A stretch of 64,000 bases of DNA from NCBI RefSeq assembly GCF_024362485.1, contig NZ_CP101457.1:1-64000 (forward strand). Direction: 5' to 3'. Source of the DNA: Natronobeatus ordinarius. GTDB taxonomy: Archaea > Halobacteriota > Halobacteria > Halobacteriales > Natrialbaceae. The stretch's first letter is position 1; every line of letters begins with the position of its first letter. Under the pieces are notes generated by a model. It searched no databases and had not been told where the DNA came from. It worked only from the letters and a program-made list of their open reading frames with translations. A program made the position numbers and the translations under genes. Positions 1 to 64,000 of this stretch are shown here, piece by piece.

Positions 1-2
1 AC

Positions 3-737
3 GAGGAGAACGAGGTCATTGATAGCGATCAGTTCGATGTGGAGCGCGCCCGTGCAAGTGAGGACACGCGCGAGGCACTCGCCTGGCTGCTGGCGAGCCG
101 ACTCAACACCATCACGGCGACGAACATGATCGCCCATGGGGTCGACGTCAATCGATTCAATATGATGACGTTCTTCGGGATGCCTCGTGGGACTGCTGAA
201 TACATCCAGGCAAGTTCCCGTGCAGGACGGTCCCGTCCTGGCCTCGTGTTCAACGTTGCACATCCCATCCGGGAGCGTGACCTGAGTCACTACCACTTCT
301 TCGAGAAGTACCACGCCTTCCTCGATCGGCTGGTCGAGCCCGTTCCGATCAACCGCTGGGCGAAAAACAGCGTCAAACAGACCCATCCGGGTCTATTCAT
401 GGGGCTGCTGCTCAACCACTATATGTACCGCGAGGGCGCCGGGAACCTCTACTTCGGTGATAACGCCGAGGAATTCGCTAACTCCGTCGACGAAAAAGAG
501 CTCCGCCAGCAGATGCTGGGAATGTTCGGTGATCCTGACGACCACGAGGAGTTCCAGGGCGATATCGAGGATCTTACGAAAGAGGCTCTCTCACAGCTCC
601 GGCTCGACGACGACCAGTGGACGAGCGGCCGCATCAAGCGCTCGCCGATGCGCAGCCTTCGGGACGTCGACGAGCAGCTCCAAATCCGGTCTGAGTACCG
701 CTACCGAGAAATCTTCGAAACCATGGACAACCGGTGA
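3..737 (+). CDS. drmA: DISARM helicase DrmA, C-terminal part (cut by window edge)
   Basis: The reading frame is open to the window edge, so only the last ~245 residues are seen. They hold the end of an SF2 helicase second RecA domain: motif V-like TNMIAHGVDVNRF, then motif VI-like EYIQASSRAGRSRPG. A helical C-terminal tail rich in Asp and Glu follows. It ends 6 bp before the DUF1998 gene, which is the drmA-drmB order of DISARM. In DISARM, DrmA and DrmB form a complex that binds and remodels incoming DNA. The family call rests on motifs V/VI plus gene order; motifs I-IV lie outside the window. A DUF1998-partner helicase of another system is the only real alternative. Confidence 0.85.
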   Translation, partial: EENEVIDSDQFDVERARASEDTREALAWLLASRLNTITATNMIAHGVDVNRFNMMTFFGMPRGTAEYIQASSRAGRSRPGLVFNVAHPIRERDLSHYHFFEKYHAFLDRLVEPVPINRWAKNSVKQTHPGLFMGLLLNHYMYREGAGNLYFGDNAEEFANSVDEKELRQQMLGMFGDPDDHEEFQGDIEDLTKEALSQLRLDDDQWTSGRIKRSPMRSLRDVDEQLQIRSEYRYREIFETMDNR

Positions 738-743
738 TCAACA

Positions 744-2705
744 ATGAGCATGCAACGTAGCCGCCACCAGATCCTGTATCAGTTCCTTCCCGGGAACACG
801 TTCGACTACAGCGACAAGCGCGGCATATGGCAGGTGAACCGCCTCGAAACCACTGACGCAAGCGGCCAGGTCGACCGGGAGTACATCGTCGAGCGTGTGT
901 TCGCCAGGGCGAAGAACTGGGACGGCGGTGAGCAGGGGTTCACGTCGAACCGACCCGCCCACTACGACTTTGCCGAGCCCAAGGAGGTTCGTGCCCGTCC
1001 GTTCCCGACGACTTTCTACTGCACGAGCTGCCAGAAGGTTCACGGGTACTACTCCGCGGATGACCTCAAGGGGAAAAACCAGGCGCTGAAGTGCCAGAAA
1101 TCGGGCTGCAACGGAGACCTGAAGCAGTTCCAGTTCGCCAGCGTCCACAGCTGTGGGGAGATCAGGCGGCTGTACCCCCAGAAGTGTCCCGAGCATGGCG
1201 ACCAACATATCGTCCTCGACACACAGGATAGCCAGCGTGCCCAGAACTTCAAATGGCGCTGTGACATCTGTGGGTGGGACACTCGGGTGAGCTACTATCA
1301 GAACTGTGGCTGTGACTACGTCCCGCCGGCCTACGAGCATGATCCGGACGAGGACAAGATGTACACCACCGTCCATCGTGCAGGCTCAACGTACTACCCG
1401 CACTACCTGACGACGGTGAACCTGCACACCTCGGGAATTGGGCACCTCCGCGGAAGCGAGGACGGGTCACGTAAGGCACTCGCCAAGCACCTCGGGCTCT
1501 CTGATTCCCCACTGCAGGCCGTCGACATGAACGAAGGGATTGAGGGAGTCGAAATAGATGATGACCGGAAGATCGAAGTCTACCAGACCGAACCCGAGGT
1601 CGAGTCGCTGGCCAAGGCCGAAGAGTGGCTCCGCGAGCACGGCGAGATTGACAGCCAGACTGTCGGTGAAGCCATCGCAGACCTGATCGACCTTAACGCG
1701 GGCGAGGACGCTGAGGAGATGACCGACGCCGGCGACGAACTCCTCCAGTACGTGCTCAGTCTCGAGGAACTCACCGCCCACACAATCGACGAGCTGGAGG
1801 GCGACGCTCGCAACGAGGGGTTCCCACAGAAGGCCGATAAGATCTCAACCTACTCCAACGATATCGAGCGTCTCGGGTTGAGGGAAGTTCGCGTTATCGA
1901 GGATTTCCCTGTTCAGACGTTCGTCTACGGGTACACGCGTGGTAGCCGTGAGGAGGATGAAGCTCGACTGAACGCCTTCTCCCAGAACGCAAGCAGCGGC
2001 GACGGGACCCCGATCTTCGTCGATACCTCAGAAACCGAGGCGACACAGTTCGACCTCGATCCAGCCGCGGTGTTACTCTGGCTGGCTGTCAACATCCCAG
2101 GAACCAGTGACGAAGACGAAGTTCGGGGGAACATCACGCTTCCTACACTCCCAGAGAACCCGGAGGAGGCCGACATCGATCGAGCACGGGCGGCTATCAA
2201 AGAGCTCTCGGAAGCTGAACAGTGGGCGTTCCTGCTAAATCATCTCGACCCCGTCGACCAGTACGGCCGATTCGAGACCACCACTGATGACACCGTCGAG
2301 GGTCAGGTGACAAAGTACGTCTTCGAGATGCTTCACACGCTCTCACACATCCTGCTGAAGCAGGCGAGTACCATCAGCGGGTTCGACCGGACGAACCTGA
2401 GCGAGTTCCTCTTCCCGCGTGCGCTGTCCGTGGTGATATACACCAACAACCGGGAGGATTTCAACATCGGTGGAATGACCACCATGGTCGAACAGCAACT
2501 GGACGATCTCCTGGGCCAGGCGAAAGCCCACGGGAACGAGTGCATGATGGACCCAGTCTGCTCACAGCGTGACGGAGCCTGTCTATCCTGTCTCCACGTG
2601 AGCGAGATCAGCTGTTCGTACTTCAACCAGGTCCTCTGTCGGGACTACCTGTTCGGGAGCAGACCCAACACGGACCGATCTATCGAGGGGTTCTGGCGAC
2701 TGTAA
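744..2705 (+). CDS. drmB: DISARM protein DrmB (DUF1998)
   Basis: A 653-residue protein lying 6 bp after drmA and 24 bp before drmC, so clearly one transcript. Cysteine pairs near residues 92-180 (CTSC, CQKSGC, CDICGW, NCGC) suggest zinc ribbons. The C-terminal third is the DUF1998 module, with HTLSHILLKQAS and a late cysteine cluster (CMMDPVC, CLSC, C.YFN..LC) that probably holds zinc. DrmB is a core DISARM subunit acting with DrmA. An acidic linker of ~150 residues (from about residue 250) splits the two cysteine-rich parts. DUF1998 also occurs fused to MrfA-type helicases, as in the helicase at 30190; here it is free-standing, as expected for DrmB. Confidence 0.9.
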   Translation: MSMQRSRHQILYQFLPGNTFDYSDKRGIWQVNRLETTDASGQVDREYIVERVFARAKNWDGGEQGFTSNRPAHYDFAEPKEVRARPFPTTFYCTSCQKVHGYYSADDLKGKNQALKCQKSGCNGDLKQFQFASVHSCGEIRRLYPQKCPEHGDQHIVLDTQDSQRAQNFKWRCDICGWDTRVSYYQNCGCDYVPPAYEHDPDEDKMYTTVHRAGSTYYPHYLTTVNLHTSGIGHLRGSEDGSRKALAKHLGLSDSPLQAVDMNEGIEGVEIDDDRKIEVYQTEPEVESLAKAEEWLREHGEIDSQTVGEAIADLIDLNAGEDAEEMTDAGDELLQYVLSLEELTAHTIDELEGDARNEGFPQKADKISTYSNDIERLGLREVRVIEDFPVQTFVYGYTRGSREEDEARLNAFSQNASSGDGTPIFVDTSETEATQFDLDPAAVLLWLAVNIPGTSDEDEVRGNITLPTLPENPEEADIDRARAAIKELSEAEQWAFLLNHLDPVDQYGRFETTTDDTVEGQVTKYVFEMLHTLSHILLKQASTISGFDRTNLSEFLFPRALSVVIYTNNREDFNIGGMTTMVEQQLDDLLGQAKAHGNECMMDPVCSQRDGACLSCLHVSEISCSYFNQVLCRDYLFGSRPNTDRSIEGFWRL

Positions 2706-2729
2706 CAATCCCGCATCTCGTTTCAACCT

Positions 2730-3659
2730 ATGTCCAGCCAACACCCAACCATTGATCGGACGCTGGCAATCGCCGATATTGCGGAGCATGATGAGACACT
2801 TCTGGACGAACTGGAGGGTCTCCTCCTCGTCGCTGCGGGCCGAGGTGAGCGTCTCTCTCCTGCTGCTGTTGCCCGCGATACGAGACTGAGCCGGGAAGGG
2901 GCAACCGACCTCTTCCGCCAGTTTCTGCAGTGCGATGTTGTCCAGCGAGAGTCTTACGGAACGGACCTGGTGGAGACCCGTTTTAGGGTCGACGCCACAC
3001 GAACCCGCCAGGTACTCGAGCATGCTCGTGAGTCGATTCGCATACTGGCGGCCCATCAAGAACGAGTCCCGACGACAACGGTAACGCCACTGATCACATT
3101 CCCCGACGATCCTGCATTCAGCGCCACGACTGCCGCTTCGTTCGGGATGGATGGACTGCTCTCGACGCTGGCCAGCAAGATCAAACGCTGTGACAGCGAG
3201 ATTATCCTGCTCTCCCCGTTTTTCGAGGGAGAAGGCTTCGGTCGTCTCGCCGACGTACTCCTCGATGCACTCGAACGGGGGGTCGAACTGACGATTGTCA
3301 CGCGCTATCTGTCGGATACAGACTCGCACAACTACCACGTCATCCAGTCGTTCATGGACCGCGTTGCGGAGCAGGAGGTCGCTTCACGCGTCTCGCTCGT
3401 CGACTATACGGTCTGGGACGATAGCATCCCGATGGAGAAGCGAACGCAAGATGGGGAGAACCCGCGGTTTACCCTCCACGCAAAGGTCATGCTGTTCGAC
3501 TCCCAAGCTGCGTATGTTGGAAGCGCTAACGTCACCGATTATGGGTTCGATCGGTACCTCGAACTCGGCGTGCTTCTCGAAGGTGCGAAGGTCACACCCT
3601 TCCGAGAGCTCTGTACCTTCCTCCTTGACTCCTCAGGTGCGGTTCGTGTCGATATCTGA
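2730..3659 (+). CDS. drmC: DISARM phospholipase D-like protein DrmC
   Basis: A 309-residue protein. The N-terminal ~110 residues look like a winged-helix region (LSPAAVARDTRLSREGATDL). The rest is a PLD-fold domain with one clear HKD motif, HAKVMLFDSQAAYVGSANVT (HxKx4D followed by GSAN), near residues 248-267. PLD nucleases usually need two such motifs, so either a dimer forms one site or the second motif is degenerate. It is the third gene of the drmA-drmB-drmC run. In published work on DISARM, DrmC was the least essential subunit. No membrane segment is visible; it probably acts in the cytoplasm on nucleic acid. Confidence 0.88.
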   Translation: MSSQHPTIDRTLAIADIAEHDETLLDELEGLLLVAAGRGERLSPAAVARDTRLSREGATDLFRQFLQCDVVQRESYGTDLVETRFRVDATRTRQVLEHARESIRILAAHQERVPTTTVTPLITFPDDPAFSATTAASFGMDGLLSTLASKIKRCDSEIILLSPFFEGEGFGRLADVLLDALERGVELTIVTRYLSDTDSHNYHVIQSFMDRVAEQEVASRVSLVDYTVWDDSIPMEKRTQDGENPRFTLHAKVMLFDSQAAYVGSANVTDYGFDRYLELGVLLEGAKVTPFRELCTFLLDSSGAVRVDI

Positions 3660-3822
3660 GTGGGTCACTTTCTCCGGTCAAGCATCAGACGATATCGTCG
3701 TGAAGACGACATCCGATCGCGGGATGGCATCGTGTTTCACGGTCGTTGAAAAGTATTAACTGTTTGCAAGATAGCGACTACGCTATAGCTTCGCTGTCGT
3801 ACCCATCCCTTTAGCCACCAAA
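3660..3822 (+). promoter_or_regulatory. Intergenic promoter region before drmMI
   Basis: A 163-bp gap in an otherwise tight operon. It holds an A/T-rich block (AAAAGTATTAAC near 3750) that could be a TATA element, followed by the small inverted repeat ATAGCG-ACTA-CGCTAT. This suggests that the methylase can be transcribed separately from drmABC, as would suit a system that must methylate before it restricts. No start site can be fixed by eye. Confidence 0.4.
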
Positions 3823-6800
3823 ATGACGGACTCCAGCACATACCGGACGAACCGCGACCTGTTCTCAAACCATTACCTGGACGACCATCTCCGAGACACG
3901 GAGCCCTGGAACGAGGTTCCAGACGCCGATGTTGAGGCGGCCTACGAGGAGATCACCGATCTCTGGACAGAAAAACAGGAACGTGTCGACGACTACAACG
4001 AGGCACAGTTAGAGAGGAACTTCATCCGGCCAATCTTCGACATCCTCGGTATCCCGTTCGAAATCGAGGAGACGGTCATGCGAAACGCTCGGCGACCCGA
4101 CTACGGATTCTTCCCAAGCGAGGAAGCAGCCGACGCTGCATTCGATCGCGAGAATTTCTACGAGGAAGCGACCGCCGTCGCCGACGCAAAGCGATGGGGA
4201 CGAAAGCTCGACACACGTGGGGAGGAAAAACGTGACTTCGAGAACCCGAGCTATCAGATCCACCGCTATCTCCAAGAGACGCCAGCCCAGTGGGCGGTCC
4301 TCACGAACGGCGAAAAGTGGCGGATCTACTACGGGCCAACGAGTCACCGACTGGACTCCTACTACGAGATCGACCTTCCTGAACTCCTCGACATCGTCGA
4401 TAGTGAGAGTGATTTTGAAGCGTTCAAAGAGTTCTACCTGTTCTTCCGCCAAGAAGCGTTCCTCCCCGATCACACCGGCGACTGCTTCCTTGACGACGTA
4501 TACGACGAGTCGAGCATCTTCGCCGAGGAACTGGGTGAGGACCTCCAGGAAAACATCTATGAGGCGATTCGCGTGCTCGCAGAGGGGTTCCTCGACACGA
4601 ACGACGACCTCGATGAGGGCGATCTCGAGCTGATCCACGACAGTTCACTCATCTACCTTTACCGGCTCATCTTCGTCCTTTACGCCGAAAGCGAGGGACG
4701 GAACCTGCTCCCCACGGACAACGAGATCTACAGCGGGAGTTACAGTCTGAACGAACTGAAACAGACGGTCGTCGAGAACCGTGACGCGACCCAGCAGCAC
4801 TACCAGACCTGGCAGACGGACCTCTGGGACCAGCTTGAGGAGCTCTTCATCCTGATCGACGAGGGTAGCCAGGGGCAGGGTATTCCAAAGGAGGACCTCT
4901 ACATTCCCGCGTACAACGGTGGGCTATTCAGGTCGGACCCAGACGACAGTGACAGCGTCGAGGCGCAATTCCTCTCAAATCATGAAGTCGGCGACGCGTA
5001 TCTCGCGGAAGTCATCGAACTTCTCACCCGTCACGAAGCCGACGAAGGGAAGGGGAAGGTGTTCGTCGATTACTCCTCGCTGGACGAGCGAAACCTTGGT
5101 TCCATTTACGAGGGACTGCTAGAGTACAAACTCGACGTGGCCGACGAGCCGTTGACCGTCGACGACGGTGAGTACACCCCCGCCGGGGAGGGCGATGACA
5201 TCACCATCGAGGCGGGAGAAGTGTATCTTCGAACCGACGACGGGGAGCGCAAGGCCACAGGATCGTACTATACACCCGAGTACGTCGTCGAGTACATCGT
5301 CGACGAGACGCTCGGGCCGCTGGTCGACGAGATACGCGCGGACCTCATGTCCCAGAGTGCGGACACGACTCATAGCCGAGAAGGTGGATTTGCCGACGAG
5401 TTCGCCGAACGGATTTTCGACCTCACTGTGTTGGACCCCGCGATGGGAAGTGGGCATTTCCCGGTCAACGCGGTGGACTACCTCGCCCGAAAGATCATCG
5501 ACGCCCAGGAGAAGCAGGACCGGCAGGCGATTGACTCCGAGGACGCCGAGGTGCGAGCACCGACGACGAAGGAGGGCGAACTACGGGACATCAACTGGGC
5601 CCGACGCAAAGTTGCTCAGCGCTGTATCTACGGCGTCGACGTCAATCCGCTCGCAACCGAGCTAGCAAAGGTCTCTCTCTGGCTGCGGACGCTCGCGGCC
5701 GAGCAACCGCTTGCGTTCCTGGACCACCACCTCAAGACCGGAAACTCGCTCGTCGGGAGTGACATCGAGGATGTGCTGTCCAACGGCGACGGTGCCAAGA
5801 CTGAAGACGGCCAGCTAACACTCCAGCAGTCGCTCGACCACACGCGCAAGCGTGCGATGGAGCACGTCACCGACCGCTTCCAGGACTTGCTCAACATTGA
5901 CAACGAGACGCTGGAGGATGCAAAGGAGATGGAAGCGGTCTACGACGACGTGCGTGACGACCCCCTGTACCAGAAGCTCCTTGCGATGGCTAACGTCCAC
6001 ACCGCTGACGCGTTCGGGCTTGATATACCCAGTGACGCCGACGAGCGAATGGCCCGCGCGCTCCACAGTGACACGTGGGAGAACATCGAAGAACAGGACT
6101 GGTTCAAGAGCGCGCAGGCGATGGCCGAGGAGGAACGCTTCTTCCACTGGGAACTGGAGTTCCCGATGGCGTTCTACGATCAGGATGGAGAGCGGAAAGC
6201 GGATGCCGGGTTTGATGCGGTTATTGGGAATCCACCATATGTGAACTCGAAATATCTTGCCAGCTCAGAGAAGAGCTACTTGGAGAACCGATATACCTCT
6301 ACTACTGGTCGATGGGATATTTACTTGCCATTTACAGAATTGGCGGTGGAAATCTCGACAGGGGTTGTCTCTTTCATCGAGCCTTCTATGTTCTTCAGAA
6401 GGGAATATGGTGAGGGTTTGCGTCAATTTATCACCGAGAATGCGACGGTAACTGAGATAGTTGATTTCTCTGATTTGACAATATTTTCAGGTGTCACTAA
6501 CTATGTGTCAATCTTAACACTCGACAAATCAGATATGGACGAGTTTGAGGTATTAGTTCCCAGTACGCCTCACGATTTCGCCAATTCTGAAAAAGATGAT
6601 ATTCATGGGTATTCCCTTCGAAATTCTGATCTTGGATCGGACGCTTGGCAGGTAATCCCCGCAGAGGTAGTACAAGTGATGGAGTCTTTGCCAACTGATT
6701 TCTCGAGATTAGATGAAGTCACAACGTCAATTACAGAAGGAATTCACTCTGGTCGGGATAGCGTGTTCTACGTAACTCAGGAAGTCATAGACTCGTGGGG

Positions 6801-7968
6801 GCTTGAGACTGAACTCCTCCACCCTTTGCTTAAAGGAAAGCATGTACACCGATATGAACCCTTAGAAACAGAGCTTTTCGTCATTTATCCATATGATGGC
6901 GAGAAGGTGATTTCTCCACAGGAGATGAGGGGAGAGTATCCTAACACTTGGGAATACCTCAACCACCATGAAGATGACATCAAGGGGCGGGAATATCTAA
7001 TGAACACATCCGGTTACGTTTGGTACGAACTATGGCGAAAGCGAGAGCGAGAGATTTTCTCGAATCCTAAGATTCTGCTCCCAATGATATCAGACGGGAG
7101 TAACTTCACTGTTGATCGAGGTGAGAAGGAATTTTACTTTAATACCAAGGTGAAGAGTATCCGAATGACGGATGATGCTAGTCTTCCAATCGACGATTTA
7201 TTAGGATTGCTTAACTCCAAGCTACTGGAATTTATTTATAAAGGAATTGCACCGCCTAAGGATGGAGGCTTTCGGGCATACACCACAGGTTTTCTCTCCG
7301 AACTCCAAGTCCCCGACTCAAAGGTTCCTGAAGTTGGTGAAAGTGCCAGAGAGCTGATTGAATATAGATCTGAAAAAGATAAACTTAATCTCTCATTGGT
7401 TGACTACCTCGGTAACTACGAAGAGGGCCCGAACCTCCCCGATATCGGCATCTTCCAGCCCACTAACCCCGAGTATCTCGACGCCACCACCGAGGACTAC
7501 GACAAACTCCAGATCGAACGAGCTCGCACGAAGCGCGACAGATCGACAGTCACCATCGAGGCGACAGCGCGCTACAAGCCAGAGGACGAAGAAGAGTTCG
7601 AGACCGACACCTATGGTTACACGGAGACAGAGTTCTTCAAGGCGTTCACGCTCACGAACCTGAGCGAGGAGGAGGCCACGCTGGTTGAGGCATTCGTCCC
7701 TGTCGCCGTCGATGAAGAGATTGCGAACTTCTCTGATAACGCCACAAAGACAATATCTCTGCTGGACCGGCTGAAGGCGATGACGCTGCCCGACCCCGAC
7801 GATGTCAAGGACGATCTCCGGCGGTACATAGAGAACCGTGAACGCGCCGACGAACTCGACCAGAAGATTGAGAAGACAGACCAGCTCATCGACGAGATCG
7901 TCTACGACCTCTACGATCTGACCGACGAAGAAATCAAGATTGTAGAAGAAGCCGTCGCCGACGACTGA
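3823..7968 (+). CDS. drmMI: DISARM class 1 adenine methylase DrmMI, type IIG-like
   Basis: A 1,381-residue protein. Residues ~60-160 resemble a PD-(D/E)XK nuclease-like domain (RRPDYGFF, then AVADAKRWG). Residues ~480-810 are an N6-adenine methylase: GSYYTPEYVVEYI, motif I TVLDPAMGSGHF, GVDVNPLATELAK, and catalytic motif IV IGNPPY near residue 802. Residues ~810-1190 form the presumed target-recognition region, and a coiled-coil tail ends the protein. This layout is that of Eco57I-like enzymes and of DrmMI. It would mark host DNA as self. The recognition region (6,200-7,400) has visibly lower GC and different codon use from the rest, suggesting domain exchange. BREX PglX has a similar layout, but no other BREX gene is present. 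Confidence 0.87.
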   Translation: MTDSSTYRTNRDLFSNHYLDDHLRDTEPWNEVPDADVEAAYEEITDLWTEKQERVDDYNEAQLERNFIRPIFDILGIPFEIEETVMRNARRPDYGFFPSEEAADAAFDRENFYEEATAVADAKRWGRKLDTRGEEKRDFENPSYQIHRYLQETPAQWAVLTNGEKWRIYYGPTSHRLDSYYEIDLPELLDIVDSESDFEAFKEFYLFFRQEAFLPDHTGDCFLDDVYDESSIFAEELGEDLQENIYEAIRVLAEGFLDTNDDLDEGDLELIHDSSLIYLYRLIFVLYAESEGRNLLPTDNEIYSGSYSLNELKQTVVENRDATQQHYQTWQTDLWDQLEELFILIDEGSQGQGIPKEDLYIPAYNGGLFRSDPDDSDSVEAQFLSNHEVGDAYLAEVIELLTRHEADEGKGKVFVDYSSLDERNLGSIYEGLLEYKLDVADEPLTVDDGEYTPAGEGDDITIEAGEVYLRTDDGERKATGSYYTPEYVVEYIVDETLGPLVDEIRADLMSQSADTTHSREGGFADEFAERIFDLTVLDPAMGSGHFPVNAVDYLARKIIDAQEKQDRQAIDSEDAEVRAPTTKEGELRDINWARRKVAQRCIYGVDVNPLATELAKVSLWLRTLAAEQPLAFLDHHLKTGNSLVGSDIEDVLSNGDGAKTEDGQLTLQQSLDHTRKRAMEHVTDRFQDLLNIDNETLEDAKEMEAVYDDVRDDPLYQKLLAMANVHTADAFGLDIPSDADERMARALHSDTWENIEEQDWFKSAQAMAEEERFFHWELEFPMAFYDQDGERKADAGFDAVIGNPPYVNSKYLASSEKSYLENRYTSTTGRWDIYLPFTELAVEISTGVVSFIEPSMFFRREYGEGLRQFITENATVTEIVDFSDLTIFSGVTNYVSILTLDKSDMDEFEVLVPSTPHDFANSEKDDIHGYSLRNSDLGSDAWQVIPAEVVQVMESLPTDFSRLDEVTTSITEGIHSGRDSVFYVTQEVIDSWGLETELLHPLLKGKHVHRYEPLETELFVIYPYDGEKVISPQEMRGEYPNTWEYLNHHEDDIKGREYLMNTSGYVWYELWRKREREIFSNPKILLPMISDGSNFTVDRGEKEFYFNTKVKSIRMTDDASLPIDDLLGLLNSKLLEFIYKGIAPPKDGGFRAYTTGFLSELQVPDSKVPEVGESARELIEYRSEKDKLNLSLVDYLGNYEEGPNLPDIGIFQPTNPEYLDATTEDYDKLQIERARTKRDRSTVTIEATARYKPEDEEEFETDTYGYTETEFFKAFTLTNLSEEEATLVEAFVPVAVDEEIANFSDNATKTISLLDRLKAMTLPDPDDVKDDLRRYIENRERADELDQKIEKTDQLIDEIVYDLYDLTDEEIKIVEEAVADD

Positions 7969-7986
7969 CCTATATTTACCACAACA

Positions 7987-9030
7987 TTACAGCCACGACA
8001 GCCCGGCGTTCAGCTCCTCGAGGAATCCCGGTCGCACCTGAACGCCCGGCGGGAACGCGATCGACTCGCCCTCTTTCTCGGTGATCGTCTCGCGGAGGAA
8101 CGGATGTGCAGGCTCGAAAGACGGGCTCGTCCGGATCCGATACTCACTGTCGACCGTGAACAGCGCGGCGTCGAACGCCCGGTGATGGAGCGAGTTCAGC
8201 ACGAGCACGTTCCCCGAGTGCTCTGCGAGGTCGGGGTGCTGGCTCCGCGGCAGTATGTGCGCCAGGTCGAGTAGCGACTCCTCACGGATACCAGTCATCG
8301 GGCAGGCATGCCCGTACCGTTCGAACGTCTCTGTCCGGAACGCTTTACTCACCATTGTCTCGGTCGTTTCGTAGCGCCGAACCTCTCCTTCCGTATCGAG
8401 CGGCTCGCCAGTCGGCCACTGAGAGACCTCTCCTTGCCTGACCCACTGCTTCCAGACCTCGGGCGCCTGGTCGTCGTTGTTCGTCTGCGCACGCTCGTGG
8501 AGCCACGAGACAGGAACCGCTTGTGTGTTGAGAATTGAGAAGTGAAAGCGATAGTTCGGTATCTGTTCTCCCGAATCGTCCTGATAGGTGTGTACCTCAA
8601 AGTGATCCGGGACACAAAGCCCACAGAACTCGACGACGCCGCTCTCTGGCTTCCGGAACACCAGCACGGGGGGTACCTCCTCACGCCGTCCCGAGGCAGC
8701 CCTGTCGAACGCTTCCTTGATCTTCGTGTTCTGCGCCGAGTCGTCGTACCGGAGACCCCTCTTCGCGTCGCCCCAGTAACTCACGTACCCTGCGTTGACC
8801 GCCAGTGTATCTTCCCACGGATCATCGTGCTGTGAGACGCCTGCATCGTTGGAGACGAGAATTAACGCGGCGGGCATCTCTGAGCGATCTGCGCTGAGGT
8901 CGCGGATTCCACCTGTGTTTTTGATTCCACTACCCAGTGGGCCGCGGATCCACCGCAGGAACTGGTCTTCCGCGTTCCTGAAACTCCCTGTGTCCCGATA
9001 GGCTTCGCCGACGCGGAACGCTCGCTGCAT
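7987..9030 (-). CDS. HNH endonuclease, McrA-like, antisense in DISARM island
   Basis: A 347-residue protein on the opposite strand, converging on drmMI with an 18-bp gap. The C-terminal ~110 residues carry an HNH nuclease: CPMTG, then LDLAHILPRSQHPDL, NVLVLNSLHHRAFD (DLAHI..N..LH..FD). The N-terminal ~200 residues are an unknown domain that may recognise DNA or modified bases, as in McrA-type modification-dependent enzymes; that is inference. Start ATG at 9030 lies beside the divergent promoter of the next gene. HNH genes are not core DISARM members, so this is either an accessory gene or an independent type IV-like system nested in the island. Confidence 0.75.
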   Translation of the reverse strand: MQRAFRVGEAYRDTGSFRNAEDQFLRWIRGPLGSGIKNTGGIRDLSADRSEMPAALILVSNDAGVSQHDDPWEDTLAVNAGYVSYWGDAKRGLRYDDSAQNTKIKEAFDRAASGRREEVPPVLVFRKPESGVVEFCGLCVPDHFEVHTYQDDSGEQIPNYRFHFSILNTQAVPVSWLHERAQTNNDDQAPEVWKQWVRQGEVSQWPTGEPLDTEGEVRRYETTETMVSKAFRTETFERYGHACPMTGIREESLLDLAHILPRSQHPDLAEHSGNVLVLNSLHHRAFDAALFTVDSEYRIRTSPSFEPAHPFLRETITEKEGESIAFPPGVQVRPGFLEELNAGLSWL

Positions 9031-9173
9031 GCTGTCATTCTGGTCACCAGTGGTTGAAATACATTGGTCTGATTAGCAGCGAATGACCGTTCAATCGCGG
9101 TCCAGTGTCGGCCCTGACTTCTGTTTAGACAACCGATAAACATATTTATGTTCAAGTACCCACATATTCGGTA

Positions 9174-9689
9174 ATGGGTTCAGATTCGGGGAATGTCGCT
9201 GAATTTCTCAAACAATACGCCTTCGAGCCGTCTGCAGACTACACAGTAGAAAGCGCGGAGAGGGGAGTGGAAAAGCTCGAATCAGGATGCAGTGCTTTTC
9301 TCGAGAAAGTGGGCTATGATTCTGATCGAATTGAGCACCGGGTGTATCTGGACCCGGAAGGATCGTCAGATCTCGATCAGTTTGTCGCTGATTTCGTGAT
9401 CCGGCAACGAACAACCGAATCAATCCGTATCCTCGCGTGCACGTTGATGGGTGAGAGGCATGATGTTAACCATGAGAGGAACTCTGTAACCTCAATGGAC
9501 CTTGCTTCTCGGTACTTCGATTATTTCGGTACTCTCGATTACCGCTTTTTTATCATATTCACAAACTATTATCTAATCATAGCAGAGCCGGATGGGTCTC
9601 TTGATGTATACGCCTATGACCGATTGACGAAGTCAGAAGCTGAAGAAATAAGGACACAGATCAGCCCTCTTCGAGAGCACGGTGACTAA
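9174..9689 (+). CDS. Unknown 171-aa protein between HNH gene and drmD
   Basis: I do not recognise this family. The protein is acidic and soluble, with an Asp-rich N-terminus and a C-terminal stretch of aromatic beta-like sequence (DYRFFIIFTNYYLII) that suggests a small alpha/beta fold. An A/T-rich element (CATATTTATG, about 30 nt upstream) suggests a leaderless transcript starting at this ATG. It ends 42 bp before drmD and lies on the same strand, so it may be co-expressed with it. Its GC content looks lower than that of drmD. Its constant companion role in DISARM is unproven. Confidence 0.6.
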   Translation: MGSDSGNVAEFLKQYAFEPSADYTVESAERGVEKLESGCSAFLEKVGYDSDRIEHRVYLDPEGSSDLDQFVADFVIRQRTTESIRILACTLMGERHDVNHERNSVTSMDLASRYFDYFGTLDYRFFIIFTNYYLIIAEPDGSLDVYAYDRLTKSEAEEIRTQISPLREHGD

Positions 9690-9731
9690 TTTGCGGAAAG
9701 TTAAGTCCGGCCGCCACATCTTGATATATCA

Positions 9732-12674
9732 GTGTCTGATTGCGCGTGTAATTTCGATGTCGGGGACCGCGTCAGCTTCGCGGGCGGTGAAGGCGAGCTC
9801 GTCAAGATCAATCATCGACCATCGGGCCAGTGTCTGCTCCACATCCTGACCGACGGCGATGACTCGAAGAAGCTCCCTGCTGCAGTTGTTGACCTGATAG
9901 ACAGCAGCGACGCGCTGCTCGAGAAGGGCGAGTTCGATGATCCGGAACGGTTCAACCTCCGTGCCAAGGCAGCCGAACTAGATCTCGCCCATCGCCAGGA
10001 CCGATTCGTCGCGCTAGAAAACAACCGCATCGATATCGCTCCCCACCAGGTGAAGGCTGCACATGAGATCCTCACCTCTTACGACCATCGCTACCTCATC
10101 GGCGACGAGGTGGGCCTCGGGAAGACGATCGAGGCAGCGATCGTCATCGAGGAACTCGCTGCCCGCGGACAGGCAGATCGCGTGCTCATCGTCGCCCCTG
10201 CGCCGCTTACCACGCAGTGGCAGGAAGAACTCCGCGAGAAATTCGACACGAACTACGTCATCTACGACCGCGATTACGTCGAGGCCAAGAAGGACGCCTA
10301 CCCTGCCGAGAACGTCTGGTCGCACGAAGACCGTATCATCACCTCCATCGACTTCGCCAAACAGGACGACATGCGTTCGGCGCTGAAGAACGTCCAGGAG
10401 GACTGGGACATCGCCCTCTTCGACGAGTCCCATCACCTCACCGCTCGCCGTGAGGGGAAGCGCGGCGTCGACAAAACGGACCGATACAGGGTTGGGGAGG
10501 TGGTTTCTGAAACCTCCGACGGGTTGCTGTTCCTGACCGGAACACCCCATAACGGGAAGCGTGATCAGTTCTACTTCATGATCTCGCTACTCGATCCCTA
10601 TCGCTTCCGCGACGAACACGGTGTCGACAAAGAGGGACTGCAAGACCTGATGATCCGTCGATTGAAGGACGAGATGTACGAGGCGGACGGGTCGCCAATG
10701 TTCCCCGAGAAGAACATTCAGACGCTCCCGGTTGGGTTCACAGAGGAGGAACGGCAACTCTACGACGACATCACGGAGTACATCACCGAGCACTATAACC
10801 TCGCCAGCCGGGAAGAGAACGACGCTGCGGGGTTTGCAATGGTCCTCTACCAGAAACGCCTCGTCTCCTCGATCTACGCGATTCAGCAATCCCTCCGGAA
10901 CCGAATGGAGTCCATCAAGGCGGGCGGTGCCGACCCGAGCGACCTCTCTCCAGTTACGAAGAGTCTGCTCGATGAGTATCGGGAGGACCCCGAGATGCTC
11001 ACGGAGGCACAGCGTGAACACGTCGAAGAAGAGCTTGGAGGTGCCGTTGCCTCTGGTGATCCGGAGAAGATCGAAGAAGAACTCTCGATTGTCCGTGACC
11101 TCTACAACCAGGCAAAGTCCATTCAGGTGGACTCAAAGGCAGAAAAACTGCGGGAGTATGTCGATGGGATTCTGGAAGAGGACCCTGACGAGAAAATACT
11201 CATTTTTACTGAATACACAGACACGCTCGAGTACCTCAAGGGCCGGGTGTTCGGAGACAGGGATATCGCGGAAATATACGGCGATCTCACCCAGTCTCAG
11301 CGCCAGCAGCAGTTCAAGAAGTTCGAAGGCTCGGCGAACGTGATGCTGGCAACGGATGCCGCTCGGGAAGGACTGAACCTGCAGTTCGCGCACCTCATGG
11401 TGAACTACGACCTGCCCTGGAACCCGACCCGGATCGACCAGCGTATTGGACGGCTACACCGCTACGGGCAAAAGGAGACTGTCGAAATTCGGAACCTGTT
11501 CTTCAAGGACACACGTGAAAGCATAATTCTCGAGAGCCTTCTTGAGAGAATCGACGAAATCGAGGACACACTCGGAATGAGTTCGGACGTCCTCGGGCTC
11601 GTACTCGAAGACGTCGATCTAGAGGAACAGATCATGTCCGCACTCGCGACCGGACAGAGTCCCGATACCGTTGTCGACGAGCTCGAGGCCATCGTCGAAG
11701 ACCAAGAAGAGGCCGTCCAGCGCGTCGACAAGGAACTCCTCATCCGAGATAAGTTCGACCTGAGCAAGGAAGACCGCGATATCCTCGATATCGTCGAGGA
11801 GAGCGCTACTGATACGGTCAGTGACGAGGACATCGAATATCTTGTCAGAACCGTCTGTCAAGAGTTCGGTGGTAGCCTCGAAAACGTTCGTCCCGGTCCT
11901 GCCGAAGACGGTGGTGATGTGTTTGATCTGATCGTTCCTGATCGAGTTACCAGTGACGATGTCGCGAGCCGATATGACGGTGCAACCTTCGACCGTGAGA
12001 ACGCGCTTGCAGACGAAGATCTCGAATTTATTACACTCGACCACCCCGTGGTCCGGGCAATGATGGCGTACTGTCTTGATACAGATGTTGTTGGTGGACA
12101 GACGGCTATCCTCACTGGGGGAGAAGAACTGAACACACCAGGACTCCTTTGTCATTACCGGATTGGCTATCTCTCAGGAACAGGTGATACGGTGACTGAG
12201 AAACTCGCACAGGTCTACGTCACCCCCGATGGCACGATTCAGACCGAGAACATCCACATTACGGGTGGACTGCCCCCATCAGCTATCGACGGACATCCCG
12301 CAATTGGTACTGTGGCCGCGCAGGCCGAACGGCTCGTCTCGAAAGCAGACGATGTGGCCTGGGAACTCATCGACGACCTCGCACAAGAAGCACGCGCAGA
12401 CCGAGAGCGAGAAGTCCGCATTCGTCGGGAGCACGCCAAGAACTATTTCGAGTATCGGATGGAAGATCTCGAAGAACGAATCGAGCAATTCGAAAAACGT
12501 GACCGTGCAGGTGAAGATATGAGCGCAGTACTCGCAAAGCACCGCAGCGAGCTTGCTGAATTACGAGAGGAGAAAAATGCAGAGATGACCCGGCTTGATG
12601 GGGAAGAACAGGTCGTTCCCGATGAACCCGATCTCGTGAATATGGCCGTCGTCGTCGACGCCTTCAATAACTGA
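9732..12674 (+). CDS. drmD: DISARM SNF2-family helicase DrmD (copy 1)
   Basis: A 980-residue protein starting at GTG. Residues ~7-55 form a small SH3/KOW-like module (FDVGDRVSFAGGEGELVKI). The SNF2/RapA-like ATPase follows: Walker A GDEVGLGKT near residue 123, DExH box FDESHH near 231, FLTGTPHNGK, then the second RecA domain with ILIFTEYTDT, LATDAAREGLNLQFAH and RIDQRIGRLHRYGQ. The tail (from ~860) is coiled coil. DrmD is the marker helicase of class 1 DISARM. The next gene, drmMII, starts 48 bp downstream. A close paralogue follows at 14263. RapA-type remodelers share these motifs, but the neighbourhood decides for DrmD. Confidence 0.87.
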   Translation: MSDCACNFDVGDRVSFAGGEGELVKINHRPSGQCLLHILTDGDDSKKLPAAVVDLIDSSDALLEKGEFDDPERFNLRAKAAELDLAHRQDRFVALENNRIDIAPHQVKAAHEILTSYDHRYLIGDEVGLGKTIEAAIVIEELAARGQADRVLIVAPAPLTTQWQEELREKFDTNYVIYDRDYVEAKKDAYPAENVWSHEDRIITSIDFAKQDDMRSALKNVQEDWDIALFDESHHLTARREGKRGVDKTDRYRVGEVVSETSDGLLFLTGTPHNGKRDQFYFMISLLDPYRFRDEHGVDKEGLQDLMIRRLKDEMYEADGSPMFPEKNIQTLPVGFTEEERQLYDDITEYITEHYNLASREENDAAGFAMVLYQKRLVSSIYAIQQSLRNRMESIKAGGADPSDLSPVTKSLLDEYREDPEMLTEAQREHVEEELGGAVASGDPEKIEEELSIVRDLYNQAKSIQVDSKAEKLREYVDGILEEDPDEKILIFTEYTDTLEYLKGRVFGDRDIAEIYGDLTQSQRQQQFKKFEGSANVMLATDAAREGLNLQFAHLMVNYDLPWNPTRIDQRIGRLHRYGQKETVEIRNLFFKDTRESIILESLLERIDEIEDTLGMSSDVLGLVLEDVDLEEQIMSALATGQSPDTVVDELEAIVEDQEEAVQRVDKELLIRDKFDLSKEDRDILDIVEESATDTVSDEDIEYLVRTVCQEFGGSLENVRPGPAEDGGDVFDLIVPDRVTSDDVASRYDGATFDRENALADEDLEFITLDHPVVRAMMAYCLDTDVVGGQTAILTGGEELNTPGLLCHYRIGYLSGTGDTVTEKLAQVYVTPDGTIQTENIHITGGLPPSAIDGHPAIGTVAAQAERLVSKADDVAWELIDDLAQEARADREREVRIRREHAKNYFEYRMEDLEERIEQFEKRDRAGEDMSAVLAKHRSELAELREEKNAEMTRLDGEEQVVPDEPDLVNMAVVVDAFNN

Positions 12675-12721
12675 TCACAGTTCCGAACGACTTTCCTCAC
12701 TCCCACCGTTTCGTTCGCACA

Positions 12722-14110
12722 ATGGATTCGGGACCATCTGCTATCGATCTCTTTTGTGGCGCTGGGGGGCTCACCGAAGGACTCAGACGGGCTGGATACG
12801 ACGTACGCTGGGCGATCGATTATGACGAATCTGCCGTCGAAACATACCGTGAGAACCACGGCGATCACGCTATTCGGGCAGATATCCGTGAAACGCACCC
12901 TGCGGAAGATGGTCCCGATATCGAGCCGGGCGATCTTGACCTCGTTGCGGGAGGGCCACCCTGCCCATCGTTCTCTACGATCGGTCGTTCAAAGCTCGGC
13001 TCTCTCGAGGATCGCTCCGTCGATGAGGACGATCGGAACGTTCTGTATCTTGATTTCCTCCGGTACGTCAAGCATTTCCAACCACGGGCGTTCGTCATGG
13101 AGAACGTTCCCGGAATGTTGACCGACACAGTCACTGTCGAGTCAGACACAGTCCAAGAGTCTCTCCCGATCGGGCCAGGACAGGAGGTTGAGCAGTCCCC
13201 GGTTGGTGAAGAGGTTCCTGTTACAGAGATTATCCTTGAGGAAATGAAGGGGCTTGGCTATACTGTAGACTGGTTCCTCGTCGACGCAGCGGATTTCGGT
13301 GTTCCCCAGCATCGAGAACGGCTCTTCTTCATCGGCCGGCGAACAGGAAAGGCTCTACCGGAACTCACCCGGTGGTCCACCCACCGAGAGCCGACCGACC
13401 GAGAGAAAGAGCAGCAGATGCAGATTCGTCCCGAACTGAGGGACAGCACTGATGAAGCCCAAGAGACGTTCAATACTGGTTTATCCTCTGTCCTCCCCCC
13501 TTTTGAGGCCGATCGGGAATACAGACATCCCTACCTCACCGTCGCAGACGCAATTATGGACTTGCCGCCGATTTCCCCTGGTGGGGGGATGCCACCGAGG
13601 CAAGCAACTGAGTATACGCTTCCTCCCGTCTCCCCGTATCAGGAATGGGCACGAAATATCACAGATGGCGAGGACTGGGAGGATCAGCCCCTTCGTAACC
13701 ACGACGCACGCTGGCACAATCATCTCGACCTCTCGATATACAAGCTGCTTGGGCACGGCGTCGGCTGGAACATCGGTCAGGTAAGTACTGGGCTCCAACC
13801 ATACCGCGACGACGTGTTTCCCGATAAGTACAAGAAGCAGAATCCCGCGAAGCCAGCGTCGACAATTCTCGCACATATCCAAAAGGATGGGCACATGTTC
13901 ATCCACCCGTCGGAGGCTCGATCGCTCTCTCCTCGAGAAGCGGCTCGTCTACAGTCGTTCAAGGACACATACTGGTTCCCGGAAAGCCGGACAAACGCGT
14001 ACCGCCTGATCGGCAATGCGGTACCACCTCGACTCGGGGAGGCAGTCGGTGTTGCGATTCGCCAGACAATTCTTTCAGATAGGCACTCAAGCACAGCCAG
14101 TACATCGTGA
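12722..14110 (+). CDS. drmMII: DNA cytosine-5 methyltransferase DrmMII
   Basis: A 462-residue C5-cytosine methylase with all main motifs in order: motif I AIDLFCGAGGLTEGL, motif IV GGPPCPSFSTIG with the catalytic Cys, motif VI FVMENVPGM, motif VIII VPQHRERLFFIG, then a recognition region, and motifs IX/X (SPREAARLQSF, GNAVPP). In class 2 DISARM this enzyme marks host DNA. Here it sits between two class 1 helicases, in a locus that also carries the adenine methylase drmMI. It may therefore be a second self-marking activity with its own recognition sequence. Length and motif order are normal, so the enzyme should be active. Confidence 0.9.
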   Translation: MDSGPSAIDLFCGAGGLTEGLRRAGYDVRWAIDYDESAVETYRENHGDHAIRADIRETHPAEDGPDIEPGDLDLVAGGPPCPSFSTIGRSKLGSLEDRSVDEDDRNVLYLDFLRYVKHFQPRAFVMENVPGMLTDTVTVESDTVQESLPIGPGQEVEQSPVGEEVPVTEIILEEMKGLGYTVDWFLVDAADFGVPQHRERLFFIGRRTGKALPELTRWSTHREPTDREKEQQMQIRPELRDSTDEAQETFNTGLSSVLPPFEADREYRHPYLTVADAIMDLPPISPGGGMPPRQATEYTLPPVSPYQEWARNITDGEDWEDQPLRNHDARWHNHLDLSIYKLLGHGVGWNIGQVSTGLQPYRDDVFPDKYKKQNPAKPASTILAHIQKDGHMFIHPSEARSLSPREAARLQSFKDTYWFPESRTNAYRLIGNAVPPRLGEAVGVAIRQTILSDRHSSTASTS

Positions 14111-14221
14111 CGAGTACTTGTCTTATTTATAAGGGTCCGAAATCAGCTTGCTAACAGTGAGTTGGCTACTTGAGGTCAAAATACGATTGCGAAATACTGT
14201 CCAGAGCGTACTCATACTATC

Positions 14222-14262
14222 TGCCAAAGGGTTAATTATACCTGAATAACAATATTTGCAGA
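14222..14262 (+). promoter_or_regulatory. Probable promoter of the second drmD
   Basis: The 152-bp gap after drmMII is A/T-rich. The block GGTTAATTATACC lies ~27 nt before the GTG start at 14263, at the right distance for a haloarchaeal TATA box and a leaderless transcript. This suggests that the second drmD has its own promoter. Confidence 0.5.
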
Positions 14263-17200
14263 GTGTCAGACGAGAATCCGTTCAAACCCGGGGACAGGGT
14301 ATCGTTCTTCGGTGGAGAGGGAATCGTTGTTCGCGTAGATGATGATTGTCTCCTTATTCATACGGATGATGGTCGCATAGTTAAACAGAAACCGGATCTT
14401 CCCCTGGTGTCAAAGATGGTTGATTTTGAAAGCGGTGAGAAGGTACAGTTCCCCGGCGGCGAGGGTGAAATCATAAAGATCGAAAAGCGCCCTGATCGTG
14501 CCGATCTGCTCTACGTCCACACAACTGATGGCGGCCTCAAGACGGTACCTGCCGACAAGAAAGGAGTCGAACCGTTAGCGAGTATTGCAGACCAGCTCTC
14601 ACTTGAGCAATTCGACACGGGATCGAGGTTCGATCTCCTCGAAAAAGCCGTCCGTTTGGATCTCGCCTACCGATTTGATCGATTTATATCACTCGAGGGA
14701 AACCGGATTGATGTGACGCCCCATCAGGTCGAAGCAGCTCACGAGATACTGAGTTCGCACGATCAGCGCTACCTCATCGGCGATGAGGTCGGGCTCGGGA
14801 AGACCATCGAGGCAGGAATCGTTATCGAAGAGTTGCTCGCCCGCGGTCGGGCTGAGCGGGCCCTGATCGTCACTCCCGCCTCGCTCAAAACGCAATGGCA
14901 GGAGGAGATGAAGGACAAGTTCGATCAGGAGTACGTCATTTACGACCGCAATTACGTGAATAGCGTCTGTCAAACGGCTTCAAAAGACGAGGTGTGGGAA
15001 CAGGACGATCTAATCATTACTTCGATCGATTTTGCCAAGCAGGATGATATGCTCGAAGCCCTCGAGAATACCGAGTGGGACATTGCAGTCTTCGACGAAG
15101 CTCATCACCTGACTGCTCGAAAAGAGAACGACGGGTCGCTCAGTAAAACAGACCGATACAATGTCGGCGAGGCTGTTTCTCCCAACACTGATGCACTGCT
15201 CTTCCTGACCGGAACACCGCACAAAGGGAAACACGATCAGTTCTATCTCATGATCGATCTCCTGGAGCCATACCGCTTCGAGGATGAACACGATATTTCC
15301 CCAGAGAAGCTCCGAGATGTGATGATTCGACGTCTCAAGAGTAATCCGAATATGGTTCACTCTGATGGCTCTCCGATGTTCCCGGAAAAGAAGATCCACA
15401 CGCGCCCAGTCGAGTTCTCTGAACAGGAACACAGGCTCTATGAGGACATCACCGATTATCTCCAGAATCACTATCGACTGGGTGAAGAACAGGAATCGCA
15501 CACAGCTGGGTTTACGATGGTTATCTACCAGAAGCGACTGGTCTCCAGTATCCGTGCAATACAGCGCTCACTCGAGAAACGAGCTCGGATTTTGCGAAAT
15601 GGTGGCCAGAATGGGAGTCTCTCACTGGTAGTCAAGAAGCTGCTGCCACAGTATCGAGAACGACCAGAAACTCTCACCGATAAGCAGCGTGAGCGTATTG
15701 AAGATGAGTTGCAGGAAGTTTCTGGCGGTCAAGGTCCCGAACATTTAAAGAAGGAGCTGGAGGTTCTCGAAGGACTTATTGAGCGCGCTCGATCGATCAA
15801 TGTGGACTCGAAAGCTCGAGAACTTCGAGAGTTTGTGGAAGGTCTGCTTTCGAAGGACTCGGATGAGAAGGTTCTCGTATTCACCGAATACACGGACACG
15901 CTCGAGTATCTCCGTGACGAGGTTCTCGATGATCACGATATCGCCCAGATCCACGGATCGATGGGACAACAGGTTCGTCGAGAACAGGTCGAGAAATTCC
16001 GCAACGAGGCGAATGTGATGCTGGCGACCGATGCGGCCAGGGAGGGTATCAACCTCCAGTTCGCGCACATCATGATAAACTACGACCTGCCCTGGAACCC
16101 GATCCGTATCGACCAGCGGATGGGTCGTCTCCATCGATACGGCCAAACCCGAGACGTCCATATCCACAACCTCTTCGTAAACGATACTCGAGAAAGCGAG
16201 ATTCTCGAACAGCTGATCGAGAAAATCGACCGGATCGAAAGCGATCTCGGAATGCACTCGGACGTACTGGGAATGGTACTCGACGACAGTGATTTCGACC
16301 TCGAAGAGCGGATTATGGACGCGGTTACGAACAATGAGTCGAGTAAGAAAGTCGTCGACGATCTCGATAGAATTATCGAAGAACGCAAAGAGGCAGTGAA
16401 AACGGTACAGGACAACTTCCTCATCAGTGACCAGTTCGGAGAGTCCGATCTCGAAGAGATACAGGAGTTGATCGAGGAGAGCAGAAAGGATCACGTCGGT
16501 CAAAGCGAGGTTCGTGAGCTCCTCGAGCTGTTTTTCGTGGAGTTTGATGGAGAAATCTCAGAACGGAGTGACAGTCGCTACAGCGGAGAAGTGTTCTCAA
16601 TCGATGTCCCGGGGGTCATCGAACTGAGTAGCGACGAGATTCGTGGTTCGTATACGCGAGCAACGTTCGACCAAGAGATTGCGAAAGAGGACAGTAACCT
16701 GGAGTTCCTGTCGGTGAATCACCCCGTCGTACAGTCCATTGTTGAGTACTGCCTCGACGGGAACTGGATCGATGGGCGAACGGTAGTGAAACGTACCGCT
16801 GACGAGTCGGCTGAACTAGGTCTCAAGTGTAACTTCCGGCTCAGTTATGAAACGGCAGACGGGAGGAACGAGACTGAGGAATTCGTATCTCTGTATGTAA
16901 GCGGTGATGGGGACGTCTGGTCTGAAATACCCGATAGCGATAGTTCGATTTCACCGGACAAAGTCGGGGATCACCCGGAGATCGATCCGATAACAAAGAA
17001 CGCCAGAGAGCTGATTGATGTAGCCAAGAGAGAAGCACAGCACCAAGTTGAGGCGATGGCTGAAGAGGCAGAGAAGGAAAAAGAAGAAAGCGTTGACATC
17101 AAGCGTCAGCACGCGGAGCGGTATTTCGAAAACGCCATTGACACCTGGGAAACCCGTCTGGAGGGGTATCAACGGGATCACCAGAAAGAGAAGAATATGG

Positions 17201-17349
17201 AACTCCCGATTCGGAACGCGAAATCCAAACTTAAGGAGCTTCGTGAGCAGCGAAAACACGAATTCGAGCAATTACGAGAGGAAGAATCGGTTCTCCCGAA
17301 AGCCCCAGAACTGGTCAACGCTGCCGTGATAGTTCCAGAAAACACATGA
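14263..17349 (+). CDS. drmD: Second DrmD-like SNF2 helicase (paralogue)
   Basis: A 1,028-residue paralogue of the gene at 9732, with the same motifs in the same order: GDEVGLGKT, FDEAHHLTA, FLTGTPHKGK, VLVFTEYTDT, LATDAAREGINLQFAH, RIDQRMGRLHRYGQ. Unlike copy 1 it carries two tandem N-terminal KOW/SH3-like modules: FKPGDRVSFFGGEGIVVRV and ESGEKVQFPGGEGEIIKI. The C-terminal coiled coil is also kept. Start GTG at 14263 follows a plausible TATA box. The two proteins have diverged throughout, so this is not a recent duplication; separate substrates or a hetero-oligomer are possible. No drmA/B/C follow, so the island ends here. Confidence 0.82.
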   Translation: MSDENPFKPGDRVSFFGGEGIVVRVDDDCLLIHTDDGRIVKQKPDLPLVSKMVDFESGEKVQFPGGEGEIIKIEKRPDRADLLYVHTTDGGLKTVPADKKGVEPLASIADQLSLEQFDTGSRFDLLEKAVRLDLAYRFDRFISLEGNRIDVTPHQVEAAHEILSSHDQRYLIGDEVGLGKTIEAGIVIEELLARGRAERALIVTPASLKTQWQEEMKDKFDQEYVIYDRNYVNSVCQTASKDEVWEQDDLIITSIDFAKQDDMLEALENTEWDIAVFDEAHHLTARKENDGSLSKTDRYNVGEAVSPNTDALLFLTGTPHKGKHDQFYLMIDLLEPYRFEDEHDISPEKLRDVMIRRLKSNPNMVHSDGSPMFPEKKIHTRPVEFSEQEHRLYEDITDYLQNHYRLGEEQESHTAGFTMVIYQKRLVSSIRAIQRSLEKRARILRNGGQNGSLSLVVKKLLPQYRERPETLTDKQRERIEDELQEVSGGQGPEHLKKELEVLEGLIERARSINVDSKARELREFVEGLLSKDSDEKVLVFTEYTDTLEYLRDEVLDDHDIAQIHGSMGQQVRREQVEKFRNEANVMLATDAAREGINLQFAHIMINYDLPWNPIRIDQRMGRLHRYGQTRDVHIHNLFVNDTRESEILEQLIEKIDRIESDLGMHSDVLGMVLDDSDFDLEERIMDAVTNNESSKKVVDDLDRIIEERKEAVKTVQDNFLISDQFGESDLEEIQELIEESRKDHVGQSEVRELLELFFVEFDGEISERSDSRYSGEVFSIDVPGVIELSSDEIRGSYTRATFDQEIAKEDSNLEFLSVNHPVVQSIVEYCLDGNWIDGRTVVKRTADESAELGLKCNFRLSYETADGRNETEEFVSLYVSGDGDVWSEIPDSDSSISPDKVGDHPEIDPITKNARELIDVAKREAQHQVEAMAEEAEKEKEESVDIKRQHAERYFENAIDTWETRLEGYQRDHQKEKNMELPIRNAKSKLKELREQRKHEFEQLREEESVLPKAPELVNAAVIVPENT

Positions 17350-17570
17350 GTCAAGCATAATATTACCCTGACCTATTCACCCACACCCATCATATGATAT
17401 ATATTATTTAAGTTGGAAGAGAGTCTCCAAAAGATCTAACATCTATTGAGAGGATTTACCAGCATTGTCGACAACGAAAAGACTTCACGAGAGCGGGATT
17501 GCGTTGGCCTATGAGAAGTTCGTCAAGGCTGGGTACCGGATTTGACATCGTTCGCGAACACGGGGCAGAT

Positions 17571-17612
17571 TTAACCAACACGAGAGTCGTTGTGAGATGA
17601 TTTGTTGGTTAA
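17571..17612. repeat. 42-bp twin half-site element, copy P1
   Basis: Left arm TTAACCAACA and right arm TGTTGGTTAA, 22 bp apart. Same arms and spacing as the copies at 20252, 32861, 50644 and 53203. This copy lies inside origin A. Confidence 0.8.
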
Positions 17613-17636
17613 TCACGGTCTCTGCGAGGACGAACC

Positions 17637-18312
17637 CCCACACCCCGTGTGCGATATGAAATCGGGAAAATGGCGGGAGGGGTGTTTGAGGAGAGAGCCC
17701 ATGAAACAGGCAGAACAGACGATATCATCAAGGAGAGACTTCAAGGGGGGAAAATAGAAATAAGCTATGTATCAGGGAAACCTTTACATAGCCACTCTGT
17801 CAACCAGAACCGTATTGGAACTAGAGTCGGTCGAAATAAAACGGTACGTTTCATGATATGATCGCACTCTTTCACAGCTTGGTTCTTTCGTGAACTGGGT
17901 AGCTCTGTCGGTTCTACGCCTTCTCGTGGGCTCCCTCGCCATTTCCCGAGTTCTTCGGATGGTTCGTCCTTGCCTACCCTCTCGTCAAATTCATATCGCA
18001 CACGGGGTGTGGGGGTAACTTGCCGGTGAGATCCGATTTCACTCGGGATCGTCAAGAGCTATTCTCGGTACTATCCGGATTGAGAGCACGTCCGGTGTTT
18101 CATCTTGCACACGGGGGGTCCCTCCGCCAATTTCTTCTAACTCAACTCGATATCGGCGACTGCTCTATGAGCTATCCGGCATTTCATATCGCACACGGGG
18201 GGTCGTTCCGGCAAATTGATTTCGCCCGCGGTTACTATATCCTACCGACCACCCTCTACAAAAACGCCTCTATCGACTGATTTCGACTGATTTAACCTCG
18301 CACACGGTACCC
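17637..18312. repeat. Origin A Orc1-binding repeats, upstream set
   Basis: Five copies of a repeat with core TTCATNTCGCACACGGGG: near 17638-17662 (inverted), 17986-18014, 18097-18121, 18180-18205 and a shorter one at 18291-18312. The G-run and the inverted outer copy are typical of origin recognition boxes. The last copy runs into the promoter of orc1-A, so Orc1-A may regulate itself. Confidence 0.8.
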
Positions 18313-18328
18313 ATATTTATTTATACCC
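18312..18328 (+). promoter_or_regulatory. TATA box of orc1-A
   Basis: ATATTTATTTATACC lies 20-35 nt before the ATG at 18347 and directly after an origin repeat. The spacing fits a leaderless or very short-leader transcript. Confidence 0.6.
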
Positions 18329-18346
18329 TCGACTTAATCCCCAAAC

Positions 18347-19693
18347 ATGGCTGACGGCGACGATCAACAATCCCTCTCACAATCTATCAAAGGCCGTCTT
18401 CAAGAGGGCGTTCAGAACTCTGTATTTCGAGATAAGGGACTTCTCGACCCAGATGCTGTCATCGACGAGGACCGGATCGTGGGTCGTGATGACCAGTTGG
18501 ACGACATCATCACCTACCTTCGACCAGCATTGCAGGGGAACCGTCCTCCTAACATGCTCCTCTACGGGCCGTCGGGGACCGGGAAATCGCTCATCATCAA
18601 CGCGGTCTGTCAACAGGTTCTCGAACTCGCGAACTCCCAGGGAGACCGGTTCGGTGTTATCAAAATCAACTGCCAAACGATCAAGTCGCACGACCGCGCT
18701 GTCTATCGCTTGGCAAAGAATGCAGCTGATGAAGCCGGTGTCGACGTCGGCATTCCCCAAAGCGGTATTTCGACGGATCAGAAGCTCAATCGGTTCTACG
18801 AAATTTTGAGCAACAACTTCGATTCGGTCATCATCATCCTCGACGAGGTTGATCTTCTGGTGGGCCGGCAACGAGATCCGAACGACGAGCCGGCGTATTC
18901 GAAACTGCTCTACCAGCTGTCGCGAGCATCACAGCTCGGTCGTATCGAGGGGCACGTTTCCGTCGCTGCGCTCACGAATGATCCCCGGTTCATGGAGAAT
19001 CTTGACGGCCGGGCTGAGAGTTCGTTCAATCCACAAGATGTCGTCTTCCCAGACTACGACGCGAACCAACTGCAGTCGATTCTCGAACGACGTCGTGACG
19101 CATACCAAGACGATGTTCTAGAGGACGGTATTATTCCTCTCAGTGCTGCATTCGCCGCCCAGGACCATGGCGATGCTCGAAAGGCAATTGATCTGTTCCG
19201 GAAAGCCGGTGAGATCGCGGATCGGGCCGGTGAAGACACGATTCGTGAAGAGCACGTTCGCGGCGCCCAGAAAGAAGCTGAACGGGATCGGACGTTAACC
19301 CAGATGCAGGGGCTATCGACACAAAAGAAGCTCTCACTTTATGCCACCGCGATCGTCCCTGTCCACTCAAAGCGCAACCTGAATGCTGTTCCCAGCACGG
19401 TTGCTTACCGCGTATATCAGTATCTCACCGACCTGCTAGATGCCGACGAGAAATCCCGTGACTCGTACTTGCGGTACATGAGTGAGGCTGAGACCTACAA
19501 TTTCGTCACGTCGGCGAAACGAGGGCGTGGCTACGGGAGTGGCGTCCACAAGGAGTATACCTTCGTCGACGATCCAGAGGTGGTCGCCGAAACCCTTCAG
19601 GCTGACATCCGACTCGAACAAGCTGAGCACGAGGAGGCGCTCGTCAAATCTGTTGTCAACGCACAGATAGACGATTTCTTCGAGGGGAGCTAA
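18347..19693 (+). CDS. orc1: Orc1/Cdc6 replication initiator (origin A)
   Basis: A 448-residue AAA+ initiator. Visible motifs are Walker A LLYGPSGTGKSLII near residue 73, Walker B IIILDEVDLL near 165, a sensor-1-like ALTND, and the C-terminal winged helix with RGRGYGSGVHKEYTF. It binds the repeats found on both sides of the gene and loads the replicative helicase. It sits inside its own origin: repeats at 17.6-18.3 kb and again at 19.72-19.87 kb. It is clearly homologous to the initiator at 46337, but the repeats of the two differ, so each probably drives its own origin. Confidence 0.95.
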   Translation: MADGDDQQSLSQSIKGRLQEGVQNSVFRDKGLLDPDAVIDEDRIVGRDDQLDDIITYLRPALQGNRPPNMLLYGPSGTGKSLIINAVCQQVLELANSQGDRFGVIKINCQTIKSHDRAVYRLAKNAADEAGVDVGIPQSGISTDQKLNRFYEILSNNFDSVIIILDEVDLLVGRQRDPNDEPAYSKLLYQLSRASQLGRIEGHVSVAALTNDPRFMENLDGRAESSFNPQDVVFPDYDANQLQSILERRRDAYQDDVLEDGIIPLSAAFAAQDHGDARKAIDLFRKAGEIADRAGEDTIREEHVRGAQKEAERDRTLTQMQGLSTQKKLSLYATAIVPVHSKRNLNAVPSTVAYRVYQYLTDLLDADEKSRDSYLRYMSEAETYNFVTSAKRGRGYGSGVHKEYTFVDDPEVVAETLQADIRLEQAEHEEALVKSVVNAQIDDFFEGS

Positions 19694-19717
19694 CACGAAG
19701 AGACGCCGACTCCGAGT

Positions 19718-19872
19718 CTTAATTCATTTCGCACACGGGGTGTTCCTGCTCTCGACCCATCAGTCAATTCATCTCTCACACGGGGTCCCCATTAAAACGG
19801 GAACAAATTCATTTCGCACACGGGGGGTGCTGACTCGATTCCATCGCCGAATTCACTTCGCACATGGGGTGT
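19718..19872 (+). repeat. Origin A Orc1-binding repeats, downstream set
   Basis: Four direct copies of the TTCATTTCGCACACGGGG-type repeat, at about 19720-19743, 19765-19788, 19804-19829 and 19849-19872, spaced roughly 40-45 bp apart. They close off origin A downstream of orc1-A. Confidence 0.82.
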
Positions 19873-19913
19873 CACCCCGAACAATTGGTCGCCAAACTGG
19901 AGCGTTTTAAACT

Positions 19914-20237
19914 CTACTCGTCGGAATTGACGGGACCTTTGTACTTCGATTTGATCTTGTCTCCTTCACGCCACTGCCAGTAATAATAGCGGTTGTCGTT
20001 AATTTCCTTGATCGTGATCGTCGCCTTCGAAGGGACATCATCGGGAAGGTTCTCTGGTCGCTTTCCGACTTTCTCTTTCTCATCTCTTTTTGCAAGTCGT
20101 ACCTCTCGTTCGCGATGTTCGGCGAGTTCCTCAGCGAATCGAGCGATTTGCCGAAGCACCTCTGGAGATTGTTCCTCGAGCTTCGAAGCGATGCCAGGTG
20201 GGACTTCGCGAGGTGGGTCTGGTGGAGAGTATGACAT
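19914..20237 (-). CDS. Small DUF6788-like plasmid protein (copy A)
   Basis: A 107-residue acidic/basic mixed protein. It has a helical middle (EVLRQIARFAEELAEHREREVRL) and a conserved C-terminal block: DDVPSKATITIKEI, then NDNRYYYWQWREGDKIKSKY. I associate this ending with a haloarchaeal family (DUF6788) whose function is unknown to me; the WQWR/GD.I.S.Y block may bind nucleic acid. A near twin lies at 48271 beside the other Orc1 gene, so it belongs to the replication backbone. A 42-bp twin half-site element starts 15 bp before its ATG. Confidence 0.8.
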   Translation of the reverse strand: MSYSPPDPPREVPPGIASKLEEQSPEVLRQIARFAEELAEHREREVRLAKRDEKEKVGKRPENLPDDVPSKATITIKEINDNRYYYWQWREGDKIKSKYKGPVNSDE

Positions 20238-20251
20238 AGGTCACGGCTCTG

Positions 20252-20293
20252 TTAACCAACGTTGTTGGCCAATATCTTAGATTTGTTGGTTAA
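20252..20293. repeat. 42-bp twin half-site element, copy P2
   Basis: Arms TTAACCAAC(G) and TGTTGGTTAA, total 42 bp, immediately upstream of the minus-strand gene at 20237. On that strand the spacer holds AGATATTGG, a weak TATA candidate, so the arms would flank the promoter. Confidence 0.8.
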
Positions 20294-20380
20294 ATCTCTC
20301 GTCTACTGGATCGAGAATTGTTCGATAACCGCCGCCGTAGCTTCGAGTTCTCGTCGTCGCTCCTCTCGTTCTTCGATCTC

Positions 20381-20842
20381 TTAGTCCAACTCACGAATTT
20401 CCGCTGCAAGTTGTTCGACCATGTCCATCGTCTCCGGGAGACGGCCATCGGGACGAGGGACGTTCCCACTCCGAATTTCGAGATCGGCTCGCCGTAGATG
20501 TTTACACCCACCGCTTGGATTCCACCTCGTAAAATCTGGACACGTACACGTCTTACTCGCGACGTCGACCTCGTAGATGTTTCCTGACTCCGATTGCACC
20601 TCGTAGACTTCTCCCTTCTGCAGCAACGAGACGTCCATCTCTTCGGTTCGGGCTCGTTTACTGCGGGGCTCGAGCTCCTTCCGACACGAGTCTTCGCCAA
20701 TAGTGGGTTGCTGGAGAGCTTTAGCAGTTGTCGAAGCTGCATGAGTCGATGCTATAACTCCACCATCTGTTGAATACACTCGCTCATCGTGTTCTGTTTC
20801 GTCTTCTTGCTGTATCTCGACGATGTCAGTTCGTTCGGTCAT
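20381..20842 (-). CDS. SWIM zinc-finger protein, shortened (copy A)
   Basis: A 153-residue protein with a SWIM-type zinc finger near residues 90-118: CTCPDF, 9 residues, then CKHLRR (CxCx(n)CxH). SWIM domains bind DNA or proteins. After the finger comes a coiled-coil tail. A TAA stop at 20381 ends the protein, but the same frame stays open for 25 more coiled-coil codons (EIEEREERRRELE...) to 20303, so the tail was probably lost by a nonsense mutation. The paralogue at 49818 has a long N-terminal domain that is missing here. It belongs to the duplicated plasmid backbone. Confidence 0.75.
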   Translation of the reverse strand: MTERTDIVEIQQEDETEHDERVYSTDGGVIASTHAASTTAKALQQPTIGEDSCRKELEPRSKRARTEEMDVSLLQKGEVYEVQSESGNIYEVDVASKTCTCPDFTRWNPSGGCKHLRRADLEIRSGNVPRPDGRLPETMDMVEQLAAEIRELD

Positions 20843-20874
20843 GATTTCGGCTGAATCGACGTGACAAGTTCGCG

Positions 20875-20904
20875 CACGCCGTCGCCCTTCGACGGCGTGA
20901 AAAA
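20875..20904 (-). promoter_or_regulatory. Leader hairpin L1, before SWIM gene A
   Basis: Stem CACGCCGTCG / CGACGGCGTG with a 5-nt loop. On the minus strand a T5 run precedes it and the ATG lies 32 nt after it. It belongs to a family of at least 16 such leaders in this window. Confidence 0.65.
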
Positions 20905-21004
20905 CCGTTTCGAACGCGCTCAGAAATTCAGTCGCTGATTTGTGGGCCTAGCCCCAATAATCAGTATAAGTTCGAGCAGACCGGGCCCTCAACTGGGAAT
21001 ACTA

Positions 21005-24000
21005 ATGGGTGCTAATCTATTTGATCCTCCCTCTCTTCATTTGGCATATTCCGTGACTAGTCCTCTCGATATCGACGTTCCACCGATTGAGGATACCGAC
21101 AACAAGACACTTCTTGAGCGCATTCGGACTCGGTCCTACATATCATACACTGGGGAATCCGGTGATGTTTACGGTGATTCGACGAATGAAAACGAGACTC
21201 AGGGTGATTACCATGGGAGATTCATCTACGAACTCCTACAGAACGCCGATGATGCGATCGGAAACCGTGACTCGGCGACTACCCGGTTTGAACTACAGGG
21301 ATCAACACTCTACGTCGCCAATTCCGGGCGTCCACTCGACGCGAGCGACGTACATTCTCTCTGTATCCAAGGTCTCAGCTCTAAGAGTGATGAAGAAGCA
21401 TCTATCGGGCGGAAGGGACGTGGATTCACCTCCGTTCTTGAGCTGACTGACCGGCCGGCAGTGTACTCTAACGAATACCGTTTCCAATTTAACGGCGAAA
21501 AGGCTCGAGAGGCATTGTTGGCTAACACCCCAATCGAAAACGAACTCTCGGCGGCTGACGTGCCGACGCTCCGGCTTCCCTTTGAACCTGAGACGATCCC
21601 AAAGCATGTGACTCGGCTTCTTCGCGAGGAGACTCCATATACGACTGTTTTCGCCTTCGACCTCTTTGACGATATTCAGGATACCATCGAGTCCCGTCTT
21701 CAGGCGATTGACCCTCAAACGCTCGTTTTTCTCCAGAATCTGAACCGGTTGGAGATCTCTGTTGACGGGGCCGAAAGGATATGGACGATCGACCGGCCGG
21801 AGCCGTCTACACTGGCTGACATACCCGGTCAACAGATCACGCTTGAACAGTACGAGTCTGCGACCGACACCGAGCCAGTCCAGCAATCCGACTACGTTCA
21901 GTTTCATCGAGACGAAATCCCGGTTGATCAACGCGAAGGGCTGCCGAATGGAGACTGGGACGAGGTCACCACAACGCAGGTGAGTATTGCATTCGGGCTT
22001 GAAACCACTTCTAACGGTGTTCGACTTAGACCGGTTCGAGAGTCCCCTTCGATCCACGTCTTTCTGCCTACAACACAATCAAGCCCAGGAGGATTCTTGA
22101 TCAACGGAGCGTTTAAACCTGAGAGCTCCCGGAAACGGATTCCAATCGCTGACGAGGACAGTGGGTATAACGCACTCCTGTTCGACAACGTGGCAGACCT
22201 GCTTGCGACAACGGTCATCGAGTTCGCGTCCCAAACCGACACCACTGTCTCTGACTTCCTCTCGTGTCTGCGACTTGACTCGGACCGCCTCACGGCTGAC
22301 TGTGAGCACTATTGTGCGGCCGCAATTCGCGAAGCAATGGCGACAGTGCCGTTCGTTCCCCGAGTCGACACTCCGGACGTGTTCGAACACGGGGGGACAC
22401 GGGTGTCGATTTCACAGCTTCAGGTTCCCGATCCAGATCAAATTCCGATCTCGTTGGCGACTAAGCTCACCACTGCCAACGGTCCCAACCCACTCCCTTC
22501 GCTCATCTCATCCGACTCGGCATACCTGCCTGCAACATCGATTTTGACCGAGCAGATAGCTCAGGCCCTCCTCTCGCTCGATGCCCCTGCTCTCAATCCA
22601 ATCGATATTCCGTCGGTTCTAGCAGACGCCGATTCCAAACGAACCACTGTGAGACCGTTCTCCGATGTTTCAACCCGAGCTGGAGTAGATCCGGTTGTCG
22701 AAATTCTGCTCGATCTGTACGACGCGCTCAGCGGCGACACTCGTGACGAATTCGTCGAACAGGTCACACTGCATGATCTCTTCCCAGTTCGCGTGACTCC
22801 GAAGGGGGAGATTGAGCGTGATGTGCCAGGCGATGCGGCATTACTATTGCCACCAGAAGACATTAAGCCCGACGTTGCGTTCCATGGCGTGAAGCTGTTC
22901 GCGCCAGCAATTTATCGACCCTCTGGGTGGACGAAGCCAACCGGACAGAGTACTGACTCGGATGACTTTTTCAATCGACTACAGAACATCTGGTCGCTCA
23001 GCCGGTTCAACTTCTCATCATTCATTCAGGGTGTCGTCCTCCCCCATCTCCCAGGCGGGCGGGGAGCACCCGGATCAGAAGCCGATCTCAGAGACAAGGC
23101 CAAATTATCCTTCCTCCAAGAACTTGCCTGTCGAGGATCGTCGTCCGTGGCAGATCCCACAGCGCCACTGCCCCACGAATTCCGCAAGGCGACGGACTAT
23201 TACCGACTTTGTCTATTGCCAGTTCCTACCAAAGATGGGGGCTGGGCACGTGCATACCAAGTGTACTTCGGCCCTAAGTGGGTTGAGAACAGTGAGGTTG
23301 GGTCCGCAATCACATTTCTCCGATCTTGTGGAATCACCGCTGACAAGGCGCCAGAACTCGCACCCCCCAAGACTTTTGTCGAGGATACCCCCTCGACTGC
23401 TGAGGCCGAGGACAGCACTGCAAGCGAAGCGACTGACGGCTCTGTAACTGAGGAAACCCGCGAACGAATCGATGAGTGGAAGCGATTCTTCACCTGGTTG
23501 GGTGTCACCGCACATCTCCGTCTCACTCCGCTTTGGCATCCCGAATCAGACCGTGAGTACAGTGCGACATCGGAGATCGGTCGACCGTCCGCTGCTCATC
23601 CCACGCTTGGGACAGGCGGCCCTAGTGATCAAATCTGGGGCGGTTTCCGCGAACAGCTTTCTGAGGCCATCGAGGAGACGGCTGCCGCGGAGCGAAACCA
23701 TCGCTCTATTTTCAAAGCGAACCGGCTCCAGTTCTGGGACGAGATCATGGCCGCAATAGAGAAGTCGCCTACACACGGTCGCAGCTTATTCCTCCACCTC
23801 GGCTACTGGTGGGAGGATATATATCGGGATGCGATGACTGTTGGCATCGGCGCACACAGTACTAATGCGTCGAACGTAGGCGGCAGGAGTAAGGGTGTAC
23901 CAAAACCGCACGAGCGCTTTCAGATTGGCACAAACCTATGGTTGTGGGAACTTCGGCACACACCGTGGTGTCCGTCGGAGCACGGGTTGTTAGAACCCGG

Positions 24001-25954
24001 TCGTGTGTGGCAGCGCTCTCCTGGCATTATCGAACGATTCTCGCTCACAGAGGAGAGTGGAGAGGTTTTACTCCCACTTGTCCCGGCGGATCTATGGACC
24101 GCGATGAACTCGGTTCCTTCGGACTTCTTCGAAGCCTTAGAAATTCACGCGTCCGTCTCACAGTCAACCTTCGCGCCGCCAGATGCGGCTGTGGCGGCTA
24201 ATCGGATCGCCACTTGGTGTGAGCGGGCGTCGCAGTCAAAGATAGAAGACGCTCAGCGTGAGTTACGGACTGGATATCGCCAACTTGCCCGGGTACTTCC
24301 TGACGCCGAGACCCTCTCTGATGCTTGGCGAGAGGCTAGCACCGAGCTCTCTGATATCTCAGTACTCTGTGAGACGGAGGAGGGACTCGAACTCTGTACA
24401 GCGAATGAAGCGTACTATGTGACGACCGCCACGGAGGATAAACAGATTCCTCTCGACAAGCCACCCGTATTCCTTCTCAAAGAGACCGATGCTGGCGGAT
24501 TCGGAACAGTGTTCGGTCTTACCCGATTTGAGAAAGCAGTCACTCGAGCAGTGTCCAAAGGAACGGATATCGACAATGCAGAACGAGTTCGAGGCCACCT
24601 CGCTGATGTCGTGCCATCGCTCCGTTGTGTGTTCGCTCGCGACCGCCCCTCTCAGACGAAATCGGACGCAAGAGCCCTTGAACGGTTCAAGAACGATGTA
24701 CGTGTGGTGTCCTCATTGGAAGTCACGTATTCTCTCGACGGATCCGAGAAGACTGCCCAGCCGGGCTGGACGCTCAAACGACCTGCCGCACCTGGGGAGT
24801 CACGAGAACCGATCGTCGCGATGGCATCGAGCGAGGACGAATTGTTCCAGCGTATCGCGAAGGCACTTTGTGATTATACGTCTTACTCGAGTGTCAGCGA
24901 CGTGATTCTGCTTCTGCAGGAGTTTGAGGCTACAGACCGCCGTAAGAAGCTTGATCTGCTCGATGCGCCGGCGGAATACCTCGATTCACCGGAGTCACAC
25001 GTAAAAGGAGCGACGGTCACATTCGAGGAGAGCGTCTCCAGTAGTGGAGATGGTCTCTCAGCACTCGATATCTCGTCTGGACTTGGCGACCGTTCCGGCA
25101 GAACTACCAGCTCCAGCACTGACGAAGAATCCGTCGACCGGATTACTAGTCCAACGGATCCAGTAGAGCAACTCATCGACCCTGACGGTATCGTCTTTGA
25201 TTTCGAATCGAAGTTCGAACCTGACTCCCGGGGAGTAGCGGCTGGATCGACAAGTACCGAAAAGTCTCGATCATCACTGTCGGCGAACGGCGCTGGTACG
25301 AGTAGTGCCAATCCAAGTGCCGGTGCCAGTCGGATAGGACCTGACGTGATAGGCTCGGAGCTGCTCCCTCGTTACGAGTACGACCGACTCTATACCGATT
25401 CGGAGAGTTCCTGGGAGATCGACCTCCGAGATTGTATTCACTCCGTCGAAGAATGGAAAACAGTTGATACTGCCTACGACTTCGATCCCGCTGCAGCGGT
25501 ACTTGAGTGGCTGGTCTCGGAAATTGGCCTCGATAGAACATACATGGGCTTCGACTATCTTGTGCTCGATCCGGAGTTCGTCCAGGCCTGGGACCGCGGT
25601 GAGAATCCCCAGCCAGGTGTCACCGCCATTGATCGGCTTATAGAACTTAAATCACTGAAGGGTGACGGGCAGACATCGCTCTCGCTTAATGAGTGGGCTA
25701 CTGCCACAGAATCGGCACTCCAAGACGTGTACTATCTCTATGTGATGGGGAACCTCAAAGCATCCGACGAGGTCGACGAATTTGTTCGTGAGATTCAGAA
25801 CCCGGCACACGTCCTTGAAACCCACCGACAGAAGCAGTCACAGACGTCGGTATCGATTACAGTTAACACGAAGCACTTCGATGTCGAAGGCTACGTCACA
25901 CAGACGCCACTGCGACGCAAGGAAGATGTTGCAGACTCAACTCCCCGTGAGTGA
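21005..25954 (+). CDS. Sacsin-type GHKL ATPase with C-terminal NOV/DUF3883-like nuclease domain
   Basis: About 1,650 residues. The N-terminus is a GHKL ATPase of the sacsin type: N box FIYELLQNADDA, VANSGRPL, and G2-like GRKGRGFTSV. Next comes a long mostly helical middle. The C-terminal ~150 residues match the NO VEIN/DUF3883 pattern: GFDYLVLD, then IELKSLKG and SLNEW, a probable PD-(D/E)XK core (D..ExK). I chose ATG 21005 because a TATA-like AGTATAAG sits at ~20961; a GTG at 20942 is the alternative. Such ATPase-nuclease giants recur in defence islands. It lies between SWIM and ArdC-like genes that are near neighbours in backbone copy B, so it is cargo. Its end overlaps the convergent gene by 18 bp. 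Confidence 0.8.
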   Translation: MGANLFDPPSLHLAYSVTSPLDIDVPPIEDTDNKTLLERIRTRSYISYTGESGDVYGDSTNENETQGDYHGRFIYELLQNADDAIGNRDSATTRFELQGSTLYVANSGRPLDASDVHSLCIQGLSSKSDEEASIGRKGRGFTSVLELTDRPAVYSNEYRFQFNGEKAREALLANTPIENELSAADVPTLRLPFEPETIPKHVTRLLREETPYTTVFAFDLFDDIQDTIESRLQAIDPQTLVFLQNLNRLEISVDGAERIWTIDRPEPSTLADIPGQQITLEQYESATDTEPVQQSDYVQFHRDEIPVDQREGLPNGDWDEVTTTQVSIAFGLETTSNGVRLRPVRESPSIHVFLPTTQSSPGGFLINGAFKPESSRKRIPIADEDSGYNALLFDNVADLLATTVIEFASQTDTTVSDFLSCLRLDSDRLTADCEHYCAAAIREAMATVPFVPRVDTPDVFEHGGTRVSISQLQVPDPDQIPISLATKLTTANGPNPLPSLISSDSAYLPATSILTEQIAQALLSLDAPALNPIDIPSVLADADSKRTTVRPFSDVSTRAGVDPVVEILLDLYDALSGDTRDEFVEQVTLHDLFPVRVTPKGEIERDVPGDAALLLPPEDIKPDVAFHGVKLFAPAIYRPSGWTKPTGQSTDSDDFFNRLQNIWSLSRFNFSSFIQGVVLPHLPGGRGAPGSEADLRDKAKLSFLQELACRGSSSVADPTAPLPHEFRKATDYYRLCLLPVPTKDGGWARAYQVYFGPKWVENSEVGSAITFLRSCGITADKAPELAPPKTFVEDTPSTAEAEDSTASEATDGSVTEETRERIDEWKRFFTWLGVTAHLRLTPLWHPESDREYSATSEIGRPSAAHPTLGTGGPSDQIWGGFREQLSEAIEETAAAERNHRSIFKANRLQFWDEIMAAIEKSPTHGRSLFLHLGYWWEDIYRDAMTVGIGAHSTNASNVGGRSKGVPKPHERFQIGTNLWLWELRHTPWCPSEHGLLEPGRVWQRSPGIIERFSLTEESGEVLLPLVPADLWTAMNSVPSDFFEALEIHASVSQSTFAPPDAAVAANRIATWCERASQSKIEDAQRELRTGYRQLARVLPDAETLSDAWREASTELSDISVLCETEEGLELCTANEAYYVTTATEDKQIPLDKPPVFLLKETDAGGFGTVFGLTRFEKAVTRAVSKGTDIDNAERVRGHLADVVPSLRCVFARDRPSQTKSDARALERFKNDVRVVSSLEVTYSLDGSEKTAQPGWTLKRPAAPGESREPIVAMASSEDELFQRIAKALCDYTSYSSVSDVILLLQEFEATDRRKKLDLLDAPAEYLDSPESHVKGATVTFEESVSSSGDGLSALDISSGLGDRSGRTTSSSTDEESVDRITSPTDPVEQLIDPDGIVFDFESKFEPDSRGVAAGSTSTEKSRSSLSANGAGTSSANPSAGASRIGPDVIGSELLPRYEYDRLYTDSESSWEIDLRDCIHSVEEWKTVDTAYDFDPAAAVLEWLVSEIGLDRTYMGFDYLVLDPEFVQAWDRGENPQPGVTAIDRLIELKSLKGDGQTSLSLNEWATATESALQDVYYLYVMGNLKASDEVDEFVREIQNPAHVLETHRQKQSQTSVSITVNTKHFDVEGYVTQTPLRRKEDVADSTPRE

Positions 25955-26866
25955 CCTAATTATCTCCTGAGCGGTCGAACTGATTCGGCCGAGGCGCTCT
26001 TGAATCACCTCCGAGTCATCGCCCTGCCACGCAGCGAGATAGAACGCAGATCCGCTCGTGTCGAGTCCGAAATACCGACCGACAATGTACGCGACGGCTT
26101 CTGCTTCGACTTCTCGTTTTGCCCGTTCGGGTTCATTCTCGATATCGAAGTGGAGCAGCGCGTGGGCGTACTCGTGAATCAACGTGACGGCGAGGTCTGC
26201 TAGGTTCGATCGGGCTCTTGCTTCGACGACTGGCTGGAGATCGTGTAGACTCCGGTACTTACAGACTCCCTTCGCGTCGCCATGGTTCCAGTCGTTAGCA
26301 TCGACGATGCGTACCTTCACACCGAGTTCATCAGCTGCCCCTTTGAGCGCAGGCACCAGGTCGTCGGCGTCGCCCATCGCTGCAGTCTCCAGTTCGGGAA
26401 GCGGCTCTCCTTCCGTTTGGGACACGTCGAAGACTGGCGCTGGTTTGAACCCGACGAGTCCTTTCGACCATTCATCCGGCGACGTCTCGTTGTACTCACA
26501 GCCGATTTTCTCGTGGTAGCTGGGCGAATTCTCACACTCGGGACATCGCTTGGTGATGATCGGAGCCCGGATCCAGATGGCCTGTTCGCCTTCCTGGACA
26601 TGCCGATCGAAGTCGTTTCGCCACGTGTTATAGCCAGCAACCTTTGTTGCCTCTGGATACTGCAGTTTGATGAGGAGCGTATTTCGGTGCGAATAGTCGT
26701 GGAATCGACTCTGGACGTCCAACCACTCCTGGAACTCCTCACTCGCTTGTGCATCGTCGACGCGGTCGACGAGGTCGTCGATCCACTCTTCGATGGTACT
26801 GTGCATCTCGTCATGTCGGGTATCGGTCTCCTTGAACGAGACCGACGAATCACTACTCGTAGCCAT
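25937..26866 (-). CDS. ArdC/ImmA-like zinc metallopeptidase (copy A)
   Basis: A 309-residue protein. The N-terminal half resembles ArdC antirestriction proteins (FHDYSHRNTLLI, EGEQAIWIRAPII). A four-Cys zinc knuckle-like insert follows (CPECENS...C). The C-terminal half is a metallopeptidase with HEYAHALLHF (HExxH) near residue 232 and the third ligand in EVEAEAVAYIVGRYFGLD. On conjugative plasmids ArdC-like proteins help incoming DNA escape restriction; here that is inference. A close twin lies at 50698. It is part of the duplicated backbone and overlaps the sacsin-type gene tail to tail. Confidence 0.82.
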   Translation of the reverse strand: MATSSDSSVSFKETDTRHDEMHSTIEEWIDDLVDRVDDAQASEEFQEWLDVQSRFHDYSHRNTLLIKLQYPEATKVAGYNTWRNDFDRHVQEGEQAIWIRAPIITKRCPECENSPSYHEKIGCEYNETSPDEWSKGLVGFKPAPVFDVSQTEGEPLPELETAAMGDADDLVPALKGAADELGVKVRIVDANDWNHGDAKGVCKYRSLHDLQPVVEARARSNLADLAVTLIHEYAHALLHFDIENEPERAKREVEAEAVAYIVGRYFGLDTSGSAFYLAAWQGDDSEVIQERLGRISSTAQEIIRSLTGS

Positions 26867-26909
26867 GGTTTTCTGGACTTGAATTATCGAAACTGCGCCG
26901 ATTCAGATC

Positions 26910-26937
26910 GCGCCGCACCCCTTCGGGGCGCAAAAAA
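26910..26937 (-). promoter_or_regulatory. Leader hairpin L2, before ArdC-like gene A
   Basis: GCGCC...GGCGC outer stem with inner CCCC TTCG GGG, followed on the plus strand by A6. The ATG lies 43 nt further on along the minus strand. Almost the same element precedes the twin gene at 51624. Confidence 0.65.
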
Positions 26938-26942
26938 CAGTG

Positions 26943-27278
26943 CTATCTGGCGGAGGGCCTGTTTCTTTTCCGCAAAGCCGAGCGTGGTGAGGTGTTCGAG
27001 AAATGCGTCGAACTGCTCGACGTCGCTGGGCACGTCAGTCGCAAGGTGCCGTGTCCATTCGATGGTCTACTGGAACGTGGGATCGGATTCGTTCTTGCCG
27101 TGGATGTACCACTACTGAGCCGTTTTAAGAGCGATGAGTAGGTTTGTCGGTGGCTGTTCACCGGCGATCCCAACCGCGATCGATTCAATCTCTTCGGGCA
27201 CTTCGCTGGGATTGACCACCCCTGACTGTGTGTTTGCGATATCGGCTGGAATCTACCTGATCGAGACACCAGTCGCAC
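26943..27278 (-). pseudogene. Decayed copy of the 115-aa backbone gene
   Basis: Read on the minus strand this stretch matches the intact protein at 51712 almost throughout: EVPEEIESIAVG, EQPPTNLLIALKTAQ, WYIHGKN, ATDVPSDVEQFD, EHLTTLGFAE. Two tryptophan codons of the intact gene are TAG here (AQ*WYIHGK for RWWYIHGK, and TFQ*TIEW for AFQWAIEW). The 5' end has also drifted out of frame. The gene is therefore dead. It follows the ArdC-like gene exactly as in backbone copy B. Confidence 0.8.
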
Positions 27279-27332
27279 GCTGTCACTGACTCACGGAAAA
27301 TCACCACCTTGGAGAACTCGATTTAGAGCCTT

Positions 27333-27357
27333 CGCCTCTCTGGGGGGGCGCAAAAAA
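27333..27357 (-). promoter_or_regulatory. Leader hairpin L3, before decayed 115-aa gene
   Basis: CGCC...GGCG stem followed on the plus strand by CAAAAAACC. It is kept although the gene behind it is dead. Confidence 0.5.
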
Positions 27358-27581
27358 CCACTCGTCACGGAACAGTGGCAGGTGTGGGGTGCCACTCTGC
27401 AAACCATGCTTGATACGTTCGATAAGGGGTACTGATGCAATTACTGTGCGTGTGATTGTAGGGGATCAAGTTGAGGGCTTCGTACTTAAATGAAGTGTTG
27501 GATATTTTACCCAAACCGATAGACTGCGGCCGATTTTGGAAAATAGGGAACCCTATGGGGTATGCGGGAGTAATTTGTCAT

Positions 27582-28421
27582 ATGGCTGGCGACCGGACGC
27601 ACTCGACACCACCCACCGAGATTGCTCGCCACCAGTTAGCGCTGTTCGAGTCAATATCGGAAGATGACAGAGAGCGAATCATCCCCTTCAGCACTCTGGA
27701 GACCCAGCACTACTGCGAGCAGAAAGCACAGTTTGAGCGTGCTGAAATCCCGGATGAGGAATCCCTCCCAGAGCGACTTATCCGTGCACAGGAACAACAT
27801 AATGAACTGATCGAAACGACGGGGGCCACCGATGATGAGTACACACTCGCGGACGCCTGGGACGATATTCAGGCAGACGATGTCTCATTAATCTACTTCC
27901 CACTCGCTCATGAGATTGTGAACATGATTTTGGTGGGGCGGCCCACCTTTCTTCGGTTCGTAGACAGTCAACCGGTTCAACTGACGCTCGTTCGTGGCGT
28001 AACCAAAGACCGATATCTTGACCAGCTCTTCCCGAATGAGCGATTCCTCTTATGGTGTCACGGAAACCTACTGGATCGAATCGGATTCGATGTCTCAGAC
28101 CTCTCTATCCGCTATCTCAAATATCCGCAGTCCAAATTCAACGCCGTCGAGGTGAGCAGAGCACAACTCCTGCTCGCAGCCGAAGACGGCGACGATATTG
28201 CCGTCAAACTCAACGAGAAGTCAACACTTCACCCGAACATCCGCCAACATACGCTTGCTTACGAACAGGACACACAGCGGGGTAAGCAACTCCGAGCGTA
28301 TGCTGCCTTCTGGCGCGACGGCAGCGACCCGTCCGGTGCCAATCACTGGAAGAAGTGTGCCAGCTGCCGCTTTCGCTCCGAGTGTGACCTCGCGCTGGCC
28401 CAAGGAGAAGAACGCGGGTGA
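27582..28421 (+). CDS. Cas4-like four-cysteine protein
   Basis: About 279 residues from ATG 27582; an upstream in-frame ATG at 27471 is possible but adds an unconserved tail. One cysteine lies early (TLETQHYCEQKAQFER) and three lie at the end (CASCRFRSEC). This is the spacing of Cas4/RecB-type nucleases that hold a 4Fe-4S cluster. The expected catalytic Asp and ExK are not obvious: the region that should hold them reads RPTFLRFVDSQPVQLTLVRG. The protein may thus be structural or inactive. It is the first gene of a unit with an RNase H-fold exonuclease and a DUF1998 helicase, just 7 bp before the next gene's probable start. There is no CRISPR array in the window. Confidence 0.7.
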   Translation: MAGDRTHSTPPTEIARHQLALFESISEDDRERIIPFSTLETQHYCEQKAQFERAEIPDEESLPERLIRAQEQHNELIETTGATDDEYTLADAWDDIQADDVSLIYFPLAHEIVNMILVGRPTFLRFVDSQPVQLTLVRGVTKDRYLDQLFPNERFLLWCHGNLLDRIGFDVSDLSIRYLKYPQSKFNAVEVSRAQLLLAAEDGDDIAVKLNEKSTLHPNIRQHTLAYEQDTQRGKQLRAYAAFWRDGSDPSGANHWKKCASCRFRSECDLALAQGEERG

Positions 28422-28428
28422 CTACTCA

Positions 28429-30186
28429 TGAACAAGCCTATCATCGAACTTGATGCGGAGCCGAACCCAGAACTGCCGCGGATGAGAACCTCATTGAACA
28501 GTCGAACCAGGGGCGAATCATGATCGGGTTGACGGTCTTTCCGGAGGTGACGATGCAGCGTTGTGGAGGGAACCAGCTCCAAGATATTGTCTGCTACTTC
28601 GATTCCGATGTGGTCTTCACCCCCCACCGAATCCACGAGCCGTTCCTAAGGGCTGAACTCGGGGACTCTGTACGGGTGATGACCCAACCGCTCAACTCCG
28701 GCAAACCGCTCGAAATAGCAAGAACAAATGACACCCAGTTGGTCTGGATTTCTACCCCCGGAGATCTCGAGACCGTCATTCAAAATACGGACCCGAAGAA
28801 AGGGTGCTCAGAGATATTCCTTCTCTCGGATCAGCTCGCTGTTTCCGTCGACCTCATCGATTTAGAGGCGCGACTTGACGGCCTTACAGAGTACCGGGCG
28901 GTGCTCGCTGAGCATGATGCCGTAGGCGAATTCACACACCTCACGATTGAAGCAAATCCGGAATATCGTGCGGAGTGGCAGAGCGTTGATGTCCAGGGAG
29001 TTATGCCTGGAGCGAATAAACAGCAAGGAACCATCCATGCCGGTGTCGCACACTTCGAACTCCAACCCAACGGCGTTGTCGGCGGGAAAACCAGAAAGCT
29101 GGAGCAATTCGGGCTGCAAGCCGTCGACCAGATCGGTGAATCACGGGTAGAGACGCTCTACCAGGCAGGCATTCACTCACGGCGAGACCTCTCGACATCG
29201 TCGGTCCACGATATCTCGAAACTCTCCGGGTTGGGCCAAGCAACTGCCCGGACGGCCATCGAATCCGCACAGGTGATCGAGCAAGGCGAGGTGCGGAAGG
29301 CACCGGGCGCAAGCCTGCCAAAGAGCGACCCGATTTTTATTGATATCGAAACCGATGGACTCAATCCCACAATTGTCTGGCTCATCGGTGTCTACCTTCC
29401 AGCCCAGAACGACCGATACATGCCGTTCATCGAGACGGATCCATCAAAACCCATTCGTCTTTAGCTAAGACTGCTGGTTATACTCCGTGGCAGAATTATG
29501 CTTAATGGTATTAGTCGAACGAATCTAGCGGCTGAACCGCTGATGCGGCTGAGAGTCAACAGTACAGATAATGCAGAGACTGCTTTTTCGCCCCGCAGCG
29601 GTCGTATACTGACGAAACCCACCTCCAAAACGGTGTTATTCGGTATTACTCTGAGTATTAGCTAAAGACGGATGCATCAAAACCAGAGGTGGCGCTTGAA
29701 GCATTTCTGTCGTGGCTCGCTGAATTCGGGCAAGATCAGCCTATTGTGGCCTACAACGGCTGGAACTTTGATTTCCCCGTGATCAACGAACATATCGCGG
29801 ACCATTGCCCCAGATACCTCGACTTCTGGGAAAGTACGTACCGGTTCGATCTCTACGACTGGGCGGTTAGAGAGAACAACGCGACACTACCTGGGTTGAC
29901 GAATAAACTGGAAGATGTCGCGGAGGCGCTCGGCTGGGAACCACTCGATACTGGTCTGACTGGTGCTGAAGTCGCCCGATTGTTCCAACGCTATGCTGCA
30001 AACCCCTGCCCTGCCACCGAGTTAGATTGGGAGCGACACAAACGATACTGCGAAGACGATGTCCGAGCGTTAGCGCACATTTATCACAAAATCAATGATT
30101 CGACCAACCGAATGACCTCAAACAGTAGCGGAACTCGTTCGTCGAATAGGAACTCCACGTCCCAAGGAACCCTTAGCGATTTCTAA
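28429..30186 (+). pseudogene. MrfB/TM0106-like RNase H-fold exonuclease, split by a MITE
   Basis: The original gene encoded an N-terminal nuclease-like region, a helix-hairpin-helix (ISKLSGLGQATARTAIE) and a DEDD-type exonuclease. ExoI (IFIDIETDG) lies near 29335. ExoII (VAYNGWNFDFPVINEH) and ExoIII (YCEDDVRALAHIY) lie after the insertion. A 223-bp MITE with a 10-bp target duplication cuts the frame between ETDPSKP and EVALEAF; removing it and one repeat restores the frame. A second lesion, a frameshift near 28475, separates the likely ATG at 28429 from the main frame, whose first in-frame ATG is 28520. Bacillus MrfB is the nearest well-known relative. The following helicase starts 4 bp after the stop. 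Confidence 0.85.
29452..29674 (+). mobile_element. 223-bp MITE, copy 1
   Basis: Ends CATTCGTCTTTAGCTAA and TTAGCTAAAGACGGATG are inverted repeats. The 10-bp target duplication CATCAAAACC lies at 29442-29451 and 29675-29684. There is no transposase inside. It matches the inverted copy at 36665-36887 base for base as far as I can compare. Ten-bp duplications fit IS4-family ISH8-type transposases (inference). Confidence 0.92.
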
Positions 30187-30189
30187 TTC

Positions 30190-32628
30190 ATGAGCCAAAA
30201 CCCAACTCCGTCGCTTGACGCAGTCCTGAATATCGAAACACTCGAAGAGACCTTCCCCAACTACAAGGGGCAACTCGTCGACACAATAGCTGACCCACCA
30301 CGAGCAGCAAACACAGTCCCAGCTACAGACGTGTTACCGGATGGGCTTGCAGACCACCTTGAAAATGACCTCTACAGCCATCAGGCCGAGGCGATTCGAG
30401 AGCTGCAAGCGGGCAACAATGCGACCGTCGCGACCTCCACCGCTTCGGGGAAAACCTGGATCTACACGATCTATTTCTGTCTCCTGAAGATTCAAAATCC
30501 GGACGCTCGCGCCCTTTTCCTGTATCCGACGAAAGCACTGAGCGCGGATCAAGAACGAGCAGTCAACGACCTGTTCAACCAGCTTGATATCGACGCTATC
30601 GCTGAAACCTACGATGGCGATACGAAGCAGGATCGGAAGAAACTCATCAGAGACCGCGTCGATGTTGTTATTTCGAACTTCGCAGGCATCAACCAGTATC
30701 TCGACTCCCACATGAAGTGGCGTGACGTCTTCCAGAACTGTGAACTCATGGCTATCGACGAGTGTCACACCTATACCGGAGTTCACGGGATGCACGTTGC
30801 ATGGGTTATCCGTCGGCTCCGACGTCTGCTCGATCACTACGGTTCTGATCCGCAGCTGGTTTGTTCAACTGCTACGATCGGTAACCCTCGGGAACACTCC
30901 GAGCATCTGACCGGGGCCGATTTCCAAGTTATCGACGAGGATGGTAGTCCTCACGGCCGTCGAGAGATCGGTTTCTGGCAGCCTCCGATCCAGGAGACGG
31001 ACGAGTTAGTCAGCGAGTTAGATGAGGACGAGATTCTCCCCTCAATGCGAGAGAACGCAGATGATGAAGCTGCAGGTGCTTTGGTGCACTTGGCAAAAAA
31101 TGATGTCCAGACGCTGATGTTCACCGACTCGCGCCAAGGCACGGAGATTGGCGTCAAGCGCGCCATCGAAGCCGCCCGGGACCATCCAGATGGGAAATAT
31201 ATCGACGTCGCACCGTACCACGCTGGGCTCAGCAAACAGAAGCGACGCGCCGTTGAGAATCAGTTGAACGGTGGTCAGATTGACGGGGTAATCTCGACCA
31301 GTGCGCTGGAACTGGGGATCGATATCGGGTCAATGGATGCGACAGTACTCGCTGGCTATCCCGGCACCCGGCAATCATTCTGGCAGCGTATCGGCCGTGC
31401 AGGCCGGGGTACAACCGACTCACTGTCCGTGTTTGTTCCCCAATCAGACGCCATCGACCAGTATATTCTAAACAATCCCGACTACGTGCTTGAAGAGAAC
31501 GTGGAGGATGCCGTCATCGATCTCTCGAATAACCCGGTGTACGCTAAGCACATCCTCTGTGCCGCATCTGAACGCCCCCTCACTGAAGCGGACACCGAGT
31601 GGTTCGGCCCACGGGATCGGCTTGCACGAGCGATCGACATGTGGCAGGCTGCCGGGCAGATGGTTGGAGACTTGGACCGGGGCGCCCAGTACAACGGGAC
31701 CGCCCGCCCACAGAGTGGAATTTCGCTGTACGCGACCACTGACGAGCAATACGATGTGAGGCAGGTGGACGGAGAGATCGACATGGAGCCCCTCGACAAA
31801 GAGCGTGTGTACCGAGAGTATCATCCCGGCGCGTTGGTGCTGTATGACGGGGACCAGTACGAAGTTCAGGAAGTCGTCGAGGATCGCATCAACCCGTACG
31901 TCACCGTCGAACGCTCGAATTCCACGAACTATACCCAGGCGATCCATGACAAACAGATCACCGACTTGGAGGTTGAGCGATCATATGATCTAGACGGCGG
32001 CTATCAACTCTGTGCCGGCATGGGAACGGTGCATATCAATTACACTGCCTACAACGTCATCGACATGCACACTGGTGAAGTCGTCGAACCGCTGATTCCC
32101 ATTGATCTTGATCCGATTTCCCTCCGCACGCAGCTCATGTGGATCGCATTCCCCCAGGAGATCGTTACTCGGGTGCTGTGCGAGATTCCGCGAAGCTCCT
32201 ATCTTCAACCGGATGAGGGCGCAGAGTTCGCATCGATGGGTGAAGAAGAATACACTGTAGTTGGTGGGCTCCACGGTGGCGAGCATGGTATGATCAAGAT
32301 GGCACCGCTGGAACTCCGGTTAGACAACAGCGACATGGGGGGACTGTCCACGCTTCGTCATCACGAAGTCGGAGCTCCGGTGTGGTTCATTCATGATGCG
32401 ATCGAGGGCGGTGTCGGGTTCGCACACAGTGTCTACGAACACTTCCAAGCGGTCGCCCTGCGGACTGTTGAGCGAATTGATGGCTGTGATTGTGGGCGTG
32501 ACGTTGGCTGTCCCGCATGCTTGATGAGCAGCCAGTGTGGGAATCAGAACGAGCCGCTTCATCGGCCAGCAGCGCTCAGCCTTCTCCGTGCTGCGCTTGA
32601 ACAAGTTGAGGATGCAACTACCAACTAA
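30190..32628 (+). CDS. MrfA/Hrq1-like DEAD-box helicase with C-terminal DUF1998
   Basis: An 812-residue SF2 helicase: Q-like YSHQAEAIRELQ, motif I ATSTASGKT near residue 84, DECH box MAIDECHTYTGVHG near 193, motif III STATIGN, then ISTSALELGIDIGSMD and QRIGRAGRG. The C-terminus is a DUF1998 domain with a four-Cys zinc site (CDCGRDVGCPACLMSSQC). This is the architecture of Bacillus MrfA (YprA) and fungal Hrq1, which unwind DNA in crosslink repair. Its partner exonuclease lies 4 bp upstream, as with MrfB, but is broken by a MITE. A defence role is also possible given the cargo setting. All helicase motifs look intact. Confidence 0.85.
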   Translation: MSQNPTPSLDAVLNIETLEETFPNYKGQLVDTIADPPRAANTVPATDVLPDGLADHLENDLYSHQAEAIRELQAGNNATVATSTASGKTWIYTIYFCLLKIQNPDARALFLYPTKALSADQERAVNDLFNQLDIDAIAETYDGDTKQDRKKLIRDRVDVVISNFAGINQYLDSHMKWRDVFQNCELMAIDECHTYTGVHGMHVAWVIRRLRRLLDHYGSDPQLVCSTATIGNPREHSEHLTGADFQVIDEDGSPHGRREIGFWQPPIQETDELVSELDEDEILPSMRENADDEAAGALVHLAKNDVQTLMFTDSRQGTEIGVKRAIEAARDHPDGKYIDVAPYHAGLSKQKRRAVENQLNGGQIDGVISTSALELGIDIGSMDATVLAGYPGTRQSFWQRIGRAGRGTTDSLSVFVPQSDAIDQYILNNPDYVLEENVEDAVIDLSNNPVYAKHILCAASERPLTEADTEWFGPRDRLARAIDMWQAAGQMVGDLDRGAQYNGTARPQSGISLYATTDEQYDVRQVDGEIDMEPLDKERVYREYHPGALVLYDGDQYEVQEVVEDRINPYVTVERSNSTNYTQAIHDKQITDLEVERSYDLDGGYQLCAGMGTVHINYTAYNVIDMHTGEVVEPLIPIDLDPISLRTQLMWIAFPQEIVTRVLCEIPRSSYLQPDEGAEFASMGEEEYTVVGGLHGGEHGMIKMAPLELRLDNSDMGGLSTLRHHEVGAPVWFIHDAIEGGVGFAHSVYEHFQAVALRTVERIDGCDCGRDVGCPACLMSSQCGNQNEPLHRPAALSLLRAALEQVEDATTN

Positions 32629-32642
32629 ATACGCGTACGCCG

Positions 32643-32745
32643 TGGTCTTTGTGAATTGTCACGATACCGGCGTTGATGAGGCGCATGTTTGGGGGATCGA
32701 GACGCTGTTCCGGTGTAAGACTACCCGATTCGATAGATGAACCAT
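32643..32745 (-). pseudogene. Fragment of the 74-aa backbone gene
   Basis: Minus-strand reading gives LTPEQRLDPPNMRLINAGIV, close to the N-terminal half of the proteins at 34798 and 54204. The C-terminal coiled-coil half is replaced by unrelated sequence. It is the third copy of this small gene. Confidence 0.7.
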
Positions 32746-32860
32746 ATCGGTTTGCCGTCAGCCCCGCGGCTGTTGAGAAGGGGTTTAGATGTACTTGTAT
32801 ATTGTCGATAGGGTTGTAGACCATGGAATCGAGACGGGCTGAGCAAACCAGCAAAACTTC

Positions 32861-32902
32861 TTAACCAACAATCGTAGGTTCTCGCTTCTCGTTGTTGGTT
32901 AA
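32861..32902. repeat. 42-bp twin half-site element, copy P3
   Basis: Perfect arms TTAACCAACA / TGTTGGTTAA, 22 bp apart. It lies just beyond the 3' end of the decayed 139-aa gene, the same relative place as copy P6 in backbone B. Confidence 0.8.
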
Positions 32903-33147
32903 CACACGAGGACGTATATTCCCCTACCCTCCAGCAGTGGAACGTCCGATGAGATCGCCAAATGCCCCGATTCCAATATATTGTTCAATATGCCATCAGA
33001 GTCTTCGAGTCGAAGAAGAGATCCGTCCTGCTGACAGCAAGATGGATGACTAGAAAAACTAATTAAAGGAATGCTGTCGACGGGGAGTTCGGCGCTATGG
33101 AGAGCGATCGTTACTCGAGACGCTGTCGTCTCATTGGTTTCTTTCAT
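32903..33147 (-). pseudogene. Decayed copy of the 139-aa backbone gene
   Basis: The first ~24 codons (MKETNETTASRVTIALHSAE) match the intact protein at 53312 (MKDSNKTTAYRITITLDSAE). Most of the middle, including both CxxC pairs, is deleted. A short tail resembles the intact C-terminus. The leader hairpin is kept. It lies between P3 and the DUF234 ATPase, as its intact twin lies between P6 and the ATPase remnant. Confidence 0.75.
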
Positions 33148-33181
33148 TTATTCACCTATGGGGGTACGTTCGATTCCCTCG

Positions 33182-33203
33182 CGCCCCCTTGGGGGTCGAA
33201 AAA
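33182..33203 (-). promoter_or_regulatory. Leader hairpin L4, before decayed 139-aa gene
   Basis: CGCCCCCTTGGGGG hairpin followed on the plus strand by TCGAAAAA. It is the same type as L10 before the intact twin. Confidence 0.6.
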
Positions 33204-33229
33204 CCATTCCCAGCTGTTACCCTCTGGCG

Positions 33230-34657
33230 TTACTGGTCGGTTTTACTCTCAAGAACAGCAACGATATCAGATAGATCGAAGAGACGAAGATCGTCACGCT
33301 CGTCTGCAGCTTCCTCGACCGAGCGTTTGAACCCGGAGCGGCTGAATAAGGCGAATTCATACGTCGGCTTACCACCTCCGGTGGGTGTCCAGTCGATGTG
33401 CTCCACGTCGTCTTCGAGATCCGAAAGCACGTCATAGCCGAGGGGAGCGTTGGTAAATTTCGCTTCGCCAACGATCAGCGTTGACTCGTCAGTTGGTGCG
33501 ACGACATCTACCTCCTGGCCCTTGTACCACCACTGGCTTGGCACCTGTGTGAGCTGGTAGTCTGCATAGAGCGCCGGCACCGCTTGGTGACAGAGCGATT
33601 CGAACGTTTCGCTGACGAAGTCGGGCAGTTCCGGTTCGATAAGGTCCTCGTAGGCGTTCTCGCCGTAGAGTTCGTATTGCCCCCCGCGGCCGTAGAGATA
33701 CCGAAAGTAAAACCGGAATACGGGATCCCGGATCTGGTATCGCGTCCGCTTGCTGCGTGCCGGGTCGGCGAGTGCTGGATGGTGTTTCTCGATGATCTGG
33801 AGCGTTTCCAGCCGGTCGAAGTAGTACGACGTGTTGGTACTCTCGATGCCGGCTCCCTGGGCGATCTCGTTTCGACTGCGGTTCCCGCTGGCCATCGATT
33901 CCAGGACGGAGAAATACGTGTTCACCTCGTTGAGCTCCATCTGGAGGACGGTTTCGGGCTCGTCGTGGAGTGGGCCATCCGGGTCGCACAACAGCCGCGT
34001 GATGTTCTCTCCGAGGCTCTGTGATGGATCGAGAGGGCTGAGATATCGGGGTGTGCCGCCGAAGACGCCATAGACGAACACCCGTTCTTCGGGATCGTAC
34101 GTCGGCACGAACTCTTGGATGGAACGAAACGGCAGCTGGGTGAGTTCGAGGCGGCCATTCGGTGTCTGGGATACCCGGCCGTAGAGTGGCGCACCGCCAT
34201 CGAGGACGTGGGTATGAATCATGCCGATTGCAGAGCCTGTGAGTACGAGCGTCGCCTGACTCTCGTCGACGGCTGTATCCCACAGGTGTTGAATGACCGA
34301 TGGAAGCCCCTCGTTCGATTCAATGAGGTACGGGAATTCGTCAATGACGATGATGGCGTCTCTGTCGGTGAGGTACGTTAAGAGCGGTTCCCATTCTTCT
34401 TTGACAGCCGTGATGTCTGGATAGGTCGTCGCTGCTGCCTCGACGAATCGCCTGAGCTGTGTCGTCGCTGTTCCTTGGACTGCCTGATAGTACACGGCAT
34501 CGTCGCGGTCGGCAATCGATTGACGGACGAGTTCGCTCTTGCCGATCTGGCGGCGCCCATAGATAATCGCGAGTTCTGCAGCGTCACTCTCATACAGGGC
34601 CTGCAACCGATCGAGTTCATCGATACGATTGACGAACTGGTCCATACTCCCAGTCAT
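33230..34657 (-). CDS. Archaeal AAA ATPase with DUF234 C-terminal nuclease-like domain
   Basis: A 475-residue protein. The ATPase has Walker A-like IIYGRRQIGKSELV near residue 30 and Walker B IIVIDEFPYL near 104, followed by a winged-helix-like middle (SRNEIAQGAGIESTNTSYY). The C-terminus is DUF234-like with VDVVAP and LIVGEAKF (D..ExK), a likely restriction-endonuclease fold. This family is common in archaeal plasmids and its role is not settled; defence or mobile-element functions have been suggested. A perfect operator-like palindrome lies 36 bp before the start. Only the last ~85 codons of its twin survive at 53829. Confidence 0.82.
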   Translation of the reverse strand: MTGSMDQFVNRIDELDRLQALYESDAAELAIIYGRRQIGKSELVRQSIADRDDAVYYQAVQGTATTQLRRFVEAAATTYPDITAVKEEWEPLLTYLTDRDAIIVIDEFPYLIESNEGLPSVIQHLWDTAVDESQATLVLTGSAIGMIHTHVLDGGAPLYGRVSQTPNGRLELTQLPFRSIQEFVPTYDPEERVFVYGVFGGTPRYLSPLDPSQSLGENITRLLCDPDGPLHDEPETVLQMELNEVNTYFSVLESMASGNRSRNEIAQGAGIESTNTSYYFDRLETLQIIEKHHPALADPARSKRTRYQIRDPVFRFYFRYLYGRGGQYELYGENAYEDLIEPELPDFVSETFESLCHQAVPALYADYQLTQVPSQWWYKGQEVDVVAPTDESTLIVGEAKFTNAPLGYDVLSDLEDDVEHIDWTPTGGGKPTYEFALFSRSGFKRSVEEAADERDDLRLFDLSDIVAVLESKTDQ

Positions 34658-34692
34658 GGTGGGAGAGACATACGTGTTCCGAAGTTAGGAAA

Positions 34693-34709
34693 CAGACTAT
34701 AATAGTCTG
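34693..34709. promoter_or_regulatory. Operator-like palindrome before DUF234 ATPase
   Basis: CAGACTATAATAGTCTG is a perfect dyad around a central A; a third half-site GACTATAAT follows. On the minus strand it contains TATTATAG, a TATA-like core 36-50 nt before the ATG, so a bound regulator would block the promoter. The same site is kept at 54102, where the gene body is gone. Confidence 0.7.
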
Positions 34710-34797
34710 GACTATAATATTCGAAACTCTAATCCAGTGGGCCAATTATTCGAGCTACCACCCACAAAGGCTCCGATAGGCATTTCCGAATGTCTCA

Positions 34798-35019
34798 TCA
34801 GTCCTCTTGTGAGCGGATTTCGTTGGCCTGCTGTTCAAGCCGGCGGAGGATCTGGACACGCTGCTGATTCGCGTTCTCGTAGGCGACGCACGCTCGCAGC
34901 GTCTCCATGTCGTGAATCGTTACGATACCGGCGTTGATGAGCCGCGTGTTTGGTGGCTCGAGACGCTGTTTTGGCGTAAGACCGCCCGGTTCTACAGATT
35001 GATCTGATGGATCACTCAC
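34798..35019 (-). CDS. 74-aa backbone protein (copy A)
   Basis: Starts at GTG 35019. The conserved core is LTPKQRLEPPNTRLINAGIV, then THDMETLRACVAYENAN and a coiled-coil tail (RRLEQQANEIRSQ). I do not know its function. Copies lie at 54204 (intact) and 32643 (fragment), always next to the DUF234 ATPase region. A leader hairpin precedes it. An alternative start is the internal region after the hairpin; no ATG fits better. Confidence 0.7.
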   Translation of the reverse strand: MSDPSDQSVEPGGLTPKQRLEPPNTRLINAGIVTIHDMETLRACVAYENANQQRVQILRRLEQQANEIRSQED

Positions 35020-35026
35020 TGATGTT

Positions 35027-35054
35027 CGCCTCCGCGCTTTTGAGGCGAGAAAAA
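35027..35054 (-). promoter_or_regulatory. Leader hairpin L5, before 74-aa gene A
   Basis: Stem CGCCTC / GAGGCG with a 9-nt loop, followed on the plus strand by AGAAAAAC. The start codon follows within 8 nt on the minus strand. Confidence 0.6.
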
Positions 35055-35099
35055 CGGCTCTAGGTTAACCTGCTTCCGTGACCGGCTATCAGCTGCACG

Positions 35100-35258
35100 T
35101 CACGCACTCAGACCCCACCGAACATCGTCTTCGACTGCCTGCAGTTCGCGTTCTGCACGCTTGACGCAGTCACGTCCAACGAGTTCGATCGCTGGTTCTC
35201 GATCGATTTCGTCATTCACGTACCGCGAGAGCACCCGTTCGGTGAGATCCGTGGCCAT
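35100..35258 (-). CDS. 52-aa antitoxin-like small protein
   Basis: A short gene with the reading MATDLTERVLSRYVNDEIDR, then AIELVGRDCVKRAERELQ and a WGLSA end. The pattern of a helical N-terminus, a middle of the type E.....GRD..., and a D..WGL end resembles haloarchaeal RHH/UPF0175-like antitoxins; this is inference from pattern only. It starts 60 nt past the end of the wHTH gene upstream on the same strand. No matching copy is seen at the equivalent place in backbone B, and I see no PIN toxin beside it. Confidence 0.5.
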   Translation of the reverse strand: MATDLTERVLSRYVNDEIDREPAIELVGRDCVKRAERELQAVEDDVRWGLSA

Positions 35259-35318
35259 GTCTCCGCCATTGCTCTACGATGAATTAAACATCCCTGGATA
35301 CTCTGATGGCAGCCCAGG

Positions 35319-35978
35319 TTAGTTTGGGCGGTAGTTCGCGTCAGTGTCGACGTCGTCGTACATCCGTCCGAGCATGTCGAGCGCCGACTCGAAGGTTGCG
35401 TAGTACTCGTTTGCGAACGCAACGGTTTCCTGGAGCGGGATGACGGGCCGTCCGTCGACCATTTCGGCATCGATCTGTGGCCGCGGCTCCAGAACGACCT
35501 GGATGGCGCCATCGAAGTCTTCAGCCGGTTGGCGCTCCTCCGCAGTCGGGATTCCGAATCGGTCGAAGAACGCCGCCCAGGCGTCAAGGTCAGACTCGTG
35601 GACGGCGATGAAAAGTGGATAGTCCTCCGGGTCGCGAGCGACCTGGTAGCCACCCCGAGTCCAGACGTAGACGGCATCGATGCCAGTGTAAGCATACTCC
35701 ATTCCCGCAAACTGCGAGAGGACGTACGCTTCCGAAATCGACGGTGGCGAGATGTCTGCTGCCGCCGTCAGGAACTCGAGACCGACGTCTCGGATTGTCT
35801 GATCGACGAGATGGAGTCCATCGTCGTACGCGACGTATCCCGCCTCCTCGAGCCGATTCACGACGCGACGAATCGTCTCTCGGTTCTCGTCGATCTTCCG
35901 CGCGACACCGGAGATGGAATCATCTGAGTCGAGTGCGAGGATGACCTTGAGTTCCTTCTCACCGCACACTTCGTACAT
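35319..35978 (-). CDS. Winged-helix protein with unknown C-terminal domain (copy A)
   Basis: 219 residues from ATG 35978. The N-terminus (MYEVCGEKELKVILALD, GVARKIDENRETIRRVVNRLEEAGYV) is a winged helix. The C-terminal ~140 residues hold AYVLSQFAGMEYAYTGIDAVYVW and an acidic tail; the layout recalls AbiEi-type antitoxins, but no AbiEii toxin lies alongside. The first ~55 codons and upstream DNA are identical to the twin at 54512, while the rest differs at many bases. Further in-frame ATG codons exist upstream, but they would run into the remnant of the DUF7389 gene. Confidence 0.75.
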   Translation of the reverse strand: MYEVCGEKELKVILALDSDDSISGVARKIDENRETIRRVVNRLEEAGYVAYDDGLHLVDQTIRDVGLEFLTAAADISPPSISEAYVLSQFAGMEYAYTGIDAVYVWTRGGYQVARDPEDYPLFIAVHESDLDAWAAFFDRFGIPTAEERQPAEDFDGAIQVVLEPRPQIDAEMVDGRPVIPLQETVAFANEYYATFESALDMLGRMYDDVDTDANYRPN

Positions 35979-36067
35979 TCTATGGCTACACAATTCTGTG
36001 CAATAGTCAAAAGAAATACTATTCGTGTGGGTCGGCTGGCTGGATCTGGCGAGTGTCCTCAGCGAGG
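35823..36067. repeat. 245-bp identical repeat, copy A
   Basis: Identical over 245 bp to 55016-55260. It covers the 5' part of the wHTH gene, its promoter and the 3' end of the DUF7389 gene. Sequence on both sides has diverged. Confidence 0.9.
36006..36067 (-). pseudogene. 3' fragment of DUF7389-like gene
   Basis: Only the last ~20 codons (LAEDTRQIQPADPHE) of the gene intact at 55212 remain. The break at 36067 coincides with the end of the 245-bp identical repeat. Beyond it lies ~195 bp without any gene that I can recognise. Confidence 0.8.
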
Positions 36068-36262
36068 CTGATTCCAACGAAGTAGCTGATTATCGGTTGA
36101 ATCATCACAATTTATCATCTGGCGGTGCGAGGCGTTAGCCGGCGAACTGCTGTGTCAGAAAACAGGTAGAACCTTCAGTCGTGGTTGGTGTCTTCGTTCA
36201 CACGCCGATTTTCGACTGCCGCGAGCCCAGACGGTCAACGGTGAGAAAAATTGGCTGATAGC

Positions 36263-36664
36263 TTAGCTACGCCGGTAGCGGTGATACTTTTCGCGCCTCA
36301 CGCATAAATGCGAGAGAGGATCGTGATAGTTCCATCCACACTCGATAAATGCGCCGCCCGGTCGGACGAGTTCTGCGAGTTTTTGTCGATCAGGGCCGCG
36401 TTGACGGTCGTGTATCTCGTCGTATGGTCGTCGGCTTGTGTCTGGTCGAACGGCGGGTCAAAGACGATGCTATCGAACGGTCTGACTCGAACCCCTCGTC
36501 AATCGCCGTCACGTCATAATGAACGGTAGACTCTCGTTCGAGGTTGATATCGTTTTGACGACTCCGCTATCGTGTGAGAGGTGCGTCTTCCCAGCGCAGG
36601 CGTTCAGCACGCGCCTCTCGATATTCTCTTTAACGGCTTTGCTGAACCCTTCTTCTTCAGACAT
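36263..36664 (-). pseudogene. Decayed SAM-dependent methyltransferase
   Basis: Minus-strand reading in changing frames gives a methyltransferase: start MSEEEGFSKAVKENIERRVL, motif I VLNACAGKTHLSHD, then NDINLERESTVHYDV, motif IV SIVFDPPFDQTQADD, and LVRPGGAFIECGWNY near the end. Frame changes occur near 36555, 36490 and 36370. The DPPF motif fits amino-group DNA methylases, though RNA methylases share it. A MITE sits directly upstream, its 10-bp target duplication covering the ATG, so the gene has also lost its promoter. Confidence 0.75.
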
Positions 36665-36887
36665 CATCCGTCTTTAGCTAATACTCAGAGTAATACCGAA
36701 TAACACCGTTTTGGAGGTGGGTTTCGTCAGTATACGACCGCTGCGGGGCGAAAAAGCAGTCTCTGCATTATCTGTACTGTTGACTCTCAGCCGCATCAGC
36801 GGTTCAGCCGCTAGATTCGTTCGACTAATACCATTAAGCATAATTCTGCCACGGAGTATAACCAGCAGTCTTAGCTAAAGACGAATG
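36665..36887 (-). mobile_element. 223-bp MITE, copy 2 (inverted)
   Basis: Same ends as copy 1 in opposite orientation and no differences that I can find over 223 bp. The target duplication CTTCAGACAT lies at 36655-36664 and 36888-36897. Confidence 0.92.
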
Positions 36888-36997
36888 CTTCAGACATATT
36901 CTCCTCTGAAACAGCCGTTCGATGAGAGCTGCGGATTGATCAAATCGGGGTTTGAGCTTCCCGAAGACATATGAGGACTCATCTCAAATATTTGATT

Positions 36998-37480
36998 ATG
37001 AATCGACGGAAGTTCCTTGCTGTCGGTGGTCTTGGTCTTGGGACAGGAGGGTATCTCGCATGGAACAGATTTCAATCTCCGTCAATACCCGATGGTATGA
37101 CCGTAGAGACGTTATATCTCGAACGAAATGTCTTCGACCCACGTGATGTCTTTGCCCTGAGGGAAGAGTCTTATACACTTATTGCAGACGAAGAAACTGC
37201 AGCCAGCGAATTTGACGATGTTGAACAAGTATCTGCTTTTAGTGACGATACTGATTTCGACGAATCCTATATTCTTGTTGTTCAAAACGGAATGCGATCT
37301 GAAGACGATCTCGAATTAGATGGGATTGAACGCACTGAAGACGGACTTCAGGTTGCTGTTTCTATAGATCAACCACTTATCCCCGACCATGATGATCTCA
37401 TTACACATTCGCTTCTTATTCGGATTACTGATGAGAAAACCGTACCCGATTCAATAGATGTCAGTATAGCCGGCTATTGA
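36998..37480 (+). CDS. Secreted protein with twin-arginine signal
   Basis: About 160 residues from ATG 36998; an upstream ATG at 36971 would put nine residues before the signal. The N-terminus MNRRKFLAVGGLGLGTGGYL is a clear Tat signal (RRKFL followed by a glycine-rich hydrophobic stretch), the main export route in haloarchaea. The mature part is acidic and beta-rich, and I do not recognise its family. It is of lower GC than its neighbours. It stands alone between a MITE and mobile DNA. Confidence 0.7.
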   Translation: MNRRKFLAVGGLGLGTGGYLAWNRFQSPSIPDGMTVETLYLERNVFDPRDVFALREESYTLIADEETAASEFDDVEQVSAFSDDTDFDESYILVVQNGMRSEDDLELDGIERTEDGLQVAVSIDQPLIPDHDDLITHSLLIRITDEKTVPDSIDVSIAGY

Positions 37481-37512
37481 TGATCGGATTACTCTATCAG
37501 TAGATAGTAGCG

Positions 37513-37763
37513 CGATTTCTTTATTCAGAATCGGCCCTGAAACTGAATCAGGGCAGTTCGGTCATTACACGTGCAGAAGTACCTTTTTCCGCCTCGGGAT
37601 TCCTCGCTACGCTCGGAACCGCTCGGCGCAAAAATCTACGCTAAAAAGGCCGCTCGCTCCCGATGGTCGCTCGCGGGTGCTGCACCTTTGGCTCAACCGC
37701 AGCGGTAACGCCTTGCCCTATACTGAACGCGAGTTTCACGCACTACTCTGAATAAAGAAACCG
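37513..37763. mobile_element. Probable second MITE type (251 bp)
   Basis: Inverted ends CGATTTCTTTATTCAGA and TCTGAATAAAGAAACCG match at 16 of 17 positions. The interior is GC-rich with no open frame of note. I see no convincing target duplication, so it could also be an IS remnant with deleted transposase. From 37764 to 37957 there is only A/T-rich DNA leading to the transposase. Confidence 0.6.
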
Positions 37764-37957
37764 TATTACCAACTACTGCTATCAAATTTCAATACCTTCT
37801 GTTAGTCTCTGTGTTATGTAGGTCACCTGTAGTGAACGTGACAAGTCAATGTCTTTCATTTACTGAGGGTTCAACAACAGCGTTCATCGATGATATTGAT
37901 AGCCACTTACCAGTCGGTATCCTTTTAAGTACTGTTTGAATACTATTTCTTCAATAC

Positions 37958-39889
37958 GTGTCGGGTTCGGGAACAGAAGACTTCGGGTCAAACCGAATTA
38001 GGATCGATTTCTCCGAAACAGTCTATATTGGCGGCCCTATCGACGTTTCTCTACAGGGACGCCTTCCGTTCGTATCCGAACCAGACATCACGCTTGTCGC
38101 CGCGATGCTCGGATACTCAGGCGAGATCCCCGACGACCGCGCCGAGTGGCACCACAACTACACACCTATCGAGTGTTGGATGTCGGCACACATCCTCCGT
38201 GAAGTCAACGGGTGGACGATCAAGCAGACTGCGAAGCGAATCCGAGCGGAGCGCGACATGCCACAGACGCTCGGGTTCTTCGAAGAAGAGCCAAAACCCG
38301 GTGCCCGTGGCGACCCACCGAGTTACACACAGCTGCGGGACACGTGGGAAGAGACATTCACAGATCGACACCGTGGCGCGGTCAAAGTCATCGCCGAGCG
38401 CCTCGTCGAGTACTGCCGCGAGAACGGCTTCCCGGCACCAGAGGACGTATTCCTCCCAGAAGAAGAGGTTGAGGTCGAGGAGCCGACCGAAGACCACCCC
38501 ACCGTTCGGGAGTTAACGATCGAAAAGACTGCGGACGTGTGGGAGCACGCCCGTCCAATGGTACTGAAACACTGGTACCTGAAGCGCTACCACAACTGGC
38601 AGATACCGGAAGCGAGGTTTTTCGACGGTCACGCAGCTCTCGCTACGGCTGGCGACGACGTTTTCCCCGAGTCTGGGCTCGGGAATATGTTGGCGAAGTC
38701 CGGACACGACCAAATCCACTACCCCAGCACACACCGACGCGAGCTCAAGAAGTTCACCATCGAAGAGATACGCGAGTTGCATCAGGAGGTCACGCGCGAT
38801 CTCATCGCAGAAGCCCGCCGCAAAGGCGAACTCGTCGGGAAAATGAAGGTGGCGATCGACCAAACCAAAGGCCACCCGTGGACAGGCGAGGTCGTGCGGA
38901 ACGCCGACGGGAGCAACGCTGAAGACTGGGTACTCGGGTACAAGAACGACAACGACACGCGCACACAGCACTACTTTCAGTGGGCGACCGTCCAAGTCGT
39001 CGGCCTCGATGTCCCGCTGATCCTCGACGCTATCCCGGTGAAGCGCGGCATGACGAAAGGCGAGATTGTGGACGAACTGATGGCGACCGCGAACGGCCTG
39101 CTCCACGACCCGGAGATTGTGATGATGGACGCCGGGTTCGACTCGGAAGCAGCGAAGAACTCGGCAGAGAAACACTCCACGTACTACCTCAACAAGAAGA
39201 GCCGCGGAGCGGACGACAAGAAGCGGATGCGCAAGATGTGGGAGAACCGCGAGACAGTGCGCATCATCGAAGAGGAAGACCGTCCCGGAATGCCGACGCG
39301 GAAGACAGTCTACGTTCCGCACGTGCTCGCTGACGAAGAGGACGAAGGTGACAGCGGCGGCCCGTCCGAGCTTCGTCAGGGGCTTCTCTCCGACTTCCAA
39401 GAAGCTGGCGGGGACGAACTCCCCGACCAGTCGCCGTTCGACTCGCTGGTTGACGACATCCGAGAAGAGGAAGGGGAGAAAGGGCTCAGCGAAGACGACA
39501 TCGACGGCGCTGAGCAGTACGTCGTCTTTGAGACGAATCATCCGTTGGCGAACAAACGTGGCGGTCGGAACCGAGAGACAATCCCGGAGGAAGAGCAGAT
39601 ACACGCTGCTGCCCGAATAATTCGTAACTACGGCGACCGGTGGGGTATCGAGAACGGCTACAAGAAGGTCGGCCACTTCCTGCCCCGTTCGGGCAGTAAA
39701 GACCCGGTGCTACGGTTCTTCGGGTTCATGTTTGCGTGTACGCTGTGCAACTGCTGGCGGCTCGTCGATCTCCTCGTGAAGCTGTCCGTCGAGGACGATC
39801 CCGACTACACGCCGTTGGTGACGGCGAGTCGGTTTCTCGCTGTGGCGGAGGGAATGTTCGGTCTCGGGTCGAAGCCACCGCCAGACTAA
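37958..39889 (+). CDS. DDE transposase, IS4-like, 643 aa
   Basis: A long transposase starting at GTG. The first catalytic Asp is in MKVAIDQTKGHPW near residue 299 and the second in IVMMDAGFDSEAAK near 390. The Glu lies in the signature WGIENGYKKVGHFLPRS near 564, a YREK-like motif of the IS4 group. An acidic linker of ~100 residues (about 450-545) separates the second Asp from the Glu. No clear terminal inverted repeats are visible. A 9-bp direct repeat TGTTAGTCT occurs near 37799 and 39940 and could be a target duplication. It may or may not be the enzyme that moves the nearby MITEs. Confidence 0.85.
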   Translation: MSGSGTEDFGSNRIRIDFSETVYIGGPIDVSLQGRLPFVSEPDITLVAAMLGYSGEIPDDRAEWHHNYTPIECWMSAHILREVNGWTIKQTAKRIRAERDMPQTLGFFEEEPKPGARGDPPSYTQLRDTWEETFTDRHRGAVKVIAERLVEYCRENGFPAPEDVFLPEEEVEVEEPTEDHPTVRELTIEKTADVWEHARPMVLKHWYLKRYHNWQIPEARFFDGHAALATAGDDVFPESGLGNMLAKSGHDQIHYPSTHRRELKKFTIEEIRELHQEVTRDLIAEARRKGELVGKMKVAIDQTKGHPWTGEVVRNADGSNAEDWVLGYKNDNDTRTQHYFQWATVQVVGLDVPLILDAIPVKRGMTKGEIVDELMATANGLLHDPEIVMMDAGFDSEAAKNSAEKHSTYYLNKKSRGADDKKRMRKMWENRETVRIIEEEDRPGMPTRKTVYVPHVLADEEDEGDSGGPSELRQGLLSDFQEAGGDELPDQSPFDSLVDDIREEEGEKGLSEDDIDGAEQYVVFETNHPLANKRGGRNRETIPEEEQIHAAARIIRNYGDRWGIENGYKKVGHFLPRSGSKDPVLRFFGFMFACTLCNCWRLVDLLVKLSVEDDPDYTPLVTASRFLAVAEGMFGLGSKPPPD

Positions 39890-40177
39890 CGTAACGCCTT
39901 CCTTCGGTTTGCTGAATCGTGAGCGGCGGCGCTGTCCGGTGTTAGTCTAAACCGGCTTTTTTCTATATTCATATGGTAAGTTACGGTATCTGATAGAACA
40001 GCGAGCGGCTATTTTCCCGTCTGAATCTCGAAACCAACCGGGAACCAACCGATATCTACCCTACTTCGTTGGAATCAGGTCGTTGGTGGAAAAGGTCAGA
40101 CCGACCCCCTATCGATGATCCGTCCTGAAAAGAGACCCTTAGCAAAGTCTGTGTAGCCGCAAGTTGCAGTAGTCTGT

Positions 40178-40675
40178 ATGCCCAACTGCCCGAATTGCGG
40201 AGACCAAGCCAAAGACATTCATCACTACTGCGGGTCATGTGGTCAGGCGCTTTCAGATATTGCAGAGTCAGAAAACGATCCTCCGATGGCAGTCGATCGT
40301 GAAGGCTTCCTCTCGTTGCGCTCACTCTCGTACGTCAACAACCTATTGAACGGAGAGCAAGAGCTGGACAGAGACTCGGTATCGTACACCCAATTATCAC
40401 GAGAAGTGAGTGCTGCCTTCGCAGATTTAGCCCGTCTGGCGATGGTGAAGGAGTTAGATCTGCTCCAACTCTGGGCGGCTGGTTCCAGCTCTACGGCCTT
40501 GGACACGCCAGTTGAAGACATGAGTAGCAACCAGTTCCGCGACTGGCTGGCCGCTATTGGCCTTTCTCGGACTCTACGGATGTACGACGAATCTCTCCAC
40601 ACGGAGTTCGAGGACGACTTCAACGAGCGACTCCAGAAGCTCCTCGAGATTGCCGGGGAGGAACTCGATAGTTAG
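40178..40675 (+). CDS. Zinc-ribbon protein, unknown
   Basis: 165 residues. The N-terminal zinc ribbon is CPNCGDQ...HHYCGSCGQ (CxxC...CxxC). A helical domain of ~130 residues follows and ends in an acidic coiled stretch (FEDDFNERLQKLLEIAGEEL). I do not recognise the family. It stands alone after the transposase region; about 290 bp upstream (39890-40177) contain no gene. The ribbon suggests a nucleic-acid or protein contact. Confidence 0.65.
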   Translation: MPNCPNCGDQAKDIHHYCGSCGQALSDIAESENDPPMAVDREGFLSLRSLSYVNNLLNGEQELDRDSVSYTQLSREVSAAFADLARLAMVKELDLLQLWAAGSSSTALDTPVEDMSSNQFRDWLAAIGLSRTLRMYDESLHTEFEDDFNERLQKLLEIAGEELDS

Positions 40676-40858
40676 GGGTGTGCCCAGCGAGAATCCTCGC
40701 CTATGCACGCACTTGTATCGAGGGGTAACGTACGGCGAACGTCCTGAATCAAACACTCTAACGCCGTACGTACATGCTCCACCCTCGAAGGGGTGATCAG
40801 TTTCTAACCAGTCGATCAATCGAGACGATTAACTCGTCACCACCCCATAATCAGATAG

Positions 40859-42793
40859 ATGGCTGGTGCTGATCATGATGACTGCTGCCGGGGTGCTCAC
40901 GCAGCTTCCCAACAGGGCGAGTTCACTCAAGCAACCGTCTGGGATGCGTGCCGAGATGGGATTCAAGAGGCAATCGAGACACAGCTCGACGACGAGCAGG
41001 CACCACCAGTAATCATCGACGGCCTCCCCACGATCGGAAAAACGCGACACGCAAAAGAGATCGCGTTCGACCTAGATGTCTCGGCCGCAATCCTCACGCA
41101 TCGGTATGAGACGCGGGACCAACACCTCGGCCTCGCTGCCGAGCATCAGAAAACGGTAGTTGAAGTTCCAACGCTCGACCGGGACTGTCCAACCCGCCGA
41201 GGGGAGTACGGGTCCGATTGGGCCGAGCGAATCAACGACTATCGGTTGCGGGGAGCCTCACCGACGTATCTTCACTACTATCTGCAGGATGTGCTGCCCT
41301 GTATGCAAGACGGTGACTGTCCATACCTCGCACGCTGGGACGCGGTCGAGGCGGCAGACGTCATCGTCGGCGGGCCAGCCCACGCCGCCCTTGATCGCGT
41401 CGTAGACGACCGCGTCGTCATCTTCGACGAAGACCCAGGAACCGCCTATCGAACGGAATTTGACGCGAATCAACTCTCAACAGCGATTTCAACCTTTCTC
41501 AGCAAGAACGACGACTTGCCGATAGACAACCACTTCGGGTTGATTGGGGCTGCAACAAATGAGGGGATGGAGGCGATACGAGATGCGATTCGTGACGAAC
41601 TCTCAGATGACACCTCTATTGCCCGTCCAACTGAGGCAGTCGACGATGATGACGGCCATGCCGAGGCCCCGACTGCAGTGCTCGCTATGCTCGAACTCGG
41701 CGGACCGATTATTGGCGATACCGCACCGACGGAGTATGACTGGGACGATCAGCTTCGGGAAGAAGCAGGACTGGATTATGTCGAGCTTCCAGACGGGTCA
41801 CAGGTTGTCTACGATCACGCCGAATCACGGGTCGTCATCCGACGACCGCCGACTCTTGATGCTGCCCGCGCAGTAGTTGGACTCGACGGAACGCCAGTCG
41901 AAGAACTCTGGCGCGGACGGCTCGGCGTCGACGAGATAGTGAGTTGGCGGATCCTCTGCGATGACTGTCGGGCCCGGTATCTCCGTGACGTCATCGGCTA
42001 CGAGTTCGTACAAACGACCTCGCACGTCAAGCCATACAGCAGTGGTGAATACGTCAATCGACTGGGCGACTTCGGGGTGATCGAGGCGGTCGCAAATCGT
42101 CACGATACAACACCAGGCGTCATCACGACCAAGAGTGCAGCTGAGCGTCTCTTCGAAGAGCCACCCAGTGAGCCATTTATCGACATCGAACGAGTGACTG
42201 ACCAAATTGCGGACGTCAAACACTACGGCGCGCTCCGGAGTAGCAACGACTTCACAGGGACGGAGGTGGGGGTCGTACTCGGTTCACCCCACCCGGGAGA
42301 CCGTCCGCTTCAGATTACGGCCGCACTGGAAGGTTACACGGCGGTGAGAGGTGACGAGGGGAAGGGAACAGACCTCGACTACGGGATTCCTGAACGGCCG
42401 TTCCTCCGGCACTATCGCGAACACAAGATTGCCCAAGCTGTCCTCCGGTTCGGCCGAACGACGGCTGCGACGGTCTACATCCACACAGGGGTACTCCCTG
42501 AGTGGTTATCCGAGATGGTCACGGTCGGGCCAGAGGCTGTCACGATCGAAGAGCGCTCCGAGGGGCAACGTGGTGTGATTCGCGCGCTCCTGGACGAGGG
42601 CCCGGGGACAGCCGCCGAGATCGCAAATCGAGAGGGAGTCTCTATCGGCGAGAAGCAAACCCGGGACTGGCTGAAGCGACTCCGGTCGGAAGGGTATGTC
42701 TCCCGTGATGACTCCCAGCCATACACGTGGGGTGCCAACGGCCTAGCTGACGCTCCGCATACCGCCCACGTGCGGCTGCCTGAACTCGGGTAG
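40859..42793 (+). CDS. Helicase-like P-loop ATPase of haloarchaeal plasmids or viruses
   Basis: A 644-residue protein. P-loop IDGLPTIGKTRHAKEIA near residue 55 and Walker B VVIFDEDPGTA near 185. A conserved cysteine pattern lies between them (CPTRRGEYG...CMQDGDCPY), as in Fe-S or zinc modules of some helicases. The C-terminus is a winged helix: GPGTAAEIANREGVSIGEKQ, TRDWLKRLRSEGYV. I associate this layout with replication ATPases of haloarchaeal plasmids and proviruses, but the precise family is uncertain. It is transcribed toward the primase-like ORF at 43235, with a 440-bp gap. All motifs look intact. Confidence 0.65.
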   Translation: MAGADHDDCCRGAHAASQQGEFTQATVWDACRDGIQEAIETQLDDEQAPPVIIDGLPTIGKTRHAKEIAFDLDVSAAILTHRYETRDQHLGLAAEHQKTVVEVPTLDRDCPTRRGEYGSDWAERINDYRLRGASPTYLHYYLQDVLPCMQDGDCPYLARWDAVEAADVIVGGPAHAALDRVVDDRVVIFDEDPGTAYRTEFDANQLSTAISTFLSKNDDLPIDNHFGLIGAATNEGMEAIRDAIRDELSDDTSIARPTEAVDDDDGHAEAPTAVLAMLELGGPIIGDTAPTEYDWDDQLREEAGLDYVELPDGSQVVYDHAESRVVIRRPPTLDAARAVVGLDGTPVEELWRGRLGVDEIVSWRILCDDCRARYLRDVIGYEFVQTTSHVKPYSSGEYVNRLGDFGVIEAVANRHDTTPGVITTKSAAERLFEEPPSEPFIDIERVTDQIADVKHYGALRSSNDFTGTEVGVVLGSPHPGDRPLQITAALEGYTAVRGDEGKGTDLDYGIPERPFLRHYREHKIAQAVLRFGRTTAATVYIHTGVLPEWLSEMVTVGPEAVTIEERSEGQRGVIRALLDEGPGTAAEIANREGVSIGEKQTRDWLKRLRSEGYVSRDDSQPYTWGANGLADAPHTAHVRLPELG

Positions 42794-43234
42794 TGACGAA
42801 AGTATTATCACCCCCACGAATACGCTATCTTGATTTTCCGTGAAATCACAAGCAGCTCGCGACGGCCCGCCTCGCATCGGTTTCACACCGTCCAAATCCC
42901 CATCTCTAACGCTGAATCAGACCCTTCCTACGTCTGGACTGAGCTGACTTCCCTTCGCTAAACTGAGCCACTACGTATAGAGTTCTATACGTCCGACCTC
43001 AGATTTCCTGACCTTCCCTCTCTTTTCTATCAGAACTGGTCCTCACACGGCTCACTGTGACCTGTCCCTTTCTGAACGATGCCTGAACTCCCACCGTTGG
43101 ATCGAGACATGCGTCTCCATCGGTGAATTTCCCTGGGTGATTGGGCCATTGCGAGGCGGGCCGGCGCGGGGGCGCGCCTCACCGAAGGTGGAGCGCGCCC
43201 GTCGCGAGGTTGCGACGGGGCGCGGCCACCGACT
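42794..43234. other. Gap with GC-rich structured leader
   Basis: From 42794 to about 43140 I see nothing but non-coding DNA. From 43143 to 43225 there is a very GC-rich block able to fold into long hairpins, best seen as GCGCCCGTCGC / GCGACGGGGCGC around a short loop. It ends 10 nt before the ATG at 43235, so it is probably the 5' leader of that gene. Confidence 0.5.
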
Positions 43235-43609
43235 ATGAGCTCGAAACGCGACATCCGATCGACGGACACGACCAATGCACAGACGAACGAGCCGACGCCC
43301 CGGTTCGAACAACCACTCAGTGACGACCAGATCTGGACGATGCTCCAGACGGCTGCGAACAGCGCCCGGATCATGCCGATCGTGAAGGGTGACTGGGAGT
43401 CGTCGACGCGCTCGTACGAGACGCGTGAGAACGCAGCCCGCGCCCTGATCTTCGACCTGAGCTTCTACGCCGACTATCGGTTCAGCCAGGTTCGCCGGTT
43501 GTTCCAGCAGACCGCAATGCGGGACGTCCTCACCAAGACGGAGATCGACGACATTGTCGAGGAGGCCTACATCCAGCAGAACGGACGGAGCTATCCAACG
43601 TTCGCATAA
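43235..43609 (+). CDS. Primase C-terminal-like small protein
   Basis: 124 residues. The stretch ENAARALIFDLSFYADYRFS followed by QVRRLFQQTAM resembles the helical C-terminal module of viral and plasmid primase-polymerases (pattern E.A...L..L.F......Q..R.F.Q..). No catalytic primase domain is present, so this is a fragment or a stand-alone module; the assignment is tentative. A strongly structured leader precedes it. Next downstream lies a DNA polymerase remnant, which supports a former replication block. Confidence 0.5.
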   Translation: MSSKRDIRSTDTTNAQTNEPTPRFEQPLSDDQIWTMLQTAANSARIMPIVKGDWESSTRSYETRENAARALIFDLSFYADYRFSQVRRLFQQTAMRDVLTKTEIDDIVEEAYIQQNGRSYPTFA

Positions 43610-43728
43610 TGGTGAGGTAGGCCAGTTACGAAGTGCTTCTCACGGGGCAGAGCCCGCGGAGATTCCCAGAAGTCCGGGACTGAAGCAGGAGATCCGCTGA
43701 CACCGAGAAGGTCACACACAGAAGACGC

Positions 43729-43960
43729 AAAACGTGGCGGTACTTAAACAGGCTCGCGAATAGGACCTTGCCGTCCATCCCAGACAGGATATCGAGTACG
43801 CCGTCGTCGACGAGAAATCCTCACGGGACCACGTCGCCCTCGCCCCGTAGAGATCGAGACCTACGACGCCTCGTACTACGAGACGCAGCTGGTCCGAGCT
43901 GTTGAGAGCATACTGTCTCCCTTTGACTGGAATTAGAACGACATCCAACGCGAGTTCTAA
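43729..43960 (+). pseudogene. DNA polymerase B, C-terminal remnant
   Basis: Two frames together give the conserved archaeal PolB ending: DLAVHPRQDIEYAVVDEKSS, RDHVALAP, then EIETYDASYYETQLVRAVES and ILSPFDWN, ending in TAA at 43958. There is a TAG early on, a frameshift near 43847 and another TAG near the end. The catalytic domains are absent. It is a dead relic of a plasmid- or virus-type polymerase. Confidence 0.75.
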
Positions 43961-44116
43961 CTAGGTAGCGAGGCGGATTCCCCGCCCTTCCGAAAACCGC
44001 AGGTTTTCGGCTTTCGCAAATCTTCGATTTGCGTCAACACCGTGGGCGGGGTTGAAGCCGACACTCGCCGCCGCCAACCACGAACTATTAATTACCTACA
44101 CTATCTATTGAAATCT

Positions 44117-45334
44117 GTGGCGGACGACTACCTGAGACGCACCGCAATCACCCGTCCCATCCTCACCGCCGAGCAACAGGACTTGCTCGATACCACCATT
44201 AACGAGTGGAAAACTGCCTGTAACATCAGCAGCCGCATCGGATGGGAACACGGTGAGACGCGGAAAAACTACCTCCAAGACCTCGCCTACGACACGGTAC
44301 TGGAGGAAACACGTCTCGGGAGCCAACACGCGATTCTTGCCACCCATCAGGCCGCAGCCGCGCTCGATGGTGTCGAAGCAATCGAAGACCTTGACGAACA
44401 CTACAAAACGTCTCGACCAGAGTTTACCAGTAACACGGTGAAATATGACACTCGAACGATGACGCTGTTCGATGATGGGTCTGTTTCGCTCTCCACCGTC
44501 GATGGCCGGATTCAGTGTGACCTGAACCTCCCCGACGAAGAAGACGGATATCAACACGAATACCTCAACGATGATGACTGGGAAGTAACAGAGTCTACGC
44601 TGTCAAAGCGTGATGGCGAATACTATCTCCACTTCGGGTTTCGGAAAAACAAGCCCGAGAAACAGGTCGAGATACAGGATGACAACGAGGACAGGACAGT
44701 TCTCGGCGTTGATCTCGGCATCGTCAATATTGCCACCACCAGTACAGCGTACTTCGCATCGGGGAGAGAACTCAGGCACCGGCACCGGGAGTTCGAACGG
44801 ATTCGCGGCAATCTTCAGCAGACCGGGACACAATCCGCTCATCGGACAATTCAGCAGATGAGCGGGAGGGAGTCACGGTATCTCCGTGACCAACTCCATC
44901 AAGTCGCCAACCGGCTTCTCGAAGAAGCACGGACACACGACTGCGAGTACATCGCGTTCGAGAATCTAAAACACATTCGAGAACGTGCGCCGCCCGTCAA
45001 AGAGTTTCATCAGTGGGCCCACCGGCAACTTGTTGACCTCGTGGAGTACAAGGCCGAAGCCGAAGGGATTAGCGTCGAGTTTGTCAGTCCGAGGAATACG
45101 AGTCGGCGGTGTCCCGAGTGTGGACACACCAGCAAGGGGAACCGAGTACGACAAGCGGAATTCGAGTGTGAGTCGTGCGGGGCAACTCAGAATGCGGATT
45201 ATGTTGGCGCGAAGAACGTTGGATGGCGATACGTCCGTCGCGGGCTACAGTCCTCGCGGCGGGCGGGCGACAGTCAACTCGCCCTGAAGTCAGGAACGGT
45301 GACGCCGAATCAGGGATTTGTCCCGTCCGACTAA
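44117..45334 (+). CDS. tnpB: TnpB RNA-guided nuclease (element 1)
   Basis: About 405 residues from GTG 44117, where the typical start (ADDYLRRTAITRP) begins; an upstream GTG at 44042 lies in the hairpin end. RuvC residues are all present: Asp in LGVDLGIVNIATT, Glu in YIAFENLKHIRER and Asp in NADYVGAKNVGWRY. The zinc finger is CPECGHT...FECESCG. TnpB cuts DNA guided by an RNA made from the right end of the element, favouring its persistence. No TnpA is encoded, so movement would need one in trans. The protein looks intact and active. Confidence 0.9.
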   Translation: MADDYLRRTAITRPILTAEQQDLLDTTINEWKTACNISSRIGWEHGETRKNYLQDLAYDTVLEETRLGSQHAILATHQAAAALDGVEAIEDLDEHYKTSRPEFTSNTVKYDTRTMTLFDDGSVSLSTVDGRIQCDLNLPDEEDGYQHEYLNDDDWEVTESTLSKRDGEYYLHFGFRKNKPEKQVEIQDDNEDRTVLGVDLGIVNIATTSTAYFASGRELRHRHREFERIRGNLQQTGTQSAHRTIQQMSGRESRYLRDQLHQVANRLLEEARTHDCEYIAFENLKHIRERAPPVKEFHQWAHRQLVDLVEYKAEAEGISVEFVSPRNTSRRCPECGHTSKGNRVRQAEFECESCGATQNADYVGAKNVGWRYVRRGLQSSRRAGDSQLALKSGTVTPNQGFVPSD

Positions 45335-45395
45335 CCATGGTCGGCAGAGGCCGAGTTCACTGACAAGCCCCGTGCCACCGTGCGCGGGGCAGTTG
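45335..45395 (+). ncRNA. Putative omega (reRNA) region of TnpB element 1
   Basis: In TnpB systems the guide RNA comes from the 3' end of tnpB and the right end of the element. Here that stretch includes the hairpin GCCCCGTGC-CACCGT-GCGCGGGGC. The assignment is by position and family knowledge. Confidence 0.45.
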
Positions 45396-46336
45396 ACTGG
45401 AACACGTGTAGTTGATATCAAGGACTGGGCCTAACGAACCCCCTCCCCCCTTTTTCGAGTTGTAAACTCGTGACGACGGGGAGGGGGTGAACAGAAAGAG
45501 GCGGTGCAAAACATCCGATTGTGGCAGATACACGCGATAGAAGACCTGAACATCCATTTCTCTAAGTTACAACTAGAAATGCGAAAGTTTATGCTGCACG
45601 TTATCTAACCATATCCGCAATGGGGACAAAAGAAATAAATCTTCTAGCCCAGCTAGAAGATTGGAGTCTTTGGGTATAAAGAATCTCCTCATCTCGCACA
45701 TGGTCCCAATCCCGAGAACTATCATGTTTCATCGCCTCTACGTCCTATTTTGTGAACTCCATTCTCACTCCATGGGGTCTAGAGTGGTCTGCACCCGGCG
45801 ACTTACAACTCGAAAAAGGGGGGAGGGGGTAGAATGTTCGAGTACACCACACGAACTTCACCAACCATCATGTTTGTTAACCGGTATTACTCTCATTTGT
45901 GAACTGCTCGTACGAGCGTTACCCTTTCGCGACAATTCTGGTGCTTACTACTCGAAAACGGGGGGTGTGGGATACACCGTTTCACCCTAAGCATCATTCG
46001 CAAAATTCAGCCGATATAGATCTGCTTCTATACTCAGTGCGACTCACTGTTACTTACAACTCGAAAATGGGGCGGGTGGGAGAATCGAACCAGGTGTGAT
46101 GACGCTCCTCGAAGTCTTACAACTCGAAAACGGGGGGTCTGGGTCATCGAGGGAGTTCGACGATAGAGATTCCTGGCGATCCCTTACAACTCGACAACGG
46201 AGGGTGTTAGATGCCGAAGACGGTATCTGGCTGGTTTCTGGAATACACGGCTGTAGTTGTTAGATAGCCTGTTTTCACCCGGTTACAACTCCACAAGGGT
46301 CCACATTTTTATACCCAGAGTTCGAGGGGGTTCATA
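45396..46336. other. Replication origin B (upstream arm)
   Basis: About 940 bp without a supported gene. It holds seven copies of a repeat with core TTACAACTCGAAAACGGGG. The outermost copy, at 45438-45466, is inverted. The others lie near 45801-45830, 45943-45970, 46052-46080, 46116-46144, 46182-46210 and 46282-46302. An A/T-rich stretch (45550-45680) may be the unwinding element. The layout mirrors origin A, but the repeat sequence is different. Confidence 0.8.
46303..46315 (+). promoter_or_regulatory. TATA box of orc1-B
   Basis: ATTTTTATACCC lies about 25 nt before the ATG at 46337, directly after the last upstream origin repeat. Same arrangement as at orc1-A. Confidence 0.6.
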
Positions 46337-47821
46337 ATGGGACGAAAGGGACGTAGAGCAGGTTCGAATCATCCAGAAGGTGAAAAGGATCGCAAATCCT
46401 CCTCTGCTGCTCCTGATAATCCCGAGTCGATGGGTGAGGAGATAGATACGTCACAGTCGACGTTTGAGGATGGCTCGGAACTCGCCGATTCTTCTCAAGA
46501 GGCAACAAACGGTGGTGGCATCTCAATCCGGGATCGACTACAAACTGAGTCGTCTGGGGGGGTCTTCGCGAACAAAGACCTCGTTCGGTCAGATACCATC
46601 ATCGACGAGGATCGTATCGTCGGTCGTGATGACCAACTGGGCCGTGTCGTCGACAATCTGAAACCCGTGCTCCAGAACGAAGGCATCCCAGATATGCTTC
46701 TGAGTGGTCCCTCTGGAACTGGGAAGTCGCTCATCATTCATGCAGTCTGCAAACAGATCGTCGAACTGTGTGAATCCCAAGGCAAGACCTTCGGGGTCAT
46801 TTCAATCAACTGCGAGGGGCCGAAGACTGCAGATCGGGCTGTCTATCGGTTAGTTAAAGCTGCTGCCGACGACCTCGGCGTTGATCCTGGTGTTCCCCAA
46901 ACCGGAGTCTCAACAGATCAGAAGCTGGAGCGACTGTACGAACTGATGCGCGAGTACTATGACGGTGTCATCTTCATTCTCGATGAAATCGATATGCTCG
47001 AGGGACCGTATCAGGAAGCAGAGTACAATTCTCTCATCTACCAGCTTTCACGGGCTCGAAAACTCGCCGATTTTGATGGGCCGATCTCACTCACGACTAT
47101 CACGAATTACGCCGATTTCATGAAGGACCTCAACAGCCGCGCACAGAGTTCTTACAACCCTGACGATATCTTCTTCGACGATTACGATGCGAACCAACTC
47201 CGTAGTATTCTCCACAACCGACGAGACGCCTTCAAGCCAGACTCACTCACAGATGACGTCGTTCCGCTTGTTGCTGCGTTCGGATCCCAAACGCATGGAG
47301 ATGCACGGAAAGCAATTGATCTCCTCAGATGGGCTGGCGAATTAGCCGAGCGGCGTGGAGCTGACACTGTTACCGAGACTGATGTCCGTGAAGCCCAGGA
47401 GAAATACACCGAAAATCGCAAACTACGCCATATCAGCGGGATATCCACTCAAAAGAAACTCTCCATCTACGCTGTGGCGGCTACTGCCCACTATGCAAGA
47501 GAACATCCTGAGTGGATACCTGCTGGACCTACGTTCAAGACGTACCAATTCATTGCTGATACGATGGATTCGGATCAGTACAGTCGCGAGACGTTCGTAA
47601 ATCACGTCACAGAGCAGAGTACGTACGGGGTATTGGACTCCGAGCGTCGAGGCAAGGGGCGAGGCAGAGGAGTGCATATGTATTTCTCCCTCTCCGAGGA
47701 CCCGGAAACGATTATGGAGACGATTCGTGAGGATTCCCGGTTCGAAGATCTAGCTCACGAAGAGGCGACTATCAGCGCGGTTGTCCGCGAACGGCTGAAG
47801 CAGTTCCGGAGCAAGAACTAA
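46337..47821 (+). CDS. orc1: Orc1/Cdc6 replication initiator (origin B)
   Basis: A 494-residue AAA+ initiator with Walker A LLSGPSGTGKSLII near residue 117, Walker B IFILDEIDML near 213 and a C-terminal winged helix (RRGKGRGRGVHMYFSL). A basic then acidic N-terminal extension of ~50 residues is absent from orc1-A. The two proteins align along the rest of their length (IDEDRIVGRDDQL in both). Repeats on both sides (45.4-46.3 and 47.8-48.04 kb) differ from those of origin A, so the two initiators probably do not cross-react. Confidence 0.95.
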   Translation: MGRKGRRAGSNHPEGEKDRKSSSAAPDNPESMGEEIDTSQSTFEDGSELADSSQEATNGGGISIRDRLQTESSGGVFANKDLVRSDTIIDEDRIVGRDDQLGRVVDNLKPVLQNEGIPDMLLSGPSGTGKSLIIHAVCKQIVELCESQGKTFGVISINCEGPKTADRAVYRLVKAAADDLGVDPGVPQTGVSTDQKLERLYELMREYYDGVIFILDEIDMLEGPYQEAEYNSLIYQLSRARKLADFDGPISLTTITNYADFMKDLNSRAQSSYNPDDIFFDDYDANQLRSILHNRRDAFKPDSLTDDVVPLVAAFGSQTHGDARKAIDLLRWAGELAERRGADTVTETDVREAQEKYTENRKLRHISGISTQKKLSIYAVAATAHYAREHPEWIPAGPTFKTYQFIADTMDSDQYSRETFVNHVTEQSTYGVLDSERRGKGRGRGVHMYFSLSEDPETIMETIREDSRFEDLAHEEATISAVVRERLKQFRSKN

Positions 47822-47842
47822 TCTCGCTCAGATTCTCCCCGC

Positions 47843-48040
47843 ACTTACTACTCGAAAACGGGGGGTGTTCGCGGCCCGGGTGATGCTTACAGCTCGAAAA
47901 TGGGGGGTGTCATTTGTCGGGGTGTCTTGTTACTACTCGAAAACGGGGGGTGGGTGACCTTAGAGATACGACGTTGTATAGCATGTTGATGTGCTGTCTC
48001 CTCTCCCTCTCCGATTTACAGCTCGAAAATGGGGGGTGGA
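47843..48040 (+). repeat. Origin B Orc1-binding repeats, downstream set
   Basis: Four direct copies of TTAC(A/T)(A/G)CTCGAAAA(C/T)GGGGGG, at about 47843-47869, 47886-47911, 47929-47953 and 48015-48040. Confidence 0.82.
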
Positions 48041-48158
48041 TCTCACGATTTTTTAATCGTCGTCGGTCTCCTCGATGAGGACGTCGTGGAGAAACCTCCT
48101 ACCGTTCGGGGACTTCTGGGGTTAAGAGCTTCTCAATCACGGCACCCCTGGTGGTAGA

Positions 48159-48215
48159 CCATTCACACTGAGGGGTGTCGGTAAACCGATCCCATTCACA
48201 CTCTGGGGGGTGTCG
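48159..48215 (+). repeat. Pair of G-rich repeats of a third type
   Basis: CCATTCACACTGAGGGGTGTCG and CCATTCACACTCTGGGGGGTGTCG in tandem. The ATTCAC-ACAC-GGGG-TGT order resembles the origin A repeat more than the origin B repeat they lie beside. From 48041 to 48270 there is no gene. Confidence 0.6.
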
Positions 48216-48270
48216 TCTGCTGAGGGTTCAATGGTGCTGAAACAAACCTTCGGCTCTGGTTCAATCTCGT

Positions 48271-48594
48271 CTACTCGTCGGGACTGACGGGGCCTTTATA
48301 TTGAGATCGGATTTTTTCTCCGTCTCGCCACTGCCAGTAGTAGTAGCGATTGTCGTTGATTTCCTTTATCGTGATCGTCGCCTTTGCAGGGACGTCGTCT
48401 GGAAGGTCTTCGGGGCGGTCATCGACGTCGTCCTTGTCCGATTCCTCCTCAAGACGGGTCTTCCGTTCTATGTGTTCGGCTAGCTCCTCAGCGTAGCGGG
48501 CTACCTCCTGGAGCTGTTCCGGCGGAGACTCGTTGAGAGTCTCGACTAATTCGGTCGGGAGGCCTGCAGGCGGGGTCGGTGGCTCGTAGGACAT
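48271..48594 (-). CDS. Small DUF6788-like plasmid protein (copy B)
   Basis: 107 residues from ATG 48594 (MSYEPPTPPAGLP), which aligns with the start of copy A; an upstream ATG at 48636 lies inside the regulatory element. The C-terminal block DDVPAKATITIKEI, NDNRYYYWQWRDGEKIRSQY is nearly the same as in copy A, while the middle differs (VEDRKTR-like charged helix). Function is unknown. Its ATG is 17 bp from the 42-bp twin half-site element P4, the same spacing as in copy A. Confidence 0.8.
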   Translation of the reverse strand: MSYEPPTPPAGLPTELVETLNESPPEQLQEVARYAEELAEHIERKTRLEEESDKDDVDDRPEDLPDDVPAKATITIKEINDNRYYYWQWRDGEKIRSQYKGPVSPDE

Positions 48595-48610
48595 CGGCAG
48601 TTTCCTCGTG

Positions 48611-48651
48611 TTAACCAACATGAACCAGCGATCCATAGCTTTGTTGGTTAA
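48611..48651. repeat. Twin half-site element, copy P4 (41 bp)
   Basis: Perfect arms TTAACCAACA / TGTTGGTTAA but 21 bp apart instead of 22. Directly upstream of the DUF6788-like gene B. Confidence 0.8.
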
Positions 48652-48680
48652 GACCCTCTTGATTGATCTCTTCCGTATTT

Positions 48681-48730
48681 TGTAACACTACTCGAAACTT
48701 CCTTATATACAAGTTTCGTACTATGTTACA
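48681..48730 (+). promoter_or_regulatory. 50-bp dyad centred on a TATA box, before wHTH regulator
   Basis: Arms TGTAACA-n5-CGAAACTT and AAGTTTCG-n5-TGTTACA flank the 10-bp centre CCTTATATAC. The gene starts (GTG) 2 bp after the dyad. A two-domain winged-helix protein encoded directly downstream would be the natural ligand, so this looks like an autoregulatory operator. Confidence 0.75.
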
Positions 48731-48732
48731 CC

Positions 48733-49653
48733 GTGCTTCGGCGAATCGAACTTGAGGTCCTCGCCACCGTCGAACGGGGCGACACGATCTCTGACCTCGC
48801 GACGAAACTCGACCACAGCGAGAGTTATCTCTCCCGTGCCGTTGCGGACCTCAGGGAGAAGGGGCTGGTGTACACGGAACGCGACGGGCGTCGAAAGCGG
48901 GTTGTTCCCTCTGACAGCCGAGCCGTCGAAGTCTACCAGGATCTCGTCCGCCAGCACTCCCACATTGATTTCCCCGAGCTGTTGACCGGTAAGTCCCTCG
49001 AGGTGCTGAACTATCTCGATCAGCCGCGAACCGTCGCCGAAATTGCCGACCTGAGCGACAACTACCGCAATACGATCAATCGAATTCTCAAGCGGTTCCG
49101 CGATCGTGGCCTCGTCGGCACGGACGACGGCCGCTACGATTTCAACGCCGACTTCGATCGACTCAACGAGTTCGCACGCGAACTGGTTCACCACCTCCAT
49201 CGACAACGCCTCGAAGCGGTCGCGCCAAATGGGACGATTCTCTGGGAGGACCACGAAGAATTTCTCGCTCAGACTGAGACGGAGATCGACGTTGAGAACT
49301 TCCACGAAACTGGGCTCGCCGTGTTCGCGGCCTTCGATCTCCTGTTCCTACTGACTCGCCACCGCTACTACCTTTACTCTGAGGATATGGAGGACCTTTC
49401 GCCGGCGGAGCTCTGCTGTCACACTTTGCTGATCGATAATGGCGCTCGCCACCGGTCGTACTGTCTTCTCCTGCTCAGCCGCATCGACGTCGACGAGCAA
49501 ACGCTGCGGGACCGAGCGGCGAAGCACGGACTTGAAGACGAAATCGAGGACCTGTTCCAGTATCTCAAGACCCACGGTGATGTCGACGATGATCGCTTCC
49601 TCGAGTGGGACGAGTTCCAGAAGCTCGCGGCTGAGTACGAAATCGACCAGTGA
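48733..49653 (+). CDS. Tandem winged-helix transcriptional regulator
   Basis: 306 residues from GTG 48733, with the promoter dyad just upstream. Two winged helices are visible: residues ~3-60 (ISDLATKLDHSESYLSRAVA) and ~85-140 (TVAEIADLSDNYRNTINRIL). A C-terminal sensing domain of ~150 residues of unknown fold follows (AELCCHTLLIDNGARHRSYC). The protein at 57437 has the same architecture and the matching CHTLLLD block. It is absent from backbone copy A. It probably represses its own leaderless promoter; other targets are unknown. Confidence 0.8.
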   Translation: MLRRIELEVLATVERGDTISDLATKLDHSESYLSRAVADLREKGLVYTERDGRRKRVVPSDSRAVEVYQDLVRQHSHIDFPELLTGKSLEVLNYLDQPRTVAEIADLSDNYRNTINRILKRFRDRGLVGTDDGRYDFNADFDRLNEFARELVHHLHRQRLEAVAPNGTILWEDHEEFLAQTETEIDVENFHETGLAVFAAFDLLFLLTRHRYYLYSEDMEDLSPAELCCHTLLIDNGARHRSYCLLLLSRIDVDEQTLRDRAAKHGLEDEIEDLFQYLKTHGDVDDDRFLEWDEFQKLAAEYEIDQ

Positions 49654-49725
49654 TCGAGTACTGATAACGAGCCGATTTCGAGGAGTTACGCGTCGTCCGG
49701 GCGAGGCACGTTCTTCCGTCCGAAT

Positions 49726-49764
49726 CACCCAACATCAGCCCGCCACGACGGAATCGTTGGTTAA
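49726..49764. repeat. Degenerate twin half-site element
   Basis: TCACCCAACA and GTTGGTTAA within 39 bp: one arm good, the other mutated and spacing shortened. It lies downstream of the wHTH gene, near the 3' end of SWIM gene B. Confidence 0.35.
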
Positions 49765-49817
49765 GAACGAACGTCCAGCTCAGCAGGGAGCCGGCCGTCT
49801 GGTCGCGGAACTCGTCC

Positions 49818-50591
49818 CTATTTGACCTCGTAGTCGACCCGGCGCATATGCTTGCAGCCACCCTCGGGAGTCCGTTGTTGCCAGTCTGGACAGGTACACG
49901 ACTTGCCGATGATATCGACGTCGTAGCGGTTCCCGGACGCGGACGCTACCTCGTACCGGCCGCCTTTCGCGAGCAGCGAGACGTTCATCGGTTCGTCGAC
50001 AGCGCGTCTGGTTCGTGGCTCGAGAGCATCCTGCTGTGCCGCCTGCTCAGCAACGACCATCCGATCGCGGATATCACCGGTCTGCCCACCGTCCGGAGCG
50101 ACAGTACCGTCAGCGTGCTGAAAACACTCCTGCAGAAGCTTTTCGACCGGATGACCGTCCGGCCAGAGATAATGGACTTCACGCCGCTCACGATGGTCGT
50201 AGGACCCACAGGCGGCAGCATCCTCGTCCCAGACGCGCCACGCACCGAGGGCGGTCATTACGTCGATGATGACTCTGGGGACCGTTGTGCGGTCGTCTGG
50301 GTAGAACAGCCGAAATCGCGTACACTCCTCCCGTGGTGAGTCCGTATCCCACCACTCGACGTCGGAACCCCAGCTGTCGAACATCGATTTGTCCCGCCCA
50401 TACCCGACCGTCACATCGTCGACCTGCGGGAATCGCTCGGCTACCGCCTCCGACTGACCTTCGAGTAGTCGGAGAACAGCATACCTGAGATACTCGTGTG
50501 TAGGGGACTCCGTGGATCGAGCGACCTGGTCGTGATTTTTAGCGATATGCTCCGCCTCTGCCAAAACAGCCGTGAGATACCGATTAGACAT
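49818..50591 (-). CDS. SWIM zinc-finger protein, full length (copy B)
   Basis: 257 residues from ATG 50591 (MSNRYLTAVLAEAEHIAKN); an upstream ATG at 50651 would include the leader hairpin. The N-terminal ~170 residues form an unknown alpha/beta domain (PRVIIDVMTALGAWRVWDED). The C-terminal SWIM finger is CTCPDW, 9 residues, CKHMRR. The stretch before it (SLLAKGGRYEVASASGNRYD) matches copy A. It probably binds DNA or a partner protein of the plasmid. The twin half-site P5 and a leader hairpin precede it. Confidence 0.78.
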   Translation of the reverse strand: MSNRYLTAVLAEAEHIAKNHDQVARSTESPTHEYLRYAVLRLLEGQSEAVAERFPQVDDVTVGYGRDKSMFDSWGSDVEWWDTDSPREECTRFRLFYPDDRTTVPRVIIDVMTALGAWRVWDEDAAACGSYDHRERREVHYLWPDGHPVEKLLQECFQHADGTVAPDGGQTGDIRDRMVVAEQAAQQDALEPRTRRAVDEPMNVSLLAKGGRYEVASASGNRYDVDIIGKSCTCPDWQQRTPEGGCKHMRRVDYEVK

Positions 50592-50611
50592 GGTTCTGTG
50601 GAGGGTGGAAT

Positions 50612-50642
50612 GCGCCTCCGCCCCCTCGTGGGCGCTGAAAAA
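50612..50642 (-). promoter_or_regulatory. Leader hairpin L6, before SWIM gene B
   Basis: GCGCC...GGCGC stem with inner CCCCC/GGG, followed on the plus strand by TGAAAAAC, then directly by element P5. ATG 21 nt further on the minus strand. Confidence 0.65.
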
Positions 50643-50643
50643 C

Positions 50644-50685
50644 TTAACCAACAGTCTGCGGATTCGTTTATCTAATGTTGGTTAA
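50644..50685. repeat. 42-bp twin half-site element, copy P5
   Basis: Perfect arms TTAACCAACA / TGTTGGTTAA with a 22-bp spacer. On the minus strand the spacer starts TTAGATAAACG, a plausible TATA box for the SWIM gene. Confidence 0.82.
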
Positions 50686-50697
50686 CGAGGCGAGAAT

Positions 50698-51624
50698 TTA
50701 GTCCTCGAGGACCTCGATGATCTCTTGTGCCGTTCGACTAATTCGGACGAGACGCTCGCGAACGACCTCGGGATCGTCCGATTCCCACGTCGCAAGGTAG
50801 AACGCCGAGCCACTCGTATCGAGCCCGCAGTACCGGCCGACGACGTACGCGACGGCTTCGGCTTCGACCTCACGCTTCGAGCGCTCGGTATCGTCGTCGA
50901 CGTCAAAGTGGAGTAAGGCGTGTGCGTACTCGTGAATCAGCGTCCGAGCGAGATCCGCATTGTTCTCGCGGTCGCGAGCCTCGACGAGGGGCTTGACGTC
51001 GATGAGACTCACCCGCTCACAGACACCTTTTGCCTCTCCATGCGACCATTCCTCCTCGGGGATAATTCGAACCGTCACCCCAAGGTCATCATCGGCGGCA
51101 GTCAACTGGGTGACGAGACCGTCGGCGTCGCCGGTCGCTTCTGTATCAAGTTCCGGAAGCGGCTCACCGTCGGTCTGGGAGATGTCGAACACCGGTGCGG
51201 GTCTGAAACCAACGAGCCCCTTCGACCACTCTTCAGGCGGTGTCTCGTCGTAGTCGCAGTCGCTGCTCTCGTGGTAGCTCGGTGAGTTCTCGCACTCTGG
51301 GCACTGTTTCGTGATGATTGGTGCCCAGATCCAGATCGCGCTTTCCCCCTCCTGAACGTGCCGGTCAAAGTCATCTTGCCATGTCCGATAACCCGCCACG
51401 CGGGTCGCCTCGGGACACTGGCGCTTGATCAGGAGCGTATTTTGGTAGGAATAGTCGTGGAAACGGCTCTGGACATCGAGCCACTCCTGAAACTCCGCGC
51501 TGGATTGCGCCTCGTCGACGCCGGCGACGAGGTCGTTGATCCACTGTTCGATGGTGCTGTTCATCTCGTCCGATCGCGTGTCGGTCTCGTCGAAGGAGAT
51601 CGACGAGTCGCTGGTCGTAGCCAT
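50698..51624 (-). CDS. ArdC/ImmA-like zinc metallopeptidase (copy B)
   Basis: 308 residues, closely related to copy A at 25937 along the whole length. ArdC-like N-terminus (FHDYSYQNTLLIKRQCPEA), CPECENSPSYHE insert, then HEYAHALLHF near residue 231 and EVEAEAVAYVVGRYCGLD. All zinc ligands are present. An antirestriction or regulator-cleaving role is inference from the families. It is followed on the same strand by the SWIM gene and preceded by the 115-aa gene; in copy A the SWIM neighbour is displaced by the sacsin-type cargo. Confidence 0.85.
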   Translation of the reverse strand: MATTSDSSISFDETDTRSDEMNSTIEQWINDLVAGVDEAQSSAEFQEWLDVQSRFHDYSYQNTLLIKRQCPEATRVAGYRTWQDDFDRHVQEGESAIWIWAPIITKQCPECENSPSYHESSDCDYDETPPEEWSKGLVGFRPAPVFDISQTDGEPLPELDTEATGDADGLVTQLTAADDDLGVTVRIIPEEEWSHGEAKGVCERVSLIDVKPLVEARDRENNADLARTLIHEYAHALLHFDVDDDTERSKREVEAEAVAYVVGRYCGLDTSGSAFYLATWESDDPEVVRERLVRISRTAQEIIEVLED

Positions 51625-51668
51625 AATTTCACTGAATCGAGTTCACCGCGACCGCGTCAGTTTAGAAC

Positions 51669-51698
51669 GCGCCGCACCCCTCTGGGGCGCACAAAAAA
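51669..51698 (-). promoter_or_regulatory. Leader hairpin L7, before ArdC-like gene B
   Basis: GCGCC...GGCGC with inner CCCC TCT GGGG, followed on the plus strand by ACAAAAAACC. Close to L2 of the twin gene. Confidence 0.65.
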
Positions 51699-51711
51699 CC
51701 TCCTCTGAGTG

Positions 51712-52059
51712 TCACCGGAGTTCGTGTGGTTCGTCCGCGAACCCGACTGTAACGAGGTACTCGAGATACTCGTCGAACTGCTCTACGTCGCTGGGCGTGT
51801 CTGTCGCGAGGTGACGTGCCCACTCGATGGCCCACTGGAATGCGGGGTCGGTGCCACCCTTTCCATGGATATACCACCAGCGGGCCGCTTTCAGCACGAC
51901 GAGCGGATTCGTCGGTGGGTGCTCGCTTGCTAGTCCACAGGTGATCGACCGGATCTCCTCGGGAATGTCTGCTGGATCTACCTCGGACGTCTGGGTGTTC
52001 GGCAGGTCGATTGGAATCTGATCGATTGAGATGTCACTCGGATGCTGCTGTTGACTCAT
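51712..52059 (-). CDS. 115-aa backbone protein (intact copy)
   Basis: An acidic protein with a disordered N-terminal quarter and a helical rest (NPLVVLKAARWWYIHGKGG, AFQWAIEWARHLATDTPSD, VEQFDEYLEYLVTVGF). I do not recognise it. It lies one leader hairpin upstream of the ArdC-like gene and may be co-expressed with it. A decayed copy at 26943 sits in the same place in backbone A, with two Trp codons changed to TAG. Confidence 0.72.
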   Translation of the reverse strand: MSQQQHPSDISIDQIPIDLPNTQTSEVDPADIPEEIRSITCGLASEHPPTNPLVVLKAARWWYIHGKGGTDPAFQWAIEWARHLATDTPSDVEQFDEYLEYLVTVGFADEPHELR

Positions 52060-52091
52060 GTAGAATCACTCTCTTGTAGGCTCTCTTTCGA

Positions 52092-52119
52092 GCCCTCACC
52101 CCTTCCGGGGACGAAAAAA
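52092..52119 (-). promoter_or_regulatory. Leader hairpin L8, before 115-aa gene
   Basis: CCCC TTCC GGGG stem-loop followed on the plus strand by ACGAAAAAAC; a second GGGC run offers an alternative pairing. Confidence 0.6.
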
Positions 52120-52130
52120 CGACTCGCTGC

Positions 52131-53132
52131 TTAGGCTGGGGGGAAGTAGACGCTTTGCTCGCCGACTAGCTCTTCGAGTTGGTTCCAATGCCGATGCGTG
52201 AAGTAGCAGTCGTAGCTACAGTATCCACAGATATCTCCCGTATCGTACTCTGCTACGAAGGGGCCTCGTTCAGTCGTCCAAACGTTCACATCGCACTCAG
52301 TACACGCCGCACTCTCGATATCACTCGGTGACGGACCGCGATACTCGAACTCGACACCATCTTCCTTCGTTGTCGATTCGGGCCAAACACCTCGTGCCTG
52401 CCAGAACTCCCGGACCTTTGCGAGACTGCACCGGACGGTTTTTCGGATCGTCATGTGCTCGGCGTCGCGACCGCTGTCGTCCCACCCACTAGCCGTCCAG
52501 AACTCGCCAAACTGTGCGCCACGGTGAAGCCCATTCCAGTCGAGCCCCACGATATCTGCGGGCGGGTCACCCGTCAGCGTGGGACGGGTGAGCTGCTTGA
52601 TCACGTCTAGTTGTTTCGGCGGACTCCCTCCGAGTATATGGACGCGACGACCACGCCAATCGCTCGGTTCTGAAAATACGTGAGCGAGCCGGTCGGCATA
52701 TCCCCGAGAGTACCCGACGACGAGGTCATCAGGGATCGCGCGAATCGCGGCACGGCATTTCGGGACGATGACGAGATCCGTTTCTGGGTAGCTTCCTTGG
52801 ATCTCGCGAGCAGCAGCGACGTATCGGTCCACCTCCTCTACTCCGTAGGCATCACCAATCACCCCGATCTGGGGCTCGTGTTCGAAAAAGCGCTCGACGT
52901 ACCGCTCAAGGTCTGGACTTCGAAAATCGTTATCGAGCATCCCGACAGGCAATTCGAATGCGTTGAATTGCTGCTGCTGGTAGGTACAGTCCTCTCGAAA
53001 TCCGGTGAGAAAACCGAGACGAAAGGCGTCAAATGCGAACGGAACTCGATGGAGGAACGCCACGTGGTCGGCCTGCCGAGCAGCTGCAATTTCGCTGGCT
53101 GCGCTGCTGGTCGTACTCGCTGTGAGTGCCAT
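52131..53132 (-). CDS. DUF6610-like protein, possible TIM-barrel enzyme
   Basis: 333 residues. The middle (PQIGVIGDAYGVEEVDRYVA, LVIVPKCRAAI, VHILGGSPPKQLDVIKQL, ADIVGLDWNG) has the beta-alpha rhythm of a TIM barrel. It recalls tRNA-guanine transglycosylase-like proteins of phages and plasmids, though I see no diagnostic catalytic motif. The C-terminus carries CTECD and CGYCSYDC, a zinc or metal site. I link it to a haloarchaeal family named DUF6610 from memory. It is preceded by leader hairpin L9 and element P6. There is no copy in backbone A. Confidence 0.6.
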   Translation of the reverse strand: MALTASTTSSAASEIAAARQADHVAFLHRVPFAFDAFRLGFLTGFREDCTYQQQQFNAFELPVGMLDNDFRSPDLERYVERFFEHEPQIGVIGDAYGVEEVDRYVAAAREIQGSYPETDLVIVPKCRAAIRAIPDDLVVGYSRGYADRLAHVFSEPSDWRGRRVHILGGSPPKQLDVIKQLTRPTLTGDPPADIVGLDWNGLHRGAQFGEFWTASGWDDSGRDAEHMTIRKTVRCSLAKVREFWQARGVWPESTTKEDGVEFEYRGPSPSDIESAACTECDVNVWTTERGPFVAEYDTGDICGYCSYDCYFTHRHWNQLEELVGEQSVYFPPA

Positions 53133-53153
53133 GATGAATCAACGCGGGAATTT

Positions 53154-53182
53154 GCCCCGCACCCCCTCTTGGGGGAGAACAA
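53154..53182 (-). promoter_or_regulatory. Leader hairpin L9, before DUF6610-like gene
   Basis: CCCCC TCTT GGGGG stem-loop with an extra GGGG-type partner (GCCCCGC). No long A-run follows here (GAGAACAAC). Confidence 0.6.
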
Positions 53183-53202
53183 CTGCTACCAGCGGCTAGC
53201 CG

Positions 53203-53244
53203 TTAACCAACACGGATTGCTGTCATACGATTTCTGTTGGTTAA
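53203..53244. repeat. 42-bp twin half-site element, copy P6
   Basis: Perfect arms TTAACCAACA / TGTTGGTTAA with a 22-bp spacer, upstream of L9 and the DUF6610-like gene. Same position relative to the 139-aa gene as P3. Confidence 0.82.
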
Positions 53245-53311
53245 TTAGGACGGTACCCTGTAGGGGTCTGCTACGTTGTCTGCTCGTTACTGATATCTCG
53301 CAGTTCTAAGT

Positions 53312-53731
53312 TCAGTACGGGTGGTAGCTCGGCGCGATATCCCCGGTTAGTACGCTGCTCTCGAAGGCGTCGCTTTCGCTGCCCTCGAGGTCGATAATCT
53401 GGTAGACTGCATCACCGTTCCAGTCACACTGATCGCTCGAACACACCGCGCTTGCCAGGGCTCCGTTCTCTGTATCTATATGGACGCTTTGGAGATCGAG
53501 TTGCTCGCTACAGAGTGGGCACGTCGCCGGAACTTGCGAATAACGGTAACCTGTACTCACGTCGACGTCACCTTGTTCAGCGTCGATGCCACGAAGCCCT
53601 TCGACGAGATGGCCGACTCGTGAACGGAACTCGGTGAGAAGCGCGTTGCGGACTTGCTCGTCGATGGGGAGCTCGGCGCTATCGAGAGTGATCGTTATTC
53701 GATACGCTGTCGTCTTGTTGGAGTCTTTCAT
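53312..53731 (-). CDS. 139-aa zinc-finger-like backbone protein
   Basis: Starts at ATG 53731 (MKDSNKTTAYRITITLDSAE), just after leader hairpin L10; the frame is open far upstream only by chance. The N-terminal half is a beta/alpha module (LLTEFRSRVGHLVEGLRGID). Then comes a zinc site CPLCSEQ...CSSDQC and an acidic C-terminus. I do not recognise its function. A decayed copy lies at 32903. In both copies it is next to the DUF234 ATPase or its remnant. Confidence 0.72.
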   Translation of the reverse strand: MKDSNKTTAYRITITLDSAELPIDEQVRNALLTEFRSRVGHLVEGLRGIDAEQGDVDVSTGYRYSQVPATCPLCSEQLDLQSVHIDTENGALASAVCSSDQCDWNGDAVYQIIDLEGSESDAFESSVLTGDIAPSYHPY

Positions 53732-53761
53732 CTGGTTCACCTCTGGGGGGTACGTTCGATT

Positions 53762-53790
53762 CCCCCGCACCCCTCTCAGGGGTCGAAAAA
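53762..53790 (-). promoter_or_regulatory. Leader hairpin L10, before 139-aa gene
   Basis: CCCC TCTCA GGGG with a second CCCCC run just before, followed on the plus strand by TCGAAAAACC. The text around it matches L4. Confidence 0.65.
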
Positions 53791-53828
53791 CCTCCCAAGC
53801 TCCTAGCTCGCCGGTGTTAATGGGCGGT

Positions 53829-54085
53829 TCAACTCTCGAGAACGGCAGGGATATCGGAGAGATCGAATAGGCGGAGGTCATCATGTTCGTCTGCAGCTTC
53901 CTCGACGGTGCGTTTGAACCCAGAACGGCTGAACAAGGCGAATTCATACGTCGGCTCACCACCTCCGGTGGGTGTTCAGTCGATATGGGGGATGTCGTCC
54001 TCGAGATCCGCAAGCACGTCATAGTCGAGGGAGGTGTTGGTAAATTTCGCTTCGCCAGCGATCAGCGTTGACTCGTCAGTTGATG
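53829..54085 (-). pseudogene. 3' remnant of the DUF234 ATPase
   Basis: Minus-strand reading gives only the end of the protein intact at 33230: IAGEAKFTNTSLDYDVLADL, YEFALFSRSGFKRTVEEAAD, LFDLSDIPAVLES. A TGG is changed to TGA (HID*TPT). Upstream, the sequence jumps at about 54085 from codon ~390 straight to the promoter region, so about 1.2 kb was deleted cleanly. Confidence 0.85.
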
Positions 54086-54101
54086 CTCCGAAGTTAGGAA
54101 T

Positions 54102-54118
54102 CAGACTATAATAGTCTG
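54102..54118. promoter_or_regulatory. Operator-like palindrome, copy B
   Basis: CAGACTATAATAGTCTG, the same 17 bp as at 34693, followed by another ACTATAAT. Kept although the gene it served is now a remnant. Confidence 0.7.
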
Positions 54119-54203
54119 AACTATAATGTCCTGGACCCTAATACAGTGGGGTCAATTATTTGAGCCACCACCAAGGCACCGACAGGCATCCCCGAATGTC
54201 CCG

Positions 54204-54425
54204 TCAGTCGTCCTGTGAGCGGATATCGCTGGCCCGCTGTTCAAGCCGGCGGAGGATCTGGACACGCCCCTGATTCGCGTTCTCGTAGGCGACGCAGGCT
54301 CGGAGCGTCTCCATGTCGTGAATCGTCGCGATACCAGCGTTGATGAGTCGGGTATTTGGCGGTTCGAGACGCTGTTCCGGTGTGAGACCGTCTGAATCGA
54401 CGGATAGATTTGACGAGTCGCTCAT
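54204..54425 (-). CDS. 74-aa backbone protein (copy B)
   Basis: Starts at ATG 54425 (MSDSSNLSVDSDGLTPEQRL), right after leader hairpin L11; an in-frame ATG at 54449 would lie in the hairpin. The core EPPNTRLINAGIATIHDMET and coiled-coil tail match copy A. Function is unknown. The wHTH gene lies ~90 bp upstream on the same strand. Confidence 0.72.
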   Translation of the reverse strand: MSDSSNLSVDSDGLTPEQRLEPPNTRLINAGIATIHDMETLRACVAYENANQGRVQILRRLEQRASDIRSQDD

Positions 54426-54432
54426 TTTTGTT

Positions 54433-54461
54433 CGCCTCCGCTCTCTCAAGGCGACAATAAA
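54433..54461 (-). promoter_or_regulatory. Leader hairpin L11, before 74-aa gene B
   Basis: Stem CGCCT / AGGCG, followed on the plus strand by ACAATAAAC. Twin of L5. Confidence 0.55.
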
Positions 54462-54511
54462 CAGCGGCTAGACCACTCCCGGTCGAAGAAATTCCTTGTT
54501 AGAACTCCAAG

Positions 54512-55171
54512 TCAGCTTGGACGGTAGTTCGCGTCAGTGTCGACGCTGTCGTACATGCGGCCGAGCATGTCGAGCGCCGACTGAAAGTGCGCGTAGTGCT
54601 CGTTTGCGAACGCCACGGTTTCTTGGAGTGGGATGACGGGCCGTCCGTCGACCATCTCGGCTTCGATCTGTGGCTGCGGCTCGAATACCACCTGTATCGC
54701 ACCATCGAGGTCAGCAGCGGGCAGGCGTTCTTCCGTAGTCGGGATTTCGAACCGATCGAAGAACGCCGTCCAGGCGCCGAGTTCGGATTCGTGGACGGCG
54801 ATGAACAGCGGATAGTCCTCTGGGTCGCGAGCGACCTGGTAGCCACCGCGGGTCCAGACGTAGACCGCATCGATGCCAGTGTATGCATACTCCATTCCCG
54901 CGAACTGCGGGAGGACATACGCCTCTGAAATTGACGGTGGTGAGATGTCTGCTGCCGCCGTCAGAAATTCGAGACCGGCGTCTCGGAGTGTCTGATCGAC
55001 GAGATGGTTCCCATTGTCGTACGCGACGTATCCCGCCTCCTCGAGCCGATTCACGACGCGACGAATCGTCTCTCGGTTCTCGTCGATCTTCCGCGCGACA
55101 CCGGAGATGGAATCATCTGAGTCGAGTGCGAGGATGACCTTGAGTTCCTTCTCACCGCACACTTCGTACAT
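54512..55171 (-). CDS. Winged-helix protein with unknown C-terminal domain (copy B)
   Basis: 219 residues from ATG 55171. N-terminal winged helix (GVARKIDENRETIRRVVNRL), then the same domain as in copy A (AYVLPQFAGMEYAYTGIDAV, ETVAFANEHYAHFQSALDML). Over the first ~52 codons the DNA is identical to copy A; the rest carries scattered changes, many of them silent. Resemblance to AbiEi-type antitoxins is weak. The DUF7389-like gene ends about 40 bp upstream, so the two may share a transcript. Confidence 0.75.
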   Translation of the reverse strand: MYEVCGEKELKVILALDSDDSISGVARKIDENRETIRRVVNRLEEAGYVAYDNGNHLVDQTLRDAGLEFLTAAADISPPSISEAYVLPQFAGMEYAYTGIDAVYVWTRGGYQVARDPEDYPLFIAVHESELGAWTAFFDRFEIPTTEERLPAADLDGAIQVVFEPQPQIEAEMVDGRPVIPLQETVAFANEHYAHFQSALDMLGRMYDSVDTDANYRPS

Positions 55172-55260
55172 TCTATGGCTACACAATTCTGTGCAATAGT
55201 CAAAAGAAATACTATTCGTGTGGGTCGGCTGGCTGGATCTGGCGAGTGTCCTCAGCGAGG
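55016..55260. repeat. 245-bp identical repeat, copy B
   Basis: Same 245 bp as 35823-36067 without a difference; the flanks are diverged. Confidence 0.9.
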
Positions 55261-55490
55261 TCGTGGATATACTCGCGGAGGGTTTCCATATCTTCGCGGG
55301 CGTCTTCGAGCGTTTTACCCTTCACTTTGGCCGTGATCTTGTCTTGATCGCGGGTGCCAGTACCGCGAGTGAGTTTGACGGTGAGTGAGACGCCGACATC
55401 GCTTCGCTCGACGTACTCGGTTGGTGCCTGACGCTCACGGTTCTGCGGCGATTCTGGGCCCGTACGAGGATGCTGGGTGTGTTCTGACAT
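55212..55490 (-). CDS. DUF7389-like small protein
   Basis: 92 residues. A Pro/Gln-rich N-terminus, then a beta-rich core (VGVSLTVKLTRGTGTRDQDK, ITAKVKGKTLEDA) and a helical end. The name is from memory of haloarchaeal families; the function is not known to me. It lies 19 bp after the next gene upstream, so the two are probably co-transcribed. Only its 3' end survives in backbone A (36006). Confidence 0.7.
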   Translation of the reverse strand: MSEHTQHPRTGPESPQNRERQAPTEYVERSDVGVSLTVKLTRGTGTRDQDKITAKVKGKTLEDAREDMETLREYIHDLAEDTRQIQPADPHE

Positions 55491-55509
55491 TGATTGCTTT
55501 CTATGATCG

Positions 55510-55914
55510 TTAGTTGACGGACGGTGCGACTGGATCGTCGACTATCTCACGAAGGGCTGCATCTATCTCGCGTCCGGTGAGTCGCCAGCAGCCGTCGGGT
55601 CCTGTACACTCTAGCTGGCTCACCACTTCGGTCTTGAACGCCTTGTACTCCCCAAGCGCCACCTCCTCATTGTCAGTGTAATCGAGCAGAAGGGCGAGTG
55701 CGAGTTGGGCCGGCCCGCTGCCACCATATCCCCATTCGAAGCCCGAAGGACTGTGATTCGCCAGCCCCAGACTCCGCTCTGGCGTGAGCTGTTCTTGGTC
55801 CGATTGGTTCTCGACGATGGCGCGGCCTCGACGACGGTAACCGACGTAGATGACGTCGGGATCAGCCGAGGTCCGTGACTGTACGTGCGAACGTGGGTCG
55901 CTGATTCCACTCAT
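55510..55914 (-). CDS. DUF6166-like protein
   Basis: 134 residues. Conserved-looking parts are IYVGYRRRGRAIVENQ, SPSGFEWGYGGSGPAQLALA and LLLDYTDNEEVAL...YKAFK. This pattern (GFEWGYGGSGPAQLALALL) is typical of a family seen on plasmids and phages across prokaryotes (DUF6166, from memory), with unknown function. Leader hairpin L12 precedes the ATG. Confidence 0.75.
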   Translation of the reverse strand: MSGISDPRSHVQSRTSADPDVIYVGYRRRGRAIVENQSDQEQLTPERSLGLANHSPSGFEWGYGGSGPAQLALALLLDYTDNEEVALGEYKAFKTEVVSQLECTGPDGCWRLTGREIDAALREIVDDPVAPSVN

Positions 55915-55944
55915 AGGTTGGTTCGCGGGAGGCTCGTTTGATCA

Positions 55945-55972
55945 CCCCCGCACCCCTCTCGGGGTTCAAAAA
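55945..55972 (-). promoter_or_regulatory. Leader hairpin L12, before DUF6166-like gene
   Basis: CCCC TCTC GGGG with a second CCCCC run, followed on the plus strand by TTCAAAAAC. Confidence 0.62.
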
Positions 55973-56035
55973 CAGGACGGGGCTGCGTTCGGCAACGTAT
56001 TTGATAGTTGCAACGTACTGTCCAGGTATATCGGA

Positions 56036-57400
56036 ATGGCTGTACTGGACGATCTCTCAGGGTTTGAGTTCGAGGACGTGATAGAGGACGTCTTCCGAAA
56101 TCTCGGCTACGAGAACGTCCGTCAGGCCGAGCGAACCGCCGACGAGGGGCGGGACGTCATCATGGAGGAAGTCGTCGACGGCACCCGGCGCGCGATCATC
56201 GTGGAGTGCAAGCACACGGGGACGGTGGGGCGGCCGGTCGTCCAGAAGCTCCACTCGGCAATCGCGACGTTCGACTTCGACGGTCCAAAGCGCGGGATGG
56301 TCGTCACGACGGGTCGGTTCACGAACCCCTCCCAGGAGTACGCCCAGCGTCTACGGCTGAACGATGATCCCCATCCCATCGAGCTGCTCGACGGCGAGGA
56401 CCTCCGGGAGATCGCCGACGAAATCGGCCTCGACCTCTACAACGGTCGCATCGAGATTCTCTGCGACGAGACACTCCGCCCCTATGACCCGGCCGCCGAC
56501 GTCGACGCGCCCGTCGAAGAGGCGTTCCGCGACATCGAAAACATCGAGGCCGCTGACCTCCCAGAACCACATTCGGCGGTGACGTTCCGCCCGGTGGTCG
56601 CGGTCACCGCCGACACGAACGCTGTCTTCGAGACATCGGTGGGCGTCATCCACCACATCAACGACCGATCGCGATTCGTCGCCCACGCCGAACGCGGGCA
56701 GCCACAGGTCGTCGACGCAGAGGTCGCGACGCTGGTCACCGAGAACCTCCACGCGACGGTCGATCTCGACTCGGAGCAGTTCGCGGAGGTTTTCGACGAC
56801 GTCGAGGAGAACCGGTTCGGCCAGACGCAGACCGAGTACAAGGAGTGGGCCGTCGAGCGGCTCCAGCAGCACCACACAAAAACGGTCACCTACACCGGCG
56901 ACAACAACGTCACCTACAACAAGACCTGCGAGCCGAACCGCTCGGACATCTCCGTCCAGTCGATCGAGCCGGTGTACCTTCCCGAGGTTCGGCACACCAC
57001 CGACCACCAGGAGTACACCTATCCCTATGAGTACTACGCGGCGGGCCCCTCACGAGTGACCGCCGAGGACGGCATCCATCGGTGCGTCCACTGTGACACG
57101 AGCGGCGTCGATGAGACGTACACCTACTGTCCGAACTGCGGGGCAATCGCCTGCACCAGCCACACCAAAACGGAACGATTGGAAGGCGAGCCGGTCTGTA
57201 CCGGCTGTGCAGTGTCTGAACGGTTCGCGCTGAAGACGAAGTACTTCTACGACGAGGAGAACCTCGAGGCGTTCCGCGAGGAATACGTTGAGATGCCCCT
57301 CCACGAGAAGGCGATAGAGAACAAGCTGCTGGCTGGCGGGTATGTGGTTGCGACCCTGTTAATCGCCCTGGGTGTTCTCGTGATCGGCGGCATCATCTAA
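56036..57400 (+). CDS. Mrr-like restriction endonuclease with zinc ribbon and membrane tail
   Basis: About 454 residues from ATG 56036 (MAVLDDLSGFEFEDVIEDVF); in-frame codons upstream run through the leader of the opposite gene. Residues 1-130 are an Mrr_cat-type PD-(D/E)XK nuclease: FRNLGYENVRQ, DEGRDVIMEE, RRAIIVECKH (D...ExK). A middle domain of ~200 residues is unknown. Then come two zinc ribbons (CVHCDTS...CPNCGA, CTSH..CTGC) and a hydrophobic end (GGYVVATLLIALGVLVIGGI) that should anchor it in the membrane. Mrr-type enzymes cut modified or foreign DNA. A membrane-anchored version near an entry site would be unusual. It ends 37 bp before a convergent gene. Confidence 0.82.
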   Translation: MAVLDDLSGFEFEDVIEDVFRNLGYENVRQAERTADEGRDVIMEEVVDGTRRAIIVECKHTGTVGRPVVQKLHSAIATFDFDGPKRGMVVTTGRFTNPSQEYAQRLRLNDDPHPIELLDGEDLREIADEIGLDLYNGRIEILCDETLRPYDPAADVDAPVEEAFRDIENIEAADLPEPHSAVTFRPVVAVTADTNAVFETSVGVIHHINDRSRFVAHAERGQPQVVDAEVATLVTENLHATVDLDSEQFAEVFDDVEENRFGQTQTEYKEWAVERLQQHHTKTVTYTGDNNVTYNKTCEPNRSDISVQSIEPVYLPEVRHTTDHQEYTYPYEYYAAGPSRVTAEDGIHRCVHCDTSGVDETYTYCPNCGAIACTSHTKTERLEGEPVCTGCAVSERFALKTKYFYDEENLEAFREEYVEMPLHEKAIENKLLAGGYVVATLLIALGVLVIGGII

Positions 57401-57436
57401 CCCGTCGCAATCTTCCGTCAGGCTACGGTGTTGGTG

Positions 57437-58387
57437 TTACGAGACTCCGTACTGCTCTTTGAGCGCCATATATTCGTCCTTCTTCGGGAGGATGACGGGC
57501 AGATCATCTGTCCTGTCGAAGTCATCTTGAAGTGGCCGATACAACGCTTTTACAGTAGGTTCCAGGTCGTACCACTGTGCGGTCTCGATGAGTGTCTCCT
57601 GATCGATATCTTCCGCCTCGATCAGCAGCATCGAATAGCTGACCCGCCGGGATCCGCTATCGAGAAGGAGCGTATGGCACACGGCTTCAGCAGGCGTTAG
57701 CTCCTCGTCTGGAGCATACCAGAACGGAGGCTCGCCGGCGAGGAAAAACTGTAGACCATACGCTGCAAACCGGCCCAGTCCGGTCATCTCCCAGTCTGGA
57801 GCTGCTTGGAGCGCGTCCGTATCCTCAGCGGTCTGTACGCGGACGAGGGATTGCTTCGGATCGCACCACGCGATCGTGGCGCTGGGGGCGATTTCCCGGA
57901 CTCGTGCTCGATGTTCGTGCTCTATGGCGGCCCGAGCGAACGCCAACAGCGGCGAGACCTCGTCCCGGAGGGCGTACTTCGGATCGGATCTGGAGAGTAA
58001 CGCTCGGTGCTTGAGCGGTGATAACGCGCTATGGGCACCTTGTCGGGTGACTCCGAGCCGGTCTGCGATATCAGCGATGTGTCGTGGCCTATCGAGGTAC
58101 CAACACACGCGGAGGGTGGCTGGCGAGAGCAGTTCCGTCCAGTCTACGTGGCTGAACTCCGACTGGAGCGTTCGATACGCTTCGGCGACGGGATGTTCCG
58201 CGATGCGGACTCGACGCTGATTACTGGGGCCACGGTTTTCTGCGAGCAATCCCGCTGCGAGCAATTCGTCGAGTACGTCGTACAGATGTTCTCGTGAATA
58301 CCCGGTATCAGCCGCGAGTTCCTCCGGTGTCGCTTCACGGCCGGTACTCAGCGCGTCAAGCACGGCGAGTCCGGCCTTCGTAATCAT
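57437..58387 (-). CDS. Tandem winged-helix transcriptional regulator
   Basis: 316 residues. First winged helix ~8-65 (ATPEELAADTGYSREHLYDV), second ~95-145 (HIADIADRLGVTRQGAHSAL), then a sensing domain with AEAVCHTLLLDSGSRRVSYS, the same block as in the regulator at 48733. The two are paralogues from different parts of the replicon. A TATA box (ACTATATAAATA) lies 24-33 nt before the ATG, fitting a leaderless transcript. Targets are unknown. Confidence 0.8.
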   Translation of the reverse strand: MITKAGLAVLDALSTGREATPEELAADTGYSREHLYDVLDELLAAGLLAENRGPSNQRRVRIAEHPVAEAYRTLQSEFSHVDWTELLSPATLRVCWYLDRPRHIADIADRLGVTRQGAHSALSPLKHRALLSRSDPKYALRDEVSPLLAFARAAIEHEHRARVREIAPSATIAWCDPKQSLVRVQTAEDTDALQAAPDWEMTGLGRFAAYGLQFFLAGEPPFWYAPDEELTPAEAVCHTLLLDSGSRRVSYSMLLIEAEDIDQETLIETAQWYDLEPTVKALYRPLQDDFDRTDDLPVILPKKDEYMALKEQYGVS

Positions 58388-58408
58388 CTGGGTCTTTCTA
58401 AACCTTAA

Positions 58409-58420
58409 CTATATAAATAC
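58409..58420 (-). promoter_or_regulatory. TATA box of the wHTH gene at 57437
   Basis: TATTTATATAGT on the minus strand, about 25-33 nt before ATG 58387. AAATC and GGTTT on either side form a weak dyad, recalling the stronger operator at 48681. Confidence 0.55.
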
Positions 58421-58431
58421 GATTTGGGATT

Positions 58432-59013
58432 TTACTTGACGACTGCTTCGTCCCGAACCGGTTCTGTGAGTGCGTCCTCGAGCGACCCGTGGAATTGCCA
58501 GCTGGCCCGCTCGAAGGCCTCGTCGGTCGGACCGTCCCAGCGGGGAATGTGGAGTGACCGCTCACTCTGACTGCCACTCGGTCGGCTCGTCGAACGGGTT
58601 CTCCGTCGGGAGTTCCACGACGTAGAGGTATTCCTCGTCGCCGTGGATGCCGTCAGCTGGATCTTCGACGCGTGTCCAAGCAGGAACAGCGGCTGGTCGA
58701 GGTGCTCCATATTGGACGGCTCAAGGAGACACGCTGGCTGAGCCGCGTCGATCGTTCGCTCTGGGTCGCCATCCAGATACAGACTGACTGTTGAGTGCTT
58801 GTCGAGAAACACGAACGCAGCCGCCGTGTAGCCCGGCCCGCGATCGGCGAGGGTCGCATCGAGCAGTTCCTTCAGCCGGACGAGATCCTGCAGGACGCTT
58901 GCTGGGTACTCATCCGAATGGCGATACACCTGTGCAACACGGTCGGCGTCGCCTTCGGTTTCACTGGTCTGTTCGACTCGTTGCATAAACCGCAGTTGAC
59001 TCCGTGTCGACAT
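58432..59013 (-). pseudogene. Haloarchaeal hypothetical protein with two frameshifts
   Basis: The start (MSTRSQLRFMQRVEQTSE, RVAQVYRHSDEYPASVLQDL) and the end (IPRWDGPTDEAFERASWQF) are in one frame. The middle is read in another: RVEDPADGIHGDEEYLYVVE and LPTENPFDEPTEWQSE. A 1-nt loss near 58673 (where a GGC Gly would be expected) and a second shift near 58565 explain this. About 36 codons are therefore garbled if translated as is. Both could be real or sequence errors. The family is common next to DUF6735-type genes; its function is unknown. Confidence 0.65.
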
Positions 59014-59020
59014 CGGTACT

Positions 59021-59064
59021 CGCCGGCACGAGTGTGCCGGCGCCCATCACCGGCGCATCACAAA
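59021..59064 (-). promoter_or_regulatory. Leader hairpin L13, before gene at 59013
   Basis: Perfect stem CGCCGGCAC GAGT GTGCCGGCG, then an extra CCGGCGC that can compete for pairing. ATG 8 nt further on the minus strand. Confidence 0.62.
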
Positions 59065-59080
59065 CACTGATGCCAGCTAC

Positions 59081-59368
59081 TCACTCGATTTCCAGATTCC
59101 CCGTTCCCCCTTCAGCACTCTCACTGTTCTCATCCCACTCGAGTTCGAACTCGATGCTCAGCTCGCCAGGGCCATCGGCCGGCCCTTCCCGTTCGGCTTT
59201 GACTTCGAATGTCGGACGTTCCGGGGGATCCATTGTGACGGACTCTGCCCCCGTCTTCAGGGTGATCGAACCCCCCTGTTCGAGCTTTTCGGCGACGTTC
59301 CGGAGGTACGACGCGATTTCGTCTCGGCTCTGGGCACTCTCGGATTTGAACAGGACTTCTTCAGGCAT
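59081..59368 (-). CDS. Amphi-Trp domain protein
   Basis: 95 residues: SRDEIASYLRNVAEKLEQGG, then a beta-sheet block with DPPERPTFEVKAERE and LSIEFELEWDE. This is the amphi-Trp domain, small proteins widespread in haloarchaea with unknown role, probably acting through beta-sheet contacts. The acidic tail (EGGTGNLEIE) is normal for halophiles. It lies alone on its strand with ~65-bp gaps on both sides. Confidence 0.85.
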   Translation of the reverse strand: MPEEVLFKSESAQSRDEIASYLRNVAEKLEQGGSITLKTGAESVTMDPPERPTFEVKAEREGPADGPGELSIEFELEWDENSESAEGGTGNLEIE

Positions 59369-59434
59369 ATACTCTCACTTACACCCCCTGCTCGGATAAG
59401 TGGTCCTCTCAATCTCACAACGGAAATTTTCTCG

Positions 59435-59830
59435 TTACGCTAAGTGGGAGACCTCCTCTGGCTCCTCAACGTCATCGAACTCGCCGCGCTTGACAGGCTC
59501 CCAGTCCTCACCCGGCTCCGGACTCCACCAATCGACCTCGTAGGCGCCCGGTGCGCCGAGGATCTTCACGCGCGCCGACCCATCCGGAAGATCGCGACGG
59601 AGCTTCTCGTCGACGTGGAGATTCCAGGTCATGGCGGTATTGAAGCAGGCGAGAACGGCCTCTTCGTAGCCGTGTGTCTCTCGGCATTCCTGGAGTTCGA
59701 CTTGCGTGTTACAGTTCTTGCAGAACACCCCCTCGAACGGGATGTGGCTGAACACCTCGTGCCCGCAGACCGGACACCAAAGGAACTCGAATAGTGCTTG
59801 GCTGTGGCGGTCGATGACTTCCAGACTCAT
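59435..59830 (-). CDS. Zinc-ribbon haloarchaeal protein (DUF7567-like)
   Basis: 131 residues from ATG 59830 (MSLEVIDRHSQALFEFLWCP); upstream codons are not conserved in style. Zinc ribbon CPVCGHEVF...VFCKNCN, then a region HGYEEAVLACFNTAMTWNLH and an acidic tail (YEVDWWSPEPGEDWEPV). The family name is from memory and the function is unknown. It is followed on the same strand by no close gene; the next gene upstream (59908) ends 77 bp away. Confidence 0.68.
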   Translation of the reverse strand: MSLEVIDRHSQALFEFLWCPVCGHEVFSHIPFEGVFCKNCNTQVELQECRETHGYEEAVLACFNTAMTWNLHVDEKLRRDLPDGSARVKILGAPGAYEVDWWSPEPGEDWEPVKRGEFDDVEEPEEVSHLA

Positions 59831-59907
59831 CTGTGGATCTGACCCGATTGAGACGGGCCACCCATTCCAGCCCAAAATAAACGTCACCGAAGATACGTTC
59901 CCATCAA

Positions 59908-60273
59908 TCAGCGCTCGGCGCCGTACACGATTCGCGAGGGCGCTTCGTACCCGCAGTCGGGACAGTCGAACCAGCACTGTACTTTCGCGCCGTCAGCTGC
60001 TTTCTCACCGACGAGGATGTCGTCGTTCGGACACTCGGGACAACTCAGTTCGGGCGCTGGCCGTTCGCGGAGCTCTTCACGGAACGATTTCGCGTCTTTT
60101 GTCTCGTACCCTCGCGACCAGATGGGGTACCCGTCGACGAGGATCGCTCCTCGCCATTTGTAGACGTACGAGTCTGGAGTTCTGTGTAGAACCGCTATCG
60201 CTCCGGTCTCAGCGTTCCGGTACTTGAGTGTGGGCGTCCGGCTCTCCCTTCGCCAGTTAGTGATTCGGGGCAT
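59908..60273 (-). CDS. Zinc-ribbon haloarchaeal protein (DUF7568-like)
   Basis: 121 residues. N-terminal part MPRITNWRRESRTPTLKYRN, then a beta-rich stretch (GAIAVLHRTPDSYVYKWRGA) and a zinc ribbon CPECPNDD...CWFDCPDCGYEAPSR. It starts 6 bp after the gene upstream stops, so the two are one transcript. I cannot assign a function; the ribbon suggests DNA, RNA or protein contacts. Confidence 0.7.
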   Translation of the reverse strand: MPRITNWRRESRTPTLKYRNAETGAIAVLHRTPDSYVYKWRGAILVDGYPIWSRGYETKDAKSFREELRERPAPELSCPECPNDDILVGEKAADGAKVQCWFDCPDCGYEAPSRIVYGAER

Positions 60274-60279
60274 AGTCGA

Positions 60280-60771
60280 TCAGAAGTGGACGTCCGCGGG
60301 CACAATCCAGAGATCCTCACTTTCCACGAGGAGTCGATCCAACTGCTCGCGATGCCGGATGCCGTTCGCGTATTCGTTGTAGAGGAAGATCGTCGGTCCG
60401 TCGTACGCACCGACCTGGTGGAACGCGTGCCGAGCAAGGTTCTCATCGCGCATGATCTCCTCGCTGGAGAGCTCGTCAAGTGCCTCTCTCACTTGGTCGA
60501 GATTCCGCTCGAACTCCGCTTTCGTTGCTTCCCAACCACGATCGAGCAGTTCTTGTCCTTTCTCGGAATCGACGGCCGCCGCAATCGGGAGATCGCCCCA
60601 TCGCGCTTTGCCCGCAAGGGTTGTGTCCTCGTCGTCGAAGGTGACAAAGTAGTCAAACACAGCGCAGGCGTGTGGATCGGCGCCGACCAGTCGTTCGAAC
60701 ACCGCCTTTCCGGTGGATAGCGCTTCGTCTTCTGTCGATGCCTCTACCAGCGCGTAAATTACCATATGCAT
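60280..60771 (-). CDS. Haloarchaeal hypothetical protein, 163 aa
   Basis: Starts at ATG 60771 (MHMVIYALVEASTEDEALST); a longer frame up to 60870 would run through the leader hairpin. A ferredoxin-like alpha/beta start (VIYALVEASTEDEAL) is followed by a helical middle (WEATKAEFERNLDQVREALD) and LARHAFHQVGAYDGPTIFLY. I know similar proteins only from haloarchaeal plasmids. The following gene on this strand overlaps its transcript closely (6 bp gap). Function unknown. Confidence 0.68.
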   Translation of the reverse strand: MHMVIYALVEASTEDEALSTGKAVFERLVGADPHACAVFDYFVTFDDEDTTLAGKARWGDLPIAAAVDSEKGQELLDRGWEATKAEFERNLDQVREALDELSSEEIMRDENLARHAFHQVGAYDGPTIFLYNEYANGIRHREQLDRLLVESEDLWIVPADVHF

Positions 60772-60827
60772 CTCGAACACCTCGAAGTGCCGACGCACTG
60801 GGACCCGTCGTTCGCTCACCCCGTACT

Positions 60828-60857
60828 GCGCCGGCACCCATCGCCGGCGCACAAAAA
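60828..60857 (-). promoter_or_regulatory. Leader hairpin L14, before gene at 60771
   Basis: Stem GCGCCGGC / GCCGGCGC with a 7-nt loop, followed on the plus strand by ACAAAAACC. Confidence 0.62.
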
Positions 60858-60879
60858 CCACTCTCGGCACTTCCCTCTC

Positions 60880-61302
60880 TCAGGGGTCGTTCGCACGCTC
60901 GACGGTGATGGTCAGATCCCCAGATTCGTAGTTGGCCTCGAATGCGACTGAGAACCCATCCGACTCGTACGCCGCGTGGTAGGCTCGATGCAGTTCGAGC
61001 GAGCCGATTGCCTTGAAATGGAAGAATGCGGCTGCGGTGTAGGGCTTGCTGGCGGTCTCGATCTGTGTCTCCACCGAGGCTGGGAGTGCGATCTGTGGTG
61101 TGTCGGTGTCAATACTGGCTGCGAACTCACGTGCTTCGTCGACGGTCGCTTGCGAGTGCGCTGGCGTTTGGCCCGTCAGCACGTTCACCGGTGTCTCCGT
61201 TTCGTCGGTGAATAGGACGTCTTCGAAGGTGTGCGTTCCCAAGATTGCCTCGGGACTCAACTCGCAGTCGTGGAACGGATCGTCGGCTGGTTGCTCGGTC
61301 AT
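60880..61302 (-). CDS. Haloarchaeal hypothetical protein, 140 aa
   Basis: An acidic 140-residue protein (HDCELSPEAILGTHTFEDVL, then AREFAASIDTDTPQIALPAS). The block KPYTAAAFFHFKAIGSLELH resembles the block GPGYTAAAFVFLDKHSTVSL of the protein at 58432, so the two may share a fold. The end (YESGDLTITVERAND) is beta-rich. Function unknown. Leader hairpin L15 precedes it. Confidence 0.65.
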   Translation of the reverse strand: MTEQPADDPFHDCELSPEAILGTHTFEDVLFTDETETPVNVLTGQTPAHSQATVDEAREFAASIDTDTPQIALPASVETQIETASKPYTAAAFFHFKAIGSLELHRAYHAAYESDGFSVAFEANYESGDLTITVERANDP

Positions 61303-61320
61303 GGAATCACGAGCCTACGT

Positions 61321-61351
61321 AGGGGCTCACCCATTCCTGCCCCTGAAAAAA
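61321..61351 (-). promoter_or_regulatory. Leader hairpin L15, before gene at 61302
   Basis: GGGGC ... GCCCC stem with a wider loop, followed on the plus strand by TGAAAAAAC. Confidence 0.55.
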
Positions 61352-61624
61352 CAAGCAGTTGCCACGAAGCAGACTGACCTAGGAGTGGTTCAGGCTCGCT
61401 TTCTCGAGGGGTGATTCGCCAGTCGGGATAAGTAGCTCCTGTCGGTCTCCGATCCGCTCGGCCAGCTTTCGTTTCAGCGTTTTCGAGGTGGAGCCTCCGG
61501 CCTCAAGGAGCGAATGGAATGAGCGAGTAGGCCGGAGAGGAAACCGACATAGTCCGACACAACCGGCATACTGCGACCACCTGATTCCCGAGTAGTTAAG
61601 AACCGTCAGCACTACATCTGAAAT

Positions 61625-62884
61625 ATGGAGGTCCGGCGTACCGCCCCCGTCAAACTCGTCGTTCCCGACGAGCGACGCGACGACCTCCACGAATCCGCCC
61701 GCCAGTTCCTTCACTGCGCCAATCGTGCCGCAGAGTTTTGTTGGTCCGACGACTCCTATACCGAATGCGTCACGGCCAACACGACCGCACGAGACGCTCT
61801 CTACGACAAACTCCGCGACGAAACCGACCTCACCGCGAACCTCGTCCAAGAAGCCATCCGACGCGCCGTCCAGGCCGTCAAAGGATGCGCCGAACGGTGG
61901 AAACAGGGGAATCGAGTGAGCCAACCGGAGTTCACGTCGTGGAGTATGCTCTACGACAAGCGAAGCGCCACATTCTACCGGAACAAAGTCTCGCTCTCGA
62001 CTGTTAATGGACGTCTCGAGTGTGAGTTTGAACTCCCCTCGGACAGTCCAACGCCATACGAGCAGTACGTGTTGTCCGACGAGTTCGAGTTCCGAGCGAG
62101 CACGCTCCAGTACGACCCAGTGGACGATGAGTTCTACTTCCATATCACCACACGGAGGTACGACTCCGAAGGCGACGGCGGTGAGAACGGAGAGGTTTCG
62201 GAAGATTCCGAGCACCAAACAGTCCTCGGTATCGACCTCGGCGTCAACAGTCTCGCCGTCTCATCCACCGGACGCTTCTGGCACGGAGACGACTACGACC
62301 ACTGGTGCCGCGAGTTCGAGAAGCGACGTGGAGAGATGCAACAGTGCGGGACACAAGCCGCGCACAACGCCCTGCTTCGACTCGGCAAGCGCGAAGAAGC
62401 ATGGCGGAAGCAGTACATCCACACGGTCGCTAACGAAATCGTCTCAGAGGCCGTCGAACACGAGTGCGACGTTATCGTGTTCGAGGACTTGACCGACATT
62501 CGAAAGCGGCTACCTCACGCGAAGTGGCACCACTTCTGGGCGTTCCGACGCCTCGTCGAGTACGTCGAGTACAAAGCGCCCGAACAGGGCGTCTCCGTGG
62601 AACAAGTCGAGCCGAACTACACGTCCCAACGCTGTTCTCGGACGGACTGCGGGTTCACGCATGAGGACAACCGCCACGGCGAACACTTCGAGTGCCAGAA
62701 GTGTGGATACAAGGTCAACGCGGACTACAACGCGGCGAAGAATGTCGGGCTACGGTGCGCCCGTAAGCAGAAACACAGACTCCGTTCCTCGCCCACGTCG
62801 GGGAGCGGAGACGCACTAGTAGACGTGCGTCTGAATGGTGGGACGGTGAACGGCGAGAGTCACCAGCCTATTGGCGGTGACTGA
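61625..62884 (+). CDS. tnpB: TnpB RNA-guided nuclease (element 2)
   Basis: 419 residues. RuvC residues: Asp in LGIDLGVNSLAVSS, Glu in VIVFEDLTDIRKRL and Asp in NADYNAAKNVGLRC. Zinc finger CSRTDCGFTH...FECQKCG. The N-terminus (MEVRRTAPVKLVVPDERRDD) is typical. It is only distantly related to the TnpB at 44117, so the two elements were acquired separately. Protein appears complete and active. Confidence 0.92.
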   Translation: MEVRRTAPVKLVVPDERRDDLHESARQFLHCANRAAEFCWSDDSYTECVTANTTARDALYDKLRDETDLTANLVQEAIRRAVQAVKGCAERWKQGNRVSQPEFTSWSMLYDKRSATFYRNKVSLSTVNGRLECEFELPSDSPTPYEQYVLSDEFEFRASTLQYDPVDDEFYFHITTRRYDSEGDGGENGEVSEDSEHQTVLGIDLGVNSLAVSSTGRFWHGDDYDHWCREFEKRRGEMQQCGTQAAHNALLRLGKREEAWRKQYIHTVANEIVSEAVEHECDVIVFEDLTDIRKRLPHAKWHHFWAFRRLVEYVEYKAPEQGVSVEQVEPNYTSQRCSRTDCGFTHEDNRHGEHFECQKCGYKVNADYNAAKNVGLRCARKQKHRLRSSPTSGSGDALVDVRLNGGTVNGESHQPIGGD

Positions 62885-62963
62885 TTGCCGGGAGTCCACA
62901 TCAAAGCCCCACCCTCAAGGACCGAGGCGCGGAGCGCCAAGGGAGTAGGGCGGGGTAGTTTAC
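62885..62963 (+). ncRNA. Putative omega (reRNA) region of TnpB element 2
   Basis: The 3' end of tnpB plus the structured right end would give the guide RNA scaffold. The first bases past 62963, inside the DUF6735-like gene (ATACTGCC...), would form the guide. Assigned by position and family knowledge. Confidence 0.45.
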
Positions 62964-63566
62964 ATACTGCCTCGTCGTCGATAGCGTGAACACGCCTTTG
63001 TCGATCATGTCGCCGACGACGTCTTTGAGGGCCGTGAACTGTCCCTGCAGGTGGCCGTCGCCGACCGGCTCGCCATCGTACCAGCGCACGGTTGCGAGCG
63101 CTCCGTTCCCGACTGTCTCTCCCTGTTTGACTGTCTCCGAGTCGTACTGCAGGCCGAACCACAGCGTCCGATACGCGGTCACCTCGAACGTCGTCGACAC
63201 CACGAAAAACGCCTCGTGATGGAGATAGTCGAGGTGGTCAGCGACGATCTCGTCGAGCGTGAGGCCGGTGGCGCGGGGTTTCGGCTCGACGACCGTCCTC
63301 GGGATCGACCTCTCGAGCGACGAGATCGTCGACCGCATCTGCCTCGAGGCCATCGGGCAGTTCCGCCAGCAGCTGTTTCGCCCACTTGGAGTCGGTGTCT
63401 TCGCCACCGAACGGCGATTCAGCCGAAATTCGGTGCTTGAGCTTGAGGTTTGCTGCGCCCCAATGGCTGTAGTGGAGCGTGTACTGTCCGTCTGTGCGTT
63501 CGTACGCAACGAGTGCGCGATGTCCCATGATTCAATCACCTCACGAGGCGATGCTTGTGCTGTGTC

Positions 63567-63594
63567 ACCCCGCACTCCTCCTGGGGGGAGAACA
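63567..63594 (-). promoter_or_regulatory. Leader hairpin L16, before DUF6735-like gene
   Basis: CCCCGCACTCCTCCTGGGG-type hairpin followed by GGAGAACAAC on the plus strand; closest to L9. Confidence 0.58.
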
Positions 63595-63597
63595 ACG

Positions 63598-63978
63598 CTA
63601 CACGTCGATCGACTCAAAGGAACTGAGATCCGCGTGGAGGACTTCGCCATCGCGGATGACGTACCGCTTTGCGAGGACTGGGAACCGACATTTCGTGAAT
63701 CCGGCTGTCTGGATGTCGAGTTCTTCGGTAGGCTCGAGATAATCGGCGAGTGTTCGGAGGAACTCGTGCGTCACAAGACCACCTTTGTAGTCGGGAAGGC
63801 CGTCTTCACGGGCTTCGTAGACCTCGAAGGCGTCCTATCCCCAGATGATGAGCTCTCCTTCTTCGTCCACTTCCCAATTCAGGGTCCCGAAGCAATGTGC
63901 TTCGCAGAGCTGGCGGACTGCCTGTGCATTCGTTACGATCGCACCGGCCGATGTCGTGGCTGCTTGGAGCGTTGCCAT
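63598..63978 (-). pseudogene. Haloarchaeal hypothetical gene with in-frame amber stop
   Basis: From ATG 63978 the frame reads MATLQAATTSAGAIVTNAQA, CFGTLNWEVDEEGELIIWG, then TAG at codon 48 (63835-63837). It continues in frame with DAFEVYEAREDGLPDYKGGL, EFLRTLADYLEPTEELDIQT and AKRYVIRDGEVLHADLSSF to the stop at 63598. The lost residue is probably Tyr (TAC or TAT to TAG). Without the stop it would be 126 residues. Function unknown. Confidence 0.72.
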
Positions 63979-64000
63979 TGTTAGTCCTCGGGGGTGCTTT

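What the first reader, a model, noticed from the sequence alone, without database searches (positions are those of the whole stretch)
1..17349. DISARM island that joins class 1 and class 2 hallmarks
drmA, drmB and drmC are followed by drmMI and drmD (class 1 markers) and by drmMII (class 2 marker), all on one strand, with a second drmD closing the island. Published class definitions use one methylase type per locus. Two self-marking enzymes with different base targets would mean that restriction needs two marks, or that two systems have merged around one drmABC core.
Basis: partly seen in the sequence, partly recalled or inferred. Interest (0 to 1): 0.75.

Follow-up and report, generated by a model that had tools for sequence, protein, structure and literature searches.

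The report
Three-methylase DISARM of salt-loving archaea
A plasmid of a salt-loving archaeon carries a DISARM-type antiviral system that marks its own DNA with one adenine and two cytosine methylases; having both kinds of methylase was already known from a bacterial DISARM, but the conserved second cytosine methylase, joined to a DNA-glycosylase-like domain, appears to be undescribed.

Summary
They are not all on one strand: an AspBHI-type HNH nuclease gene lies inside on the minus strand. The window is cut at the origin of a circular 133.6-kb plasmid, so half the system was unseen: the rest of drmA, a GHKL ATPase, a Mig-type HhH-GPD glycosylase and a second m5C methylase (746 aa). The premise "one methylase type per locus" is contradicted by the literature: the Serratia DISARM has both. 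The class 2 marker drmE is absent. It is no chance neighbourhood: all 14 sampled haloarchaeal genomes with a close drmB also carry drmA, drmMI, drmD and both m5C methylases, in at least three gene orders. The second drmD is a separate, optional paralogue. The new part: the second m5C methylase has an N-terminal domain with the HhH-GPD glycosylase fold, its catalytic lysine missing. Best reading: a haloarchaeal class 1-type DISARM with three self-marking methylases, modular target recognition and deamination repair. New variant of a known kind.

The parts
3..737 (+). drmA, C-terminal part (helicase C domain); the gene starts at contig C2:130491 and crosses the contig origin, 1274 aa in all
   Evidence: PDB match to Serratia DrmA for the 94% homologue
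744..2705 (+). drmB (653 aa; MZB/DUF1998 region)
2730..3659 (+). drmC (309 aa; PLD nuclease with HKD motif)
3823..7968 (+). drmMI: PglX/type IIG-like m6A methyltransferase, 1381 aa, NPPY motif; target-recognition region aa ~801-1200 hypervariable between relatives
7987..9030 (-). mRE: AspBHI-N (SRA-like) + HNH modification-dependent nuclease, recurrent companion on the opposite strand, usually between drmMI and drmD
9174..9689 (+). small protein of unknown family (171 aa), seen in three of the closest loci
   Evidence: no family match
9732..12674 (+). drmD1: the conserved SNF2/RapA-type helicase of the system (980 aa)
12722..14110 (+). m5C methyltransferase, DrmMII-type, 462 aa, all motifs intact
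14263..17349 (+). drmD2: second SNF2 helicase (1028 aa), 50% identical to drmD1, in a separate clade; optional accessory in a variable slot
17350..18346 (.). repeats (TTCATATCGCACACGGGGTGTGGGGG type, both orientations), probable plasmid replication origin beside orc1/cdc6; boundary of the island, not part of the system

Best explanation
This is a plasmid-borne, divergent class 1-type DISARM restriction system of haloarchaea whose conserved set is drmA, drmB, drmC, drmMI, drmD and two cytosine methylases; a Mig-type HhH-GPD glycosylase, a GHKL ATPase and an AspBHI-type nuclease join part of the loci. Most likely mechanism: DrmMI marks the host with m6A at a lineage-specific site, and the two m5C methylases (which co-evolve as a pair) mark it with m5C. 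The DrmAB helicase pair, with DrmD and the PLD nuclease DrmC, acts on incoming DNA that lacks the marks. The HhH-GPD protein removes T from T:G mismatches left by deaminated m5C, and the AspBHI-HNH enzyme cuts virus DNA carrying foreign modifications. Shown here: gene content, co-inheritance in different gene orders, intact methylase, PLD and Mig-like catalytic motifs, hypervariable DrmMI target region, predicted HhH-GPD fold of the second m5C methylase's N-domain. Inferred: every activity, the need for both marks, and the roles of the GHKL ATPase and the glycosylase-like domain.
For: Gene identities. Co-occurrence: all 14 sampled genomes (of 294) with close drmB (54-100% identity) carry drmMI, drmD1, the m5C methylase and MT5B; MT5B is in 4 and the m5C in 12 of the other 280 (Fisher 1e-20 and 3e-17). 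One contig in 12 of 14; the other two are split at contig ends. Two more complete sets on named plasmids, DL31 phalar01 and Halarchaeum CBA1220. At least three gene orders keep the set. Distances of drmA, drmC, drmD1, MT5B, m5C and drmMI correlate with drmB (r 0.98, 0.90, 0.80, 0.69, 0.58, 0.51; permutation P <= 0.001). DrmMI target region 12-35% identical against 58-97% elsewhere. HhH protein: best PDB match Mig of Methanothermobacter (1KEA, 2.6e-35), catalytic Tyr and Asp kept in all 9 proteins compared. DISARM mechanism and self-marking: PMC9142583.
Against: DrmA/B/C/D fall below NCBIfam equivalog cut-offs, DrmA scores better against DrmAS than DrmAL, and the EVE-like N-terminal domain described for class 1 DrmA was not detected (low-confidence model), so placement inside class 1 rests on gene content. 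The distance correlation is weakest for drmMI and m5C, so methylases are partly exchanged between loci. GHKL and HhH are absent or decaying in about half of the loci. No methylome, expression or virus data exist here.
Confidence: 0.72

Rival explanations
1. Two or more independent systems sit side by side: a drmABC-drmMI-drmD DISARM and a separate cytosine-methylase cassette (two m5C methylases, HhH glycosylase, GHKL ATPase) that only shares the defence island.
For: The cassettes exist apart: GHKL-m5C-MT5B without drmABC in G092; HhH+m5C pairs in G055 and G156; MT5B or HhH with distant DISARM in G115, G259 (weak DrmE) and G139. m5C and MT5B correlate better with each other (r 0.93) than with drmB (0.58, 0.69).
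Against: The two m5C methylases are in 14 of 14 genomes with this core across several families and gene orders, and the m5C gene mostly sits directly next to drmD1; MT5B is almost always with a drmABC core (17 of 18 genomes have a drmB relative).
Confidence: 0.2
2. One reading: a recent merger of a class 1 and a class 2 DISARM around one drmABC core, with a duplicated drmD.
For: DrmMII-type methylase next to drmMI and drmD; two drmD genes; DrmA scores better with DrmAS (395 bits) than with DrmAL (259 bits).
Against: No drmE; the set is old and shared by 14 genomes; drmD2 is in a separate clade from drmD1 (100/99 support) and lacking from most relatives; an m5C methylase is published for a bacterial DISARM that also has the m6A one (PMC9142583).
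Confidence: 0.05
3. Decaying defence island: a collection of defence genes with no joint function.
For: Several accessory genes are broken in relatives (GHKL split in G034, GHKL remnant in DL31, mRE fragments in G093 and G257, broken drmD copy in G103).
Against: Core genes drmA, drmB, drmMI, m5C and MT5B are full-length in all 14 genomes by longest open frame (drmC in the 13 where it could be read, drmD1 in 13; one search reports an in-frame stop in the m5C of G286 and G015 at or near the match ends) with conserved motifs.
Confidence: 0.03

Closest known systems
DISARM of Serratia sp. SCBI (Bravo et al. 2022, PMC9142583)
   Same: drmA and drmB as separate genes, drmC PLD nuclease, and both an m6A and an m5C methylase in the operon; DrmA and DrmB here match only the Serratia proteins in PDB by sequence
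   Different: distant sequence; here a second m5C methylase with a glycosylase-like domain, a Mig-type HhH-GPD protein, a GHKL ATPase and an AspBHI-HNH nuclease accompany the set
Class 2 DISARM (drmMII, drmA, drmB, drmC, drmE)
   Same: m5C methylase of DrmMII type with drmABC
   Different: drmE absent; drmD and drmMI present. Haloarchaeal loci with weak DrmE matches (G115, G259) belong to a different drmAB branch of about 30% identity
ARMADA (Bell et al. 2025, PMC12458937)
   Same: PglX-like methylase and BrxHII/RapA-like helicase with a YprA-family helicase; drmMI-drmD pairs without drmABC are also seen here (G034 C46, G074, G217)
   Different: in ARMADA the DUF1998 part is typically fused to the helicase and a nuclease domain is fused; here drmA, drmB and drmC are three genes
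Mig.Mth T:G mismatch glycosylase (PDB 1KEA)
   Same: HhH-GPD fold, catalytic Tyr and Asp, Fe-S cysteine pattern; that it too is encoded beside an m5C methylase gene is from memory
   Different: here part of a DISARM locus; activity not tested
Prokaryotic MORC / paraMORC GHKL ATPases of restriction systems (PMC2292703)
   Same: GHKL motifs (DNGKG, GQYGMG) in an operon with a superfamily II helicase
   Different: no sequence match to a solved structure found; only a weak HATPase_c_3 match

Membership tests
DISARM (any class) | drmA helicase and drmB DUF1998 protein encoded by separate adjacent genes, with drmC PLD nuclease | tested here: met
   but below NCBIfam equivalog cut-offs
DISARM class 1 | drmD SNF2 helicase and drmMI adenine methylase present (PADLOC rule quoted in PMC9252829) | tested here: met
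DISARM class 1 | drmE absent | tested here: met
   no DrmE match among the genes scanned in and around the locus
DISARM class 1 | EVE-like N-terminal domain in DrmA (PMC12458937) | tested here: inconclusive
   AF2 model of DrmA 1-274, pLDDT 64, no significant fold match; the region before the helicase is about 94 aa shorter than in Serratia
DISARM class 2 | drmE together with drmMII | tested here: not met
   drmMII-type gene present, drmE absent
DISARM | restriction of unmethylated incoming DNA | not testable with these tools
   needs plaque, transformation or methylome data
ARMADA | YprA helicase fused to the DUF1998 region, nuclease fused | tested here: not met
   drmA, drmB and drmC are three separate genes
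Mig-type T:G glycosylase (HhH protein, C2:126671-127480) | HhH-GPD with catalytic Tyr and Asp and C-x6-C-x2-C-x5-C | tested here: met
Active HhH-GPD glycosylase (MT5B N-domain) | HhH motif GxG with catalytic Lys/Tyr and catalytic Asp | tested here: not met
   fold met, but the GVG-K motif is degenerate and the Asp is not kept in all members

The most novel reading that the evidence does not exclude
The 746-aa enzyme fuses a base-flipping HhH-GPD domain to an m5C methylase and makes the cytosine mark conditional: the domain inspects or edits the target base (unmethylated, methylated or deaminated), so that DISARM self-marking is proofread or incoming DNA is attacked by base excision rather than by strand cleavage alone.
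Probability: 0.12. Interest if true: 0.75.

Novelty: new variant of a known kind. Interest (0 to 1): 0.45.

Why it matters
It shows that in haloarchaea multi-methylase DISARM is the rule for one branch, not an accident, and offers a natural system to ask whether DISARM must read one mark or several. The pairing of m5C methylases with deamination-repair glycosylases, one of them apparently fused, links self-marking with repair of its mutagenic cost. Two m5C methylases that co-evolve may mark the two strands of an asymmetric site, which methylome sequencing can test directly.

Tried and rejected
(1) 'Class 1 plus class 2 hybrid': rejected, no drmE, and the DrmMI+DrmMII combination is published. 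(2) drmD2 as a recent copy of drmD1: rejected by identity (50%) and tree. (3) GHKL as a DrmE homologue because it sits where DrmE-like genes sit upstream of drmA: no sequence similarity. (4) HhH-GPD domain in MT5B by sequence profile alone: inconclusive (hhalign probability 13%, one of 12 members with a weak Pfam hit at 0.019); supported only by the predicted fold. (5) EVE domain in DrmA: inconclusive. (7) Genome-collection scan with the drmB alignment gave 8 named loci, all apparently the same as genomes already found.

Full report
What is in the window. The window is the first 64 kb of contig C2, a 133,578-bp second replicon of a 4.2-Mb genome. The named relatives are Halobacteria; several close carriers are Natrinema (Natrialbaceae), in the same family as the host. 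The contig is circular: the drmA frame runs without a stop from C2:130491 over the contig end into window 1-737 and gives 1274 aa. Reading from drmA the genes are drmA, drmB, drmC and drmMI on the plus strand; an AspBHI-N/HNH nuclease on the minus strand; a small protein; drmD1; an m5C methylase of DrmMII type; and drmD2. After a repeat-rich region that looks like a plasmid origin comes orc1/cdc6. Upstream of drmA, outside the window, lie a GHKL ATPase (C2:127669-130494, plus, overlapping drmA by 4 bp), a HhH-GPD protein (C2:126671-127480, plus) and a second m5C methylase, here called MT5B (C2:124289-126529, minus, 746 aa).

What the literature says about two methylases. Bravo et al. (PMC9142583) describe DISARM operons as holding 'DrmMI and/or DrmMII' and report both an m6A and an m5C methylase in the Serratia DISARM, with DrmAB ATPase activity reduced by 5-methylcytosine. 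The combination as such is therefore known. PADLOC's type II rule needs drmE (PMC9252829), which is absent here.

Is it one unit? In an even sample of 294 genomes of the class, 41 have a drmB relative and 14 a close one (54-100% identity). All 14 also have drmA, drmMI, drmD, the m5C methylase and MT5B. Among the other 280 genomes MT5B occurs in 4, three of which carry a distant drmAB (Fisher test). The genes are together on one contig in 12 of the 14; in G093 and G286 they stop at contig ends. Two further complete sets lie on named plasmids (halophilic archaeon DL31 phalar01, Halarchaeum sp. CBA1220 pCBA1220-03). Gene order differs: in one group (the window, Natrinema, Halarchaeum, DL31) the order is MT5B minus, [HhH], [GHKL], drmA, drmB, drmC, drmMI, [mRE minus], drmD1, m5C; in a second group (Halorhabdus salina, Halomarina oriensis, Salinarchaeum laminariae and others) drmMI and drmD1 run divergently upstream of drmA while MT5B, with or without HhH, follows drmC; Halorubrum cibi has a third order. 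Keeping the same set through rearrangement argues for joint function. Protein distance matrices correlate with drmB for every core gene tested, and m5C with MT5B better than either with drmB (r = 0.93), which suggests that the two cytosine methylases work as a pair, for instance on the two strands of an asymmetric site (inference).

Modular origin. drmMI-drmD pairs without drmABC (G034 C46, G074, G217), m5C+HhH pairs (G055, G156) and a GHKL-m5C-MT5B cassette (G092) occur on their own.

Second drmD. drmD2 is 50% identical to drmD1 and groups with copies in G093 (87%), G103 and G210, apart from drmD1 and from the stand-alone drmMI-linked helicases (tree). It sits beside the m5C gene here, in G103 and in G210; about 4 kb beyond MT5B in G034; and far from drmD1 on the same contig in G093. 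DL31 has a drmD-like remnant downstream of its m5C gene, and other relatives have other genes there (a transposase in G034, unknown proteins in G093 and G257). It is an optional accessory.

New features. MT5B residues 1-315, modelled from the 90% identical Natrinema gari protein with six relatives (best model pLDDT 76, the other four 54-62), match HhH-GPD DNA glycosylases: the 50 best PDB matches are all of that superfamily (endonuclease III-1, E 6.7e-5, probability 1.0). The catalytic lysine position is Asp or another residue, the GxG of the hairpin is degenerate, and the catalytic Asp is not kept in all members; activity is therefore doubtful and a base-reading role likelier. The free HhH protein is closest to Mig of Methanothermobacter with Tyr and Asp intact, so repair of T:G mismatches from deaminated m5C is the natural role; a bacterial DISARM-like locus in Roseomonas has m5C methylases and Vsr nearby, a functional parallel. 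DrmMI is conserved except for aa 801-1200, the target-recognition region, where identity falls to 12-35%, the usual sign of specificity switching in restriction systems. The AspBHI-type nuclease is found, whole or as a fragment, in 9 of 14 loci and in both named plasmids, mostly between drmMI and drmD on the opposite strand; beside resident m5C methylases it must spare the host's own marks (inference).

Limits. No methylome, expression or virus data. The sample is 294 of the held genomes. Family assignment of DrmA-D is below curated cut-offs, so 'DISARM' rests on gene content, partial profile matches and the exclusive PDB sequence match to Serratia DrmA and DrmB. The claim that the MT5B domain fusion is undescribed rests on one literature search of an open-access library with no hit.

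Noticed in passing
window 17634-18307: Repeats of TTCATATCGCACACGGGGTGTGGGGG type in both orientations (one pair 27 nt, 100% complementary) between drmD2 and orc1/cdc6: a probable replication origin, so the DISARM island abuts the plasmid's replication module.
   Followed up: partly
window 20942-25954: 1670-aa protein with sacsin-type N-terminal domain, PADLOC TmtA match (3e-68): probably a further defence gene.
   Followed up: no
window 25937-26866 and 30190-32628: ArdC-N/IrrE-like protein (minus strand, weak matches) and an HRQ1/MrfA-type helicase with MZB domain (plus strand).
   Followed up: no
L120 (Roseomonas plasmid) 1013-14864: drmAB-like pair with a sigma-70 factor, m5C methylases and Vsr mismatch endonuclease: a bacterial parallel to m5C plus HhH-GPD; a sigma factor also lies next to drmB-like genes in L119 (Burkholderia).
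   Followed up: no
L070 2350-6333 and L072 2312-6289: 1325-1327-aa proteins with weak DrmE_C matches upstream of a distant haloarchaeal drmABC that also carries MT5B (and HhH in L072): the MT5B cassette is shared between different DISARM branches.
   Followed up: partly
L066 12875-17699: Three consecutive genes of 507-554 aa next to a distant drmABC, mostly without family match (one weak LmuB hit); three genes of similar size stand next to drmABC in L069.
   Followed up: no

What the first reader, a model, noticed from the sequence alone, without database searches (positions are those of the whole stretch)
6200..7400. Recognition region of DrmMI looks swapped in
The line 6481-6540 has 21 G/C of 60 by my count; 5401-5460 in the same gene has 34 of 60. 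The low-GC block starts right after the NPPY motif and ends near the coiled-coil tail, the place where target-recognition domains sit. Exchange here would change the methylated sequence and so the self-mark.
Basis: partly seen in the sequence, partly recalled or inferred. Interest (0 to 1): 0.6.

Follow-up and report, generated by a model that had tools for sequence, protein, structure and literature searches.

The report
Swapped DNA-reading block in DISARM methylase
In salt-loving archaea the part of an antiviral DNA-marking enzyme that chooses which DNA word to mark has been exchanged like a cartridge while the rest of the gene stayed the same, and these cartridges are AT-rich in most carriers, whatever the host.

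Summary
Relatives show real exchange. Two Natrinema relatives are 91-95% identical upstream and 73-86% in the tail, but 11-30% in the block. The DISARM operon is collinear at 87-90% DNA identity on both sides and breaks at 6242-6245 (just after the NPPY codons) to 7382-7400. Backbone and block trees reject each other (AU p about 1e-42 and 6e-52), and the window's block has its nearest kin in other backbone clades. The unit is larger than a TRD: second half of the methylase fold plus the TRD. The low GC is not a scar of one import: in 67 of 85 homologues the block is GC3-poor too (median 0.44 against 0.80), uncorrelated with host backbone GC3, and hsdS genes show the same (26 of 30 loci). So 'swapped' is right, but low GC belongs to the specificity pool. 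No donor, silent cassette or invertible repeat was found. The changed methylation motif is inferred, not shown. The kind is known (TRD exchange in Type I and III systems); DISARM DrmMI as a case, and host-independent AT-richness, are the new points.

The parts
3823..7968 (+). drmMI, 1381 aa DISARM N6-adenine methyltransferase
   Evidence: PADLOC DrmMI E 1.5e-95; Pfam Eco57I and TaqI_C
3823..6240 (+). conserved backbone: N-terminal region and first half of methylase fold, GC3 0.76
   Evidence: 91-95% identical to L003/L004 over residues 1-790; GC3
5434..5454 (+). SAM-binding motif DPAMGSG
   Evidence: read in translation; invariant columns of A1; motif role recalled
6178..6240 (+). GC-poor shoulder: protein conserved, GC3 already low
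   Evidence: GC3 break at 6178; mean GC3 of 73 homologues 0.52-0.53 in the last 20 codons before the NPPY end
6229..6240 (+). catalytic motif NPPY = 5' exchange junction
   Evidence: identity break at residues 806-809 in 11 of 13 pairs; blastn ends at 6242-6245
6241..7383 (+). exchanged block: rest of methylase fold plus target-recognition domain, GC3 about 0.44
   Evidence: 11-30% identity against 91-95% upstream and 73-86% in the tail, L003 and L004; AU tests
6241..6486 (+). part of the Eco57I methylase domain inside the exchanged block (residues 807-888)
   Evidence: Pfam Eco57I match 601-888; strands after NPPY in model
6823..7305 (+). TaqI-like C-terminal specificity domain (TRD), residues 1001-1161
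   Evidence: Pfam TaqI_C E 1.8e-10; fold match to CamA, M.BseCI
7384..7419 (+). LNLSLVDYLGNY, usual 3' junction anchor
   Evidence: 3' break at residues 1185-1194 in 8 of 13 pairs, further downstream (1212-1267) in the other 5
7420..7965 (+). conserved C-terminal tail, GC3 0.76
1..737 (+). C-terminal end of drmA (rest at the far end of the contig, L060)
   Evidence: PADLOC DrmA, profile 182-1001 then 1001-1232; N. pallidum collinear across the joint
744..2705 (+). drmB
   Evidence: PADLOC DrmB E 1.1e-53
2730..3659 (+). drmC (PLD nuclease)
   Evidence: PADLOC DrmC E 2e-13; PLDc_2
9732..12674 (+). drmD-like SNF2 helicase
   Evidence: PADLOC BrxHII 1.3e-168, DrmD 5.7e-112
12722..14110 (+). drmMII-like cytosine-5 methylase, not exchanged against the two Natrinema relatives
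   Evidence: inside unbroken 87% blastn alignments

Best explanation
drmMI of this plasmid-borne DISARM system belongs to a haloarchaeal gene family whose specificity module is repeatedly replaced by homologous exchange. Shown: the unit runs from the catalytic NPPY motif through the rest of the methylase fold and the TaqI-like target-recognition domain to a conserved LNLxLxDYLG anchor; it is unrelated between near-identical genes and related between distant ones; drmA, drmB, drmC, the HNH gene, drmD and drmMII around it are not exchanged between the compared Natrinema strains. Inferred: incoming DNA recombines in the well-conserved flanks, so a cell swaps its DNA word in one step while keeping the catalytic half and its fit to DrmA and DrmB, and the host must be re-marked. 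The low GC is a lasting feature of the whole pool of specificity modules, not a clue to one foreign donor.
For: GC3 step. L003/L004/L032: upstream 83-95%, block 11-32%, tail 69-86%. 234 of 253 pairs with backbone score ratio above 0.8 have block ratio below 0.3; correlation of backbone with block 0.14, with tail 0.54. Junction at NPP[YW] in 11 of 13 pairs. Operon collinear at DNA level from about 3 to 14 kb, broken only there in blastn against both Natrinema relatives. AU tests reject congruence both ways. Block kin in foreign backbones: L108, L074, L109, L110, L111. Named plasmids agree: DL31 84/30/82%, Halarchaeum 74/21/76%, Halalkalicoccus 67/16/76% for backbone, block and tail. GC-poor blocks in 67 of 85.
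Against: No donor above 53% identity was found and no virus relative, so no single event is caught. Methylation motifs were not measured. Eighteen of 85 homologues lack a dip of 0.15 or more, and a high-GC clade of seven has blocks better conserved than its backbone, so exchange is not universal. Three-taxon polarisation of changes was uninformative.
Confidence: 0.87

Rival explanations
1. One recent import: the block came lately from an AT-rich organism and has not yet adapted to the host.
For: GC3 0.44 in a 0.76 gene; AT-rich relatives exist outside the class: L178/L179, loci of 39% GC, 37% identity to the window block.
Against: Nearest kin are haloarchaeal (50-53%) and equally AT-rich blocks in GC-richer genes. 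The dip occurs in 67 of 85 homologues. Of 35 same-backbone same-block pairs, 31 have a block four-fold difference of 0.6 or more, and in 29 of the 31 both blocks stay at or below 0.60 GC4.
Confidence: 0.08
2. Hypervariation in place: diversifying selection on DNA contacts, no exchange.
For: ConSurf in the BrxX paper calls the TRD the most variable part (PMC11842806, passages).
Against: Block and backbone trees reject each other; blocks reappear in distant backbones; the break is step-like at one codon. Residues 1-400 in 49 rows are under 45% identical to the window and keep a median GC3 of 0.82, so divergence alone does not lower GC.
Confidence: 0.03
3. Switching within one genome by inversion or silent cassettes, as in phase-variable hsdS.
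For: Phase variation is reported for pglX (PMC11341690, passages). Some relatives are split or end at contig edges.
Against: One copy only in the own genome by DNA and by protein. No inverted repeat of 40 nt or more in 2500-20000. The split copy in L050 has short tandem duplications, one ending in N, and extra ORFs, not a cassette array.
Confidence: 0.03

Closest known systems
TRD movement in Type III Mod genes (passage in PMC3983042)
   Same: recognition segment moves between genes by recombination at conserved methylase motifs, across species
   Different: there Mod genes of H. pylori; here a gamma-type DISARM methylase of archaea, with half of the methylase fold moving along
hsdS TRD exchange in Type I systems (PMC5399793, PMC7557576: search listings only)
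   Same: conserved frame, exchangeable recognition domains; in haloarchaea the same AT-richness
   Different: separate subunit with another fold; here the module is inside the methylase
BREX PglX/BrxX (PMC11341690, PMC11842806: passages)
   Same: methylase fused to TRD; TRD most variable; fold match E 6.9e-13
   Different: different system and C-terminal region; exchange from NPPY on is not described in the passages seen
CamA and M.BseCI (PDB)
   Same: best sequence and fold matches; the CamA sequence match covers residues 792-1158, NPPY to TRD
   Different: stand-alone methylases of about 580 aa

Membership tests
DISARM | drmA, drmB, drmC next to a methylase gene | tested here: met
   PADLOC hits in order drmA-drmB-drmC-drmMI
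DISARM | drmD and/or drmMII partner genes | tested here: met
   DrmD-like at 9732-12674 and DrmMII-like at 12722-14110; the top helicase hit is BrxHII, so the DrmD label is by context
DISARM | restricts unmethylated phage or virus DNA | not testable with these tools
   needs infection assays
gamma-class N6-adenine methyltransferase | SAM motif before NPPY, TRD after it | tested here: met
   class definition recalled and in PMC11341690 passages
exchangeable TRD module | conserved flanks with unrelated centres | tested here: met
exchangeable TRD module | tree conflict and same block in different backbones | tested here: met
exchangeable TRD module | change of methylated motif | not testable with these tools
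   no methylome held
phase-variable specificity locus | second cassette or inverted repeats in the genome | tested here: not met

The most novel reading that the evidence does not exclude
DNA-specificity modules of haloarchaea sit at their own low base composition (GC3 about 0.4) inside GC-rich genes, because alleles too different to pair do not take part in the homologous recombination that holds GC high elsewhere. Drift towards the AT-biased mutational balance then goes unopposed. The step inside one gene would be a natural experiment on what keeps genomes GC-rich.
Probability: 0.3. Interest if true: 0.75.

Novelty: new member of a known kind. Interest (0 to 1): 0.5.

Why it matters
It indicates that DISARM self-marking probably changes in one recombination step without touching the effector genes, so neighbours in one brine could carry the same system with different passwords. 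The same gene also holds a sharp, family-wide composition step that cannot be blamed on expression, strand or replicon, which helps to ask why exchanged DNA is AT-rich.

Tried and rejected
Donor hunt: P0002 in 391 genomes of the class (100 with a match at E 1e-20 or better, best after itself 53%), 392 of the phylum (31 at 1e-30), viral contigs (1 pattern stretch, none confirmed), plasmids (136 records, all under 60%). No donor.

Amelioration test by outgroup: near-even W>S and S>W counts in the block, but the outgroups are saturated at third positions in most trios, so the test says nothing either way; dropped. The pair test argues against amelioration only if blocks were co-inherited with their backbones, which is not proven.

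GC-biased gene conversion as cause: PMC8223754 (passages) mentions it as compatible with haloarchaeal GC, but its own experiment found no GC effect on conversion direction in Haloferax volcanii; this speaks against the mechanism in the novel case. PMC9997560 (abstract and passages) gives a mutational balance of about 20% GC in Halobacterium salinarum, which fits an AT pull.

L050 as an example of a cassette: short exact tandem duplications, one with an N, look like assembly or insertion effects; dropped.

Rows dropped before counts: of the candidate ORF rows listed, 24 were left out (same gene fetched twice, split or contig-edge copies, two distant ones), leaving 52; of 40 added, six share only residues after about 465-797 and are another protein, and L019 repeats L020, leaving 85. 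Pair counts use 3403 pairs because some rows lack a segment. In one search, twelve rows (eleven with a dip under 0.1 and L052) were left out of the mean profile, and rows without the motif pattern fell out (73 used at the 5' side, 47 at the 3' side). The first hsdS script lost 17 of 30 loci by strand; one search replaced it with all 30. The trees used 34 chosen rows of 85, and the groups tested were named after seeing the trees.

Full report
What is there. The window begins inside a DISARM operon on a 133,578-base contig. DrmA is split across the contig ends (L060 10492-13578 and window 1-737), and N. pallidum is collinear across the joint, so the replicon is most likely circular. The order is drmA, drmB, drmC, drmMI, an HNH gene with an AspBHI-type N-terminus on the other strand, an unknown 171-aa ORF, a drmD-like helicase, a drmMII-like cytosine methylase and a second helicase.

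The observation. The block is residues about 786-1193 in GC and about 807-1187 in identity.

Similarity. In 52 full-length homologues, L003 and L004 are 91-95% identical in the three upstream segments (residues 1-790), 11-30% in the four block segments (804-1195), and 73-83% in the last segment (1231-1381). L032 of Halorubrum ezzemoulense gives 83-93, 21-32 and 84%. At DNA level, blastn runs without a break from 1 to 6245 and from 7400 to 14086 against N. pallidum (89.8 and 87.0%), and from 2949 to 6242 and 7382 to 14086 against N. gari (88.0 and 87.2%). The drmMII gene lies inside the unbroken part, so its recognition region has not been exchanged between these strains. Against N. pallidum, identity stays at 0.61-0.71 up to about 7800 and only then recovers, whereas against N. 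gari it recovers by 7450: the 5' edge is fixed, the 3' edge varies.

Junction. In 13 chosen high-backbone, low-block pairs, which share members, the 5' break is at residues 806-809 in 11 and at 792 in 2; the 3' break is at 1185-1194 in 8 and 1212-1267 in 5. In two AT-rich contigs from the same phylum but outside the class, L178 and L179, the part before NPPY is 84% identical and the part after it 41%; the DNA match ends 11 bases past NPPY. So the junction is probably not confined to DISARM or to haloarchaea.

Trees. With 34 rows, the backbone puts the window with L003, L004, L032 and L123 (100% SH-aLRT); the block puts it with L108, L074 and L109 (98%), then L110 and L111. Holding the first group together on block data costs 866 log units, and holding the second on backbone data costs 1682.

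Composition. In 85 homologues the block's GC3 has median 0.44 against 0.80 for the backbone. It is 0.15 or more lower in 67 and 0.25 or more in 52, within 0.1 in 13, and uncorrelated with backbone GC3 (Spearman 0.045). The mean profile of 73 genes drops in the last 20-30 codons before the NPPY end, and rises gradually over 100 codons on the 3' side in 47 genes. Exceptions include seven genes of a high-GC clade whose blocks are better conserved than their backbones, and the pair L016/L017, where backbone (92%) and block (90%) have stayed together. Where specificity is stable, the dip tends to be absent; but L022/L023 and L021/L045 also kept their block and do have the dip, so this is a tendency, not a rule. 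hsdS in 30 loci of the same family: median GC3 0.43 against 0.72 for the longest neighbouring ORF, 26 of 30 lower by 0.15 or more.

How it probably works. The Eco57I match (residues 601-888) and the TaqI_C match (1001-1161) show that the exchanged unit holds the end of the methylase fold and the TRD. The model (mean pLDDT 75.5, pTM 0.56) has strands after NPPY before the TRD, and its best solved matches are CamA and M.BseCI, enzymes in which this stretch lines the DNA (recalled). Swapping it should change the methylated word; that is inference. DrmA and DrmB are proposed to sense methylation in the Serratia system (PMC9142583, passages), so a new motif would require re-marking of the host genome; how cells survive the change is open.

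Why AT-rich. Three readings remain: constant import from an AT-rich pool, a steady state under AT-biased mutation without a GC-restoring force, or selection on codons in the block. The pair test favours a steady state; it is conditional on co-inheritance. The experiment in PMC8223754 does not favour GC-biased conversion.

Literature. Searches listed no paper whose title or abstract start reports recognition-block exchange in DrmMI or AT-rich recognition blocks in haloarchaea; only listings and the passages named above were read, and the library is partial. Passages on DISARM in PMC7365801, PMC9716671 and PMC10273834 do not describe it either. The passage in PMC3983042 shows that movement at conserved methylase motifs is known for Type III systems, which sets the novelty verdict.

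Noticed in passing
window 7987-9030 (-): HNH nuclease with AspBHI-type N-terminus (methylation-dependent type) lies between drmMI and a cytosine-5 methylase gene in one island; possible conflict or division of labour.
   Followed up: no
window 9001-9750: Second GC-poor patch (0.47-0.50) with a 171-aa ORF without family hits; identity to both Natrinema relatives dips there.
   Followed up: no
window 9732-12674 and 14263-17349: Two diverged SNF2 helicases of the DrmD/BrxHII type with 69-79% DNA repeats between them.
   Followed up: no
window 18091-18217 and 19844-19886: 43-nt repeats around a Cdc6/Orc1 gene (18347-19693), probably a replication origin.
   Followed up: no
L178, L179: AT-rich archaeal methylase genes show the same kind of exchange with the junction at NPPY.
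   Followed up: partly
haloarchaeal hsdS loci L148-L177: hsdS is GC3-poor beside GC-rich neighbours in 26 of 30 loci.
   Followed up: partly
L050: A second DrmMI-like copy in N. pallidum is split near the NPPY junction, with extra ORFs and short tandem duplications in between.
   Followed up: partly
NC_001869.1 and NC_002608.1 103476-109045: Halobacterium salinarum plasmids carry a relative interrupted by an ISH27-2 element, while NC_010366.1 and NC_010367.1 show one methylase feature.
   Followed up: no
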